From: Branchiostoma floridae
Taxonomy: Eukaryota > Chordata > Leptocardii > Amphioxiformes > Branchiostomatidae
Direction: 5' to 3'
Length of the DNA stretch: 64,000 nucleotides
Assembly: GCF_000003815.2 (NCBI RefSeq)
Contig: NC_049982.1
Location: 2,104,514-2,168,513, forward strand
Below the pieces are notes generated by a model. The model saw only the letters and a program-made list of their open reading frames with translations. It was not told where the DNA came from and did not search any database. This document shows positions 1 through 64,000 of this stretch, piece by piece (position 1 is the first letter of the stretch; each line of letters begins with the position of its first letter). The position numbers and the translations under genes are program-made.

Positions 1-289
1 TGATTTATGAAACAAACAATAATTAACGCTAGTTCGCCTTTATCCGTGGGGTAAGCTTTATCCGTTGTTTTCAGAAGCAGGCTATTTAGAGCTATCATGC
101 CGACGAACTGTGAGTCCAACTGCTATATTTTGAAAATATTGCATTTTCAAGCAACCGACCGTCGACTTCATATCCCTAAATGTGCTGTTTTGAAAACTAA
201 CGGATATATAGGTTACCCCACGGAAAAAGGTGAACTAGCGTTAGATACTATGAAGTCTGTGTGTGCCATAAACTGGTATAACTTTGATA

Positions 290-640
290 AAGCCGTGTTG
301 ATTTGATGATATGGATGACATCCAGGCGGGCAATTTTCGGCCGTTTGCAAAAATAAACAAAAACATTTGTTAACCAAAACTAGGTAATATACGCCGTGGA
401 TTGCAAAAACAAATATCGGAAAAGGAATACTAATGTCATAGAACATTACAAGGTCAAAGAAGATATGTGGAAGAACAAAAATGAAGAATCTATTGTTAAC
501 TGAACTATATTCTATGTGTTCAGTCTTTTGTTCAATCTTCCTGACCACTTAGATTTCATAATGAAGATGAAGTATATTTTTTTCTTCGTTAAACATTTTT
601 ATTCTCACGCTCGCATCAATTTTCGGATTTCCCTGTTGCC
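290..640. mobile_element. MITE family M1, copy 1 (right end truncated)
   Basis: Starts with the M1 terminal motif (TGTTGATTTGAT then ATATGGATGACATCC), seen at both ends of the element at 3782-4609. The internal part at 541-633 matches the 3' part of that element (GATTTCATA..., CGCTCGCATCA, TTCCC), but the right terminal repeat is missing and homology stops about 20 bases before a coding exon. No transposase is visible. Confidence 0.7.
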
Positions 641-655
641 CCCACCACTCCACAG

Positions 656-859
656 AAGCCCAGAACGGTTCGGGAAGCGGCGGCGATGCGTCTGGAGACT
701 ATGGTGCGCCCCCTGGCGACCCTCCTGCACCCCCGCAGGACCCGCTCCAACTCTACCAACGCGTCTAACATGTCTAACTATGCGGACTGTGAGGAGGGGC
801 TCCAGCTGCAGTTCCTGCCTAACACGCCAGATGCCCCCAGCGCACAAACTGCTTACTAA
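656..859 (+). CDS. terminal coding exon of an unidentified gene that begins left of the window
   Basis: A splice acceptor (CCACCACTCCACAG) ends at 655. The following frame runs 67 codons to TAA at 857-859. The peptide starts KPRTVREAAAMRLETMVRPL, continues through a Ser/Asn-rich stretch (RSNSTNASNMSNYADCEEG) and ends DAPSAQTAY. It has no ATG of its own and reads as a cytoplasmic C-terminal tail, basic then Asn/Ser-rich, with no membrane segment. GC content and lack of stops contrast with the AT-rich flanks. A possible ATTAAA poly(A) signal lies at 1019. I do not recognise the family, and the exon is inferred from splice site and codon pattern only. Confidence 0.6.
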   Translation, partial: KPRTVREAAAMRLETMVRPLATLLHPRRTRSNSTNASNMSNYADCEEGLQLQFLPNTPDAPSAQTAY

Positions 860-1018
860 AAGATTCATGTATTTAAGAACAGCGGCTATCAATGTTATAT
901 TGTCTGATTGTCTGTCGCGTTAGTGTTTTTTGATAGATTGACATTTTGTGACATATTGTGATATTGCAAGCATTTGTGAATTACATCTTGATTGTCTTGA
1001 TATTCAATGTCTTTAAAA

Positions 1019-1024
1019 ATTAAA
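1019..1024 (+). terminator. possible poly(A) signal ATTAAA for the upstream gene
   Basis: ATTAAA lies 160 bases after the TAA at 857, in an AT-rich 3' flank followed by TTCTTTGTCC-type T/G-rich sequence. It is the only near-consensus signal between the stop and the hairpin at 1104. Confidence 0.35.
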
Positions 1025-1103
1025 AGAAAAGTCTTCTTCTTTGTCCTTTTTCTTTCTTTAAACGTCTTTCTGAAGATGCCCTTCCATGAAAAGTGACGAA
1101 AAT

Positions 1104-1172
1104 AGAAAGTAATCCTGTTCGGAGTCCAGTTGACAAGGTGAAGACACTGGAGTCCGAACAGGATTACTTTCT
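1104..1172. repeat. perfect hairpin, 25-bp arms, 19-nt loop
   Basis: The arm from 1104 (AGAAAGTAATCCTGTTCGG..., 25 bases) is the exact reverse complement of 1148-1172. Perfect arms with a short loop are typical of a young foldback MITE remnant; a small-RNA precursor is an alternative. Confidence 0.8.
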
Positions 1173-1596
1173 CTGGGGAGTGAAAGAGGCTATTTACTTC
1201 AGAGCCCACCAACCTTAAGCTTTCCTCAACCGAGACGGGGGCCGATACCGACTCCCAGGCACCTTTGACCCTTTAAATACTGACGTCACACTTCCGGTCT
1301 GGATGTGTGACAAAGGCTTTGGGTCATTTCAACGTGATGAAAGGATCAGAGGACTGATCGATTTAAGTTTGAAATTGCACCATAATCGAAAATGCGGTCA
1401 GTTGAACATTATGAGTAGAGTAAATTCTTTTGCATGGGGTAGTTGTTGACAAGCGTGAGTGTCATCCTAGTTAATAAGAGGGTCTGCATTTGGGGTCCCG
1501 ACAACGATTTACGCTGAATTCAGAAGAACCCCCTACGTATTACGCTAAATCAAGGAATGTAATTACGCTAAATTTGTTCGCCTGGCTACGAATTAC

Positions 1597-1783
1597 TACT
1601 CTCCAAGCAGAGGTTAGACTCCGGCTGTTTTTTTAGTCGTTTTTATCGGGCTTTCTATTTTTTATTTTATCTTGCTGTGTCAAAACTTCAAGAAAAATGA
1701 CAAAATAGAAAGCCCGATAAAAACGACTAAAAAAAAAAGTAAAAAAAAACAACAGCCGGAGCCTAACCTCTGCTTGGAGAGTA
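1597..1783. mobile_element. palindromic TIR element, family M2 (TACTCTCCAAGCAGAGG), with 9-bp target duplication
   Basis: Long near-perfect inverted repeats run from TACTCTCCAAGCAGAGGTTA to its complement ending at 1783, with a T-rich and A-rich centre. The flanks carry ACGAATTAC immediately on both sides, a 9-bp target-site duplication as in Mutator-like transposons. It may be nested in an older element, since GGTCTGCAT near 1481 is inverted near 1864. Non-autonomous; no coding capacity. Confidence 0.75.
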
Positions 1784-3781
1784 ACGAATTACGTAAATGA
1801 GATGGTTTTCCCTACGAGTTACAGTAAATAAAAATAGGCTGCCTACGCCTTACGGAAAAGAGCATGCAGACCGTCTAGTAACAGGGCTTCCATGCCGTCT
1901 TGCTCAATACGGTCGGTTAGGGGAGAGTTTGGGGGTCTGGGAACTAACTAGCATGACACCTGACTAGTCGCCAAATTGCTGACCACCTAGCAGCCTCCTT
2001 GCAAACTGCATTTTTATTCGATACAAGATTAGACTCATTTTTATGTATTCACCTAAACTACTTCGAACCAGTGCAGAGAGTCTTCGTGTTTTCAATATCA
2101 ATACTTTTTTTGGCAGTAGAAGACAAACACATATTCGTGGTGCCATGATTTCGCAGCAGAAAAATCAGTGGGAAGACTCGCGAAAATGAAACCAAGCGAA
2201 AATTTCACGATCTACGGTATTTAAATTTTAAAACCGTCCCATATCACGCGTTCACCGCATCCAAACGTTACAGACAGATGTTAATGCAAGTTAGGAAAGA
2301 AAAGGTGGAATTTAAGCGTCGTGAAAAGAAATAGAACTAGCCGTTATATGTCGGTACTGCAGGATGATATTTTGTGAAGCTTTATTTGAAACATTTTGCG
2401 TGCGGATGCGGCGTGGCGAGGGTTTGTGCGGTGTACCCGTTGCGTGTGTGTGCGGTGGTGACCTTGCAGCGCCCACCCAGAATCGTGAGACGGGACGTCT
2501 GACAGGTATCATCATGGCAGGTGCGACCTAAGGTGAGCCCAAGGAGCCGCGCGGTGTCTTCAAGTCGTCTTCACCTGGAGAAATAAGGTGAGAACCGATC
2601 TGAGACTCCCCAAGGTCAGGTTGTCACCCCTGATATTGACCATGACGCGCAGCTGTTGTTGTGGGTTGTCGCTCGGAAACCGACAGGGGTGTGGCTAGGC
2701 GCGCCGGGTATATACGCGTGTATACGGGACGGATATGTCATATACCGGACAGGTATACAATAATGATGTATATTTGTGCCTTTGTATCAATGTCATCGTT
2801 CAGTGTTAGGCACAATACACACTGTCTGCCATGTCTTTGTGAATGTCTACTAGTAAGAGGGAGGGGGAGGGGTGGGCATGGAAAAAGAGTTGACCGTTGC
2901 AAAGTAAACGTGCTTTCTAGTCATACAGAAAGTGACACACAAATGTACGTTGGGCGGAGGTTTCTATGATATTCTTTCGATTTTATAAAAAAAATTGATG
3001 GCCAGGTTGCTTGAATACAGAGAAATATAAAACGAATATTTTGTCTTCGCATTCCAAGCCTGAAAAGTATGTGCATGACTGCAATGAGTTCAGTTATAAT
3101 AGATGTGCATGGGATGGATAGTAGAAAAGATTCGCATGCATGCAGACAAACAATACGCCCCCCTCCCCACAACCAGTGCTTGTACAACTACGGTCATACC
3201 TGGTTGTAATACATGGTCGAATTTTCTTGTATGTAATTTTTAAAACAGAGAACCAGTGAACTTCTGCTGCCCCCCTCCCCCTTTAGTTAGTGGGTCCATG
3301 TGAGCATTGGTATGTACACCATAGGTCGACGTGATCACACATGTTCGCCATGTTTACACACGACGGGGTTATACCGCCCCTTACGGGGTGACATACCCTT
3401 TCGCTGGCTAATTTGTAATTACAAGACGGGGATGCGCCAGGTCTCCCGTCCGGGTGAATGATGTAAGTCACCATGTGGCTGATAGGAGACAGAGGCATGA
3501 GATTGGTATGTACACCATGTCGTGTCGTCTGCTACTCAATCACATCAGGGGTGGGGGTGATTTGTGTCTCCCTAATGTTACAGCAAAGATATCGTGCATA
3601 ATTAATGAGATAGAATCATAATTATTTCAGTGCTCGGATTATGATAACGAGTTGGCTGGAAGGCTGCCAGGTATATGGGATGTAGGTTTGGCAATTGTAG
3701 GATGCGTGACTCGATTTGTGTTTTTGTCCCATGATCTCATTGTTTGGTGGGTACTTAGTTCTTAGTATCACATAACTATCA
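1784..3781. other. spacer with a CpG-rich, promoter-like patch (about 2390-2680)
   Basis: No coding exon recognised. Around 2390-2680 the sequence turns GC- and CpG-rich and contains ATAAG followed by GTGAGAACC near 2584, a good donor. This could be a 5' untranslated exon and promoter for the fatty acyl-CoA reductase whose first coding exon has an acceptor at 7207. That link is inference from position and orientation only. The rest is AT-rich with no repeat structure I can name. Confidence 0.25.
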
Positions 3782-4609
3782 TAAGGCCATGTTGATTTGA
3801 TTATATGGATGACATCCGCGCTCGCACGAATTTTTGGCCGTTTCCAAAAAAAAAAAGTTTTCGACCACACAATAAATTGTGCAAAGCAGCTGTAAAATGA
3901 GCACAAACATTCCGTAGATTTAAAAAATATGTGATAACTAATGCTGTAGAATGCCAAAATAAATCTTAAGTCAAAGAATAAAATGTGAAAGGACAGAAAG
4001 AATAAAATCTATTGTTGGTAGGGGGAGGTACCAGTACAGAAAATTCAGGTCCAGAGGATCATTTCCAGGTCTTGAGAACTGGCAATACTCAAAACAATGG
4101 TAATTGGTCAATTTTGCTACAAAGGAATCTGTTTGGTGGATTATTGGACTCCCCTGGCATTTTAAAAGCCCATCTCCATTGTAATAAAGGCTAACTGCCT
4201 CTGTACCTTTGACTATAGAAACTTGGTACAATTGACTATAAACTCTACTTGACTGCGCTCTTGTTGTCTTCTTGGCCCGGTAAGACCACAAACGCTTGCC
4301 GACATATTGTGTCCATTTTGTAATTGGCGAAACCTGTTCCTCTGATTTTTTTTTCAGGTCTATTTTTTTTTCGGATTGGTCCAAGAAGAAAAAAATGTTT
4401 TGCACCCGTATGACGTACTGGTCCCTACACCTAACTGTTAATATACCACACTATGTGTGTTTAGTCCTATGTTCAACCTTCCTGGCCACTTTGATTTCAT
4501 ACTGAAGGCAACTTTTTTTTTTTGCCAAACTTTTTTTTTATTCGCTCACTCGCATCAGTTTTTGAGTTCCCAGAGGATGTCATCCATATAATCAAATCAA
4601 CATGACCTT
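3782..4609. mobile_element. MITE family M1, copy 2 (both ends present)
   Basis: The left end GGCCATGTTGATTTGATTAT plus ATGGATGACATCC is inverted at the right end (GGATGTCATCCATATAAT then CAAATCAACATGACC). Over 30 bp of terminal inverted repeat bounds an 0.83-kb interior with no convincing protein. Reading frames inside are low-complexity and unlike any family I know. Confidence 0.8.
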
Positions 4610-4861
4610 TTTAAAGTAAGAATGGCCAGAAAGTATAACATGCCCATTTTGTAACTAACTGCTATATAAATTGCTGTGTTGAATTGTACTTAGTACTAGG
4701 TTAGTAGGTCAGGCACCTCCTCACTTTGTGACAGATATTTTCCAACAAATGCAAGGCCTGGCTATCAATCTGCAGCCATTTCCACTGGCTAGTCTGCCTC
4801 TTGGCATACCAATGCACTGAGGGTAACATACACATTCAAAAAAGAGTACATTGTACAGGTA

Positions 4862-5035
4862 CAGTGGAAGCCAGTTAATTGCACATCGGATTAACGCACA
4901 CTTCTGTTAACTGCACGGAATCCCCAAATCCCAAACCGGTGCGGTCCAGCTAGATAACTTCGCATTATTGCACCAGCCGGATAATTGCACCAATTCCGCC
5001 GGCAAATAGGCCGTGCAATTAAGCGGCTTCTACTG
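4862..5035. mobile_element. pogo/Tigger-type MITE with TA duplication
   Basis: Terminal repeats CAGTGGAAGCC(A/G)...TTAATTGCAC and the complement ...GGCTTCTACTG are flanked by TA on both sides. CAGT termini with a TA target duplication are the signature of Tc1/mariner-pogo elements. A second copy in the opposite orientation lies at 29079-29252. The interior repeats TTGCAC motifs. Confidence 0.75.
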
Positions 5036-5090
5036 TATTACAATTGTGTCCCTGTGATGGGGTTAGAAATCATAAGTGGTCAATCAGTCC

Positions 5091-5670
5091 TACTCTCCAA
5101 GCAGAGGTTAGGCTCCGGCTGTTTTTAATGTTTTTTTTAGGCGTTTTTCTCAGGCTTTCTAATTTGTACCGTTTTGTTGATGTTTGGTGACTGGCTGATA
5201 AAACGCCTAAAAAACAACCAAAAACAGTCAGAGCCTAAGTTCTGCTAGCCTGGATACCATACCCCAACCTCAAATACCTTTCGTGTTGGGGTCTGGCAGG
5301 ATGGCTGTAGAAAGGTTCTCGAAGGCCCTTGATCAGAGGGAGGAGAACCTAGGATTGATGACCACTCACACCACAGGTAGCCAGCTACAACACACCACAG
5401 TTGGTCAGCAGGCTATCACAGTAGCGAATCAGGTATTTGGTGGCCACTGTTATGGATTCAAAAAATACAGTTGGGGGTCTTTAACCAATCATGGTAGGGG
5501 TGTAGTACCTCCTGCTGATCCTGCTGCTGTTCTATTGGTGGAGTTTTTTACCCACTATAAGGTGCAAAATTGAGAAGAGTTCCTATCCCATCCGGCCAGA
5601 CCCCTGTGCGATAGATATTTGAGATCGAGCTGGGGTTTTGTAACCAGGCTAAACTTCTGCTTGTAGAGTA
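5091..5670. mobile_element. family M2 palindromic element interrupted by a second transposon
   Basis: The left end TACTCTCCAAGCAGAGGTTA matches the element at 1597. Its right end is split: GAGCCTAAGTTCTGC at 5231-5245, then the insertion, then TTCTGCTTGTAGAGTA ending at 5670. The centre (AGGCGTTTTTCTC...) is again palindromic. Confidence 0.7.
5246..5651. mobile_element. nested TIR element (TAGCCTGG...CCAGGCTA) inside the M2 copy
   Basis: The ends TAGCCTGGATACCATACCCC and, inverted, TAGCCTGGTTACAAAACCCC form imperfect 35-bp terminal repeats. Flanking AAGTTCTGC and AACTTCTGC are a probable 8-9 bp target duplication with one mismatch (hAT or Mutator type). The internal reading frame from 5283 has no family resemblance and is taken as chance. 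Confidence 0.65.
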
Positions 5671-6260
5671 GTAGACCAGTCCTGCTTTTCATGCAAAGGA
5701 TGGACCCAGGACCGGAAGTTCAACACCAACAGCAGGGTTCTGGCATTCGCATTATAGTGTAATGGGTCATCATCACGCTATTATTGTGACCAGCACCCTA
5801 AATTGTGGAACATTAGGCATGGTGCTGATTTTCAAGTAGTGTAGTGGTGCTTTGCTAGTATTTAATTGTGTAATGATGTCAGATCTAATGTGAATAATGT
5901 TGTATGACCCTCCAAACTGACAAAAAGTTCTTCTTAGCCTAAGAATAAAATCATGGTTTTTCCGGTCAGCTGATTGACCCTAGCAAAATCCTGCCAACTC
6001 TAGACTTTTTTGGTGAACAGCAAGCGATGGCAAGAGACACAAACTTTTGATCTGACATGCTAATTTTCTCATTTTCTCTGCATTTGACAAAACCAATTTG
6101 CAAATCTGGTTTTAAAAATGACATGTTGTATAAAACAAAAAAGGCCCCCATGTATACTTGGCCTCAGTATGTAAACTTTTTACCTTACATTTTCACCATT
6201 AAAATGAAATGGGTTAGGACCCACTTCTCTGGCTCGCCATTAGGCCATTAGGCTATTACA

Positions 6261-6652
6261 GACCATTTTGATTTGATTATATGGATGACAATCCTCTGGG
6301 AACAGCAAAACTGGTACCAGCATACGAAAAAAAAAAAGTTTGGCAAAAGAAATTGCCTTCATAATGAGATTTAAGTGTGTGGTCTAGAAGGTTGGACAAA
6401 TGACTGAACTCACAGAGTATGGTATACCGAACTGTAAATTCTTTATTTCTATTCTTGAATTTTCTTCTTTGACTTCGGAATATTTCTATGACGAATTCAG
6501 TAGCCATTTTTCGGCTTTTTTTGTATTGTATGACACATATTTCCTCATTTTGCAGCAGCTTTGAACAATTTACAGAATGGCCAAAAATTTTTCTGGGACA
6601 CGGCCAAAAATCGATGCCTGCATGGATGTCATCCATATGATCAAATAGGCCT
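6261..6652. mobile_element. MITE family M1, copy 3
   Basis: The left end ACCATTTTGATTTGATTATA and TGGATGACA is mirrored by ATGGATGTCATCCATATGAT and CAAATAGGCC at the right. It shares the poly(A)-adjacent GTTTGGCAAAAG block with copy 2 in inverted form. About 390 bp, no coding capacity. Confidence 0.75.
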
Positions 6653-6654
6653 GA

Positions 6655-7111
6655 AGGCCACTCAAGGTTACAGGTTACATGATTGGAACTGTAACAGCAA
6701 CTCTTCGCCCTAGGTTAGAAACATCATGATTGAGACCAGCCCAATTGCTCACTATGAGTGAGGACCAGCTGGCCCAATAGGGGAAGCAGGAGTTACGAGG
6801 GCTGCTCGGGAGATTCCCTACCCCTATTTTGGCCGGAATGGTTTGATCCGCTCGGGTCGATGTTCGCACATGTGGCGGGTTCTTTAACGTGCTTGGGGTG
6901 TTGCTCTCCCCGAACACGGGACCTCCATTTAACGTCCTATCCGAAGGACGGCCCGAGCCGAAGCTAGGTACTCATTTTCACTTGAGTGAAGTGAGGAAAG
7001 TTGTGTAAAGTGCCTTTCCCAAGGGCACAAGATCAGTAACACAGCAGGCGGATTCAAACCCGCAACCTCTCGGTCACGGGCCGAAGAAACTGCCACTGCG
7101 CTACACGGCCT
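6655..7111 (-). mobile_element. tRNA-derived SINE (minus strand)
   Basis: Read on the minus strand, the head carries an RNA polymerase III A box (TAGCGCAGTGGC) and B box (GGTTTGAATCC) with tRNA-like spacing. About 380 bp of body follows, including a conserved block (GTTCGGGGAGAGCAACACC) that recurs in diverged form at 46480-46545. It lies just upstream of the FAR coding exon. I cannot say whether it belongs to the Deu-domain AmphiSINE group. Confidence 0.65.
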
Positions 7112-7207
7112 TACTCTAAAACAATATCCAGGCTGGAACCCTGCTCAGAAACCCTGACATAGACGCTGTGTTCCAACTTGTGTTTGTTTGTTTGTTTGTG
7201 TTGACAG

Positions 7208-7407
7208 AAAAGCCCGCCATGTCGTCGATCGTGGAGTACTACCACGGGAAGACGGTCCTGGTGACCGGCGCGACCGGCTTCATGGGCAAGGTTCTGGTGG
7301 AGAAACTTCTCCGAGCCTGTCCTGACGTGGACACCTTATACCTGATGGTGCGACACAAGGCTGGGCAGACTCCAGCACAGAGGATCAACAGCATTGTGGA
7401 GGGAAAG
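7208..7407 (+). CDS. FAR1: fatty acyl-CoA reductase, first coding exon
   Basis: An acceptor (TTTGTGTTGACAG) ends at 7207 and ATG is at 7219. The 63 codons start [20 protein letters not shown] and end in NSIVEGK before donor GTGAGG at 7408. This is the Rossmann N-terminus of fatty acyl-CoA reductases: GATGFMGK is the NADPH-binding glycine motif (Gly17, Gly20, Gly23), and [11 protein letters not shown] matches the FAR1/FAR2 family block. The enzyme reduces fatty acyl-CoA to fatty alcohol at peroxisomes for ether-lipid and wax synthesis. The start matches the length of vertebrate FAR1. The 3' part of the exon is tandemly copied just downstream. Vertebrate FAR1 and FAR2 are both possible counterparts. 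Confidence 0.88.
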
Positions 7408-7412
7408 GTGAG

Positions 7413-7447
<35 letters not shown>

Positions 7448-7920
7448 GAAGCTTCTCCGAGCCTGTCCTGACGTGGACACCTTATACCTGATGGTGCGGC
7501 ACAAGGCTGGGCAGACTCCAGCACAGAGGATCAACAGCATTGTGGAGGGAAAGGTGAGGATTGATTGATTGACTGTTTGATTGATTGATTGATTGAGTGG
7601 AGAAGCTTCTCCGAGCCTGTCCTGACGTGGACACCTTATACCTGATGGTGCGACACAAGGCTGGGCAGACTCCAGCACAGAGGATCAACAGCATTGTGGA
7701 GGGGAAGGTGAGGATTGATTGATTGATTGGATTATTGATTGATTGAAAATTGATTGATTGGATGATTGGCTAATTGATTAGATAATTAATTGATTGGACA
7801 ATTGATTGATTGGATTCTTGATAGATTGATTGATTGGTTGGATGAGTGGAGAAACTTCTCTGAGCCTTTCCAAATGTAGAGACATTATACCTGATGGTGC
7901 TGCAGTACCAAGGTCACACA
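7408..7920 (+). repeat. tandem copies of the 3' part of FAR exon 1 with donor and (GATT)n
   Basis: The last 109 bases of FAR exon 1, its GTGAGG donor and an adjoining (ATTG)n run recur from 7445 and from 7599, nearly identical. A diverged, truncated fourth copy starts at 7848. Each copy has the donor but not the exon's acceptor, so none can be a normal exon. GATT-type microsatellite separates the copies and continues to about 7845. The unit is about 150 bp. Confidence 0.85.
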
Positions 7921-8051
7921 CCAGGGGGCCCAAAATCAGCCTTAACCTTTGTCTTTCCAATGCCTACCCACACACCAAATATCATTACTATTCATCCAAA
8001 GGTTCTAAGGTTATTCTGACCACAAATATCCGGAAACACATACGTACAATG

Positions 8052-8086
<35 letters not shown>

Positions 8087-8127
8087 GTCATACGAAAAAC
8101 TATACCTCCATTTTTCATGGAGGTAAG
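7907..8127. repeat. fragment of a dispersed repeat ending in CCTCCAT...ATGGAGG
   Basis: Text from about 7907 (GGGGGCCCAAAATC, CACACCAAATATCA) plus a (CA)n run and the terminal ACCTCCATTTTTCATGGAGG matches, in reverse, the element at 38386-39424. It is a short remnant in FAR intron 1. Confidence 0.55.
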
Positions 8128-8864
8128 TACTAGTAGTTGATGTCAGAGTTTGGGCTGTGTATATATATGTCTGCTGGTAGACTGTGGATCATACCTTATA
8201 TAAGTTATAATTTGCAGAACTTCCAATTTTTGTTGTTGTCAGAAATTACAGAAATCCCAGAATGACCAACGCAAATAAATCTGAGTTGGTTGATTGAATG
8301 ATGTCAGATGTCAATGATATACGGCATGGTGTAGGTCAAAGTAGGAACAATCAAATGTGCATTGATCAATGATTTAATTGGTTGTTTGAGGATTGATGAT
8401 GTCTAGGATCAGTTTGATTGCAGATAGTAACTTCAGTAAAGGTACGGTAAAACCAAATATAGATTGATTGATAATCTGATTGATTGGTTGATTGGTTGCT
8501 GATGTAATGGCATCAGTTGGATATGATAGTGGATAGCAAAGTAGGGAAATTATTCACATTGTAACAAAATGAGCCTGAACATATACATGTATCATATGAT
8601 TTCACGTTTGGGCAGCAAAAACATACAAACAAACATTAGGCTTATCGTGTCCCTTAAACTCATTAGACATCCATTGAAACAGCCTTCTTTTTAAAAAAAA
8701 AGAAGGAAAACATTTTGCTATTAGTTTGTTCCAACAGAAACATGTGCGTTTGTCAAACAAAAGTTCTTTTGAATTTATTTCCCTGATATTTTTCTCTCAT
8801 ATCAAAGTTATTTCCAAATATTCTTCACACAAATTCTAACATATCGCTATAATATTTCCCCCAG

Positions 8865-9040
8865 TTATTTGACCAGCTGAGGCTTCTACAGCCGGACTTC
8901 CAGGCCAAGCTTCGACCAATCACGAGCGACCTGCTGGAGCCGGACCTGGGGCTCAGCCAATCAGACGAGGAGCTGCTGGTGTCAAAGGTCAACATCGTCT
9001 TCCATTCCGCAGCCATGGTGAAGTTTCAGGAGCACCTCAA
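8865..9040 (+). CDS. FAR1: fatty acyl-CoA reductase, second coding exon
   Basis: The acceptor TTTCCCCCAG ends at 8864 and the frame continues phase 0 from exon 1: LFDQLRLLQPDFQAKLRPIT, then a segment with SDEELLVSKVNIVFHSAAMV and KFQEHL. Donor GTAAGG is at 9041 (phase 2). This matches the second block of FAR proteins (LFDRL...; NI(I/V)FH(C/S)AA is the conserved Rossmann strand). The following FAR segments, including the active-site Tyr/Lys region, do not appear anywhere downstream. The locus is therefore a 5' fragment or is broken by assembly. Confidence 0.85.
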
Positions 9041-9790
9041 GTAAGGCATCTGGACTGGTCCATGTTAGATATTCAAAATGGGGGTTAACTATTCAGCATG
9101 CTTTTCTTGTAGTGTGCCATAGTGTTTTTTCTGGGCCTTTTTTTAAGAGTTGCCCGTTCAAACCTCTTGCAGTCATGGGGGGCTTCCATCTAGGGGTAAG
9201 GTCAGCAACATTCAAGGGCCAACTGCGCTTAACGTGGATTGCACCAATTATGCTCTACATTTTATTTTTTGAGAGGTCAAGCTACGTGTACAATTGATGT
9301 GGGATTGAAATTGCTGATCACACTCTATAAGTAATAAGGTATGATAATCCCCTATCATGCCTATTTGTAAACAGCAACCTTGGAGCCCAAGTTTTAGTCT
9401 TCGAGTGCAATTAGTCCAATAGAAAGATAATCAGGCTATAACCTTGAATTAAAGATCATCTGTGGCAGTATTTCATGTTGAATGTATTGATCTACATTTG
9501 ATCTGCTATTTCCACACACACAAAAGGTGCTCATCATCACTAATAACCTGACTTGAACAACAGTGTGATCTCAGCAACAATTCAAAGAGAAATAGTCAAA
9601 AGCTTGTTGCTTTAAGCACTTAACTTTGTATACGAAAAACGGTATAAAATCTGTATACGTACAAAGCTCTAACCTTGTATTTCCTCCCTGTCCCAGATAC
9701 TGACACTACAGATGTACAGAAACAGAGTATAATGCCTGTACAAACCTATAACCTTGTATTCCCTCGTGTCTGTACAGAAACAGAGTATAA
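9041..9790. other. intron-like sequence without features
   Basis: No coding exon seen. There is a short tandem duplication at about 9665-9790 (TGTACAGAAACAGAGTATAA twice) just before the large inverted-repeat element. Confidence 0.4.
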
Positions 9791-12700
9791 ACACTACCAA
9801 AAAAAAATTTTCTTGTTTTTTCTAGGCTGCTTGGTTTTCTTAACCTGTTGACAAATTTTCTTATATTAAGAAATTCTAGAAAGAATAAGAAAGAATAAGA
9901 AATGAAAATTGAAGATTCCTTCGACATGGATTCTTAAATCAAGAAAATTAAGAAAATATTCCTTGTTCTAAGAAATTATTTCTTGGAGCGATTTTCACTC
10001 TTAGAAATTTCTAGAAATTCAAGTTTACATTTCTTGTTTACATGTCTGACGAGATTATTTTTCTTATCAGGTTTAAGAAAATATTAGAATTTTTCTCTTC
10101 CATTTTCTTACATTACCGCTGGTAAGAAAAAACAAGAAAATCAAGAAATAAAGATATGTTATAACCAGAAAGAAATTCTACTATATTCTTGTTTTCGGTA
10201 TCAAGAAATAGTGAGCAAGGGGATTCTTGTTTTTTCTTCTTCGAGTTTAGAAAATACAAGAATTCACTTCTTGCTTTTCTTGAAAATACTGCCAGGAAAA
10301 ACACGAAAATCAAGATATTTAAACTATAAGACAACATTTAAGTAAATACTAGAATTACATTCTTGAATGTTCTTGTTTTCAGTAGCAAGAAACTTTGAGA
10401 AAGAGAATCTTTGTTTTTTCTTGTTAGACTCAAGAAAATACAAGAATTCGCTTCTTGTCCTTCTCGAATATACTGCTTAGAAAAAACAACAAAACCAAGA
10501 TAGTTAAACTATGAGACAACATTTAAGTAAAGACTAGAATAACATTCTTGAATGTTCTTGTTTTCAGTATCAAGAAACTTTGCGAAAGGGAATGCTTGTT
10601 TTTTCTTGTTAGAGTTTAGAAAATGCAAGAATTTGCTTTTTACCCATTCTTGTACTTTTTAACAAGAAATCAAGGAAGGCACTTCTTGTATACTATTGGT
10701 TAAGTAGAAATAAGAGTAACTGTTATTTTTCTCATTTTATTGACATATGACAAGACTTACGACATTGTAAGAATTCTGTTTTTGAGTCCTACTTTTCAAA
10801 TCAAGAAATTTCAAGAAAGGAAATCCTTGTCCATTCTATAATGTTTGAAAAGATACAAACATCATAGGTTTCTTCTCTTTTTGAACTTAGGACAATGATG
10901 AAGTTATGACAGGCAAAACATTGTTAGGCGTTCTTATTGTTCAAGTCATGACTAGAATGATATTCTTGAATGTTCTAACTTGTTTTTCACATCAGGAAAC
11001 TTTGAGAAAGGCATTTCTTGTTTTTACTTAAATGTGATCATGTGATGCCAAAGTCATGTGATCTTTTTCTAACTCCTGATTGGTAGATTCATATCAGATG
11101 GCAGTTGAACAACAGAGTTCATTTTGAATGCAGGGCAGCATCAGAGCTGCTCACAGATCTGTCTGTATCAATGGTTTTTCAAAGACTCATGTCAGTTTCA
11201 AGTCAAAACCTATAGGTGCAAGGGAACAGGAAAGTCAAAGAGGATCTTGGTTTGAGCCTAGCAGCTGCTGCAGAAAGCAAGTTGGCACGGAAAAGCTGGA
11301 TCAGTTTGGCAAAAGGTAAGGCTGCCCCCCTCCCCCCGAGGCATTGAAAAACAGTTTAAAATTATGATTTTAAAAGGCTTAAACCTGGACGGTTTTACCA
11401 TCAAAGCAACAAGCATTAGTGTGTGTCTCTGATAAATGTCTATCATGGTAAGTCTCTTTGGATCAATTTTACTTATTAGTCGAATAAATAGTTGAATTTT
11501 GGCTTAAAAGTTGACTGTACAATGACCTAACCTTATTGTATAAACTATACAAGTACAGCAGTGCAAATTTCTGTGCTAGAAGTTTATCTTAAACCTCAAA
11601 TGTGAAAATGCAAAATTAAATGATATAATGTCTTTACTTTTTTCCAGATGTCTGATGTTTTTTACATCCTACCAATGCCAATGCCACACTTCAGGCCCGT
11701 GACGGTTAGCATGCAGTTTGTAGTGGCTTACCAAGAAGACAAAGGCCAAATATGTTGTAATCATATGTTAAGGTGACAATTTGTAATCTTCCTAATGTTC
11801 TACCAGTACAAGTTAGTTTTGTATCAAAACATTTTGGTAAGCTATTTTTTTATAAATGTTTCTTGAATATAAGTATTGTAAAACTTTGCCATTATGATTG
11901 TAATTTTCTTTGTCCATTTGTTCATCAAAAACATGTCATTTTAACTGTATTTCTTGAAGTAAGAAAAGTATTCTTGATGTAAGGACTGAGAAGTAAGAAA
12001 ACCTTTCTAGGCAATAAGAATGTTTGCTCTTGATGTAAGAAAAATATTCTGACTTGATGTAAGAACATTTATCTTAGAAGTAAGAAAACCTTTCTAGGCA
12101 ATAAGAATGTATACGCTCGTGAAGTAAGAAAAATATTCTCATTAAATCTGACTTGATGTAAGAACATTTCTCTTAAAAGTAAGAAAACCTTTCTAGGCAA
12201 TAAGAATGTATGATCTTGTATGCTCTTGATGTAAGAAAAGTATTCTTGATTTAAGAACATTCTATCTTAGAAATAAGAAAACATTTCTAGACAATAACAA
12301 TGTATATTCTAGTGAAGTAAGAAAAATATTCTTGATGTAAGAACATTTCTCTTAAAAGTAAGAAAACCTTTCTAGGCAATAAGAATGTATGCTCTTGAGG
12401 TAAGAAAAGTATTCTTGATTTAAGAACATTCTATCTCAGAAATAAGAAAACCTTTCTAGGCAATAAGAATGTATGCTCTTGAGGTAAGAAAAGTATTCTT
12501 GATTTAAGAACATTCTATTTTAGAAATAAGAAAACCCTTCTAGGCAATAAGAATGTATACGCTCTTGAAGTAAGAAAAGTATCCTTGATGTCAGAACATT
12601 TATCTTAGAAGTAAGAAAACCTTTCCAGGCAATAAGAATGTTCCCTCTTGATGTAAGGAATATATTCTTGATGTAAGAGGATCTATCTTAGAAATAAGAA

Positions 12701-13598
12701 AACATTTCTCAGCATAAGAATTATGTTATTTAATTAGGAAGATATTTCTTGACTGTGAATAAAAATAAATCCTAGAAATAAGAAATCATTTCTTGGCAAT
12801 AAGAATTTCTTGAAGTGAGAACAGTGTTCATGTTATAAGGACATAAATCTTAGAAATAAGAAATCATTTCTTATAAATAACAATATAGTTCTTGAAGTGA
12901 GAACAGTGTTCTTGGTATAAGAACATAAATCTAAGAAATAAGAAATCATTTCTTGGCAATAAGAATCTAAATAAGAAATTAGTTCTTGAAGTGAGAACAG
13001 TTTTCTTGATATAAGAACATAAATCTTAAGAACCTATGTCTTAGGGACCATAAACATTTCTAGGCGATAAGAATTCAGGTCTTGAAGTCAGAAAAGCTTT
13101 CTTGGTGTAAGAACAAAGACATTAGAAATAAGAAACCAAATTTGTTCTTCAAGCAAGAAAAGTAGTCTTGATTTGAGGAAATACATCTTAGAAATTCTCA
13201 TTGTGAGGATTTTCAACTCAAAAGTTAGAATTACTTAGAATTTAAAGGTATTCAAAGATCTGAATCTTTGCAATAATTACTTTATGTTATAAGATAAATA
13301 GAATTCTAGTGAAATAGCATTTCGAAGTGATGGAAATATCTGCATTTAGAAAAAAACTCACTGCAAGAATAACATTTTGGAAGTAGCTTTTGTGTACGTA
13401 CTAGAAGCTTGTGAGAAGAATAATCTCAGATCAAGAAAAGTGCTGTTAAGAAAAAATTACTTACGATAGTAAGAAAAAAATTTCTTACTGCGTTGACAAT
13501 TTTTTTTTCTTAAATACAGAAAACTTTCTTATTTTAAGAATTTTTTTCTGTTTTTAAGAAGAAACAAGAAAGGTAAGAAAACAGTTTTTTGGTAGTGT
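9791..13598. mobile_element. 3.8-kb terminal-inverted-repeat element filled with AAGAA-rich tandem repeats
   Basis: The left end ACACTACCAAAAAA at 9791 is the complement of TTTTTTGGTAGTGT ending at 13598, extended imperfectly by TTTTCTTGTTTTTTCT-like sequence. The left half is rich in TTTCTTG(T)T-type words. From about 11960 to 13150 a roughly 55-110 bp unit repeats (AAGTAAGAAAACCTTTCTAG, GCAATAAGAATGTATG, CTTGATGTAAGAAAAGTATT). No transposase frame is visible. It looks like a large foldback element or a MITE expanded by internal satellite. It lies where further FAR exons would be expected. Confidence 0.65.
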
Positions 13599-14421
13599 GG
13601 TATGAGGACACAAGTCAGCGCTCAACGAATTTCAGCTGTGAAAGGGTTGTCTTTTTACGCTTTGTATGTTCCATTGTATTTTTAGCTATGCTTGTATGTG
13701 ATGCATGATATCCCATTGTTAAGTCAACATTAGCACAAACTCAATGTACTAGGATACAGCAATGCCACCAACATACCACAGTCTTTTAACTTAAAGATAA
13801 TCCCTCAGACGACCACCGTGATGTAGGAGGGTTTTAGGATGTGCACATTTCTTTATTGAGCCATATCAATTCATGTCATACACCAAAGCCGACGTCTTAC
13901 CAAACATGTCTACAGACTCCCAGGGACCTTTGACCCACTGCCAGGGTCATGTGACAGGTGGGTCAGTCATTGTGAGCAAGGTGATGAAACTTATTTTAGT
14001 CGTTCTTTTTACACCATTTGAGCAAAAATCAAGTTTGCAGGAAATTGTCACTTCAGTCTTTTAATATAACGGACTAAATTGTTTAACTATAATAGTTATA
14101 CAAAATTTAATGTACTAATCCATGATGATGGCCACTTTCGGTCAGTATGGATCAAAATTCTAATGTCAGCCCTTCGGCTATGGGTTAAGAGTCCGATACA
14201 TTAATGATAGTCTGCTCTTCTGTGCTGCACACAAGTCTAGCTTCTTCTGAATTTATATTCCTGGACATTATGCATAATGTTGATAGTAATATGGATTATA
14301 ATAACACACTCAAGGCATTCTTGAAAAGCCCTAATCAAGAAATACCCTGCCTTAACCTCTGTTATTGAATTACATTTTGGCAATTGGAGCGACGCTATGA
14401 GAGAGTCGTGCGATGTTATAT

Positions 14422-14836
14422 GAGGCCATGTTGATTTGATTAATTACGGATAACATCTTCTGAAAGTGTTAGGAATGATGTGAGAGTGGGATCAAAAGAA
14501 TGGCGAAGAAAGTTGCCTTTCAGCTTTGATAATAAGTGGTCAGGAAGGTTGTGAAAATTGTTGTTAAAGGAAGGTTAAACAAATGCATGACAAAACACAC
14601 AGTCTAGAAAACGGAAAAATCATTAAGATTCTTCAAGATCCAAACATTCGTATTGGACTTTAACATTCTACAATATTAGTGAATCCATTTTACAATATTT
14701 TTTTAAAACTTTGTAGCAAATATTTGCTCACGTTGCAGCTGCTTTACACAATTTACAATATGATAAAAAAAATTGAGATGGAATGGACAAAAATTTATGC
14801 GCGCGCAGATCATATAATCAAATCAACATTGCCTTA
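14422..14836. mobile_element. MITE family M1, copy 4
   Basis: The left end GGCCATGTTGATTTGATTAA and the right end ATCATATAATCAAATCAACA with TTGCC form the M1 terminal repeats, more diverged than in copy 2. No coding capacity. Confidence 0.7.
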
Positions 14837-14924
14837 TGAAAATTCAATGGTGCTAATGGTGTCGTGTTTGAGATTTGAAATAAGTCACTAAGTATAGGTT
14901 TGACTTAAAGATAGGAGAAGGGAA

Positions 14925-15065
14925 TTTTTGGCAGAGGGAAAGTCAAAGTTTTGGCAGAGGAAAAGTCGAATTTTTGGGAGAGGGGAAGTCGAATTTTTGG
15001 CAGAGGAAAAGTCGAATTTTTGGGAGAGGGGAAGTCGAATTTTTGGGAGAGGGAAAGTGGAATAA
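14925..15065. repeat. minisatellite, unit about 26-28 bp (AAGTCGAATTTTTGGGAGAG)
   Basis: Five to six head-to-tail copies of GAATTTTTGG(C/G)AGAGG(G/A)(A/G)AAGTC occur between 14925 and 15065. Confidence 0.75.
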
Positions 15066-15395
15066 TTGCAAAAAGGGAAAGTCATGTGAAACTGGGATAT
15101 CAGTGTGCCGAGTTGATCTTTTAAAAATGAATACTATTTACTAGTCGTAATGTGTAAAGGTTTCACACAGAAAAGCCCACTTGAATAACCAAGTTTTTGT
15201 GGTTTGCACTTAATGGTCAGTTTCAAAAATGAGCTTGTGTCTTCCCAAATTCGCATTAAAAGCTTGAAGTCGTAACTAATAGTGAGAAAATAGAATATAT
15301 AGATGCTATGCAAAAGTGATGTCTTCCTTCAAAGTGCTTTGGACAATTTTGCCGTTATAGTTGTTTGTTTTTTTACCTGAAATGTACTGGTAGCC

Positions 15396-15499
15396 TAATC
15401 TCCAAGCAGATCTTGCTGTGGCAAATGGGAAGGAGTTACTGCTCAGGCTGCCAGCTAAACTCCTTCCCATTTGCCACAGCAAGATCTGCTTGGAGATTA
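15396..15499. mobile_element. perfect foldback element of family M2, 42-bp arms
   Basis: The arm starting TAATCTCCAAGCAGATCTTG at 15396-15437 is exactly complementary to 15458-15499, around a 20-nt loop. The TCTCCAAGCAGA end is shared with the elements at 1597 and 5091. The flanks CTGGTAGCC and CTGGTCGCT agree at 7 of 9 positions, a possible 9-bp duplication. Absence of any mismatch implies recent origin or gene conversion between arms. Confidence 0.8.
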
Positions 15500-16451
15500 C
15501 TGGTCGCTGCTGTAAAACCCCCTATCCAGGCACAGAGTCAACCTTTGCCCGTGTTGGAAATCATGCCGGTGAAGGAGGCTACAGTAGTACTCCCCCCCCC
15601 CCAGGCAAAAAGTCAGCCTTAGCCCGTGTTCATAATCACAGATTAGCAGCCTCTCAAAAATAAAGGTCGCCGCTCCAGACGACGGTAAAGCAGGCTTGGT
15701 TGGTCAGTTGCTTGTCCGTGAAGGTCGTTAGTTGACAACAACATCACACCAGAAAGCAGTTACTCAAGCAACTGGATATGATTTTGTAAACGGTCAGAGG
15801 TTTCAGATAGCATTCGTTACCTTTTTTCAGTGGCACCGAATAGATCTTTTTGTAGAGCAAGTTTGATATCCTATGATATAACTATGAATTGATATGCAAA
15901 GAAGATGAAGACAATTTTAGTAGTGAAATTGGAAAAAAAGACGAAGTCGATGCATATGAGTTAATTAGCTCCTGTTGATAGTTGTTTGACTTACTGGAGC
16001 TAACGTTCTGTCGTGGGGAGGGGGGTGGGCTTAAGCTCCTATAAAACCTACAAATATAAAGCCAACAAGATCTCTTCAGTGTCACTGTCGAAAGATAACG
16101 GATGTTATCTAAAACATCTGACCGTTTCAAAAAAATCATATCCAGCTGCTTGATTATTTGCTATTAGGCGTACCTTTGTATTACCTGTATGTCTAATCTT
16201 CATCGACAACGTTTATGAAGGTTAGACATCCAGGTAAAACAATCATAATTCAAAAACAATTAATTCAATCTCTAAAACTATAGTGACGCTGATAAGAAGA
16301 GTGATGGATGTCACTCGAGACGTCTGGAGGTAAATATCTTTTTTTTTTTTTTTTTAATCCAGATGTAGAGATTGAGTTTTATCTAGATACTTTAACAAAA
16401 ACGTCACATTCGGTACGGGTGTACGGCTGTGGCTTACCAGGTCTGTTCAGT
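15500..16451. other. spacer, no gene seen
   Basis: It holds a tandem-like pair of motifs (GAGTCAACCTTTGCCCGTGT; AAGTCAGCCTTAGCCCGTGT) near 15535-15630 and an imperfect inverted repeat near 16185-16230 (GTCTAATCTTC...GAAGGTTAGAC). Frames here lack family features. Confidence 0.4.
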
Positions 16452-16640
16452 TCAGTTCAGGTCATCCTCATACGAGGTGCCATTAACAATGTCTAACCGT
16501 GCGTTTCTATCAAGCATGGCGGCTAGCAGGTTGTAGTCCTTTAACCCAACCTCCTCCTCCAAAACTTTCTTAAGTGTCAGGTTCGGTCGTCCCCTTTTTC
16601 TCTTTGTGTCAGGTTCCCAGAGGAGAACTTTGGCGGCCAT
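16452..16640 (-). mobile_element. non-LTR retrotransposon tail (C-terminus of a reverse transcriptase ORF)
   Basis: The minus-strand peptide reads KVLLWEPDTKRKRGRPNLTL, KKVLEEEVGL, LLAAMLDRNARLDIVNG and then stops. The (R)GRP-x-x-T-(L/Y) motif, followed by a helix and LLAAM-x-DR, is the characteristic end of LINE endonuclease/reverse-transcriptase polyproteins in many invertebrates. The same ending occurs at 21658-21855 and, in another subfamily, at 62113-62354. The copy is 5'-truncated, as is usual for LINEs. Confidence 0.7.
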
Positions 16641-17310
16641 CTCCTCATGACGTGCTACATGGCCGGCAAGGGCCAGTCTTCTTTTCTGAATAGTTCTAGA
16701 GATCGGGGGAAGTCCATTGTACAGTTTTTTGTTTCCTATGCGACTCGAGCTCTGCCAGGGTACATTCAGAGCGTAACGAAGCAGACGGGTGTAGTTACCA
16801 TCCAGTTTCTTGGACAGCGACTTAGTTAGTGCCGTACCCGGGCTCTAAAGGCTCAGTCTCAGGCCGGACACAGGTGCGCTGCACTAACATGAAAGATATA
16901 AAATATACTTTAAAGCTCTATCGTAAGCACTCCAGGTCAGTAACGAATCAATGGGTCACACCTGCCGACTTTTCTTTCAATTTAGAAATTAACTGTGGTT
17001 TTGTTACTTAAGTTTGCATTTATCCCAGTCACAGCATATGATGGCGATGGCGTGTGATTTTTATGGTGCCTTTAAAAGAATTTGTAAAGAAAAAGGAGAA
17101 CGATTTTAAAAAGACAGAGAAATATGATTACGATGTTCAAGAATGTGTGATGACTAGGTTTGCGACTTATTCTAGCAAACCTATGAATTAGATGTTATAG
17201 AAAAAGATGTGAGAAAATATTGGGGATGGCAGTTTGGTTGAAACTGATTATTGTGGACTTATGGAGAGAAGTGAAGTTGGAAATCGTAGCGTGCGTGAAC
17301 AAACTGGAGT

Positions 17311-17830
17311 AAAGCTGCGGTCATATTGCGTTGTGTGTTGTCGTGCGATTTTTTGATGACGTAGAATTTTCAAAAAGGCTGTGAATTCAAATAAACAACC
17401 GTCGGTCTTAGACAGCATTTTCCATACCGTGGGAAACATTCTGCACTTCGCAGCTTAGGGCGGGGTCACATAGGTCGTGCGATCATCGTGCGATTTTGAT
17501 GCCATGGGGTTTTCAAGCAGGCAGTCAAAGAACCAAGGAGGAAAGAACCAACCACCGATGTGTATCCAAAACAGCATTTTGTGCACCAAGACAGTTGAAC
17601 TTTGCAGGAGACGTACATTTTTGTCTTAAAAAATGCCCGAACTTGGCGATCGTGCGACGATCGCACGACCTATGTGACCACGCCCTAATTGGTGTTTTTT
17701 CCGGTCCCAGTCTTGGAGCTTATTCGAATTGCAACGGGGACAATACAACGTAGACATCGCACAATCCACCCAAGAATGCCCTCAATGTGAGATTGTACGA
17801 TGATCGCACGACGTATGTGACCTGGACCTC
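17311..17830. mobile_element. MITE pair: outer GGTCA(C/T)AT element with a second MITE at 17457-17686 inside
   Basis: The inner element has long inverted repeats: AGGGCGGGGTCACATAGGTC plus GTGCGATCATCGTGCGA, mirrored at 17640-17686. Outer ends are AAAGCTGCGGTCATATTGCG and, inverted at about 17830, CTGAGGTCCAGGTCACATAC. Both carry the CGTGCGAT(C) core, so the inner copy probably inserted into a relative. No coding capacity. Confidence 0.65.
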
Positions 17831-18145
17831 AGATGGCAGGATTAGATATAGTCTGAAAGGAATATGTTAGATTTTCTGTCCGTCATTATTTTGATTTATT
17901 TACTGCAAGTACATCGAGAAAAGTACACAGAGAAACGTTTCTGGCCTCAAATATGACAGAAATGTATGTAATTAACGTAAACACGTTTTGGGTGGATATA
18001 CAATGTTACATCTCATTCTGTCTTCAAAGTCTATTTATTGCACTATAAGTTACCTTGATGTGTCAATTCAAGCGTGATTTGAACTCGTTGGCTCTTAACG
18101 ATTTGCCTATCGCCACAGCGGAGTCCTTCTGAAGGCTCTACCTAC

Positions 18146-18383
18146 AGGTGTTCTCTCACTGCACTTGCGTCACGCTTGCGTCACTGCGGGGTTCGGAAGA
18201 TGCTATACTCAACGAATTTATATCCTTACTTTTTGTGTATTTTGTCATCTTCTAAGTCATACTTTTACGTATTATGCAATATCTAAATTATAAAAAAAGA
18301 TCGGAGAAAATAACAAAAGAGTGGCGCAGTGAACGAACCCCGCAGTGACGCAAGCTTGACGCAAGTGCAGTGAGAGGGCACCT
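18146..18383. mobile_element. PIF/Harbinger-like MITE with 3-bp duplication (TAC)
   Basis: Inverted repeats of about 45 bp: AGGTGTTCTCTCACTGCACT, TGCGTCACGCTTGCGTCACT and GCGGGGTTCG, mirrored at 18326-18383. They are flanked by TAC on both sides. Three-base target duplications are typical of Harbinger elements. The element at 28086-28331 is a relative, with the same CTTCCGAAC/GTTCGTTCAC inner blocks. Confidence 0.75.
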
Positions 18384-18587
18384 TACGCAGCTGTAACAAA
18401 AGTGTGCAATGTGGAGAGATTGTAGCCAAATGTAGCCTAATTAGCGCAACAGATGATCTTTGAAAAGAAATTGTTACTTTGCCTATTAGATTTACGCAGT
18501 AAAGTTGAAGGAAGTTGACACTGGTCACGGTGCGTCATTGCGTTTTCTTTACCAGTGCGTAGCAATCTTAAGATGCATCCTGTAGCA

Positions 18588-18660
18588 CAATTGGCGGAAT
18601 GTTTGGCCCGGATCCCAAGGGCCCTGGGTTCGAAAACCCTGATATGCCCCGGCGGTTTTA
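18588..18660 (+). mobile_element. tRNA-like SINE head
   Basis: A-box-like GTAGCACAATTGGCGGAAT is followed by B box GGTTCGAAAACCC with tRNA spacing. Cloverleaf arms are imperfect and the sequence continues into non-tRNA DNA, so this is a SINE or tRNA pseudogene rather than a functional tRNA. Confidence 0.45.
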
Positions 18661-18804
18661 TGTGTCCCCCATAATCATTTTGAAAGAACTCTGCATAATA
18701 GCTTAGATATAGTGTGAGAGATACATACATACATGTACGTACATACAATACTCACAATACATATGTGTAGATCGATATATTTTCAGGGTTGTGATTCGAC
18801 AGAA

Positions 18805-19032
18805 TCGCCGATTGTACCTGTGGGGTTCCCACTTGAAGTCTATAGTGACTAAGAGCGCAATGAGAGCGCCAGGAATATGTTGAGGGTGGTCGCCCATTTA
18901 TCCAAAATGGATCCAAAATTTTAAGTTTTCCTCCACAGTCGCCGATTGTACCTGTAGGGTTCCCATTTTGAGTCTATACATGTTGAGGGTGGTCGCCCAT
19001 TTATGGATCCAAAATTTTAATTTTTTCTCCAA
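18805..19032. repeat. two-copy tandem repeat, about 130-bp unit
   Basis: CGCCGATTGTACCTGT(G/A)GGGTTCCCA... ATGTTGAGGGTGGTCGCCCA... GGATCCAAAATTTTAA occurs twice, the second copy with internal deletions. Confidence 0.7.
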
Positions 19033-20404
19033 AGTCACATGACTCGAATTTATTTCTGCCTGCTAAGGGAAAAGTTTCGGACTCCGACCGGGATCTGGCG
19101 ATTCTCTATCGTGACAGCCTAATGATGTGACTTTTGAGCGTGCGATCTTCCTCTTTTCCAAAACACTTGAGAGACATTACAAATACAAGCCGACAATCTT
19201 ACCCTGCCAACGCACTTTGGTACGTCAAGGAAAAAAGTTGAAGTGTTTTCGAGAAACGCATTAAACGGCTTATAGTGGTACTAAGTTTCTTTCACCGTCT
19301 ACATTTAAGTTAGCCTGATCAGATCACGCTTACAGCGGCCCGCCCAACATCCAGCCGGCCTCAGTTACAGCCCGGAAAGTAGATTTTTCGTTACACATAT
19401 AACCTCCTAGTCAAATCACGAACTAGCATCAATCTATGCATCAACAGGTTCTTTTTTTTTTAAATCGGAACCTACGTTTGATTTACAAATGATGACAGAA
19501 AAAAATGATTTATAAATCAAACGTAAAACCTCAAGCAACAAGGGCTGCTTGTCACTGCTAACAATCAATTAATAATCCTCGTCACACTCTCTTCGGCAAA
19601 CTTTCCAGGATCGTAGGACATCTTTTCGATTTTTTCTCTCTTTCTGATGGTGAAATCGAACATTTACTACTTTTTGGTACTTCCATTTGCAACTATTCCA
19701 CAAACTGTTTGATTATGTCTTCAACCCAGAACTACATTGTGCAAACTGGCCGTTTCTAACCATGTTTTTTGTTCCGTGTCCTACCAAAATTTCCAGGGGT
19801 GGGGGGTACCAGGACTTGCGCTTCTACCAGTCAATACATTAATATTCCATTTGTACAGATTTACTGCATCTTGTCAATCATATGTTATTCTTATTTTCCT
19901 TTAATAGCGGCACCGATATAAGTTGTCTTAACTTGAGTGGGTCGCTACTTGTCTGTTATTTTGCCTTTATGTGTTTGTTCAATAAGAATACATTAAAAAA
20001 ACAATCAAGAAGCGTGAAGACATCAACGATTTCAAAGACCGCATGAAACTAGGACAAATATCAGGTACATTTATCATAGTACATTAGATATTATTTATTA
20101 TATATCCCATTACTTAGGGGCCGCGCACCTGTAACATTCACAATAGAACCCGTTTTTTGAGGAGCCAGCTTCTTTCATGTCGTTTACGACCGTAAATCTA
20201 ATGGCAGGATACCTCAATGAAGTTTTTCCTGTCATTTAATAACGTGCAGCCTCTGGCAACAAGCCCCCGATGGCTTGTAGAATTGATTTTTTAGTTAGAT
20301 GTCAGAGGCGTTAATTCGAAGCTACCAGACGCGCGCGCGCATGCTGTGCGTTACTTCAAAACGCCGGCAACAACAACTGCTGTCACCAGGATGTGACGTT
20401 TTAC
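19033..20404. other. spacer, no gene seen
   Basis: There is an imperfect inverted repeat near 19465-19530 (TACGTTTGATTTACAAAT...ATTTATAAATCAAACGTA). No coding signal or named repeat otherwise. Confidence 0.4.
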
Positions 20405-20542
20405 CTTCGCACTCGAGAGACTTGCCGTAATTATTCGTCTCAGCGCCGCATCAGTCGGTGGCTGAACCTTCTCCGGCTGGAGTTTCTGTGCAGTCACCAC
20501 CCCCAAACATGCCAGTATAATCTTCTTCAAGATTGCGGGCAT
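20405..20542 (-). CDS. possible first exon of a small secreted or organellar protein (weak)
   Basis: The minus-strand ATG at 20542 opens MPAILKKIILACLGVVTAQK, a signal-like hydrophobic N-terminus, then LQPEKVQPPTDAALRRIITA and SLSSAK, ending at donor GTAAAA. That is 46 codons, phase 0. The patch is GC-richer than its surroundings. No downstream partner exon was identified and no family recognised, so this may be a chance reading frame. Confidence 0.25.
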
Positions 20543-21657
20543 CAACGTGAAGAAGAAGAAGAGAAGAAGGGTATACGTCTGACGCGAGAAATAGGTTTTC
20601 TCATCTGGATAGAAGCGAGAAGGACATCAGGAATCTGTAAGTATTGTAGCACTCTTTGCCCTTTTTTTCACATATGGAGGATATAACGAGTGAATGAGGA
20701 TAACGAAATCTACTTGTACTTCAATGATTGTAAAAGTACACCGTATAACTTTGAAGATTGTAACCTGGCTTTTAACCCTTTCACACACTGATATGGAATC
20801 AAGCTTCAATGACAGCTGGAACCAGATTTGAATTTCTACGGAAACTTTTTAGATACAAATACGAAATTCAATACTCCATGTGCTTACTACTCTAAAAAAA
20901 TACGTTTAACACCATGTGTCTTGGGCCAGGCCTTAACACGCACGCTTTCTCAACGTTGCACCTAAACATTAGAAGTCTCCCACAAAACCACGACAGTTTG
21001 ATCCAGTATTTCTTTTTACGACAGCATTCTTCACGAACGTCAATATGGATGACGTAAACATTATTCAACATATATGACACTCTTGAAATTAGCAGATAAA
21101 TTACGTGGGCCATAGAAAAAAATTAATTCACCATTAGTGTTTTTTTTTAAATCTATCGAAAGCATTTAACACCGTTAACCATAGAATACTGTTGGAAAAC
21201 GTTAAATGCTACGTTGGAAGTAAGTACGCCTTGGTTGTACCTAATGAACCTTGATATATACTTATAATAATTGCCAACCTGATGAAGGTATTTACAGATT
21301 TTAGAAATATCTATTGATTTTGACAGTGTTAAGATTAAACATTAACCCCCTTAATACCAAACTAATGATTAGCCTACTCCATTGCAATACTATATCAAAG
21401 AATTGTTAGCCCTTATTGCTATATTAACTAGGCTGTTAAGCTTTATCATATACCTCTATTTTGTACTTTGTGTACTAGTTGTTGCCATACATGGTGGCAT
21501 GTACAATTGTCGTGCAATAAAGTTCTTTTATTTCAAAGGCAGGCTCTGGACAGGGGAGAGTGGAGAGCCGCGGTGGCCTGCATCCGATGCCGCTGAACGG
21601 TGCCGTGAAGCGAAGAAGACAGGAGAAGTGTTGACCATCATCATCATTTGTCATCCT
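20543..21657. other. spacer, no gene seen
   Basis: AT-rich, with a GAAGAAGAAGAGAAGAAG purine run near 20548. Nothing else recognised. Confidence 0.4.
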
Positions 21658-21855
21658 TTATGAGGCGTAGCAAGTGAAGTTTGACTTCCAGTACAGTCTG
21701 TCATACATCGCTGCGAGGAGTTCCGGACCGTCCAGTACAGTTTCAACAAGCTTCTTCAAAGTTTGCCTTGGGCGACCAACCCATTTCTTAGAGAAAACAG
21801 GTCTCCAGAACAAGAGTTTTCCGCCTGGCTGTCTACTACGAAGTGTCAATCCCAA
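21658..21855 (-). mobile_element. non-LTR retrotransposon tail immediately upstream of the GPCR
   Basis: The minus-strand peptide reads LLFWRPVFSKKWVGRPRQTL, KKLVETVLDG, PELLAAMYDRLYW and then stops. It has the same VGRP-x-x-TLKK and ELLAAM-x-DR ending as the copy at 16452-16640. It ends two bases before the GPCR ATG, so the receptor's 5' flank is a retroelement remnant. Confidence 0.65.
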
Positions 21856-21857
21856 AC

Positions 21858-23621
21858 ATGGCAGGGGAAGAAAGTGGTGCTTTTGACAGCATGTACAAGG
21901 CGTTTCGTAGTCTAGATATGTTTGACAGCCGACTGTCTCGAGGGCTCCAAACGGCGTACCTCATCATCAGCCTGGCGGTGTCTGTGGGCTGCGGCCTGCT
22001 GCTCATCTACCTGGTCTGCACAAAGGGATATCTCCAGAAACCTCGCCACTTCCTGAGATGTAACCTGGCCATTGATGACATCATCTTCACCTCTTGCATC
22101 ATCACCACCGAGATCTGCTTCCTCTTCAGTCAGGACGACACCTACGACCAACAGTTCTGCTGGATTCAGGTGCTGGTGGTTCACCCGTCCACCATATCCA
22201 TGTTCGGCACCTACCTGCTCATGGCCGTGGAACTGTACTATTTCATTTGCAAGCCGCTCCACTACAATGGAGAAGTCACCACAAAGAGTGTCACCATTGG
22301 CATAGCTGGAGTCAGGGTGATCGCCATAATCTTCGGGCTGGGGCCGATGGTCGCCAAACGCCTGCAGAGCTCGGGTGACAGCCTGCTGTGCGCTCCGGAG
22401 CCCATAGGCAGCACCAGCGCATCTGCCATCTTCAGAAGCATCTCCCAGGGAGGCATAGTGCTGGCCGTCCTTGCCATCTTCCTGCTCTACTACTTTGTCT
22501 TGATGGAAGCCAAGAAACAGCAGGAGAGAGATGTGGATCGCAACCTGTGGCTGTACCAGACCAAGGCCTTCAAAACCATTGCACCGCATTTCATTGTTGT
22601 CATGGTGTCGGCGACAACCCTAGCATTCGTGTCTGCCACATTTCGATCTGTCTTCAACGGGGATACGAAAGCGTCAGCCTCACTGCTCATAACAGCTCAA
22701 GTGGCCAAACTGCTGAACATAACCGTATCATCAATGGTCAACCCGATCGTCTACAGCTTCTGTCGCCCAGAGTTCCGACAAGCTCTGAGGGAGCTGCGCG
22801 GCATGCCTACCGACACACCTGTGGCCCAGGCACAGCCTCCCGTACCAATGCAAGGGCAGGACATGGAGATGGCTGTCTTCAACGTTTCTGATCAAGAGCA
22901 TGGGGCATCAGGGCACGAATCTACATCATCACTGCCTGCTACAAAGGAGGCCAGGCAACACAGAGAACAGTTACCACTTCCCAGTCCAGTACAAACACAG
23001 GCAGAGGTACATGGCCAGCAGGCACCGCCTCCCAGTCCAGCCCAAACACAGGCAGAGGTACATGAACAGCAGACACTACCTCCAAGTCCAGCCCAAACAC
23101 AGGCAGAGGTACATGGCCAGCAGACACCACCTCCCAGTCCAGCCCAAACACAGGCACATGGCCAGCAGGCACCGCCTCCCAGTCCAGCCCAAACACAGGC
23201 AGAGGTACATGGACAGCAGACACCAACTCCCAGTCCAGCCCAAACACAGGCAGAGGTACATGGCCAGCAGGCACCAGCTCCAAGTCCAGCCCAAACACAG
23301 GCAGAGGTACATGGCCAGCAGACACCACCTCCCAGTCCAGCCCAAACACAGGCAGAGGTACATGGACAACAGACACCACCTCCCAGCCCACCCCTGACTC
23401 AGGCAGAGGAACATGGCCAGCAGACACCACCTCCAGTACAAAAGCAGATACAGAACCTGGAGCAGGTTGCCTTCAGCACCCACAAACATAAGCAAGAGAT
23501 CTCATCGACACCACCAACGCCAGAAGTATATGACCAGCTTCAAAGGGCGGTTCCTCGCGGTCTAATCAGATTGCAGGCAACACGATCAGAGGAAGATGCC
23601 TTGCCAGGCCAGTGCACATAA
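21858..23621 (+). CDS. rhodopsin-family GPCR, olfactory-receptor-like, with repetitive cytoplasmic tail (587 aa)
   Basis: Single exon; ATG at 21858 was chosen because the in-frame upstream codon is GTG inside LINE sequence. Seven membrane segments at about residues 33-55, 67-90, 105-130, 144-166, 195-216, 243-262 and 275-300. Class A marks: NLAIDD in TM2 (Asp73), Cys101 before TM3 and Cys178 in loop 2, ICKPLHY at the start of loop 2, and NPIVY in TM7 (295-299). The olfactory-type MAxDRYxAIC region reads MAVELYYFIC, so the key DRY arginine is replaced by Leu126. After TM7, about 275 residues form a Pro/Gln-rich tail dominated by 17-residue repeats. Ligand unknown; odorant or other chemoreception is inference from similarity. 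Two stop codons (TAA TAG) close the frame. Confidence 0.88.
   Translation: MAGEESGAFDSMYKAFRSLDMFDSRLSRGLQTAYLIISLAVSVGCGLLLIYLVCTKGYLQKPRHFLRCNLAIDDIIFTSCIITTEICFLFSQDDTYDQQFCWIQVLVVHPSTISMFGTYLLMAVELYYFICKPLHYNGEVTTKSVTIGIAGVRVIAIIFGLGPMVAKRLQSSGDSLLCAPEPIGSTSASAIFRSISQGGIVLAVLAIFLLYYFVLMEAKKQQERDVDRNLWLYQTKAFKTIAPHFIVVMVSATTLAFVSATFRSVFNGDTKASASLLITAQVAKLLNITVSSMVNPIVYSFCRPEFRQALRELRGMPTDTPVAQAQPPVPMQGQDMEMAVFNVSDQEHGASGHESTSSLPATKEARQHREQLPLPSPVQTQAEVHGQQAPPPSPAQTQAEVHEQQTLPPSPAQTQAEVHGQQTPPPSPAQTQAHGQQAPPPSPAQTQAEVHGQQTPTPSPAQTQAEVHGQQAPAPSPAQTQAEVHGQQTPPPSPAQTQAEVHGQQTPPPSPPLTQAEEHGQQTPPPVQKQIQNLEQVAFSTHKHKQEISSTPPTPEVYDQLQRAVPRGLIRLQATRSEEDALPGQCT
22985..23450 (+). repeat. coding minisatellite in the GPCR tail (51-bp unit, 9 copies)
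   Basis: The unit encodes QAEVHGQQTPPPSPAQT (17 residues). Nine copies lie head to tail with few substitutions; the fourth lacks Glu-Val and is 45 bp. All length changes keep frame. Low divergence suggests ongoing turnover by replication slippage or unequal exchange. Confidence 0.9.
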
Positions 23622-23645
23622 TAGCAGACCTGACCCAGCCGACCC

Positions 23646-23795
23646 ATGTCCCTATCCTCACAGCAAACCGCTAGCTCACCGTCTCGCCCCCAGCACTTTG
23701 ACAAGAAAACAGCTGCTCCTGAACATAATAGACAGATGGTGGTGAAAAATTCTTCTTGGAAACCAGACATCAACGCAGATGAGATCTACGTGTAA
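23646..23795 (+). other. post-stop open frame in the GPCR reading frame (49 codons)
   Basis: After TAA-TAG at 23619-23624 and a TGA, the same frame reopens at an ATG: MSLSSQQTASSSPSRPQHFD, then EHNRQMVVKNSSWK and ending in DEIYV. The composition resembles receptor-tail sequence. It could be former coding DNA stranded by a stop mutation, or 3'UTR. A GTAAGT donor-like site overlaps its end. Confidence 0.3.
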
Positions 23796-23813
23796 GTGAC
23801 TTTGCCATGAAAG

Positions 23814-24945
23814 TGTGCACAGGCATATGGACAGCAGGCACCAACTCCCGGTCCAGTCCAAACACAGGCACATGGACAACAGGCACCACCTCCCAGTCCA
23901 GGCCAAACACAGGCACATGGCCAGCAGGCACCGCCTCCCAGTCCAGCACAAACACAGGCCCATGGCCAGCAGGCACCACCTCCCAGTCCAGCCCAAACAC
24001 AGGCTCATGGCCAGCAGGCACCGCCTCCCAGTCCAGCACAAACACAGGCACATGGTCAGCTGGCACCGCCTCCCATTCCAGACCAAACACATGCACATGG
24101 CCAGCAGGCACCACCTCCCCAGTCCAGCCCAAACACAGGCACATGGTCAGCTGGCACCGCCTCCTAGTCCAGCCCAAACACAGCCACATTGTCAGCAGGC
24201 ACCACCTCCCAGTCCAGCCCAAACACAGGGACATGGCCAACAGGCACCGCCTCCCAGTCCAACCCAAACACAGGTGCATGGTCAGCAGGCACCGCCTCCC
24301 AGTCCAGCCCAAACACAGGCACATGGACAGCAGACACCACCTCCCAGTCCAGCCCAAACACAGGCACATGGTCATCAGGCACCACCTCCCAGTCCAGCCC
24401 AAGCATAGGCACATGGCCAGAAGACACCGCCTCCCAGTCCAGCCCAAACACAGGCACATGGTCATCAGGCACCACCTCCCAGTCCAGCCCAAACACAGGC
24501 ACATGGCCAGCAGGCACCACCGCCCAGTCCAACCCAAACACAGGCTTATGGACAACAGGCACCGCCTCCCAGTCCAGCCCAAACACAGGCACGTGGCCAA
24601 CAGGCACCGCCTCCCAGTCCAACTAAAACACAGGCTTGTGGACAACAGGCACCACCTCCCCAGTCCAGCCCAAACACAGGCACATGGCCAACAGGCACCG
24701 CCTCCCAGTCCAACTAAAACACAGGCTTGTGGACAACAGGCACCACCTCCCCAGTCCAGCACAAACACGGACACATGGCCAACAGGCACCGCCTCCCAGT
24801 CCAACTAAAACACAGGCTTGTGGACAACAGGCACCACCTCCCCATTCAAGCCCAAACACAGGCACATGGCTAGCAGGCACCGCCTCCCAGTCCAGCCCAA
24901 ACACAGGCACATGGCTAGCAGGCACCGCCTCCCAGGAAAAATTAA
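23814..24945 (+). repeat. second array of the GPCR-tail minisatellite, beyond the stop (45-bp unit, about 25 copies)
   Basis: The unit encodes QAHGQQAPPPSPAQT, the 15-residue form of the tail repeat, and begins in the same frame as the receptor (codon boundary at 23820). The frame holds to about 24118, where an extra C shifts it; later units carry further indels. Because 45 is divisible by 3, long reading frames appear in several frames and on the minus strand. They are by-products of the repeat. Confidence 0.85.
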
Positions 24946-27900
24946 CTCTGACAGTGGACTGGAGAAGACTCTTTAGACACAACAAAGGAACTGCATCATA
25001 AATGGAAAACATCAGAACAGACATACCGTCGAACTGTGCAGAAAACTGTGTTGACACTGCATGTTAGAAGAGTAACATCTAACAGTGAAGGACAGGTTCA
25101 GAAGGACATTGATATTAGGACTACTAAATCAAGTCTAATAATAAGGTGCTTGAAGATCCTAACAGCCACCAAAAGACAAGGTAGGAGATCGCTTCTTTTA
25201 TCATTAGTGCGTATTGATTTATCTAAACCATTTTATCTATCTATCAACAATTTGTCTCCTGTTTTACCTGATTCGTTCAACATCGTCAAATTATGTTTGA
25301 AGGAGTCCTAAATCACAACCAGGACATTAGACATAGTCAGACCATACTTTTCCATTAACCAAAATTCAATTTCCTGAAAACAAAGAATAACTAATATAAA
25401 TGTACAATACAAACGGGAATTTTTCCATGTTCCAGTTCCATAGTTTAAAGCATTCAAACGGCAACATGTAAAAGAAATATGTAAATATATACATCTGGAT
25501 GATCCATCTTCTCTAAAAAGTGAGAAAAAGCAAAGTTTTTTTCGAAATACCGGTACCTGAAACAGGGTTTGAGTCCAAATAAGTCCCAATATTAGACAGT
25601 AGACAGTGATTAAATTATGGGATTTTGCCCAAAGTTGTCGCCAAATCACATTAGGGTGAAAAAGTTGTAATCATTAATTGTCATGTACATTAAGTGCATA
25701 TAATCAACAGTTTAAGAAAAAAAGTTCCGTAATACCTTTAGTGTGTATTAGGGTTTGAATCCATTTACTTTCATTTTTCAACATAGGCCAAAAACAGTCT
25801 AACAGATTGCACTATTATCATCTCCGCAACGAAGCTTGTCATTGAAAAGTAAAAAAAAAATGGCATTTTTTGGTCGAAAAGTTTTCAGTGAAAACTACCT
25901 GGTTGTTTAGGAAGATTCTTCTTTTAACTATGGCCAAAAATTTGCAACTTATTATTTTAGGTCCCATTGGTTATGTATTACAGGGTTGGTAACAAACAGG
26001 GTTGTTATGTATTGCAGGGTTGGTTACCGATAACGTTTGTTACAACAGTAGACTTTACCCTTTTTCTTCGAAAGGACTTACCTTATTGACTACATCATTT
26101 AGGTATAAGTGGACGTCCCTAGGGACATTTAAAAAGTGGGCAGCTTTTTTTACACGAGGTCAAATAAAAAGCTAAGAAAGCATCGAACAATGGTAACGTT
26201 TGCTACAGTCGTTTCTGTACAACATTTTGCTAAGCAAGGTGGGATACAAATGGCAGTCAACAACCATTTCTTGCTTCTCTAGAAAGCCAGAAAAACTGTA
26301 CAGCGCCACAAAAACGGCCATTTTTAGTCTGTGGATAATATAACCGTGGCAACCATCGAACTTATGTTGGTAACGTTTGTTACAGAATCTGGCGACAGGC
26401 ATATATACCACCTCACAGAGCCTCCAAAATCAGTGACAGCAGCGATCTGACGTGATCAGGCAAAGGGCCTGGGTAGCCGGTTTTACCTACCGAACAATCA
26501 TTCTGGGAACTGAATTGTTACATTTTTGGCTACTATTTGGATTCTTCGTTTCTTAGGCGACAGCCATTTTTAGGGTGTGAAATCCCACCCGTGCCTATGA
26601 TAATCCCCCAAGCCATTAACCAATATGAATGTTGTGGTGCATCTTTTGTAAAACATAACAGGGATTGTGGAAAAAACAAAGGAACCAGTGATTTTGTCTG
26701 AAATTTGCTGCATATCAAGTCGCAAAGGCAAGCGACAGCATTTGTTTTTTACATTTAAATGAGAACGAGCATTTGCGTCCCGTTTCTTTTGTATCGGCGA
26801 TAGACTGTGGCGTAAACCCAGACCGCCAACAAGTTACGCAAACGCCCACGGAAAAACAGCGAATGAGGCTAGCACTTTCATGCGTCAACAAAAAAGTGCA
26901 CGCCATTATCCAAACATCGTCTTTACTGTACACGATTCATCGATTTCGACCAGTCCCATCCCATTTAACAGAGGTAAATGAACTATGGACGAGGACATTA
27001 TATATATATGACAGACAGGGTTGTGACTGAGGTGCATGAACTGTGGGCGACTATTCCTGCCGTATTATGCAGCAGGGCCTACTGTGCGTCTTAACTGGTT
27101 ATATATAACTCAGGGCTGATGCTGACAGGCCCCATGGGTAGCTTCAAAACGGGTCGTGACAACTTATGGAAATGTTGATTACTCTCATTTTCGGACAGGA
27201 ACAGGCAGCGAGGCAGGTTTCCAGGTGTTGTTACATCAGTTATGATAACCACCCACAAACGAACCAAAAATTAACCGCGGGAAATTGACTGAATGGTTTA
27301 TTGAATATCAACAAGAACAAAGCAACAGCCTCGCAGGCAAGCACAGGCTGCCTGGGTATTATTGAAAGCCCTTCTTACTTTTCTCAATTTATGTATCAGG
27401 CACTTTCTCAACATACTCTGTATTATTCTGAAAGCTTTCTAATTATTCTTTCTACAAATATGGCATATTTCGGCAGTAGATAGTTAGAAAAATGACACAT
27501 GACACACATTATCACAAATTTCGGTTATGGACGGTTTAAAAGAATGACAACTAAATTAGTTAAGTTAACACAGACTGTCCCATAGACATTGCATTGGATA
27601 CTGGTGGCTTAAAAAATATGGGCAATTGTTGCCTACCGTTTCAATGCTGCTGCATGAATAAAATTTATTGCCCGACAATCGTACAAGGTACAATGTATGA
27701 CAACAGCTATCAAACAACTATACGGCAAGGCTAATCTATGCTACAATTAGAACTACAAAATATTATCGACAACAGTATGAGGTTCAATACAAATACAATC
27801 ATGTAAGGATAATTTTTGAATGAAGCACAGAGAAATGTACTGGCGTTTACCGGATGTACGTGATGTCAATGAATGTAAACGTTGTCACATGACCTTGCAA

Positions 27901-28085
27901 ACCAAGACATTTCTAATCGTTGCAATACACATAAATTAGATATTACGTCTACAAGCAGTAAACTCAGTATTTTCAGGGCATCGTACATGGTACTGAATTT
28001 TACTACCTAAACGTGGTTCCAAAACATGAGATGTACATACAGGAGTTCGTGAAGTCACAAATTATTACCGTATCTTTATCACTTA
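24946..28085. other. gene-free spacer
   Basis: No exon recognised. A loose recurrent motif GGTAACGTTTG(T/C)TACA appears near 26024, 26190 and 26369. No terminal repeats were found. Confidence 0.4.
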
Positions 28086-28331
28086 AGGCCCCCTCTCACT
28101 TGACGTGCGGCACGCTTGCGGCATTGCTGCGTTCGTTCACTGCGGTACTGTTTTGTTATTTTCTCCGATTTGTTATAATTCAGATATTGCGCAATACGTA
28201 AAAGTGTGACATAGAAGACCACAAAATACACAACAAGTAAGAAAATTCGTTCTTTATCTCTGAAATTCGTTGAGCATCTTCCGAACGCAGCAATGCCGCA
28301 AGCGTGCCGCACGTCAAGTGAGAGGGGGCCT
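28086..28331. mobile_element. Harbinger-like MITE with TTA duplication
   Basis: Ends AGGCCCCCTCTCACTTGACG, TGCGGCACGCTTGCGGCATT and GCTGCGTTCG are mirrored exactly at 28270-28331. TTA flanks both sides. The short frame inside (28079-28312 minus) follows the repeat and is not a gene. Confidence 0.85.
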
Positions 28332-28454
28332 TTAGGTCATATACATTGTCATGCATTGTACATTGTCATATATTGTACCTTGTACTAGCAAACGGTAAAA
28401 AGTCTTTGTCGTCCTCGTCGCTGTAGGGCTATTCACAGGTAGTTGAGCTATTTA

Positions 28455-28750
28455 AGGTGGGGTCACACATGCGTATATATTCAAGTCCGTTTGAGGTGCG
28501 TATGAAGCTCTTAGTCTCTACCAGGCTCCACAGGTCGCGGGAAAAATAGTACAAATTGGACAAATATAGACACATAACATGCCAGATGAGTTAGCTGACC
28601 GAGAAGTATGGTTAGCGACCCAGCTAACTCGTCCGACACGTTACCTGTTTACTTTTGTCCAATTTCTATTATTTTTACAACGACCTGTGGAGCCTGGTGG
28701 AGGCAAATACATATATGGACTTAAATATATACGCAGGTGTGACCCCACCT
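28455..28750. mobile_element. Harbinger-like MITE with TTA duplication, second family
   Basis: Ends AGGTGGGGTCACACATGCGT and ATATATTCAAGTCC are mirrored at 28716-28750 (GGACTTAAATATATACGC, AGGTGTGACCCCACCT). TTA flanks both sides. The internal part (CTCTACCAGGCTCCA...; ATGCCAGATGAGTTAGCTGA) recurs in a degraded copy at 31190-31440, and an end fragment is at 33966-34060. Confidence 0.85.
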
Positions 28751-28859
28751 TTAGTAATGGCAACATTTAGTTAAATGCTTACAAATACATTGTTCTGCCT
28801 TATAAGTTATACAGATTCATTTTTATTATCCAGATATTACTGTACAAAAACGAACTAAT

Positions 28860-29605
28860 AGAAGCGGTATTCAATATTCAATGATTCATTGTTAAAAAAG
28901 TCATTTTCGGCAAATTGTCCCTGAAGTTGAGAGCAACAATTATCTGCTATCACGTCTGTAGAAGGAATGTCCACTCAGTAGGGACGTTCGTGTTCACATA
29001 AAAAAGTCTTTGTCGTCGTCTTCTCTGGTGGGGTTATCACAGCTAGTTGAGCTAGTAATGGTAACACTTAGTTAAATACAGTAGATGCCGCTTAATTGCA
29101 CGGCCTATTTGCCAGTGAATTTCGTGCAATTATCCGACTGGTGCAATAATGCGAAGTTATCTAGATGGAAAGCACTGATCTGGGATTTTGGGATTCCATG
29201 CAGTTAACAGAAGTGTGCGGTTATCCGTTGTGCAATTAACTGGCTTCTACTGTTACGGTAGTAGAAGAGGTATTCAATATTCAATGATCTATTGTAAAAA
29301 AGTCATTTTCGGCAAATTGTCCCTGATGTTGAAAGCAACAATTATATTCTGTCACGACTGTAGAAGGGAAGTCCTCTCATTAGGCCCGTTCGTGTTCACG
29401 CCCGCTGATTCTGCAGCGATGTTGTCTCCCGTCCTGTCATTCTGCAATCAGAGACGACATTCGGCATGTAAATTATTTTCTGTCACGACTGTAGAAGGGA
29501 AGTCCTCTCAGTAGGCCCGTTCGTGTTCACGCCCGCTGATTCTACAGCGATGCTGTCTCCCGTCCTGTCACTCTGAAATCAGAGACGACATCCGGCATGT
29601 CAAAG
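28860..29605. repeat. local duplications, one interrupted by a pogo-type MITE
   Basis: A block with TTCAATATTCAATGAT, TCATTTTCGGCAAATTGTCC and GTAGAAGG occurs at 28868-29000 and again at 29268-29400. A 126-bp segment (TCACGACTGTAGAAGGGAAG ... GAGACGACAT) is tandemly doubled at about 29352-29600. Confidence 0.75.
29079..29252. mobile_element. pogo/Tigger-type MITE, second copy
   Basis: CAGTAGATGCCGCTTAATTG...CAATTAACTGGCTTCTACTG, with TA at the left edge and TT at the right. It is in the opposite orientation to the copy at 4862-5035 and shares the GTTATCTAGAT, GGGATTTTGGGATTCC and GTTAACAGAAGTGTGC internal blocks. Confidence 0.75.
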
Positions 29606-29924
29606 CAAACAACTTCGCAACAAAAACATCCTGATAGAAAAGACTAGCATACTCGAAAACAACGATTACTTAGATTAACAAAAAATTATAAAAAATGTAA
29701 TAGAAATGATAATTATTCATATATAAACTATGTTAGATAATTAGATAAATGAAAAATTATTCAAGCTGTTTAATTCATACGTCAAAAGCAGCGTGTTTCA
29801 CGTGCATTAATATTTTGAAATCAAAGAGAGAAATTTACGTATGATAATGTACTGAAAACCCTAAAGATTATCAGACTCGAAAACGAAGATTCAATTATAC
29901 CTAATTCACACTTCTACAGCATTG

Positions 29925-30176
29925 CGGAAGCTGTGCGAAAACGCACGAACCTTATGAAAATCACACGAATCACTATGCGAAAACGTACGAACCTTATGTG
30001 ATTCGTGTGATTTTCATAAGGTCCGTCCGATTTCCCATTGTGATTCGTGTGTACCACACAAGATACGTACGAATCTCATAAGGTTCGTGCGAATACTTAG
30101 GCACCCTTGGTATAACTCACAGTGAATACTAGTTTAGGTATGCGCCCAATGTTTATATACTAGTATTCACTGTGAA
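29925..30176. repeat. complex inverted repeats (ACGAACCTTATG family) and a terminal hairpin
   Basis: GCGAAAACGCACGAACCTTA and ATGAAAATCACACGAATCAC recur in both orientations between 29935 and 30100, consistent with a rearranged foldback element. A separate hairpin (CACAGTGAATACTAGT...ACTAGTATTCACTGTG) spans 30118-30174. Confidence 0.65.
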
Positions 30177-30245
30177 AACACGTAGTCACTGAAAAAATAG
30201 GTATAACAGATGTAGTCCCTGAGAAATGTGAGAAACGAGTCGGTG

Positions 30246-30760
30246 AGAAATGTGCTTAATACTTGCAGGAATTGTAAAAATGTGCTTTATACATGTAAGT
30301 ATTGTAAAAATGTGCTTTATACATGTAAGTATTGTAAAAATGTGCTTTAAACATGTAAGTATTGTAAAGTATGCTAAATACATGCAGGTATTGTAAAAAT
30401 ATGCTTAATAGTAAAAATTTGCTTTACACATGTAAGTATTGTAAAATGTGCTTTAAACATGTAGGTATTGTAAAGTATGCTAAATACATGCAGATATTGT
30501 AAAAATATGCTTAATAGTAAAAATTTGCTTTACACATGTAAGTATTGTAAAATGTGCTTTAAACATGTAGGTATTGTAAAAATGTGCTTTAAACATGTAG
30601 GTATTGTAAAAATGTGCTTTAAACATGTAAGTATTGTAAAATATGCTAAATACACTAAGAAAATGTGGTTCATATATATGGAAACTGACAAAAATGAGCA
30701 TAATACATGTAGGTACTGATAAAATGTGTTTAATACATGTAAGTACGGAGAAAATGTGAT
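30246..30760. repeat. minisatellite, unit about 28-30 bp (GTAAAAATGTGCTTTAAACA)
   Basis: About 17 head-to-tail copies of a unit with ATGTGCTTTAAACATGTA(A/G)GTATTGTAAAA. Outer copies at 30680-30760 are more diverged. Short frames such as ILTCIKHIF are translations of the repeat. Confidence 0.85.
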
Positions 30761-30959
30761 TTGTAGACGTGGTCTCACTTATATTAATGGCATCCTCTGG
30801 GATATAACACCACATAGGCAAGATTTATACTAGAATATCATTGAAGTTTAATAGGATGAGTTATGTTAAGTTACAGTGCTACCCGAATTAAGTGGTGTAT
30901 AGGATGACGCCCAACTCTATTTCTGTAGTACTCGGCCACAAAGCTTAGTGCAATCACTT

Positions 30960-31165
30960 CAGTCGGGGGCTAGTCCACTGGTAGTAGCGTCTGTTCAACT
31001 TTTATATACTCTTCCCCAAATGCTGGGTGCTAACCAAATGCTGGTGCTAGGCCGAAAAAGCATGTGCCATTTTAAGTCTTTGGTATGACTCGGTCAGGGT
31101 TCTAACTCACAACCTGCTGGCTGCAAGGCAAATACTTCACTAACCTGGCCACTATCCTAAAATAT
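30960..31165 (-). mobile_element. probable tRNA-derived SINE (minus strand)
   Basis: On the minus strand GTGGCCAGGTTAGTGAAGTA resembles an A box and GTGAGTTAGAACCCTG a diverged B box, followed by a body ending near 30960. tRNA features are weaker than at 7111 or 32219. Confidence 0.4.
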
Positions 31166-31189
31166 TAACCTATATATAAACTCTTTGTT

Positions 31190-31440
31190 TGCGACGTCTT
31201 ACCCTCTACCAGGCTCCATATGTCTCTGGAAAACAGTAGAAATCGCACATATATGAACAGATAACATGCCCGAGGAGTAAGCTGGGTCGCAAACCATACT
31301 CCTCGGCCTGCTAACTCGTTTGGCTTATATTTGTCCAATTTTCACTATTGTTCCAGCAACTTTGGGGCCGTCCTGCTAGAGATGAAGCCTTCCACACTGA
31401 CCTCATGACCTCATACGGAATTGAATATAATACGCACTTG
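31190..31440. mobile_element. degraded copy of the 28455-type MITE
   Basis: GACGTCTTACCCTCTACCAG, GCTCCATATGTCTCTGGAAA, AACATGCCCGAGGAGTAAGC and TTGTCCAATTTTCACTATTG follow the order of 28495-28680. The terminal repeats are not preserved. Confidence 0.55.
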
Positions 31441-31444
31441 TGAA

Positions 31445-31560
31445 CCTTTAGACTGAGGACATGATACTCACATGTACGTGTTCCCCCTGCCTCCTGTATA
31501 ACACCGCGGTAACACGACCACTGCACCCAGACATGTTCAGACTAAGAACATGATACTCAC
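31445..31560 (-). repeat. tandem copy of the 3' end of CD36-A exon 12 with donor
   Basis: ACATGATACTCACATGTACG, TGTTCCCCCTGCCTCCTGTA and GCACCCAGACATGT repeat the exon 12 end at 31552-31635, about 93 bp apart. A further echo of the exon 12 acceptor (CTATCAAGGCCGTCTGGGGA) lies at 31922-31945. Confidence 0.75.
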
Positions 31561-31722
31561 TTGCACGTGTTCCCCCCGCCTCCTGTATAACGCCACGGCC
31601 ACACCCACCACGACCCCTGCACCCAGACATGTGAGGGCGATGAGCGCCCCGAACGTTCCCCGCTCCGCCACAAGACCCCACGACTTGAACAGGTTCGCGT
31701 ACTTCGTGTCTATCAAGGCCGT
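31561..31722 (-). CDS. CD36-A exon 12 (second membrane helix)
   Basis: TALIDTKYANLFKSWGLVAE ... membrane helix ... LYRRRGEHVQ. Donor GTGAGTAT at 31560, or read-through VSIMFLV to a stop at 31537. A partial copy with the same donor lies at 31460-31540. Confidence 0.8.
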
Positions 31723-34700
31723 CTTGGGAACCAAACAGAAAACGGAGAATGGAAACAAAGTGGCATCGTGTGTGGCGTATTGGAATGGAAATCTATAGGT
31801 CCCGAGTTCGATACACGGTACAGACATACACAGTAAAAGTTGTCTTTTACCTCCCCGACCGAAGTCAGGTACCCATTTTTACACCTGGGTGAAGTGAAGT
31901 GAAGTGAAGGCACTTTGTGCCTATCAAGGCCGTCTGGGGATAAAATAGAAAAGTAAGAACTGAAACAAGAGGTCATATAAGGTCAAAGGTCATATGAGGC
32001 CAAATGCGCTGTACGACGTCAGTCCTTCTCGACGAGAACAGTCCGGATGTGGAACTCTTTACCAAGTGAAGCTGTGATTGCCGATAGTGTGAACATATTC
32101 AAAACAAGATTGGATGAGTACTGGGAGCAAAGGAGATACCCGGGAATGAAGGAGGTTGTGTCAACAGGCAGTATGCCTCCTACAACTAGACATCCTCAAG
32201 GTATCCGCAAGCGTCGTGCGTGGCGTAACTGTTAGAGTGTTGGGCTCGAAATCTAGAGGTCCCGAGTTCGATACTCGCCGTGCCCCGACGTTGTGTCCTT
32301 TAAGGAATTCGAAAGGCACTTTACACGAACTTCCCCACTTCACCCAGGGGTAAATATGGGAACCTGACTTCGGTTCGGGAGGTAAAAAAACAACCTTTAC
32401 TGTGTATGTCTGTACTGTGTACGTGGCACTGTTAAAATAAGTTACTAACTTGAGTGCAGTGCCACATAGTCCTCGTCTGTACAAAAGCAAAATAGTAAAA
32501 TAAAGTGAAAATGATCTTAATCCAGGTTACCTAACAAAATTAAAAATCTAATCTTCCACTGGTCGTGACAGAGAAGGCAGACTCTATGTAAAGTATCTAC
32601 AGGTTCATTGTACCGGGGAAATTCCCCTAGCTCTTCACGACAAGCACAATGAACAGTGGACCACGGCTTAACGTCCTGTCCTAATGACTGCAACCCTTTC
32701 CAGTAAAGTGCATGTCGGGTGTGCGACACAGTAGGGATTCAAACTTCAAACATCTGTAGCAAGCAGGGGGAAAATTGAGGCAGGAAGGGAGCAATTGCGT
32801 TTTTTTCCATATCTAATACAGATTCTGTTGATACAGAGTACAAAGATGGGAGCATATTAACTTTGATTCAACTAAATTTGACAGAAAACTCACCTCACTT
32901 AGCCACATGACCGGGAAGTACAGCTTACGGATGTTCTCCGTTTCTCTGAAATATTGAGAATCATCAAGATGAGCAGCAAGAAAATAGGTCACCCCGGACT
33001 CTTTAAAAAGCAACGTTACTAGAGTCCGGGGTGACCTAAAAAGGACACTGTCGGACGAATACGGTCGGTATCCGCTCGACCATTGTGACATGTTCAGGGA
33101 TTGGTAGATGTTTACGGGTTACCATTCGGTGTACTCTATCTCCGTCGATTCTGAGATTGCTCGACCTTCTAAAGCTAAGTGTCCACAAAGCCTGTTAAAT
33201 GTATAAGTGACTGCAGTGCCACATTGTCCTCCTTCTATCCAAGAGCACAAAAAGAGTGCTTACCTGATGTGTGGCACTGGTCTGACGTCCATGTTGATCT
33301 GCACCCTTCTCGCCACGTTCATCGCCAGGCCTGTAGTCTTCACAAACAGGAGAGGACACTTCAGGTTCAGTCTTTAAACCCTCAAACACCCGTCTGGGGA
33401 CCCCAGGCGTAAAGTTTGAAGTGCAATTTTTAATCTTAAGAACATTCCTTCCATGACTATGTCAGTCCATATCTGCTAAACACTTCAGGTGCTGCCTTCT
33501 TTAAAGTTAGGCCACACTGACTTAAGTTTATGGATGACATCCTCTGGAGACCCCAAAACTAATGCATGAGGGCGAAAAAAAAAAAATCCAGCAAAGAAAA
33601 TGTTGCTACATCACAGGGCTAAACACTCGTGCAATTTTTCCAAGGCTTGGTTTGTCTTCACCTCCAGTAAGACTGAGAGACAGTGGGAGCCGTCTGGTCC
33701 AGGTCGTTGACCTTATTTGTTTGGAGAGGAAAAAGAATAGGAAGCACAAAATAGCAAAAGGAAATAGCAAAAACAATATGTTTACCTTCCGTGAAAGTAA
33801 ACATAACGAAACTGCGCACCCACCGGTTCAACGTCGAGGAAGGTCTGATGCTTGAGTTTGTCCGGCTGCAGACCCCAGACGGTGTCCAGCAGACTCGGGT
33901 CGCCCTGGTAGAAATGCGGCAGAGACAGGACAATCGGCGCGCCTGGCATGGGGGGGACAAACGTTAAGGTGGTTCACACGTACGTACATGTTCATGTCCG
34001 TATACGTACGGCGTCCTTATGGAAGTTTAAACCAACCTCTACCAGGGTCCATATGTCACTGGAAAAAAAATAATAGAATCGGCGCTCCTGGCAGGGGCGG
34101 AACGAACGTAAGGACGAGTTAAGGTCAAAGGGATATGAAAACCACCAAGGAATGAATGAATATAAATGAGGGATGAATGGACGAACGAATAAATGAATGA
34201 CTACATTGATGACATAACCACCAATGAACGAATGCATTAATGAATGAATGAATGAATGCATGAACGAATGAATAAATGAATGAATGAAAATGATTGAATG
34301 AATGAATGAATGAACGAATGAAAATGATTGAATGAATGAATGAATGAATGAATGAATGAATGAATGAATGAATGAATGAATGAATGAATGAATGAGTACC
34401 CTGATGACAGGGCCTCCCGTCCATGAGCCCGTCCTGTAGGCACCTCCCCAGACAGAAGCAGCGGTTGTCGGGGTTCTTGTCTCCGCTCTGCATAATGTCC
34501 GGCCGCGCCGTGTACCGGTACACAGGGATGTCCCGGGCCGTCTGCTCCGACTCAAACACGGCGTGTACCGATCTGTGGGGTTACAACAGACGAGTTACTG
34601 TTCTGCACCGAGCTGTAGGGTTACAACAGAAGAGTTACTGTTCTGCACCGATCTGTAGGGTTACAACAGAAGAGTTACTGTTCTGCACCGATCTGTAGGG

Positions 34701-37700
34701 TTACAACAGAAGAGTTACTGTTCTGCACCGATCTGTAGGGTTACAACAGAAGAGTTACTGTTCTGCACCGATCTGTAGGGTTACAACAGAAGAGTTACTG
34801 TTCTGCACCGATCTGTAGGGTTACAACAGAAGAGTTACTGTTCTGCACCGATCTGTAGGGTTACAACAGAAGAGTTACTGTTCTGCACCGATCTGTAGGG
34901 TTACAACAGAAGAGTTACTGTTCTGCACCGATCTGTAGGGTTACAACAGAAGAGTTACTGTTCTGCACCGATCTGTGGGGTTACAACAGAAGAGTTACTG
35001 TTCTGCACCGATCTGTGGGGTTACAACAGAGGAGTTACTGTTCTGCACCGATCTGTAGGGTCACAACAGAAGAGTTTCTGTTCTGTACCGATCTGTAGGG
35101 TTACAACAGATGAGTTACTGTTCTGCACCGATCTGTAGGGTTACAACAGATGAGTTACTGTTCTGCACCGATCTGTGGGGTTACAACAGAAGAGCTACTG
35201 TTCTGCACCGATCTGTGGGGTTACAACAGAAGAGTAACTGTTCTGCACCGATCTGTGGGGTTACAACAGAAGAGTAACTGTTCTGCACCGATCTGTGGGG
35301 TTACAACAGAAGAGTAACTGTTCTGCACCGATCTGTGGGGTTACAACAGAAGAGTAACTGTTCTGCACCGATCTGTAGGGTTACAACAGAAGAGTTACCG
35401 TTCTGCACCGATCTGTGGGGTTACAACAGAAGAGTTACTGTTCTGTACCGATCTGTAGGGTTACAACAGATGAGTTACTGTTCTGCACCGATCTGTAGGG
35501 TTACAACAGATGAGTTACTGTTCTGCACCGATCTATGGGGTTACAACAGAAGAGCTACTGTTCTGCACCGATCTGTGGGGTTACAACAGAAGAGTAACTG
35601 TTCTGCACCGATCTGTGGGGTTACAACAGAAGAGTAACTGTTCTGCACCGATCTGTAGGGTTACAACAGAAGAGTTACCGTTCTGCACCGATCTGTGGGG
35701 TTACAACAGAAGAGTTACTGTTCTGTACCGATCTGTGGGGTTACAACAGAAGAGTTACTGTTCTGTACCGGTCTGTAGGGTTACAACGTTCGCATCAGTG
35801 TTTGGATTGTCAGTGGACTCCAGGCTTGTACCCGAAAGAAAACATGTGTATCCCTTTAAAACCCTATGAATTTCGCAAACTTCTCTCCAATACTATACTT
35901 AAGTGCCAATACGTCGACAGAAGAGTTACTGTTCTGTACCGATCTGTGGGGTTACAACAGAAGAGTAACTGTTCTGTATCGACCTGTGGAGTTACAACAG
36001 AAGAGTAACTGTTCTGTATCGACCTGTGGAGTTACAACAGAAGAGTAACTGTTCTGTATCGACCTGTGGAGTTACAACAGAAGAGTTACTGTTCTGTACT
36101 GGTACACAGGGATGCAGTCCCGGGCCGTCTGTTCTGACTCAAACACGGCGTGCATCGATCTGTAGGGTTACAACAGAAGAGTTAGGCCCGATCTAGACAC
36201 ATTTTTCCCGATATAGCCGCATCCGTCGATATCGGCGGGGCCGATATCGGGGCGCATCTAAACACATTTTGCAAATGCAAATGGTAGCGCGGGATATCCG
36301 CTCGTAGCGCGGAACACCCGCGGCGCGGAACATTCGTGACCCCTTTTGACCTCTGGTGACACATCCCGCGGATTTCAAAATGGCGGGAATGCCGCTAGCT
36401 TTTCCACTCGTTATCAATCAGGTAATGTTCTTTCTGTATCTCATGCGCGTGATCTTAAACATGAGACGCCATGCAAGGGTAGGGCGCAGGAGGCGATTGA
36501 GATACAGGGAGAGACGACAGCGGCCGGCTAGAGTGAACGCAGCGTTCTTTCTCGCTGCCCTGATTGTGGCGGAGGGTGGAGAGCCTGTACACCGGGGTGT
36601 TCCAAGGAATCCCGCGTCCTTTTGGGATCTCCTCCTCCGACCATACACTTATAAGAAAGGCGGTTTCTGCATGGCTCCATGGCTACTGTTCAAACACGGC
36701 GTGCACCGATCTCTGGGGGTTACAAACATTGATGAATCACTGCTCTTAACGAACACAAGACAAATAATGAGCATGTGCGGGAAGTACTGAGCTCTGGATC
36801 TCTACAGGACATTGGAAGGAGAGCGACAGAGAAAACTCTGGAAGGAAAACATTGCAAAGTGGACGTCACTAAACCTCCTGAAAAGACCTACGAGAAAGAT
36901 GAGCCTGGAAACAGCTCTCTATTTTCATGTACTATGTATTGTTTTTTTTGGGTTTTTTTTTGTTTGTTTATTTATTCGCACACAAGTATTACATTAAAAC
37001 ACAAAATGATTGAATGAATGAGTACCCTGATGACTAAAGCTAAGAGCACAACCCGCCGTACGTACAATTTGTCCGTATGTTTTGGGTAGGAAACGTCCGC
37101 CACGTATTTTTGAAAACGTTTAGGCTATACAGGGCAGGCGCGTCGCCCGTACTGGCACGTACACGTGTACGGGGGCGAATCCGCAGCCCGATGGCACACA
37201 AAGTTTTGCCTGCACGTGAAGTTCTACGGCGTGTCTGCGTGCTCCAAAATCCCAACGCGTTCGTGCGGGGGCGATACTTACCACTTACGGATCCCAAAAG
37301 ATTGCCCACGTTTTGGCACGCAGACAGCGCGTATTTGCACGTAGGCGGGTTGTGACCTCAGCTTTACAAATAAGCGTCTTGATTCGACTGCGACCTGCCA
37401 GAAAGAGAAAGAGAGAGAACCGGACTGAAATCCAACAGCCCAATGTTTCCGTACCTGCACATGTCCGACTGGAAGACGTAGATCGGTTCGGACTTGTCTT
37501 GGATGATGGGGTACATGGTGCCCACTGCAACACAGACATAGAAAACAATAGGATACGTCAAAAAGCAGTTATAACGTTACTCAAGGGACTGGATATGATC
37601 CAAATCATGTCTATTGTAGTTGCTTGAGTAACTGCTTTTTATCATAGGAAACAACGTAAAGTAATCCCCTTTACAAAATGAAATACATTTATAGCAAATG

Positions 37701-40700
37701 TAATTACGACTACCATGTAAAATTTAAAGTATTGTCACATGTACCTTACTGGAAAGGTAAATATAGTTACCTGTGCCTTGCAGTAAAATGAAATATGGTT
37801 ACCTGTGCCGTATAATTATGGTAAAATGAAATAGTTACCTGTGCCTTACAGTTAAGGGAAATATAGTTACCCGTGCCGTTGATCATGTTACATGTCCCAG
37901 TCTTGTTCCAGTAGTTCACTTCTCTGCCAACAGAAACCACAAAACAAAACGTTACTCTGAAAGCTACACAATGTCTCTTTGCTACATCATGTATCGTACA
38001 AAGCTAGCAAACATGTAGCGTGACATCATTCTAGTGACGTTGAAGAAGAGTGATGGGTGACACTCGTAACGTCAGGACGTAATGTCGGAATCTTATCGAG
38101 TTTTGGAGAATCATTATCTTTGTCTTTAGATATCCGTGCCGTGTCGTTAAGAAAGCCCTTGCTAAATACACGCTAGGTTAGTTGCTGTTAACACATGACA
38201 ATACATACAATCAAGCTCCCCCTGGGCAAAAGTCCTACCACGTGAGAATCCTACTGGGTGCATACGATTACCTCGAGCTTCATCTGCCCCGCAGAGAACC
38301 TAAACTAGCTACGTTGACAAGGCACAAATAGACTAGATGCCAGGTTATAATGCTATAGACGATGTAACCTTAGTTCACCATTATTACCTCCATGAAATGT
38401 CATGGAGGTTATATTTTACCCAGCGTTTGTGTGTCTGTCTGTCTGTCTGTCAACAAGATAACTCAAGAACGGCTTGATGGATTAGTTTCATATTTGGTGT
38501 GTTGGTGGGGTGTGACGAAAGCTAAAAGTGATTAGATTTTGGGCCCCCTAGCGACTTTTCTTGGTACTGCAGCGCCACTTCCGGTTTTGCTATCTCGTGT
38601 TCTGAACAAGATATGGTCCCAATTTTTGGGTGTTAGATAGCTCTTGTACTCAGGAATAACTGACATAAGTTTGGGCCCCCTAGCGTCTTGTTTTGGGATA
38701 GCAGGGGCATTTTTGTCAGAACCTTCTGAAGTGGATAACTCAAGAAGGAAACAATGGATTTTCATAATTTTTGGTGTGTAGGTACCTTAGACAATGTTAT
38801 ACAAGATAAAATACAAATTATGCAAAATTAGATTACATTTGCATAATTAATGAGCTTATTCTATCATAGCAGTTTTTTAATGTATCTCTTGTACCGGACA
38901 TGATATGGTTTTGATATTTGGGTGGTAGATAGCTTTCAACGTCATGGCAAAGTGGGGCAAGTTTCAGCCCCCTAACATTTAATTATGGAACTGCAGGGGT
39001 GTTTTTGTCAAGACACTCCAAAGAGGATAACTATAGAAAGGAATGATGGATTGCCATCATTTTTGGCTTGCAGGTAGCTTAGGCAAAGATGTTTATAATG
39101 ATATACATTTTATGCAAATGAGGACTTAATTTGCATAATTAATGAGGAAATTGTACAATTCCATTGTTTTCAATAGTTGAACTTAAGTAAATGTAACACA
39201 TGTAATCTATGATAGGTGAGAGATAAGCAGATACCAAATATGCAAATGAGGAACTGATTTGCATAATATATACAGAAATAGCAAATCCACATAATGACTA
39301 ATATTGGGAATTTCATAATTGTGACATGTGTACGTTAGTCAATAATGAACATCGCCATACATAAATTATGTAAATGGTAGTCATTTGCACGAAATTTACA
39401 AAAGCTCTAAATTTTCATGGAGGTATGAGGTCGCCGAACTCTAGTCTATGTATGAGAATATATGCAATATTGTTACAATACAGGGTATTTACAATATCTT
39501 GATTCTTGAATATCTTAAAAACAACAGATAAAGGTAACTGCAATGTTTTGGAATATTTTATAAACAACGGATATAGGTCACCCTGCGGATAAAGGAGAGC
39601 TAACGTCAGTGATGACGTACCTCATGCCGTTCCACCTGTCGATGTAGGTGTACTTGCGCGGATCGGCCTGCCCGGTGTAGATGGTGTACACGCCGTCGGA
39701 CGCGTTATACTGCCCGCCCATGATCTGGGTGAACATGTTGTTCAAAATACACGTTAGCAAGGAAGTTTGAAATAATTTTATTATGTAATATAATAAACAC
39801 TTAGCAGAGTTCTAGCAGGCTTTCATCTTTTGCGGTGCGGTTTCAGGAATTTTCACAATGGCTAAGGTTCTCAATTCGCCTGCTAGAACTCTGCGAAAGA
39901 GACTATTATTTGAACAAAGATTAAGTTGGAGGCTAAAAAAATATTGCATCGAGTCTTTGACCGCCCCACTGTAGTCCTCCTCACAATTCAAGAAACCAAA
40001 CACCCAGATCACGTGACCGTAAGGACATTTGACGTCAGCAGTTGATCACAAGTGCCAGGAATTCTATACCTTCCCCCGTATGGTACCCTTCCTAAATTCA
40101 TCACACTTGGAGTCCTGTTCAGTGCCCAGTACCTTGGCTTTCTCCAACTTTTGAAATAATGCTGGAACAAAGCTCTTCCACTGTTATGTGTGAACATTAA
40201 TTCTTCTTCTTCTTTATTGATATTCAACATAACATATGGTGGCAGCCTGAATGACGTTGTTATCCACCACCACAGATGAGTTTTTATGCTGAAACAAGTC
40301 ATAAAAGAAAAATCTTCAGAACTCACCCTGAAGATGCCGAACGTGTCGTCCTTGATGAGCTCGGGCGCGAACGTCTTGGCGAGCTTGAGGAGAGGCTCGT
40401 GGTACCCGGACAGCATCTCTCCTACCGTGTGGGTCACGAACAGGGACTCCCCCGTCAGCAGGAGCAGGAGGGACGCAAGGTCCTTAATCAGGTCCCGCTC
40501 GTTCTCTATCCACTCTGACAGCGTCTGAAAGGGGGGAGGCAATGATAAACATTCGCAACTTGCTACTGTGAGTATAAATGTCAACTGAATGTCAACTGAA
40601 GTCACAAAAAGAAACGATACGGACAGCAGGAGTACAAGGGACGTCAGGTCCCGCTCGTTCTCTATCCACTCGGACAGCGTCTAGAAGGGGGAGGTGGGCA

Positions 40701-43700
40701 GTAGGGGATATGTGTGATTTGTAACTTGCAACGGTGTGTGTAAAGCCGCGTTTAAAACAGTCATGAACAGGGAATCCCCGTTGGAAGGATCACCAGGGAC
40801 GCCAGTTCCCTAATCAGGTCCTGCTGGTTCTCTATCCACTTCGACAGCGTCTAGAATGGGAGGGGGGCAGTAGGGAACATAACTACATTGCTATAGCTGT
40901 GACAGAGACATAAGTACAGTGTGTAAAAAAATTGTGACAGAGACAGTCATAAACAGAGACGTCCCTGTCAGCAGGAGTACCAGGGACCCCAGGTACTTAA
41001 TCAGGTCCCGCTCGTTCTCTATCCACTCTGACAGCGTCTGAAAGGGGGGAGGCAATGATAAACATTCGCAACTTGCTACTGTGAGTATAAATGTCAACTG
41101 AATGTCAACGGAAGTCACGAAAAGAAACGATACGGACAGCAGGAGTACAAGGGACGTCAGGTCCCGCTCGTTCTCTATCCACTCGGACAGCGTCTGGAAG
41201 GGGGAGGTGGGCAGTAGGGGATATGTGTGATTTGTAACTTGCAACGGTGTGTGTAAAGCTGCGTTTAAAACAGTCATGAACAGGGAATCCCCGTTGGAAG
41301 GATCACCAGGGACGCCAGTTCCCTAATCAGGTCCTGCTGGTTCTCTATCCACTTCGACAGCGTCTAGAATGGGAGGGGGGCAGTAGGGAACATAACTACA
41401 TTGCTATAGCTGTGACAGAGACATAAGTACAGTGTGTAAAAAATTTGTGACAGAGACAGTCATAAACAGAGACGTCCCTGTCAGCAGGAGTAGCAGGGAC
41501 CCCAGGTACTTAATCATGTCCCGCTCGTTCTCTATCCACTTGGACAGTGTCTGGAATGGGTAGTGGACAGTAGGAAACGCCAAACATACATTGTTAAAAC
41601 TGAAATTAGCGATTTTCGTCAAAAGTTCCTGTCAACAAATGGTTGCCGTGGCAACACAAAAAAATTAAATTTTTTCTTTGTGAAATTGTTGCATTGTTGC
41701 CAACTAAATCTTAGGAAAACTTGCCAAATTTGGTGGCTCTAGCGTAAGCCGTTCTGGCGTTATTCGACACCAAAGTTGGAGCAGGCCTCAAAAGTTAACA
41801 CGGGAGTTCAGAAATAGCTCAAAATAAATCCGTCAGCTGATCATGATTCATATTCGCTACAATATTTCTAACTCCCTACGTTATGTGGGCGTGACAGAGT
41901 TGTACTGCAGTTTGTGTATAAATCGCTAGGTGGTTACCATGGCGGCGATGTTGATGCTGGTGAAGGTGTCGTTCAGCGTGCCTGCGGACATGCGCGGGAC
42001 GAAGCGGTAGGACTTCAGGTCCACGTAAGAAACCGTGTCGTTCCCGTGGAAGGTCACGTTCACCTTGTGCCTGACCTCACTGGAAACAATGACGTAACAA
42101 AGGTCATTAAGATGATGAAACAAGGATGTTGAATTCCATCAAACTGCAATACTTTGAAAATTCGCATTGCGTTCTGAAATTTAAAACCACAGTCCGTCGA
42201 CATGACTTCCCTAAACACCATATTTTCATAAACAATGGATATAGGTTACCCCGCGGATAAAGGTAAAGTAGCATTGCCGTTCGCGGCGCTCTTTTAGACT
42301 TATATCACATTATGAACTCCAAGTTTCTCTCTGATTCAAGTTTCCAGGCCGGGTTACTAATTATGTTTTCCCTGATAGCTAGGGAATATACATTTTTTTC
42401 TTCTATAAAATCAAGCAGATGTAAGGTGGCAACGTTGTTATTTTTTAAAATTTTAACAAGCCAAATGGTATTATATATTATAATTCTATTAGTGACCTGG
42501 TCCAAAAACCAAGTAAATGTAGGGCGAAAATGTTGCCTTTCTACTATATATTTCCTGAGGCTAACGTCACAATTCCAACCCGGGGCCCGGCATGGCTCTT
42601 AATGGAAACGAAAAATAGAAATGTGTACGCAAAAATACGCACAAATAATGTCCACGGCTATTCTCTTGACGCCTTGTGTATTTTGCTGTTTGTTATATCA
42701 TACTTTTCGTTCCTGAAAACTGCCCGGTCGGGCCCCGACTTGGAAATGTCACGAAAGGCTTACCTGTACGTGTAAGGCCCCTTTTCGAGAAAAGCCGGTT
42801 TCGCCCCGTTCAACACTTCGTCCTTGTTGAGCAGGTCGAAGAAGTAGAACTGTATGTAGATGGGGTAAGGGGGGTCCTTCCAGCGGCGGTACACAAACTC
42901 GCCATCCCGCAGAGCCATCAACTGAGAGGGAAAAGTTTGCTTGTTTGTTTGTTTGTTTATACGTTTCGTCAGTCAGCTCGAAGCTCAAAGCTGCTTTTTA
43001 TTGAGGCCATTTTCATAAGGGGAAATCATACAACAAAGATACATATATGCTTTATAGGTCACATTTCCAAACCGGAGCCCGACGGTGCAGCTTTCGGGAG
43101 CGAAAAGAATAAAATAAAATACATCAAAATACACAAATGTCGAAATAAGATTCATGGGCATGATTTGTGTATATTTCTAGGCATACATTTTAATTGTTCG
43201 TTTCTTAAAACATCCTGACCGGGCCCCGCTTTGCAAATATGACCTAAGCCTAAGCGAGCACGCTACCATAGAACTGTTGCAAAAGATGGAAAATACGAGA
43301 TTGAAAATTTGTATAACAGAAACAAGCAAATCAAGATAAAACAAAAACAAAAGTAAAGCGCAAAGGTTGGGCTACTTCATTAATGATAAATGTTAACGTT
43401 CTGGACGCCCCTTTGTGAAATTATCTATTCTTTCAAAACAGATCCTTTCAAACATGCTAATTGAGAGCCATAGGTGAAAAAAATAACATGTTTGAAACTT
43501 TCCCATTAGGAAAGCTTCTTTACAAATGGAAATGTTAATATTTACCTAGACAAACATGTCCCTCCCCGTACGCGAGTGGGCTAGTCCTAGGCGCCAAAGG
43601 TCACCCCGACACAGGGTCATCGTAAAACAGCTGATCGGCAAAACAATCATAACAGCTGTTTGGCCTAGTTAGGCAAAAATAGCCTCGATTGTTTACATCT

Positions 43701-44709
43701 TCGGCTGTTCGCTTGTTTGTTTGCGTGCTGCAGTCCCCATCGATTACTTTAAGATATGGAGGCCCCTGTATTATGTTAATAAATGACTGACAGTTCCAAT
43801 ATTTTCTCGCGTAGTTCAGAGCTTTGGAGACAGTACAGAATAGCGGATGCTTGGAATGGATAACAACTGTCCTAGATCTATATGAGGGTTAGACTGGCCT
43901 GTGGAGTCCCCATAAATTTGGTTTGTGGAAACCTCGTTGATTTGGGGTTTTCATCACAAATTCTAACCCGGAAGTGACCGCTGCCCTCCCCCAAGGGCAC
44001 GTTCGTCGGCAGATCAGAGGGATATCCAGAACGCGTTCCTTCGCTTGCGACGTGTTCTGGATAATCCCAGAACTGGTAGAATCGCTTCTGGGATAGAAGG
44101 GGTGGTGTATCCCAGATGGGATAGAAGGGGTGGTGTATCCCAGATGTACAAACAGATGTACTTTGCCTTCTCCCGGTACACAGATAGTATGCACAAACTC
44201 GACAGGTCGTGCTCTCCTTTATTAAGAAAGTTGACACTTCCAATACATCTCTTGAGGCTAGAAAGATGCGATTGACTCAAATCTGAAACAACAGTGAAAC
44301 CCAGCACCAACAGACTGGCGAAATAGTAGACGTCAAACAAGGACAACAACAAGGTTATAGTAGGAGTAGATTCATCCCTCAAGCTACCGACACCTTGCAN
44401 NNNNNNNNNNNNNNNNNNNNNNNNNNNNNNNNNNNNNNNNNNNNNNNNNNNNNNNNNNNNNNNNNNNNNNNNNNNNNNNNNNNNNNNNNNNNNNNNNNNG
44501 ATGTCGGTAGCTTGAGGGATGAATCTCCTCCTACTATAAGGACACGAACAAGGGTACGAGACAAACAGCTGGTGACATACCTGCGTGACGAAGGCGTCCA
44601 GGAGAGTCCGGTACAGGCACAGCCCGACCACCCCTCCCACCAGACACACCAGCCCCGCCGCACCACACCACAACCGCCGCCTGGAACTGCACCGCACGGT
44701 ACACACCAT
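31561..44709 (-). CDS. CD36/SCARB-family scavenger receptor A, 12 exons, 478 codons found
   Basis: Exons in coding order: 44581-44709, 42764-42921, 41938-42079, 40327-40524, 39621-39724, 37871-37923, 37455-37524, 34400-34572, 33824-33942, 33264-33337, 32894-32945, 31561-31722. All junctions have GT/AG signals and compatible phases, and the coding length sums to a multiple of 3. The layout is CD36-like: N-terminal membrane segment (VCLVGGVVGLCLYRTL), large ectodomain, C-terminal membrane segment (ALIALTCLGAGVVVGVAVAL) and basic tail. The six ectodomain cysteines of the CD36 disulphide pattern are present (one in exon 6, one in exon 7, four in exon 8). The cytoplasmic start MVCTVRC has Cys3 and Cys7, the positions palmitoylated in CD36. 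The family binds lipoproteins, fatty acids, pathogens or lysosomal enzymes. The last exon ends either at an in-frame stop seven codons on (31537) or at donor GTGAGT. Orthology to CD36, SCARB1 or SCARB2 is not decided. Confidence 0.88.
31762..31915 (+). mobile_element. SINE fragment in CD36-A intron 11
   Basis: GGTCCCGAGTTCGATACACG (B-box region), CATACACAGTAAAAGTTGTC and TACCTCCCCGACCGAAGTCA match parts of the SINE at 32215-32440 in rearranged order. Confidence 0.5.
32215..32440 (+). mobile_element. tRNA-derived SINE
   Basis: A box TGGCGTAACTGTTAGAGTG and B box GAGTTCGATACTC have tRNA spacing at 32220-32280. The body contains AAAGGCACTTTACACGAACT, CACCCAGGGGTAAATATGGG and ACTTCGGTTCGGGAGGTAAA. 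It lies in CD36-A intron 11. Confidence 0.65.
32894..32945 (-). CDS. CD36-A exon 11
   Basis: ETENIRKLYFPVMWLSE: the (V/P)-x-x-W-L/I block that precedes the second membrane helix. Donor GTGAGT. Confidence 0.85.
32985..33038. repeat. perfect hairpin, 18-bp arms, in CD36-A intron 10
   Basis: TAGGTCACCCCGGACTCT and its exact complement are separated by 18 nt. It begins 40 bp upstream of the exon 11 acceptor (minus strand). Confidence 0.75.
33264..33337 (-). CDS. CD36-A exon 10
   Basis: TTGLAMNVARRVQINMDVRP VPHI(R). 74 bp, equal in length to exon 10 of paralogue B. Confidence 0.88.
33824..33942 (-). CDS. CD36-A exon 9
   Basis: [20 protein letters not shown] ... GLQPDKLKHQTFLDVEP, the strongly conserved family core. 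Donor GTGGGT. Confidence 0.9.
34400..34572 (-). CDS. CD36-A exon 8
   Basis: SVHAVFESEQTARDIPVYRY ... DNRCFCLGRCLQDGLMDGRP CHQ: four conserved cysteines. The acceptor CCCCACAG opens a 40-bp minisatellite, and the donor GTACTC abuts an (AATG)n run at 34220-34395. Confidence 0.88.
34573..35795 (-). repeat. 40-bp minisatellite carrying the CD36-A exon 8 splice acceptor, about 30 copies
   Basis: On the minus strand the unit reads CCCTACAGATCGGTGCAGAA, CAGTAACTCTTCTGTTGTAA. It contains the polypyrimidine/AG acceptor and the first bases of exon 8 (CCCCACAG then ATCGGTACA in the real exon). The array begins inside exon 8 and runs upstream with a strict 40-bp period. Sparse G/A and T/C variants form sub-families of higher order. 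Confidence 0.92.
35918..36175 (-). repeat. second block of the exon 8 minisatellite plus a longer exon 8 fragment
   Basis: Five further 40-bp units, then at 36098-36155 a 57-bp piece of exon 8 (GGTACACAGGGATG, CCCGGGCCGTCTG, ACTCAAACACGGCGTG) ending at the acceptor and repeat. Another echo (TTCAAACACGGCGTGCACCG) lies at 36690. Confidence 0.85.
36184..36790 (+). mobile_element. possible fragment of an autonomous Harbinger-type element
   Basis: TTA then GGCCCGATCTAGACACATTT resembles a Harbinger terminus; GATATCGGCGGGGCCGATATC is a local palindrome. An open frame from 36380 encodes MAGMPLAFPLVINQ, an Arg-rich segment (RRHARVGRRRRLRYRERRQR) and APWLLFKHG, 136 residues. Arg-rich N-termini occur in Harbinger transposases, but no catalytic region is present. 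Its end reads into a copied piece of CD36 exon 8. Low certainty. Confidence 0.3.
37035..37366. mobile_element. MITE with TAAAGCT(A/G)AG...CACAACCCGCC ends in CD36-A intron 7
   Basis: TAAAGCTAAGAGCACAACCC GCCGTACGTACAA is inverted at 37337-37366. The interior is CpG-rich with TACGTGTACG-type palindromes. The ends resemble the outer element at 17311. Confidence 0.75.
37455..37524 (-). CDS. CD36-A exon 7
   Basis: GTMYPIIQDKSEPIYVFQSD MC(R): the second conserved cysteine. 70 bp, same length as in paralogue B. Confidence 0.85.
37871..37923 (-). CDS. CD36-A exon 6
   Basis: EVNYWNKTGTCNMINGT: the first conserved ectodomain cysteine and an NGT sequon. 53 bp, phase 2 to 1. Confidence 0.85.
38386..39424. 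mobile_element. dispersed repeat bounded by CCTCCATGAAA...TTTTCATGGAGG
   Basis: It starts with a small palindrome (ACCTCCATGAAATGTCATGG AGGT), then (GTCT)n and AACAAGATAACTCAAGAACG, and ends TTTTCATGGAGGT. Internally, blocks such as ATAACTCAAGAA...GGATTTTCAT...TTTTTGGTGTG(T/C)AGGTA and GCAAAT(G)AGGA...TTTGCATAATTAATGAG recur two or three times. It lies in CD36-A intron 5; a fragment is at 7907-8127. Non-coding. Confidence 0.6.
39621..39724 (-). CDS. CD36-A exon 5
   Basis: Residues 210-244. YNASDGVYTIYTGQADPRKY ... WNGM(R). Donor GTACGT, phase 2. Confidence 0.88.
39804..39894. repeat. hairpin, 17-bp perfect arms, in CD36-A intron 4
   Basis: GCAGAGTTCTAGCAGGC and its complement flank a 57-nt loop. 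It begins 80 bp upstream of the exon 5 acceptor. Confidence 0.7.
40327..40524 (-). CDS. CD36-A exon 4
   Basis: Residues 144-209. TLSEWIENERDLIKDLASLL ... HTVGEMLSGYHEPLLKLAKT ... DDTFGIFR. Its acceptor half is copied six times upstream (40620-41570). Confidence 0.88.
40620..41570 (-). repeat. six tandem partial copies of CD36-A exon 4 (acceptor half)
   Basis: Copies around 40620-40695, 40768-40862, 40945-41048, 41130-41206, 41275-41376 and 41457-41560 each contain, on the minus strand, a T-rich acceptor and ACGCTGTC(A/C/G)GAGTGGATAG plus about 40-70 coding bases. Several stay open, e.g. TLSEWIENERDLIKYLGSLV then LLLTGTSLFM. Some acceptors are mutated (TCTAGA in place of TTTCAG or TTCCAG). 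None has the exon's 3' half or donor. The last three repeat the first three as a higher-order unit of about 510 bp. Confidence 0.9.
41938..42079 (-). CDS. CD36-A exon 3
   Basis: Residues 97-143. FHGNDTVSYVDLKSYRFVPR ... NDTFTSINIAAM, with two N-glycosylation sequons. Donor GTAACC. Confidence 0.88.
42764..42921 (-). CDS. CD36-A exon 2
   Basis: Residues 44-96. LMALRDGEFVYRRWKDPPYP, then YIQFYFFDLLN and KGPYTY(R). This is the classic family block; the final codon is split (phase 2). Confidence 0.9.
44350..44545. repeat. inverted repeat enclosing the first assembly gap
   Basis: TAGATTCATCCCTCAAGCTA CCGACA on the left is the complement of TGTCGGTAGCTTGAGGGATG AATC on the right, with arms of about 42 bp. 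The 100 Ns (44400-44499) occupy the loop, so the gap is probably a foldback the assembler could not cross. It is in CD36-A intron 1. Confidence 0.8.
44581..44709 (-). CDS. CD36-A exon 1
   Basis: MVCTVRC, an arginine-rich stop-transfer (SSRRR), a membrane helix, then YRTLLDAFVTQ. Donor GTATGTCA; phase 0. Confidence 0.85.
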
Positions 44710-45063
44710 GTTCACAGGAACACTCCGTCTGTCCTGTATTGAGTATGGCCCTGATATGTAGGCCCGTACTTCCGGCTTGTTAGGACGTAAACGACTCGAA
44801 TGTCCTCCGGTACCCCGTCTGTATTACAACTACACATCCACCACGGAACAGTTCGTCTGACCCCGAGCCTACATGGCCTGGGACTTCAGGCTTGTTAGGA
44901 GGCGCGAGACATCTCCACCAGAACTTCACCCACACTTTAACCCTGAACTGCAGCAGCCCCGAGACTGCTGAATATCTTCCGGTAGCCAATACACACCGCC
45001 TGGCCGGCTTCACTCCTTTGCCAGCTTTTGTATCTGTTACTATCTTACCGTAGGATCTGCTTG

Positions 45064-45380
45064 GAGATTACGTAGGATCGACAATCATTGTTGTATGGAC
45101 GACCTTCGACTTCGCCCCTCGCCCAACTTTGGACCCTCCAGGCTATTTTTAGCTACTGTGCCCATGGGGGTTCAGAGGTCAGAGCACTACTAGGGATCTT
45201 CAAGCAGATGTTGCGAAGAAAGGCGTGGTACGGTCTGCCATTTTCCGGTGCATAACCGTCTTTAGTTTTCTGATATCTATGCTCGGAGATATCCGGGACC
45301 ATTAGTATTTGTCACCGCGAAGCAGCCACCGTGAATGGTGTTACGTGTTGAGCAAAGCTGGTTTGTGTTCTCGACTGTTT
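45064..45380. other. intergenic spacer between the two CD36 genes, left part
   Basis: It holds a solo M2-type end (GGATCTGCTTGGAGATTACG at 45052-45072). No exon seen; the missing last exon of CD36-B, if any, was not identified here. Confidence 0.4.
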
Positions 45381-45863
45381 TAAGGTCTCATTGATGAGTT
45401 TCTTCTTCCCATAGACTTCTATGTTATAATTCGTGGTTTAAATGGGCGCGTTCATAATGAAGCTACGTGAAATTTCAGCAGATTTTTCATTCTATGTCGA
45501 GCACATTTACCCTATATCGTGGGAAAAAATTGCCAATGTAAACTATAGTAGGAACCTTTTTATAGCAATTACAAACTACGATTAGTCAATCCCCACAAAA
45601 GGCACTTTTTCGCTGCTATTGTACAACCGCACCACTCAGAACCCACGACTGTGTACCTCCGACCTAGCGCGCGTCTGCAAAACTTTACCTGCCAATTTCT
45701 TCAGTTACAAATAAGCTTTCACCAATCTAACTTTTGAGATCAGTTCCGCTGGCTAAAAGGGAATTTCTCACCGCTAAAAACATGCGTCCGTGCAGCCGTT
45801 CATTTTTGGCTCGGATCTCTTTTAGGGTACCCACTCGCGGAGTAATACATCAATGAGACCTTA
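45381..45863. mobile_element. MITE with 16-bp TIR TAAGGTCTCATTGATG
   Basis: The exact complement CATCAATGAGACCTTA closes the element at 45863. 483 bp, no coding capacity. It sits between the paralogues. Confidence 0.75.
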
Positions 45864-46074
45864 AACCTCAGCTTTAAAGCGTGTTTACAAACTCAGGTCA
45901 GATATCTAAAATACAGGATTTTTATTTGACGTCAACTGCGCCATGTTGGATTGCAGCGACACACGAAGATGCTACTGCTTAATTCAATTACCCGCCAACA
46001 TGATCGTCGGAGGATCTAAATTATAATTAGTATGACGTCCGCCAATGAAATGATCAGATGCCTTGTGGGCCCTA

Positions 46075-46174
46075 NNNNNNNNNNNNNNNNNNNNNNNNNN
46101 NNNNNNNNNNNNNNNNNNNNNNNNNNNNNNNNNNNNNNNNNNNNNNNNNNNNNNNNNNNNNNNNNNNNNNNNNN

Positions 46175-46216
<42 letters not shown>
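46075..46216. other. assembly gap (100 N, 46075-46174) bordering a (CA)n run
   Basis: The gap abuts a CA microsatellite at 46175-46216, so its true length is unknown. The missing last exon of CD36-B could lie in it. Confidence 0.9.
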
Positions 46217-46218
<2 letters not shown>

Positions 46219-46479
46219 GGCGCATACATACACACATTCCGACACACACTCGGACGCAAACCTCCCTGCATGACACATTATCGAAAGAACAGATTCTCTG
46301 CCGGACCTGGTTAGAGTCTGGTTCCCAGGATAAGGGTGAATTTTCATTTATTTATTTATTGAAAGGATTGACATAACAGGTGACTATCGTCATTTCAAAA
46401 CGTCAACCCGCAGACCAGACTGTAGGTTTGAACCACTCACACCGGTTAGGGCCCCTAGCCTTAACTCTTTTCGACAAGT

Positions 46480-46587
46480 GTGGTGGGTTCTTTAACGTGC
46501 TTGAGGTGTGGCTCTCCCAAACACGGAACCTCCGTGTCCCTACTGTCTTTACCCGCTGCAATTCACACACGGGCGCGCGCACACATG

Positions 46588-46625
<38 letters not shown>

Positions 46626-46660
46626 AACACAGACCCAGACACACATACATGTACACGCTG
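46480..46660. repeat. SINE-body remnant and (CA)n microsatellite
   Basis: GTGGGTTCTTTAACGTGCTT, GAGGTGTGGCTCTCCCAAAC and ACGGAACCTCC match the body of the SINE at 6655-7111. A CA run follows at 46577-46620. Confidence 0.6.
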
Positions 46661-46708
46661 ATGACAGACAGCGACACATCCCCTCCATGAAGTAAGAAGT
46701 GTGTTTAC

Positions 46709-46858
46709 CCGCCGCCTGCAGTACCAGAGCGACCCCGTAAGAAGTACCAGGGCGCCTCCCACGGATACGGCGGCCGCCAAGCCGCCCAGCCCCGCCCGCT
46801 CCTTCACCACGACCTGGTCCCAGAAGTACTGCACGAAGTCGGGACCGACCCTCGCGCT
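46709..46858 (-). CDS. CD36-B exon 12 (second membrane helix)
   Basis: [20 protein letters not shown], a Gly-rich membrane helix, then CRRR. Ends at donor GTAAAC; the continuing frame runs into CA repeats and is not credible coding. Confidence 0.82.
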
Positions 46859-49141
46859 CTGGGCGGGAAACAAACAAATTATATCAGCACATCTAGTTTT
46901 AGTACTTCAACAGTAAGTACAAAATGTTATAGTTAGTTACGATTCGCACCTGTAGGTGAATTTGACATTTACAGAATGTAGTAAGTTAGACCTTTTTTAC
47001 AGACGTGTCCCTGAGACGTGTCTCTAGGGTAGTCACTTCCGTGTAGATCTATCTTATGCTTGCTAACGTGATAAAATTCTGTTACCTCGTTGATCCAGAC
47101 GATAGGTAGCACAACTTCTCGAATCTTTTCCGTCTCTCTGCAGCAACAGGTCAGAAAATAAGAAGGTAAAAGTTACTTTAACAAAAATAAGGAATTTCAT
47201 GATGGAGCATATTTGCAAGAAACACAGAAATAAAATATACTCACGATCGGTAAAGCCCCTGTCACACATAACTGACCATGGTCTCCCAAACTCTCTAAAC
47301 CTTCCCAGACCATGGTCGGGAGCTGGTCGGGAGCAAGTACAAGGTTGTTGGTAGTGGGCAAGTGGTAGTGGCGTTGGTGGTTGGCAAGTTTGTCTAATTA
47401 TCTTTAAACATCCATCGACTCCAGGCTACTCCCGACCCAGTGTCGATCTTGGTCCGGAGCATAGTCGTGAAAATGTCCTAAATGTGTGACAGGGGCTGAA
47501 GATCCTCTCATGGCAGGGTGTTGTCATTCTCTCGAAGCTTCTACAGAAAATTATTTCTTACATCTTTCTGTCCTTTACCAACTGATATGACAACTAAGTT
47601 TTAGCAGTTGACACTTTAAACGATTTTAATTTGTCCTTACAGTCTATTAGTTTATATCTGATATTCCTGTTAATGGTACCCTTGTCGTGTTTGTAAATAT
47701 GTTTCAGGTCAATACTGCATATTTTGTTCTGAAGCAATTTAGCCATTTTGTCTGCCATGATTGAGACAGTGTTACTTGGTTTTCGAGTATATATCTCACC
47801 TCATATGTGGCACCGGGCTGACTATGACGTTGATCTGGGTTCTTCTGGCCGCCGCTAACGCCACGCCTGTGGTCTTTAAACAGGAGGAGAACACCAACGT
47901 TACTGAGTCAAAACGCGCATGGTTTTATATGATAAGCTGCATTTTTAAGACAAGAAAAGTTTAAGACACCCATTGTCATTATATAGAGGATTACGAATAA
48001 CGGAATCGTGTGTGAGACCAGCTGACCAATGTGGCCATCTTTTCTTTCATTAAAATTACTTTACAATGACCCAAGAAATTATTAGTGGTCTACTGTCTAC
48101 GAATTCCATTTCTTCGAGTCCCTTGTGCTAGTTATAGTTATCTAGTGACTTGTGTAATGTCTTTACTAGGGGCATGTTTCAATCTTACTAGCTGAAAGTT
48201 TATTTTTAGATGTAAGACAGTCATTTCTGATTATAACCCCGGAAGTAGTGTTTGTTCCTACCGGTTCGACGTCCAGGAAAATCTGATGCTCCATTTTGTT
48301 GGGATCGAGACCGGCCACGCCCCTGGACAGGCTCTCGTTCCCGAGGTAGAAGTGAGGTAAAGACAGGACGACCGGGGCGTCTGGTGAGAGAAATGTGAAT
48401 TTAAGAGAGGTTTTAACCAAAATTTAAAGAATACTTAAAGTTAAAGTCCTTCTAGTACCAAAGACAGAGAGAGAGAGAGAGACAGAGAGACAGAGAGAGA
48501 GAGAGACAGAGAGAGAGAGAGACAGAGAGAGAGACAGAGAGAGAGACACAGAGAGAGACACAGAGAGAGACAGACACAGAGAGAGAAAGAGTGTTTATGT
48601 GTATATATATGTGTGTGCATGCATCCGTACGTGTGTGCATGTGTGTTTGTGTGTATGTGTGTGCATGCATCCGTGTGTGTGTGTGTGTGTGTGCATGTGT
48701 GTGTGCGCGCATGTGTGTGTGTGCATGTGTGTGTGCGCGCATGTGTGTGTGTGCATGTGTGTGTGCGCGCATGTGTGTGTGTGCATGTGTGTGTGCATGT
48801 GTGTGTGTGTGCGTGTGTGTGTGTGTGTGCATGTGTCTGTGTGCATGTGTGTGCGTGTGCACCTACCTAAATGGCAGTTCCAAACGTCTATGAGCCCGTC
48901 CTGTAGGCACGTGTCCCCGCAGTAGCAGACCGTCTCACCCCGGCCGTGTGTGTGTGTGCGTGTGTGTGTGTGTATGTGTGTGTGTGTGTATGGTGTGTGC
49001 GTGCGTGTGTGTGTGTGCTCGTGTGTGTGTGTGTATGTGTGAGTGTGCATGTGTGTGTGTTTGTGTGTGTGTGTACGTGTATGTGTGAGTGTGCATGTGT
49101 GTGTGTTTGTGTGTGTGTGTACGTGTATGTGTGAGTGTGCA

Positions 49142-49172
<31 letters not shown>

Positions 49173-49206
49173 GTACGTGTGTGTGTGTGTATGTGTGAGT
49201 GTGTCA

Positions 49207-49250
<44 letters not shown>

Positions 49251-52200
49251 ATGCATGTATGTGCGTGTGCACCTACCTAAGTGGCAGTTCCTAACGTCTA
49301 TGAGCCCGTCCTGCAGGCACGTGTCCCAGCAGTAGCAGTCTGAAACTCCCCGGCCGTGTGTGTGTGTGTGCATTTGTGTGTGTGTATGTGTGTGTGCATG
49401 TGTGCGTGTGTGTGTGTGCGCGCGCATGTGTCTGTGTGCATGTGTGTGTGTGCGGGCGTGTGCACCTACCTAAATGGCAGTTCCTGACGTCTATGAGTCC
49501 GTCCGGTAGACACGTGTCCCCGCAATAGCAGGCTGTGTCTCCCCGGCCGTTCCGCAGCTCCTCCCGCGGCAGAATGTACCGGTACACGGGCACAGCGCCA
49601 ACATACCGGGGGCCTTCGTACGTTAGGTACGCGGATCTGTGGGAAATCAGAAAACATCAAGTGTAATAGGCCAAAATCAAATCATTAATGGTGGTAAAAT
49701 ACGTGGAAGCTGGACCGGTTCATAGCTTTAGATGCTACATCGCTCTCGTGAGGACGGATGGTAATTTAGCGTGTGGTTTGCTGCGTGTGCGTTGGGGAGA
49801 AGGTACAATGAATTTGCCATTTTCCAAAAATGAGAGTCTTCAAGCAATGAAAAGTAATAGTGGCATACATTCAGCTATATGTAAACCACCACATTAAAAG
49901 GTGGCTTAGCTGAATGTGTGCCGCTGTCACTTTTACTATATGAAAGATGGTACTTAAATTAAGGCATGCCCTTAGCTTTAGACGTGGCGTGCCTGGAGTT
50001 CATAAAATTTGATGTAATTATACATAAACAGATTACAATGTTTGTGTTACGTTACCTTTGTGTATATATCACGCCCTGTACTTAACCCTAGTCCCAGTTT
50101 AGCCAGTGGGTATATATGTACAAAAAGGTCTTTATTTAGCATATAGTTTGCCTTCAAAACATACCTGCACAAGTCAGAGACAAAGATGTACAGCGGCTTG
50201 TCTATGTCCTCTATTGGTGGGAACATGATTCCCTCTGGAGGTAGAACACATAACATAAAGAAAACAAATACTTAGGTAAATGGTAATGATTGTATGTTGT
50301 AAGTTGGAGAAAGCTGCAGAGATAGAGACCGCTGTAAGAAAAGTTTAATTTGAAATTAAAAAATTATTATCTCAGATAAGCAGTTGAAGCCTTTTACAGC
50401 ATAGAGGAATTTACTTCGGTCATGTGGCGTTACGAACACGCGATTCAATTAACAGATCAAGTTTCCCAGAAAGTTGTATCGTCAGGAATAGATAAAAGTC
50501 CGAATGTATTTCTACATCTAAACGCTGCACAACCAAACATCGTGTAATTACAATTTCCTTCTGAGTTAATACTAACTCCAACTGATGCTATGGTCCCAAA
50601 TGCACCGGTGACGTATGCCCGATAGGGCTCTGTAGCCACAAATATGTCGGATAAGGGGATACCCCGAGCTCCCGATGTTTTCACGGGTAGGCCGCGGCTT
50701 CTGTTTTTTGCCGGGTGCCAGGTTGATTTTAACTGCAAGTTGAAAAATTCAGGGACCCGGGCGTGCCCCAAAATAGCCCTGTAGCCAACGGGCGTCCCAC
50801 GGGACCACGTAGGCGTCACGCCTGAAAGAGCATAAAACCAGACCATAGACTACCCGGATGGGCCTTTTTTTCCAAATGGGACCATAGCATAGCGTAGATG
50901 AGCTGACTGCGACGTGCGAGCAAAACTGTGTATTGTAGTATGAGAGTACGTAGAGGTTAAATATATATGTATGTATGTATGTACCTGTGCCGTTTACTCT
51001 GCCGCAGGGTCGCTTCCAGTACGGTAAATGGCTGTGGAAAAAACAGAAAACATTAGACTTTTTTCTGAATAACATTAAGGGAGTAGACTTCAGACAGAGA
51101 TATACGCCACAGGTAAACAGTACTCATTTCGAAACCACATAAAATTTGAAGACGTACAAAATAAATCGACATTATAAACATTAATCACCATGTACAAAAA
51201 TGTGATTTTGCTAATGTCGAATTTAATATCAATAGCTAATGAAGAAAGGTGGAGCTGCTTGCAAATTGGGTAACGCTATTGTGTAGTAGCTGCCCAAGTC
51301 TTACTACCTGTCCAATGTTCTTACGAGAAATTGAAGGAGTAAATCGATCGTTTTGTAATTCAACAGTGTGCTTACGTCATGCCGTTCCATTGATAGATAT
51401 AGGCGAACTTCTCCGGGTCCGTTAGTCCTGTGAACACCGTGTACACACCGTCTGTGGAGTTCGTCTTTTGCTGCCGAGAGAAAACTATTGTTACGCACTT
51501 TATTTCTTTATTTGTCTAATTTCATTTCAATACGATAGCCCCTTCAATGTGATAAAAAGTTGATTTTTAAAACGACACAGTATATACAGAAACGAGACAT
51601 CTTACATTCAGTCAAGAGACAACATCATTTCCTATCTAGTACATTTATCAGTTTTCTTTCCCTCACATTCAGGAACAGCCGCGAACTTGACGCGTCCCTC
51701 ACGAGCGCCGTAGCGAACCCCCAGGTCCGACTTGTAAATTCAACCCGGGACCCTGCCAGGCCCAAAAATAGCCTGGGAACCATAAGGTGTCCCACGGGAC
51801 CACATAAGTGTCGCTTCCTAGCTAGGCATATCAGTTTGTGAATGACATTCAGGAAGAGCCCTATCTTATCGTCCCTGACTAGCGCCGGAGCGAACCTCCA
51901 GGTCCGACTAATGATATTCAACCCGGTACCCGGCCGGGCCCAAAAAATAGCCCGGAGGCCATATAAGGTGTCCCACGGAACCACGTAAGTCCTAGCTAGT
52001 TATATCAGTTTGTGAACTACTTCACTCACATTCAGGAAGAGCCCGAACTTGTCGTCCCTGACGAGCGCGGGAGCGAACCTCTGCGCGGCGGCCAGCAGCG
52101 GCTCGGGGTACCCCCAGATGAGCCCGGAGACGGACCGGCGGAAGAACAGCGGCTCGCCGGCCAGCAGGAGACCCAGGGCCGCCGCGTCCCGGATCACGGC

Positions 52201-54615
52201 CCGCTGCGTCTTCAGCCACCACGAGATCGTCTGGAGGGAGAAGATGAGGAAACAATTGTCGTTGTTTTTTGTTCTTGTTGTAGTTGAATAGAAATATAAA
52301 TACAGGGTGGTTGGTCCATAACCCAGAAGTTCTGTATACTATAGAACCCTGAGTATGACCAGTGGAAACTACAATAACGGGATGGTTTCCCGTGCCTCAC
52401 CATGGCGGGGATGTTGAGGGTTGTGATCGTGTCGTTCTCCCTCCCGACCGACATGTGCGGCACAAACTCGTACCGCTTCATGTTCACGTACGACACCGTG
52501 TCGTCATCGTTAAACTGGAGCTGCGTCTTGTTTCTCAGCTCCCTACAGACAACAAATAAACAAAAACACCACAGTCACATTGTTTCATGTTCATAAAAAA
52601 GAGACAAACAAAAACACTTTTTATCAATCTTTTTTTAAAATCCTCTCTTTTGAAACAAAAGAAGAACCCCCCCCCCCCGACATTTACGTTAGAATACACG
52701 TGATGTTAATAATCCCGTCCCCGATATGTTACGACTGCCCTCCTCCGGAAGACACCCTCTAACTTGTGAATAGCCTCTAGCCTCCTCTAATGCTGCAGTA
52801 ACGGTATCGTTTGCATTGGTGCCCGGCCGGGATCCGAACCTTGGGAGTGTGCGTCTCGGTGTTTTTACGGGTAGGTCACGGCGTCTATTTATTCAGGGAC
52901 CCGGTCGTGCCCAAAAATAGCCTAGTAGCCGCAGGGTGTACCACAGGGCCACGTAAGAGTCACGTCCGAAAGTGCCAAGAAAACAGTCCGCAAACTATTC
53001 GGAGGTGCCTTTTCCGAATCGAATCGAACAGTAGCTGTAGTATATTGTAGCGAAATTCTAGTCGCAATCCCCCATCTAACCTGTAGTGCTGTGTAAACTA
53101 CTAGTCACACCTGTAAGTGTACGGCCCCCGCTGTTCCACCGCCGGTTTCCCTCCCTTCAGCACTTCCTCAACGTTGAGGATGTCGAACAGGTAGAACTGC
53201 ATGTAGATGGGGATGGGGATGTCCTTCCAGAAGCTGAAAATGAACGATCCCTCCTGGAGTACCATCATCTATGAGGAAGGGGGATGGAGATAAGTTAGAA
53301 ATGAATGGTCTAGAAGCTGAAAATGAACGATCCCTCCTGGAGTACCATCATCTATGAGGAAGGAGGATGGAGAGAAGTTTGAAATGAATGGTCCCTTATG
53401 TTCACTAAGTTGACAATTATATCTGCAGAGGGGGAGGTAAAATTAACGGTTATGAATATACTGTAAATGTATTTAAGTTCGCGGGGATTTGATTTCGCGG
53501 TAGCGGAAAAATTGAGTTTTCGCGGCGGTTTTAAGTTCGCGGTAGCACCATGCGCTGTAATCTCTTACTGCCATGGAAAAATGTTCGCGGTGGTTTTAAG
53601 TTCGCGGTGAAGTGGCCGCCGTGGAAACCGCGAACATGAAACCACAGCGAAAGTTTCTGCATTTACAGTATGTAGCCATTACACGTAGAAATGGGATGAA
53701 GAGTAGTTGAAAATGAACGATCATACAAGGGGCAATCAAGTGGGGCAATAGAATGGAGAAAGTTCAGCTAAATATTATGATCTCCTACCTTATTGAGTAA
53801 AGGGTTTCTATAACTCAAAGAAAGATCCCAAGCCAACTTATAACGTTTCGATAGATTGTCTGTGACCTTCTTCGATTTAATTAAGTACTGCAGCTAGGCG
53901 TCGCTACTGCAGACTGAGGTTCCAAACGTATTTTGTATTCTGTACCATGTATGTAAAATTGTGTACATAAACTTCTGAGACTCACTAGGTATCTCCGTTA
54001 CATACATTGTCTGACCATTGCATCTTCCCTCATGACCTCAATGAAAAGCGGCCTGCAGGTCGATTTGAGCTTTCATGAAAAAACAAAGGTTCAAACAAAC
54101 GTGACTCAGTCGTTTTGCACCTCCCCTTTTCGTTGTTTTGGATAAAGTTGACCCGTAATTTTGTAATTTGTATACCCCTATAAGACGTAGGCAACCTATT
54201 TTGATTCCCCACAATTCGTGGTGAGGGGACCAAATTTTGGGTAGCTGCTTTTCTTTATTTTAGGTAACGGTGTCTTTTGAATTCATTTTTTCTTTCTTTC
54301 GAATTTACCAAATCATCCTACATGATGTGATAATGATAATAAACGATTGTGATGCCGGTAGCCTACAAACGAGGCGACCGTCCTTGAGTGATAACACTCC
54401 AAAGTCCAAAGTAATAATTAAACTCATAAACATGGTTGTCTGTAGAAAACTCAAAAACAAATTCAGACTTTACAAAGTTAACCATACTGTAACACTGAGT
54501 CACTTACCTTCGTTACAAACGTATACAGAAGTGTGTTATACAGGCACAGCCCCAGCGTTCCCAGCACAAGGCACGTCACACCGACAGCCGCCGCACAGCG
54601 GACCGAGCGCGCCAT
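46709..54615 (-). CDS. CD36/SCARB-family scavenger receptor B, 12 exons, 461 codons found
   Basis: Exons in coding order: 54508-54615, 53111-53268, 52401-52542, 52030-52230, 51376-51470, 50985-51031, 50165-50234, 49470-49636, 48262-48380, 47800-47873, 47086-47137, 46709-46858. Phases at all junctions are the same as in gene A, and six exons (2, 3, 7, 9, 10, 11) have identical lengths, so the two are tandem duplicates. N-terminal helix ([16 protein letters not shown]), ectodomain with the six conserved cysteines, and C-terminal helix ([20 protein letters not shown]) before CRRR. Only Cys7 of the N-terminal cysteine pair is kept. After CGG a donor GTAAAC follows and no nearby stop suits, so a short last exon is expected but not found; it may be in the gap at 46075. 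A TATA box lies about 105 bp upstream of the ATG. Confidence 0.88.
47086..47137 (-). CDS. CD36-B exon 11
   Basis: [17 protein letters not shown], followed by donor GTAACA. Confidence 0.85.
47254..47497. mobile_element. MITE with AGCCCCTGTCACACAT ends in CD36-B intron 10
   Basis: The exact complement ATGTGTGACAGGGGCT closes at 47497. Internal CCATGGTC and GGTCGGGAG motifs are palindromic. Related by its GTCACA core to the other Harbinger-like MITEs. Confidence 0.78.
47800..47873 (-). CDS. CD36-B exon 10
   Basis: [24 protein letters not shown](R). Phase 0 to 2. Confidence 0.88.
48262..48380 (-). CDS. CD36-B exon 9
   Basis: [20 protein letters not shown] ... [17 protein letters not shown]. 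Donor GTAGGA. Confidence 0.9.
48465..48595. repeat. (GA)n / (GACA)n microsatellite
   Basis: Almost pure GAGAGACAGAGAGA over about 130 bp in CD36-B intron 8. Confidence 0.95.
48596..49469 (-). repeat. (GT)n tract containing two copies of the CD36-B exon 8 3' end with donor
   Basis: GCACCTACCTAA(A/G)TGGCAGTTCC, TATGAGCCCGTCCTG(T/C)AGGC, ACGTGTCCC(C/A)GCAGTAGCAG and CCCCGGCCG occur at 48860-48948 and 49269-49358. They match real exon 8 at 49459-49550. Each copy has exon end, donor and then (GT)n. Long GT/CA tracts with GTGCAT interruptions fill the rest and give meaningless His/Thr or Val/Cys frames. Confidence 0.9.
49470..49636 (-). CDS. CD36-B exon 8
   Basis: [20 protein letters not shown] ... 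[23 protein letters not shown]. Four conserved cysteines. Donor GTAGGTGCAC leads straight into a (CA)n tract (minus strand). Confidence 0.88.
49859..49925. repeat. imperfect stem-loop resembling a small-RNA precursor
   Basis: AGTGGCATACATTCAGCTA pairs with TAGCTGAATGTGTGCCGCT with two mismatches. A bulge follows, then CCACC/GGTGG closes a short loop. About 67 nt, in CD36-B intron 7. It could equally be a small MITE. Confidence 0.5.
50165..50234 (-). CDS. CD36-B exon 7
   Basis: [22 protein letters not shown](R). Donor GTATGT. Confidence 0.86.
50640..50850. repeat. dispersed GC-rich repeat (CAGGGACCCGG...CCCAAAATAGCC)
   Basis: CAGGGACCCGGGCGTGCCCC, AAAATAGCCCTGTAGCC, CCCACGGGACCACGTAGGCG. Related copies lie at 51735-51830, 51908-52005 and 52815-52995, all within CD36-B introns. 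The middle two form part of the exon 4 tandem unit. Confidence 0.65.
50985..51031 (-). CDS. CD36-B exon 6
   Basis: [15 protein letters not shown]: conserved cysteine and glycosylation site in a 47-bp exon, two codons shorter than in gene A. Confidence 0.83.
51376..51470 (-). CDS. CD36-B exon 5
   Basis: [31 protein letters not shown](T). Donor GTAAGC, phase 2. Confidence 0.88.
51655..52029 (-). repeat. two tandem copies of the CD36-B exon 4 3' end with donor
   Basis: ACATTCAGGAA(C/G)AGCC...GTCCCTGAC(T)AGCGCCG(T/G)AGCGAACC at about 51666-51722 and 51846-51905 repeat the real exon end at 52029-52085, at about 180-bp spacing. Translated: [18 protein letters not shown] in the nearer copy and a more decayed [14 protein letters not shown] in the farther one. 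The unit includes the dispersed CCCGGGTCCC repeat. Confidence 0.85.
52030..52230 (-). CDS. CD36-B exon 4
   Basis: [20 protein letters not shown] ... [20 protein letters not shown] ... DDKFGLFLN. Donor GTGAGT. Its 3' end is copied twice downstream. Confidence 0.9.
52401..52542 (-). CDS. CD36-B exon 3
   Basis: [20 protein letters not shown] ... [25 protein letters not shown]. Close to vertebrate CD36 and SCARB blocks. Confidence 0.9.
53111..53268 (-). CDS. CD36-B exon 2
   Basis: [20 protein letters not shown] ... [20 protein letters not shown] ... RGPYTY(R). Its first bases and acceptor are duplicated at 53314-53367. Confidence 0.9.
53269..53395 (-). repeat. tandem copy of the CD36-B exon 2 acceptor junction (83-bp unit)
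   Basis: AAGCTGAAAATGAACGATCC, CTCCTGGAGTACCATCATCT, ATGAGGAAGG and GGATGGAGA occur at 53231 and again at 53314. The copy includes acceptor CCTCATAG and the first 38 bases of exon 2. Confidence 0.88.
53459..53670. mobile_element. MITE-like element TACTGTAAATG...CATTTACAGTA with TTCGCGG motifs
   Basis: Terminal TACTGTAAATG(T/C)A is inverted at 53658-53670. The interior repeats AAGTTCGCGG(T/G) in both orientations. It lies in CD36-B intron 1. Confidence 0.8.
54508..54615 (-). CDS. CD36-B exon 1
   Basis: [20 protein letters not shown] ... [11 protein letters not shown], an uncleaved signal anchor. Donor GTAAGT, phase 0. Confidence 0.87.
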
Positions 54616-54716
54616 TGGTCAACACTGCAACCGGACACCCCGCTACCATCTTGTGTTCACAACTTGGGTTGTTCCATTTGTACTTTTCGTAAGGGTCTGA
54701 TTATGTTAACCGAGGG

Positions 54717-54723
54717 ATTTATA
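54717..54723 (-). promoter_or_regulatory. TATA box of CD36-B
   Basis: The minus strand reads ACCTATAAATCCCTCGG, with TATAAAT about 105 bp upstream of the ATG at 54615. Spacing allows a transcription start about 75 bp before the ATG. Confidence 0.5.
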
Positions 54724-54779
54724 GGTATACGGATATGAAACCGCTGATAACAAAATACAACTTCGTGTCCTTTCTAAGT

Positions 54780-55140
54780 CCTTACATATTCCGTATCTGC
54801 GTTAATATGTAAATATAACGACTTGAATAATGTAGATGATAAAAGTCACAACCAATAATGGACCGTCCCGCAGACAGAATTAGATAACTAAAGGTCGGTG
54901 TAATTTTCGTCTGGACGGTCCCCTGAAGTTTGTACCGGGTGACCTTCGTGGGCAGGTGGGCGTATTTGTATGTGATATACTTACTGGGACTCTGGGACTT
55001 ACAACATATTAAGGTAGTCCAATAGTCCAACACATGACTACCAGCGGACAAGCCCCCTGTGGTAGTGGGCTGCCATAAATGTGTGGCCCAAGGGCTACAA
55101 AAATGGAGATGGGCGCCATCCACCTTAAGCATCTGTTACA
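54780..55140. other. spacer between CD36-B and the Cys-rich gene
   Basis: Contains a repeat-like block (GGATGGCGCCCATCTCC..., GGCAGCCCACTACCACAGGG on the minus strand). The long minus-strand frame here has no family features. Nothing is recognised from 55140 to 55567. Confidence 0.35.
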
Positions 55141-55567
55141 GATGCACATGCGACTTAAACTTTACTAGTATTTTACCAACAACCCCCCACCACTAAAGTT
55201 TGCCTACTAGATTCAAGAGGTTTTTTTGAAGTCAGGATATTAGAACACGAACATTACCCGCAGTTCCCTTGATTTGACTGATGAAATTATGTGATTCTTT
55301 AATACTGACTGTTGAAACTGTGAGTTGTAAAAATGAGAAACGCGACAAAAATTGAATCATTTTTGCTTATTTTACTCAAAGACATTTCGTACAAATTAAA
55401 CGTCCGGTAGAATTCGATGTTCGCAAAGAGGTCAAGGTGGACTTGATTGATTATAAGCGTTGTTGTCATGGCCACAGACGTCGCTGAGTTGCCATGGTAA
55501 CGTGGTTTTTATCCGTCGATCTTGTCATCGTGGCAGACGTTACTGGGTCACCATGGTAACCTGGTGT

Positions 55568-55756
55568 TTACCCGTCGATGTAGTCATAGTGACAGACGCC
55601 GTACCCCAGCGCACCGGACATGACGCAGCGGCCCACGCCCCAGCAGAACCCGTCCAGGTCACAGGGCATTTCCGGTTCGCACACGCGCAGAGCAGGCTTG
55701 CAGATCTCCTCCGGGGAGCCGCAGGTGTACTGGTAATTACCCAGGTCTGTACAGCG
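55568..55756 (-). CDS. Cys-rich gene exon 3 (terminal)
   Basis: 62 codons plus TAA. Acceptor CCTGTTGTCTCCAG. Eight cysteines. Its first 30 bases and acceptor recur upstream about 12 times. Confidence 0.8.
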   Translation of the reverse strand, partial: RCTDLGNYQYTCGSPEEICKPALRVCEPEMPCDLDGFCWGVGRCVMSGALGYGVCHYDYIDG

Positions 55757-58700
55757 CTGGAGACAACAGGTAAATAAACAAATAAACAAACAAATAAACA
55801 CAGGTGTACTCGTGGTTACCCAGGTCTGTACAGCGCTGGGGACAACAGGTAAATCAACAAATAAACAAGCAAATAAACACAAGTGTACCAGTGGTTACCC
55901 AGGTCAGTTCAGCGCTGGGAACAACAGGTAAATAAACAAATAAACAAGCAAATAAACACAGGTGTGCCAGTGGTTACCCAGGTCAGTTCAGCGCTGGGGA
56001 CAACAGGTAAATAAACAAATAAACAAGCAAATAAACACAGGTGTACCAGTGGTTACCCAGGTCTGTACAGCGCTGGGGATAACAGGTAAACAAACAAATA
56101 AACAAACAAATAAACACAGGTGTACTCGTAGTTACCCAGGTCTGTACAGCGCTGGGGATAACAGGTAGATAAACAAATAAACAAACAAATAAACACAGGT
56201 GTACCAGTGGTTACCCAGGTCTGTACAGCGCTGGGGATAACAGGTAAACAAACAAACAAATAAACACAGGTGTACTCGTAGTTCCCCAGGTCTGTACAGC
56301 GCTGGGGATAACAGGTAAACAACCAAATAAACAAACAAATAAACACAGATGTACTCGTAGTTACCCAGGTCTGTACAGCGCTGGGGATAACAGGTAGATA
56401 AACAAATAAACAAACAAATAAACACAGGTGTACTGGTGGTTACCCAGGTCTGTACAGCGCTGGGGACAACAGGTAAACAAACCAATAAACAAGCAAATAA
56501 AAACAGGTGTACTCGTGGTTCCCCAGGTCTGTACAGCGCTGGAGACAACAGGTAAACAAACAAATAAACAAGCAAATAAACACAGGTGTACTCGTGGTTA
56601 CTGCCAAGTCAGTGCAGCGCTGGGTAAAACAGGTAAGCAAACAACTAAACAAATCTAACAAGACAGAAAGACTGTGGTGATGGTAGTTACGAAAGTCCGT
56701 ATTGCGCTAGGGAAAAGAAAACGACCACGCAACCAGCCAGCCAACCAACCAATCTACCAACCAACCAAACAAACACACACGCACAAACAAACAACACGTA
56801 TTGTGACTGCAGCACTTTCGGTCCCCGTGCTCATGAGAGTAAAATGTCTATCTTCCAGCAGATCTTTCGTGGACAAGGCAGTATCCAAAGGTTAGCCTGT
56901 ATCCACCGGTCAACGGAGGGCTTGATGGATAATGGTCTAAGCGCTTTAGATCATACGTAACGGCCTTGCACCCGATAGATCGTTTCGTTTTATTAGATCT
57001 GCTTGGAGAGTATGAAATGTTTGTTTGTTTGTTTGTTTGTTTGTTTGTTTAGATCTCCATTTGAATGTAAGACCACCAACCTTGAAGAGCGGGTAGCAGA
57101 TCCGCTGGTACCAGCATGACTCGTCCGCGGTGCAGTGGGAGTCGTCCGTACAAGACGTGTACTGCAGGGCGTACAAACACATAACACCATCTACATCTGT
57201 AGTACTATTATACTTTACCATGACATGAATTAGAAATTAGACTATTGTTTTGTACTGCAGGGTGGGGATGGGCACGTGAAGGGGATAATAAAACATGGCA
57301 ATTGGAGATAGTGGACCTTTTTACCACAACGGTTTGTGACAAGATCAAGTACACATTCGGATGGGCACATGAAGGGGGTAGTAAAACATGACAATTGGAG
57401 ATAGTGGACCTTTTTACCACAACGGTTTATGACAAGATCATGATCAAGTACACACACAAAGATTGTCGCTGGCAGACACGACAAGAACAATCCTTTACTC
57501 TTGTACCGGTTGGGGTGCAGCAAGATAAGAGCTTGGATCCCCAACAAGTTTGGCAGATTTGTGGCTGATTTATGTATTCAAGGAAATCTTAAAATTCGTA
57601 ACGGCAGAATAGCCGGTGATCTACAAGAGGTAGCTTCTCTCAAGTTATATGTTAGCTCTATGTATATGTCCTGACTTGTTGTGACCTGTACTTAGCTCGG
57701 TTGGGCAAATTGTGCAATAAAGGTCTTCAGTCATTCATTCAATAAGCCTTTTATGGCATGGTCTACTGTAGCTGAACAGTATCCATTTATAAATTTAGGG
57801 TGGTGTTGATTGCAAACGGCGCAGTTGTAGGGAAGATGATAGCAGATGGGAAGATGATAGCATAATAAATATTAGTCACAACAGTAATGTAGAATGAACT
57901 GCAGGGTGTGCAAACACATAACGTCATCTACGTAACTATGTAGTATATGCTGTCTAAACATATAACTACATGTACCTACATGTAGTATGTGTACTACCAA
58001 ACTTTCCCATGAAATTGATTAAAATTAGATATCTATAAAGTTTTAGTTACACGTTCTTGGCCGAGGCTAGTTGATACATGAAGTAGTGTAGATCAGTATA
58101 CAGACAGTTCAAATATGATACCAGTCATCTTATAATTTGGCAGTTTGTAGCCCAATGTTGTTGTCCATATGTTAGTGTGACAAGGGACCATATTTTACCA
58201 CATGTATCAAGTAATGTCAGTCAAAGTTGCTCATCATAGTAAACTGTGATATTGCCATTTTTTATTCTTCCCTTAAAGATTCAATGGTAACACAGACAGC
58301 TAACACTTTTTGCCTTGCCGCCAGGCAAGGCTTTACGCCAGCTTTTTTCCATGGATCAATGGACGGACCTTTTAACCCAGCCCTTCCAAAGCCCCTTCCA
58401 AAGGCCCTTCCAAATCGCCTTTCTCATGGACAAGTTTGACGGCTCAGGCAGACAATGGTACATCCCTGTTGAATTTTAAACCGTCCATTTTACGTATTTG
58501 TTTCTGTTTGCGGTCGGTTCTAAAAGCATTTAATATTTGGTTACATTGAATAAATGAAGCGTTTGTATGGTAAAATTCCAAATTCATTTGGAGTGACATA
58601 AAATCAAGTGCATTATCTCGCAACAAGAATTGCATTAGCTATTCATAAAGATGAAACAATTTCCAAATCAGGCTAATAAATTGTATGTGAATATATAAGT

Positions 58701-60254
58701 AGCCATGACGTCATCAAAACGTTGGAGAGGCCTTCCGAGACCGCAGCAAAACGCTAACGTGAGTTTAGGAGAGCGCCAGCTCAAAACGTCACACGAGAAG
58801 TCGCAATAGATAATATTTAGGATCATTTTGTTATATCGCTGTGGCTATTGACACACTGAGTGTGCCTATAGCCTAAACAGGCTATTGACACACCGAGATT
58901 CCAGCCAGCCAATCAGAGCTTGTAACATGCCTTTCCCGACATTATTTTGCCAGGCTCTCGTCTCATTACAAACTTTTCACATAAGTAACAGTTGTTTAGA
59001 CATTTTTCGGAGGATTAGACATTAGAATCTTTGAATCTTGGAATGAACGGACGTATTCAAGTTATGCCTTAGATTTGGATACCTGTTAATACAAGTCGGT
59101 ACTGTGAATGTTAGCATGGCGTAGTGGTTAGCGTGATTAGTCGCCACACTGCCGACCCCGGTTCGAACCCGCCTAGTGAAAGTTTTTTTTTTTCAAATGT
59201 CCTTTTACCTTTTTATAACATCCATTTGATATAAGAATATTTTCGTCATGCGACCAGAACCATGAAAACCCACCTTTGGGACTTTTTGGTCTGCATTTTC
59301 AAGAGTGCATGTTTAGGTAACAGTTACGTTTATTTTTTTCAGCCGCAGAATCCACCCGCTACGTTCTTATTTTGGACGGTACACTTATTATTTCTTTTAA
59401 ATTGGACCAGGGACCCCTGAAATAATAAAATGTGGGGTTTTCCAAGGATAAAAGCTCCTTGGGTTTTCTAACCATAATTCTGCGGTATTTTTGCTCAAAA
59501 TTCACGCCGTCGAAGCATATATTTCCGCGCCGCTATGTCATCCAAACATATCGGTTGATCTCGCTATGACGCTACAAAGTTCTTTCAAAATAATGAAAGT
59601 AAAACAACAACTATAACTTCGCTTCACTTGTGATATCAATTTTGAGGCCGCAAATTCTCCCTAACGGCAGGAATTCGTCGGCAAACACAGCTGAAAACGT
59701 GTTCCAACATGGTCACATGCGGTGTTTGCATGGTACTAAATATAGTTAGCTCATTTGCATACTTGTGACTGGCTACATGCGGCCTATACCGTAAACACGT
59801 GAAAAAGATCGTATTTTGGGTTGATGATGAGCACAGAATGCCATTTGTATTTTCAGAGTGTTGCCTTTCAAATATAATCGTAAGATTTTCTCATTTTCGT
59901 GGTTTCTAGTGTCAAAATTTTAATAATACGTATTTAGCAGACAAGCAAATTATCCTTACTGCACGCCAAGGCACAGCATTTTGCCTTGCCGGGCTTGAAG
60001 TGCCGACCTACCTTTTCCTGACGATATTCCTACCACGCGGCAAGGCACAGCTTTTTTAAAAAGATTTCTTGTTTATGGACCGATAGTTGGCTACCAGCTG
60101 CTCTGATTATGAAATGACTGATTTGAAGAAAACATGGTGATATGTGTAGCTAGTATAGGCGATTAAAAACAAACATAAATGCACTCACTAGTCCCGCATG
60201 TGACGTGCCGATGACGCCAAAGATGACGGTAAGAAGCAGAAGACACGGCCTCAT
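55568..60254 (-). CDS. small secreted 12-cysteine protein, three exons, 111 aa
   Basis: Exons: 60189-60254, 57081-57161, 55568-55756, all phase 0 with GT/AG junctions. The N-terminus MRPCLLLLTVIFGVIGTSHA is a signal peptide. The mature part has 12 cysteines: four in YTSCTDDSHCTADESCWYQR ICYPLFK and eight in the last exon (RCTDLGNYQYTC, EICKPALRVC, PCDLDGFCWGVGRC, YGVCHYDYIDG, stop). An even cysteine number and no membrane segment point to an extracellular disulphide-bonded domain. CxDDxxC-type spacing is loosely like Dickkopf/colipase-fold modules, but I do not recognise the family and assign no function. ATG 60254 is preferred over longer upstream in-frame starts because it begins the signal peptide. 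Confidence 0.75.
55757..56720 (-). repeat. 70-85 bp minisatellite carrying the exon 3 acceptor, about 12 copies
   Basis: On the minus strand each unit reads CCTGTT(G/A)TCCCCAGCGCTG, TACAGACCTGGGTAACTACG, AGTACACCTGTG, then TTTATTTGTTTGTTTATTTG. The CAG acceptor and the RCTDLGNYEYTC-coding start of exon 3 are therefore repeated with an intronic T-rich spacer. Units near the exon are closest in sequence; the farthest (56605, 56690) are decayed. Confidence 0.92.
57007..57050. repeat. (TTTG)n microsatellite next to a solo M2 end
   Basis: TTTGTTTG repeats follow the M2-type end AGATCTGCTTGGAGAGTATG at 56996, about 30 bp from the donor of exon 2. Confidence 0.8.
57081..57161 (-). CDS. Cys-rich gene exon 2
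   Basis: 27 codons, YTSCTDDSHCTADESCWYQR ICYPLFK; acceptor CGCCCTGCAG, donor GTTGGT. A piece of the acceptor-side intron (CTGCAGGG(C/T)GT(A/G)CAAACACATAAC) is also found at 57899-57925. Confidence 0.78.
57250..57450. repeat. tandem duplication, about 100-bp unit, in Cys-rich intron 1
   Basis: GAAGGGG(A/G)TA(A/G)TAAAACATG(G/A)CAATTGGAGATAGTGG and CCACAACGGTTT(G/A)TGACAAGATCA occur twice, at 57280 and 57375. Confidence 0.8.
59108..59180 (+). mobile_element. tRNA-like SINE head in Cys-rich intron 1
   Basis: A box ATGGCGTAGTGGTTAGCGTG and B box GGTTCGAACCC with tRNA spacing, followed by CGCCTAGTGAAAG and a T run (Pol III terminator-like). The acceptor stem does not pair well, so SINE or tRNA pseudogene is preferred to a real tRNA. 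Confidence 0.5.
60189..60254 (-). CDS. Cys-rich gene exon 1 (signal peptide)
   Basis: 22 codons ending SHAGL at donor GTGAGTGC. An 11-bp repeat lies directly before the ATG. Confidence 0.75.
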
Positions 60255-60257
60255 GTC

Positions 60258-60312
60258 GGAGACTGTAAGGAGACTGTAAGGAGAGTGTAAGGAGAGTGTA
60301 AGGAGAGCGCAG
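60258..60312 (-). repeat. 11-bp tandem repeat before the Cys-rich ATG, acceptor-like units
   Basis: On the minus strand, TCTCCTTACA(G/C) repeats five times up to TCTCCGACATG. Each unit resembles a short polypyrimidine/AG acceptor, so the leader may hold several alternative acceptors or simply be repetitive 5'UTR. Confidence 0.7.
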
Positions 60313-60514
60313 GTCTGGACCCGGAACGTGTAGGCCCTATGTGTCTGACCGGAACCCGCGGCGTGTGAAGGCTGACAGCTGCCTAGGGTGGGACCGGAGT
60401 CAACAGGCACGTGGTTTGAAAACGTATTGAAATATCATGTGGAGCACGGGTAATGATAGCCTTGGGTACTGTACTTCGAACCCAAACCCTCACGGTAACG
60501 CTGAGATCTATATG

Positions 60515-60570
60515 CCTATCCATCTATCTATCTATCTATCTATCTATCTAATTTATAACTATTTATCTAT

Positions 60571-60635
<65 letters not shown>

Positions 60636-60680
60636 CATTTAGTATCTATCTATTTGTCTACCTATCTGTCTATCTCATTA
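60515..60680. repeat. (CTAT)n microsatellite
   Basis: About 30 CTAT units with minor interruptions. Confidence 0.95.
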
Positions 60681-61311
60681 TCTTTTTCTACCTAGAGAGA
60701 AGGATTGAAAGGTAAATAGGAGGACTATATATGTATGTATTGGAATTAGGTATTGTCCAATGGAAGTTACTCAATCTACACTGCTTTCTGGCGCCCTTGT
60801 TGAGTTTTATTATCTGAAAGGTAATATTTCTTTCATTAACCATATCTCCCCCCTCTCTACCACCCCCACCCCCCTCTCTATTCCCCTCTCTCCCTACCCC
60901 AGGATTTATATAATGTCCTTGCCCTGCCGTATTGGTCTTTTTTTTTCTCTGTAAACACGATTAAGAACTCCTGCTGAAATCACTAGTTCTTAAGTTCTGC
61001 CGCTTTAGATTGTCTCCCGCACACAACAAAGGTAAAAAAAGATTAGTCCTTGGCTGGCAAAACATTAAGCCGTTTGTCGCAATACGCCATAAGAAACACG
61101 TTCTCTCATGAAAGGACGAAAGAATCACGACTCCCTTATACTGCTTTTCATAATAAATAAATAAATAAAATAAATGAATAAATACGTCACAAGAAACACG
61201 TAGTCCCATGAAAGGGCGAATGAACCACGACTGCTGTAGACTAATCATAATTTTAACTCCCCAGCATATTAGTACGAGTTGCAGACTGCGTTTTGTACCA
61301 GTCGAGTACAC

Positions 61312-61576
61312 ATGTCCGACCGAGCTCAGCCCGTCCAGACCCCGCCCCAGGGGCCCGGCGGCGGCCAGACCAGCGGGCCGCCGCCCAAAACTCCGCCGGG
61401 CCATCGGCGTGGAACAAGCGGGCGTGTTCGCGATGGCAACGGCGGTTCCAAAGCGCCGCAGGACGGGTACGAGGACGCCGAGCCGATAAAAGTGCAGCAC
61501 CTCTCGCGCGGGAAGGAAGACGCCGAGGAAATCAGTCGTCACGTCAATCTGCAGTACGTAACCGATACGTCAACAG
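61312..61576 (+). CDS. first coding exon of an unidentified Pro/Gly-rich protein
   Basis: ATG at 61312 in a CpG-rich patch. 88 codons plus one base to donor GTACGT (phase 1). MSDRAQPVQTPPQGPGGGQT, a basic Gly-rich segment, then EDAEPIKVQHLSRGKEDAEE and ISRHVNLQYVTDTST. Reads as a disordered cytoplasmic or nuclear N-terminus leading into a charged helix. No family recognised. Later exons would lie right of the CA repeats or outside the window. It is divergent from the Cys-rich gene, 1.06 kb away. Confidence 0.6.
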
Positions 61577-61589
61577 GTACGTTATCATA

Positions 61590-61662
61590 CATACACACAC
61601 ACACACACGCACAAGCTCACACACACACACAAAACACACACGCACAAACTCACACGCACAAG

Positions 61663-61703
<41 letters not shown>

Positions 61704-61707
61704 GCTC

Positions 61708-61741
<34 letters not shown>

Positions 61742-61950
61742 GCTCACACGCACAAGCTCACACGCACACACACAAAGCTCACACATACACACGCGCGCGC
61801 GCGCGCACACACACTCGCACGCACAAGCTCACACGCACAAGCTCACACGCACACACACACACACAAGCTCACATGCACAAGCACAAGCACACACGCAAAA
61901 GCTCACACGCACAAGCTCACACGCACACACACACACACACACACACAAAC
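61590..61950. repeat. (CA)n tract with AAGCTCACACG(C) periodicity
   Basis: CA microsatellite interrupted regularly by CAAGCTCACACGCA units, with a (CG)n stretch at 61791-61806. It starts within 15 bp of the upstream exon's donor. Thr/His frames through it are artefacts. Confidence 0.95.
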
Positions 61951-62112
61951 ACTAAATTATGTCGTATACCTTTATTTTAAGACTCAAACTAATTTGATTC
62001 AGCCAGTTTTGGAGCAATTGCATAGTATAACAGGTCGCAATGTTGCTTTAGTATAGCTATGTATATATGTACGATGTATGAATAAACCAGTCTATTACGT
62101 ACACAGACCCAT

Positions 62113-62354
62113 TTGTTGGTTTGTGATAAAGTCGATTCATACAAAGGCAAAGCAGAGCTTGCTAGTGAACTCATACTGTGGAAGCCAACACACGGGTATG
62201 CACATGCGGGGCGACCTCGACTAACATACATAGACCAGCTTGCTCGTGATGTGGGGTTGCGGGTTGAGGACTTAGAGAACGCCATGGGGGACAGAAACGT
62301 TTGGAAGGAGAGAGTGGACCTGGTCCGGGCAAGTAGCCCGCGACGACGATGATA
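62113..62354 (+). mobile_element. non-LTR retrotransposon tail, second subfamily
   Basis: The peptide ends LWKPTHGYAHAGRPRLTYID, QLARDVGLRVEDLENAMGDR, NVWKERVDLVRASSP and stops. GRP-x-x-TY-x-D, the DVGL helix and (N/A)AM-x-DR-x-x-W form the typical C-terminus of LINE reverse-transcriptase polyproteins. The copy is 5'-truncated. Confidence 0.75.
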
Positions 62355-63760
62355 TGGATGATATTATCTGGGAAGCCCAAAAATTGTTGCGAGCATGCGA
62401 ATTAAAAACGTTTTGTTTAGTTTCGTTGTAAAATCCAAGTAGTCGGGAGGGTTAAACAAATGACTAAAGGACATCCGCCAGTCATTCAAAGTACAGCAAT
62501 GGTTTCCTATACGAAAAAGAGGAGAAAGCAACTGTTAATAAAGTAGAAAGTAGAAACCCTCCCCTGTCACACCCACCTCAAACTCCCAGGAGCTACCCAT
62601 TTGACCAGGAAACAAATCTTGAAGTTTTAGACCCTTTACTTTCAATGTAAATTGGACTTTCGGTGCTATTGAAAAATCTGAATTCCGCTTCGGGTTTTTA
62701 AAGACAAAAAGCTGGTGATGAAGAAAAGTGAAAGAAAAACAGACGCTGTGCAGTCATGCATGTTAATCTACCTTCTCCTTGCACGTTCTTTGATAAATCT
62801 ACTAATACCAATACTTACATGAATTTCTTCTACATTATATTTATTATTTAGTTTTTATTATCCTGTGTCAGTTGTTTTGTATTGAACCATATTTCTGGTC
62901 ATTTTGTCTGTTCATGAATCATGTCATGTTCTTGGATGAACTTTCAAACAGCAGAAGGTCTTCAAACCTGTACCCGTTTTGCCGTCCTGAAAAATCGTTT
63001 CGTCCTAAAACAACCCTAATACAATGAAAAGAAATCTTATTGGTTGGTCCCACCCAACACGCTACCAGCTATTTTGAATCTTTGTGTGGATAGACTACGA
63101 CAGTACGAGTACATCGAATCGAGATCCTTCGTTTGATGTTTATTAAACTACTCGTTAAATAGTCTGCCGAATCTGTACAAAGCGTTTATAACAATACATA
63201 GTCATTTCTTGGAGAATGTTTTAATCATTTAATAGTAGATCTATTGAGTGAGTTACTACTTTAATCTACGTATGGGGTTTTCATTTTTATATTTCAGCCA
63301 TACCATATATGGTATGGTGAAATATATTGTATTCGTAATGTTTTTTTCTCCTGTCAAATCTTCAAATCCCTTCATCTCGGTCGTTCCTGGACCGAATGAC
63401 CTGAAATTTTGCACAATGGTAGAGTGGGTCAATACCAAGGTGTACTTTTCTCCTTTTTTTCATATCTGCCTCTAAAATGATTTTATTGAAGTTTAAAGGT
63501 CATGTTTTGACCAAAACGGTATATTTTGGCCCCCTGTACCCTTGAATTACAATGGAATTACCTTAAATTGGTGTAGATAGGCATTAGATAGTTGGTAAAA
63601 TGATCCAAGTAAAATTTTTGGCATAAACCAATTTCAAATTATTAATTTCTGCACTTTTCTGAGGGGAAATTGGTTTTCTTTCGGCCTTCTCCCGTGACCT
63701 CAGAGCCCACACCTGCCAGGTGCCAGCGGTCTGGGGAGAGAGTTAATTGCTTTATGGACG
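62355..63760. other. spacer, no gene seen
   Basis: AT-rich, with one palindrome at 63290-63323 (CCATACCATATATGGTATGG with flanking TTTCA/TGAAA). No coding exon. Confidence 0.4.
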
Positions 63761-63764
63761 CCAG

Positions 63765-63840
63765 CCAATCAGCGACGAGGAAGCCGAATGCTAGTTAATA
63801 TTCATAAGCGGGGCCTTGCTATCCCGTATATATACACAAA
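63765..63840 (+). promoter_or_regulatory. CCAAT and TATA boxes of a promoter facing right
   Basis: CCAAT (AGCCAATCAG) at 63765 and TATATATA at 63827-63834 are spaced about 60 bp apart, as in TATA-type promoters, predicting a start near 63860. The transcript would continue beyond the window; no ATG-led exon is convincing before 64000. Confidence 0.45.
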
Positions 63841-64000
63841 CAGATGCATATTACAGCCTTACAGTGGCCATATGTTACCCTGTGCCGGGTTTAAATTGTA
63901 GATTGCGAGGATTTGGAGTTAAGACAGGGTCATTTGAGCGGTAACGGACGGTACGCGTGTATTGAACGTTAGAATGCAAGTCTGTGTCGATGAATTTACC

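What the first reader, a model, noticed from the sequence alone, without database searches (positions are those of the whole stretch)
7290..57161. Eight exons in one window carry tandem copies of their own exon-intron junction
FAR exon 1 (donor side), CD36-A exon 4 (acceptor), exon 8 (acceptor) and exon 12 (donor), CD36-B exon 2 (acceptor), exon 4 (donor) and exon 8 (donor), and Cys-rich exon 3 (acceptor) are each followed or preceded by tandem units containing the splice site plus adjoining coding bases. Units range from 40 to about 400 bp and 2 to about 37 copies. Every array lies on the intron side and is contiguous with the true exon. Random minisatellites would not centre on splice junctions in four unrelated genes. 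From memory, exon-boundary minisatellites were reported in an amphioxus Adh gene; I cannot verify the reference, and clustering at this density is not something I know to be described. A mechanism tied to exon edges (R-loops, slippage at polypyrimidine or GT tracts) is speculation.
Basis: partly seen in the sequence, partly recalled or inferred. Interest (0 to 1): 0.9.

Follow-up and report, generated by a model that had tools for sequence, protein, structure and literature searches.

The report
Amphioxus exon-edge tandem repeats ("mirages")
In this amphioxus window the edges of ten exons, splice site included, have been copied in tandem into the neighbouring intron, a type of repeat already known in amphioxus as a "mirage"; here it is unusually dense and sits at exon edges more often than chance placement of the repeat units would give.

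Summary
All eight junction arrays exist, and two were missed: CD36-A exon 6 donor and terminal exon 13. The window lies on contig C4 of a 513 Mb assembly, very probably Branchiostoma floridae. Such arrays are known as "mirages" (Adh3, globins, PGBD5, troponin C), so the kind is not new.

New here is a test. Of 14 arrays in the gene spans, 10 have units spanning a splice junction (expected 2.3 by unit length, 2.7 GC-matched). By whole-array length the excess is weak (6.2 expected, p=0.02), and per base there is none. In 139 kb of flanking DNA outside the window, 17 of 37 arrays end inside a predicted coding segment that continues outside (5.0 expected, p=1e-4); ten of 16 such segments tested match Pfam, eight above its cut-off. 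The feature is not uniform: none at 30 CCT-chaperonin matches elsewhere in the genome.

B. belcheri and B. lanceolatum protein models repeat some of the same exon edges. The copies look largely neutral, though changes in them lean to synonymous ones. "Always on the intron side" follows from how a junction duplication works and is not evidence. Why junctions are favoured (birth, persistence or a regional effect) remains open.

The parts
7219..7407 (+). FAR (fatty acyl-CoA reductase) exon 1 coding part
   Evidence: matches P0125 (B. floridae FAR, C3ZKB0)
7297..7746 (+). FAR exon 1 donor mirage, 3 copies of 146/154 bp, each with donor AAG|GTGAGG and a GATT microsatellite
7846..7900 (+). decayed fourth FAR exon 1 piece, 85% identical
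29340..29603 (-). CD36-A terminal exon 13 duplicated whole with its acceptor (131 bp x 2); not in the finding
   Evidence: C-terminus of P0001
31447..31632 (-). CD36-A exon 12 donor mirage, 2 copies, 89 bp spacing
   Evidence: the donor is supported because P0001 continues into exon 13
34564..36098 (-). CD36-A exon 8 acceptor mirage, 40 bp unit (34 intronic + 6 exonic), 37 fuzzy matches, in two blocks 34564-35787 and 35917-36098
36095..36167 (-). longer copy of the exon 8 start (88%); shorter piece at 36690-36718 and a donor-end copy at 37006-37034
37763..37879 (-). CD36-A exon 6 donor mirage, 4 copies, spacing 32-36 bp; not in the finding
40433..41602 (-). CD36-A exon 4 acceptor mirage, 7 copies (156-187 bp spacing) with a 513 bp higher-order repeat
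48860..49550 (-). CD36-B exon 8 donor mirage, 3 copies (spacing 193 and 410 bp) separated by GT-rich microsatellites
   Evidence: added by hand to the array list because microsatellite masking hid it
51665..52081 (-). CD36-B exon 4 donor mirage, 3 copies, 180-183 bp
53226..53393 (-). CD36-B exon 2 acceptor mirage, 2 copies of 83 bp
55722..56716 (-). Cys-rich gene exon 3 acceptor mirage, 79 bp unit, 13 fuzzy matches
57895..57931 (-). single dispersed copy of the Cys-rich exon 2 acceptor (86%), about 0.7 kb from the exon

Best explanation
These are amphioxus mirages: segments of about 30-200 bp that span an exon-intron junction were duplicated in tandem, and the extra copies, each with its own GT or AG, became intron. 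Arrays then grew, shrank and were partly homogenised (inferred: replication slippage or unequal exchange). They are tolerated because the spliceosome uses the copy contiguous with the exon: the most upstream donor or the most downstream acceptor, as exon definition predicts. Most copies are neutral passengers. Shown here: the anatomy, retained splice dinucleotides, an excess at junctions by unit-placement tests, its replication in flanking DNA, and protein models of other Branchiostoma species that repeat some of the same exon edges. Inferred: the duplication mechanism, the exon-definition account, neutrality. Unknown: whether the excess comes from more births at junctions, longer persistence there, or a regional property.
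For: Anatomy and copy numbers. All 76 sites in the ten arrays, that is the ten true junctions and 66 extra copies, keep GT or AG (the search was centred on the junction, and for exon 6 only the 4 in-array matches of 9 were counted). Unit-placement excess; it stays when two or four junction arrays are dropped (p=1.3e-4 and 2e-3). Flank replicate: 17 of 37 arrays with one end in a continuing coding segment, none with both, expected 4.98, p=1e-4; without the FAR loci 16 of 34, p=5e-5; 10 of 16 tested segments match Pfam, 8 above the curated cut-off. Outside the window FAR has acceptor mirages at exons 3 and 5 and a spaced acceptor copy at exon 7. Single-copy use: P0001 (CD36-A) and P0122 (CD36-B from exon 3 on) carry each edge once, but these are predicted models. 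Using a distal copy mostly breaks the frame or meets stops: of 26 distal copies in eight arrays (exon 6 and exon 8 of CD36-A not tested) only the nearest CD36-A exon 4 copy (156 bp, in frame) and the second exon 13 (131 bp) read without a stop. Literature: Adh3 data and globin RT-PCR suggest that mirages do not disturb regular splicing (PMC3087553, passages).
Against: No transcripts were available, so the copy actually spliced is inferred from protein models. The exon parts of the copies are not plainly neutral: copy-specific changes are synonymous in 26 of 60 cases against 0.25-0.29 expected (p 0.001-0.014), which could mean repeated copying from the exon or some selection. No base-level enrichment, only a weak excess by array length, and no mirage at 30 CCT matches.
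Confidence: 0.8

Rival explanations
1. Ordinary random minisatellites: the region is array-rich and junctions are dense, so arrays overlap junctions without any preference.
For: Arrays span 24-27% of gene-span positions but only 8 or 9 of 55 junctions in the same test; by whole-array length 6.15 of 14 are expected (p=0.023), and dropping two or four of the junction arrays removes significance on that measure (p=0.12 and 0.36). Array density is 0.41 per kb in the window, 0.27 in the flanks, 0.04 around CCT matches.
Against: Each unit itself contains the junction, so the founding unit is the right thing to place at random: 2.3-2.7 expected, 10 seen. The flank replicate is significant and no array there has both ends in coding sequence.
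Confidence: 0.15
2. The copies are functional: alternative exons or splice-regulatory decoys kept by selection.
For: All 76 in-array sites (66 extra copies) keep the splice dinucleotide; if a random column pair were drawn in each array, all ten would be fully conserved with probability about 1e-3 (product). Synonymous-leaning differences. The duplicated exon 13 and the nearest exon 4 copy are open. Some B. lanceolatum and B. belcheri models include copies as coding.
Against: The combined test printed in the same call gives p=0.85. Of 26 distal sites tested 24 meet stops. One CD36-B exon 4 copy keeps GT but has a degraded donor (score -3.7). A B. lanceolatum model of CD36-A, P0007, lacks the copies that P0004 and P0006 include. 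Some synonymous bias is expected anyway because the true exon evolves under constraint. Stop codons occur inside the exon part of copies (2 in the Cys-rich array).
Confidence: 0.1
3. Assembly artefact: one junction region was assembled several times.
For: The assembly has N gaps, and FAR is split with inverted, 98-99.9% identical stretches nearby; the 98% identical FAR exon 1 copies and the 60 of 60 identical FAR exon 3 copies could have been assembled wrongly.
Against: Of 26 copies compared, 23 differ from the true exon by 5-32% in the exon part. B. belcheri and B. lanceolatum models repeat some of the same edges. Resequencing argued against assembly error for PGBD5 repeats of this kind (PMC3902484, passages).
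Confidence: 0.05
4. A refinement of the best explanation, not exclusive with it: persistence rather than birth. An exon under constraint acts as a permanent template that keeps refreshing the copies by conversion, so junction arrays outlive purely intronic ones.
For: Synonymous bias also between copies (array-averaged pN/pS 0.40, five arrays). Exon parts are closer to the true copy than intron parts in 7 of 10 arrays. Some of the same exon edges are repeated in other species.
Against: Array identity does not differ clearly between junction and other arrays (flanks median 85 vs 78.5, p=0.24; window 88 vs 83.5, p=0.39). The exon versus intron difference is also expected without conversion.
Confidence: 0.3

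Closest known systems
Mirages: Adh3 minisatellites of amphioxus (Canestro et al. 2002; paper not held, known here only through passages quoting it in PMC3087553 and PMC3902484)
   Same: Tandem units spanning an exon-intron boundary, extra copies in the intron, reported in both B. floridae and B. lanceolatum
   Different: Adh3 units are quoted as 10-72 bp; here 32 to about 190 bp (one spacing of 410), at ten junctions in four genes of one window. Somatic instability was reported for Adh3 and could not be tested here
Amphioxus globin mirages BflGb6 and BflGb9 (PMC3087553, passages)
   Same: Both boundary sides, units of 150-160 bp, 81-100% identity in BflGb6, splice signals in many but not all copies
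   Different: Reported gene by gene; no test of enrichment at junctions in the passages read
PGBD5 and troponin C repeats (PMC3902484, passages)
   Same: 60 and 108 bp tandem repeats abutting or overlapping splice sites in PGBD5; a gene model annotates copies as an exon
   Different: Single genes
VCBP3 intronic partial exons (PMC2632668, passages)
   Same: Complete or partial exons in introns, some with canonical splice sites, highly identical to adjacent coding exons
   Different: Not called mirages there; tandem-repeat density at that locus was like the genome's
Internal tandem repeats at exon-intron boundaries of human paralogs (PMC2812944, passages)
   Different: Human segmental duplications; mostly changes of coding sequence

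Membership tests
amphioxus mirage | tandem unit spans an exon-intron boundary | tested here: met
   10 arrays
amphioxus mirage | copies carry AG/GT splice signals (many, not all, in the literature) | tested here: met
   76 of 76 in-array sites, 66 of them extra copies
amphioxus mirage | host is a cephalochordate | tested here: met
   CD36-B model 100% identical to B. floridae P0033, whose recorded contig length 34244393 equals that of C4
amphioxus mirage | regular splicing is not disturbed | tested here: inconclusive
   P0001 and P0122 carry single copies, but they are predicted models; no RNA available
amphioxus mirage | copy number varies between alleles or somatically | not testable with these tools
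   no second allele of these arrays and no reads at hand
ordinary intronic minisatellite | placement independent of splice junctions | tested here: not met
   unit-placement tests; but the base-level test shows no excess and the array-length test a weak one
tandem duplicated (mutually exclusive) exons | whole exon duplicated with both splice sites | tested here: not met
   nine arrays duplicate only one edge; exon 13 is duplicated whole but is terminal

The most novel reading that the evidence does not exclude
In amphioxus, splice junctions are hotspots for short tandem duplication over at least a 224 kb region. The duplications arise or are maintained by a process tied to exon edges, recur or persist at the same junctions across species, and supply raw material for new introns and alternative terminal exons such as the doubled exon 13 of CD36-A.
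Probability: 0.3. Interest if true: 0.75.

Novelty: new member of a known kind. Interest (0 to 1): 0.5.

Why it matters
If junctions really are favoured, amphioxus offers a natural experiment for two old questions: how the spliceosome picks one of many nearly identical splice sites, and how new introns arise from tandem duplication, the model proposed for amphioxus globins in PMC3087553 (passages). It also has a practical side: mirages appear to corrupt gene models. P0002 and P0004 carry repeated exon edges, and the B. floridae CD36-B model P0033 stops inside exon 8, the exon that carries a donor mirage.

Tried and rejected
Base-coverage test of arrays over junctions: no enrichment. Microsatellite seeding at donors: 3-6 of 28 over four settings, p 0.04-0.22; acceptors 1-3 of 27, p 0.36-0.84. 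Age gradient along arrays or age difference of junction arrays: none clear. Protein self-BLAST for internal repeats returned nothing for all 16 amphioxus proteins, probably because contained alignments are dropped (my inference); replaced by a direct diagonal scan. Aldehyde dehydrogenase matches were located but their DNA could not be fetched. Pfam was not run on the four window gene models: one search failed on one reference and I did not repeat it.

Rows dropped, merged or added before the array count: the 35917-36098 block was merged with the exon 8 array; 55463-55598 was left out because it starts outside the gene span (it touches the last 31 bases of the Cys-rich exon 3; counting it as a non-junction array gives 10 of 15); CD36-B exon 8 was added by hand (without it 9 of 13). 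Arrays outside the gene spans (8 rows) were not counted. In one search, 30 of 99 coding segments lying inside arrays were dropped. In one search only the best 30 of 60 CCT matches had DNA. In one search the non-amphioxus set was what the capped listings gave (best 120 of 517, 10 of 10 and best 120 of 190 hits; 244 proteins in all).

Literature searches that showed no paper testing enrichment of such arrays at junctions: (listings with titles and starts of abstracts; passages read only in PMC3087553, PMC3902484, PMC2632668 and PMC2812944).
Full report
What was checked. The window is amphioxus DNA on contig C4 (34,244,393 bases) of a 513 Mb assembly, positions 2104514-2168513. A B. floridae protein model, P0033, is 100% identical to my CD36-B model over its 315 residues and is recorded on a contig of exactly that length, so the species is very probably Branchiostoma floridae. 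I built gene models by hand: CD36-A (12 exons, then a 13th), CD36-B (12 exons), a Cys-rich gene (3 exons) and FAR exons 1-2. Edges were chosen by reading frame and GT/AG, so the 28 of 28 GT donors and 27 of 27 AG acceptors hold partly by construction. CD36-A is 98% identical over its full length to P0001, a lysosome membrane protein 2-like model, and sequence search finds solved LIMP-2 and CD36 structures. The Cys-rich model has no outside support.

The arrays. All eight junction arrays of the finding are there. A uniform self-alignment rule also shows the CD36-A exon 6 donor array, and the C-terminus of P0001 led to a duplicated terminal exon 13. The ten arrays split evenly: five on donors (FAR 1; CD36-A 6 and 12; CD36-B 4 and 8) and five on acceptors (CD36-A 4, 8 and 13; CD36-B 2; Cys-rich 3). 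The exon lengths of CD36-A and CD36-B show largely shared intron positions, yet no junction carries an array in both genes, so these arrays probably arose separately (inference). Further pieces lie deeper in the introns: a longer exon 8 copy at 36095-36167, an exon 8 donor-end copy at 37006-37034, a decayed FAR copy at 7846-7900 and a stray Cys-rich exon 2 acceptor at 57895-57931.

Is it more than chance? It depends on what is placed at random. Per base, no: 24-27% of gene-span positions are array-spanned, against 8 or 9 of 55 junctions. By whole array length the excess is weak: 10 of 14 against 6.15, p=0.023, and not significant when two or four of the junction arrays are dropped. By unit length it is strong: 2.32 expected, none of 200,000 simulations reached 10, and p=1.3e-4 and 2e-3 with two or four junction arrays dropped; with GC matching 2.72 expected, p=8e-6. 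I hold the unit test to be the right one, because every unit carries the junction, so the founding unit did too. These numbers are exploratory: the window came to notice for this very feature, the list has 14 entries, one was added by hand, and unit lengths were read by eye.

Replication outside the window. In 139 kb of non-N flanking sequence I predicted coding segments by codon use trained on the window's exons and applied the same array rule. Seventeen of 37 arrays have one end inside a coding segment that continues outside, none has both; circular shifts give 4.98 (sd 2.1), p=1e-4; leaving out the FAR loci, 16 of 34 against 4.57, p=5e-5. These arrays touch 17 segments; 16 were tested in Pfam and ten matched: otopetrin, glycogen synthase twice, FAR, glutamate-receptor-type domains twice, BTB, YhhN twice and phosphatidylserine synthase. 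The otopetrin and PSS matches lie below Pfam's own cut-off, and the FAR exon was known to me beforehand. The later exons of FAR lie there too, with acceptor mirages at exons 3 (60 of 60 bases identical) and 5 and a spaced 83% acceptor copy at exon 7. By the array rule 2 of 3 arrays in FAR exons 3-10 span a junction against 0.35 expected, p=0.036; the exon 7 copy does not meet the rule.

Limits of generality. DNA was returned for the best 30 of 60 CCT-chaperonin matches, with 1.5 kb on each side, from twelve places in the genome. None has an array across a predicted edge, and only four arrays were found in 97 kb. Against the flanks that is 0 of 30 versus 17 of 69, p=0.001. The comparison is rough: exons are defined differently in the two sets, three CCT matches gave no acceptor and several predicted edges score poorly, and a few matches lie in long open frames that may have no introns. 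The scarcity of arrays does not depend on those edges. So mirages are common here and were not seen there; a regional, gene-class or intron-length effect is open. The globin positive control did not complete.

Other species. I scanned the 244 fetched proteins of the CD36 and FAR families for internal repeats: 6 of 16 Branchiostoma models have them and 1 of 228 others (p=2e-7, or 2e-5 after collapsing to 4 of 12 species-gene groups). The repeated pieces in CD36 are exon edges as defined by the window's models: the CD36-A exon 8 start in B. belcheri (P0002, P0003), the CD36-A exon 4 start in B. lanceolatum (P0004, P0006) and, weakly, the CD36-B exon 2 end in B. lanceolatum (P0008). In B. lanceolatum FAR (P0126) one repeated piece is the start of FAR exon 5; the edge of the other was not checked. 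Three of these junctions also carry mirages in B. floridae (CD36-A exons 4 and 8, FAR exon 5), which suggests long persistence or recurrence. Annotation has apparently taken intronic copies for exons; the B. floridae CD36-B model stops inside exon 8, the exon with the donor mirage.

What the copies do. All 76 in-array sites, ten true and 66 extra, keep GT or AG. A column-pair product makes this mildly unusual (about 1e-3) while the combined test in the same call gives 0.85, so I call it inconclusive. Differences between copies and exons lean to synonymous sites (pN/pS 0.40; between copies 0.40; 26 of 60 copy-specific changes). Constraint on the true exon explains part of this, repeated copying from the exon may explain the rest, and selection on copies is not excluded. 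Of 26 distal copies tested, 24 meet stops if used; the exceptions are the nearest exon 4 copy and the second exon 13. The simplest account is that the exon-contiguous site wins by exon definition (established knowledge, not tested here) and the remaining copies are passengers.

Comparison with what is known. PMC3087553 (passages) describes the same structures in globins, names them mirages after the Adh3 work, cites two further loci (retinol dehydrogenase and presenilin papers), and proposes them as a source of new introns. PMC3902484 (passages) adds PGBD5 and troponin C. PMC2632668 (passages) reports partial exons in VCBP3 introns. The 2002 Adh3 paper itself was not held. By anatomy and host the window's arrays are mirages.

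Verdict. Real, correctly observed, and a known kind.

Noticed in passing
window 7219-9040 and C4:2197179-2212344: FAR is split: exons 1-2 lie in the window on +, exons 3 onward about 99 kb away on the opposite strand, with window 3479-6646 and 12800-13597 repeated inverted at 99.2% and 99.9%. An assembly inversion or an inverted duplication.
   Followed up: partly
29340-29603: CD36-A has two complete terminal exons 13, each with acceptor, coding end and stop; they could be alternative C-termini.
   Followed up: partly
22973-23435 and 23817-24935: A single-exon gene that reads like a GPCR (open frame 21858-23621; family not tested) carries a 51 bp coding minisatellite in its tail, and after the stop a second array of related 45 bp units.
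   Followed up: no
34223-34395: An AATG microsatellite begins four bases inside the intron at the CD36-A exon 8 donor; FAR exon 1 and CD36-B exon 8 also have microsatellites at the donor, but overall no clear excess.
   Followed up: yes
11946-13195: AT-rich array of about 84 bp units; part of it recurs near FAR exon 3 on C4 within an inverted 99.9% identical stretch.
   Followed up: no
24-243 and 1130-1361: Dispersed repeats with many 83-88% matches across the genome; 24-243 also matches its own reverse strand.
   Followed up: no
38389-39445: A 1 kb element with two adjacent 86% copies just beyond the window, C4:2169714-2171819.
   Followed up: no
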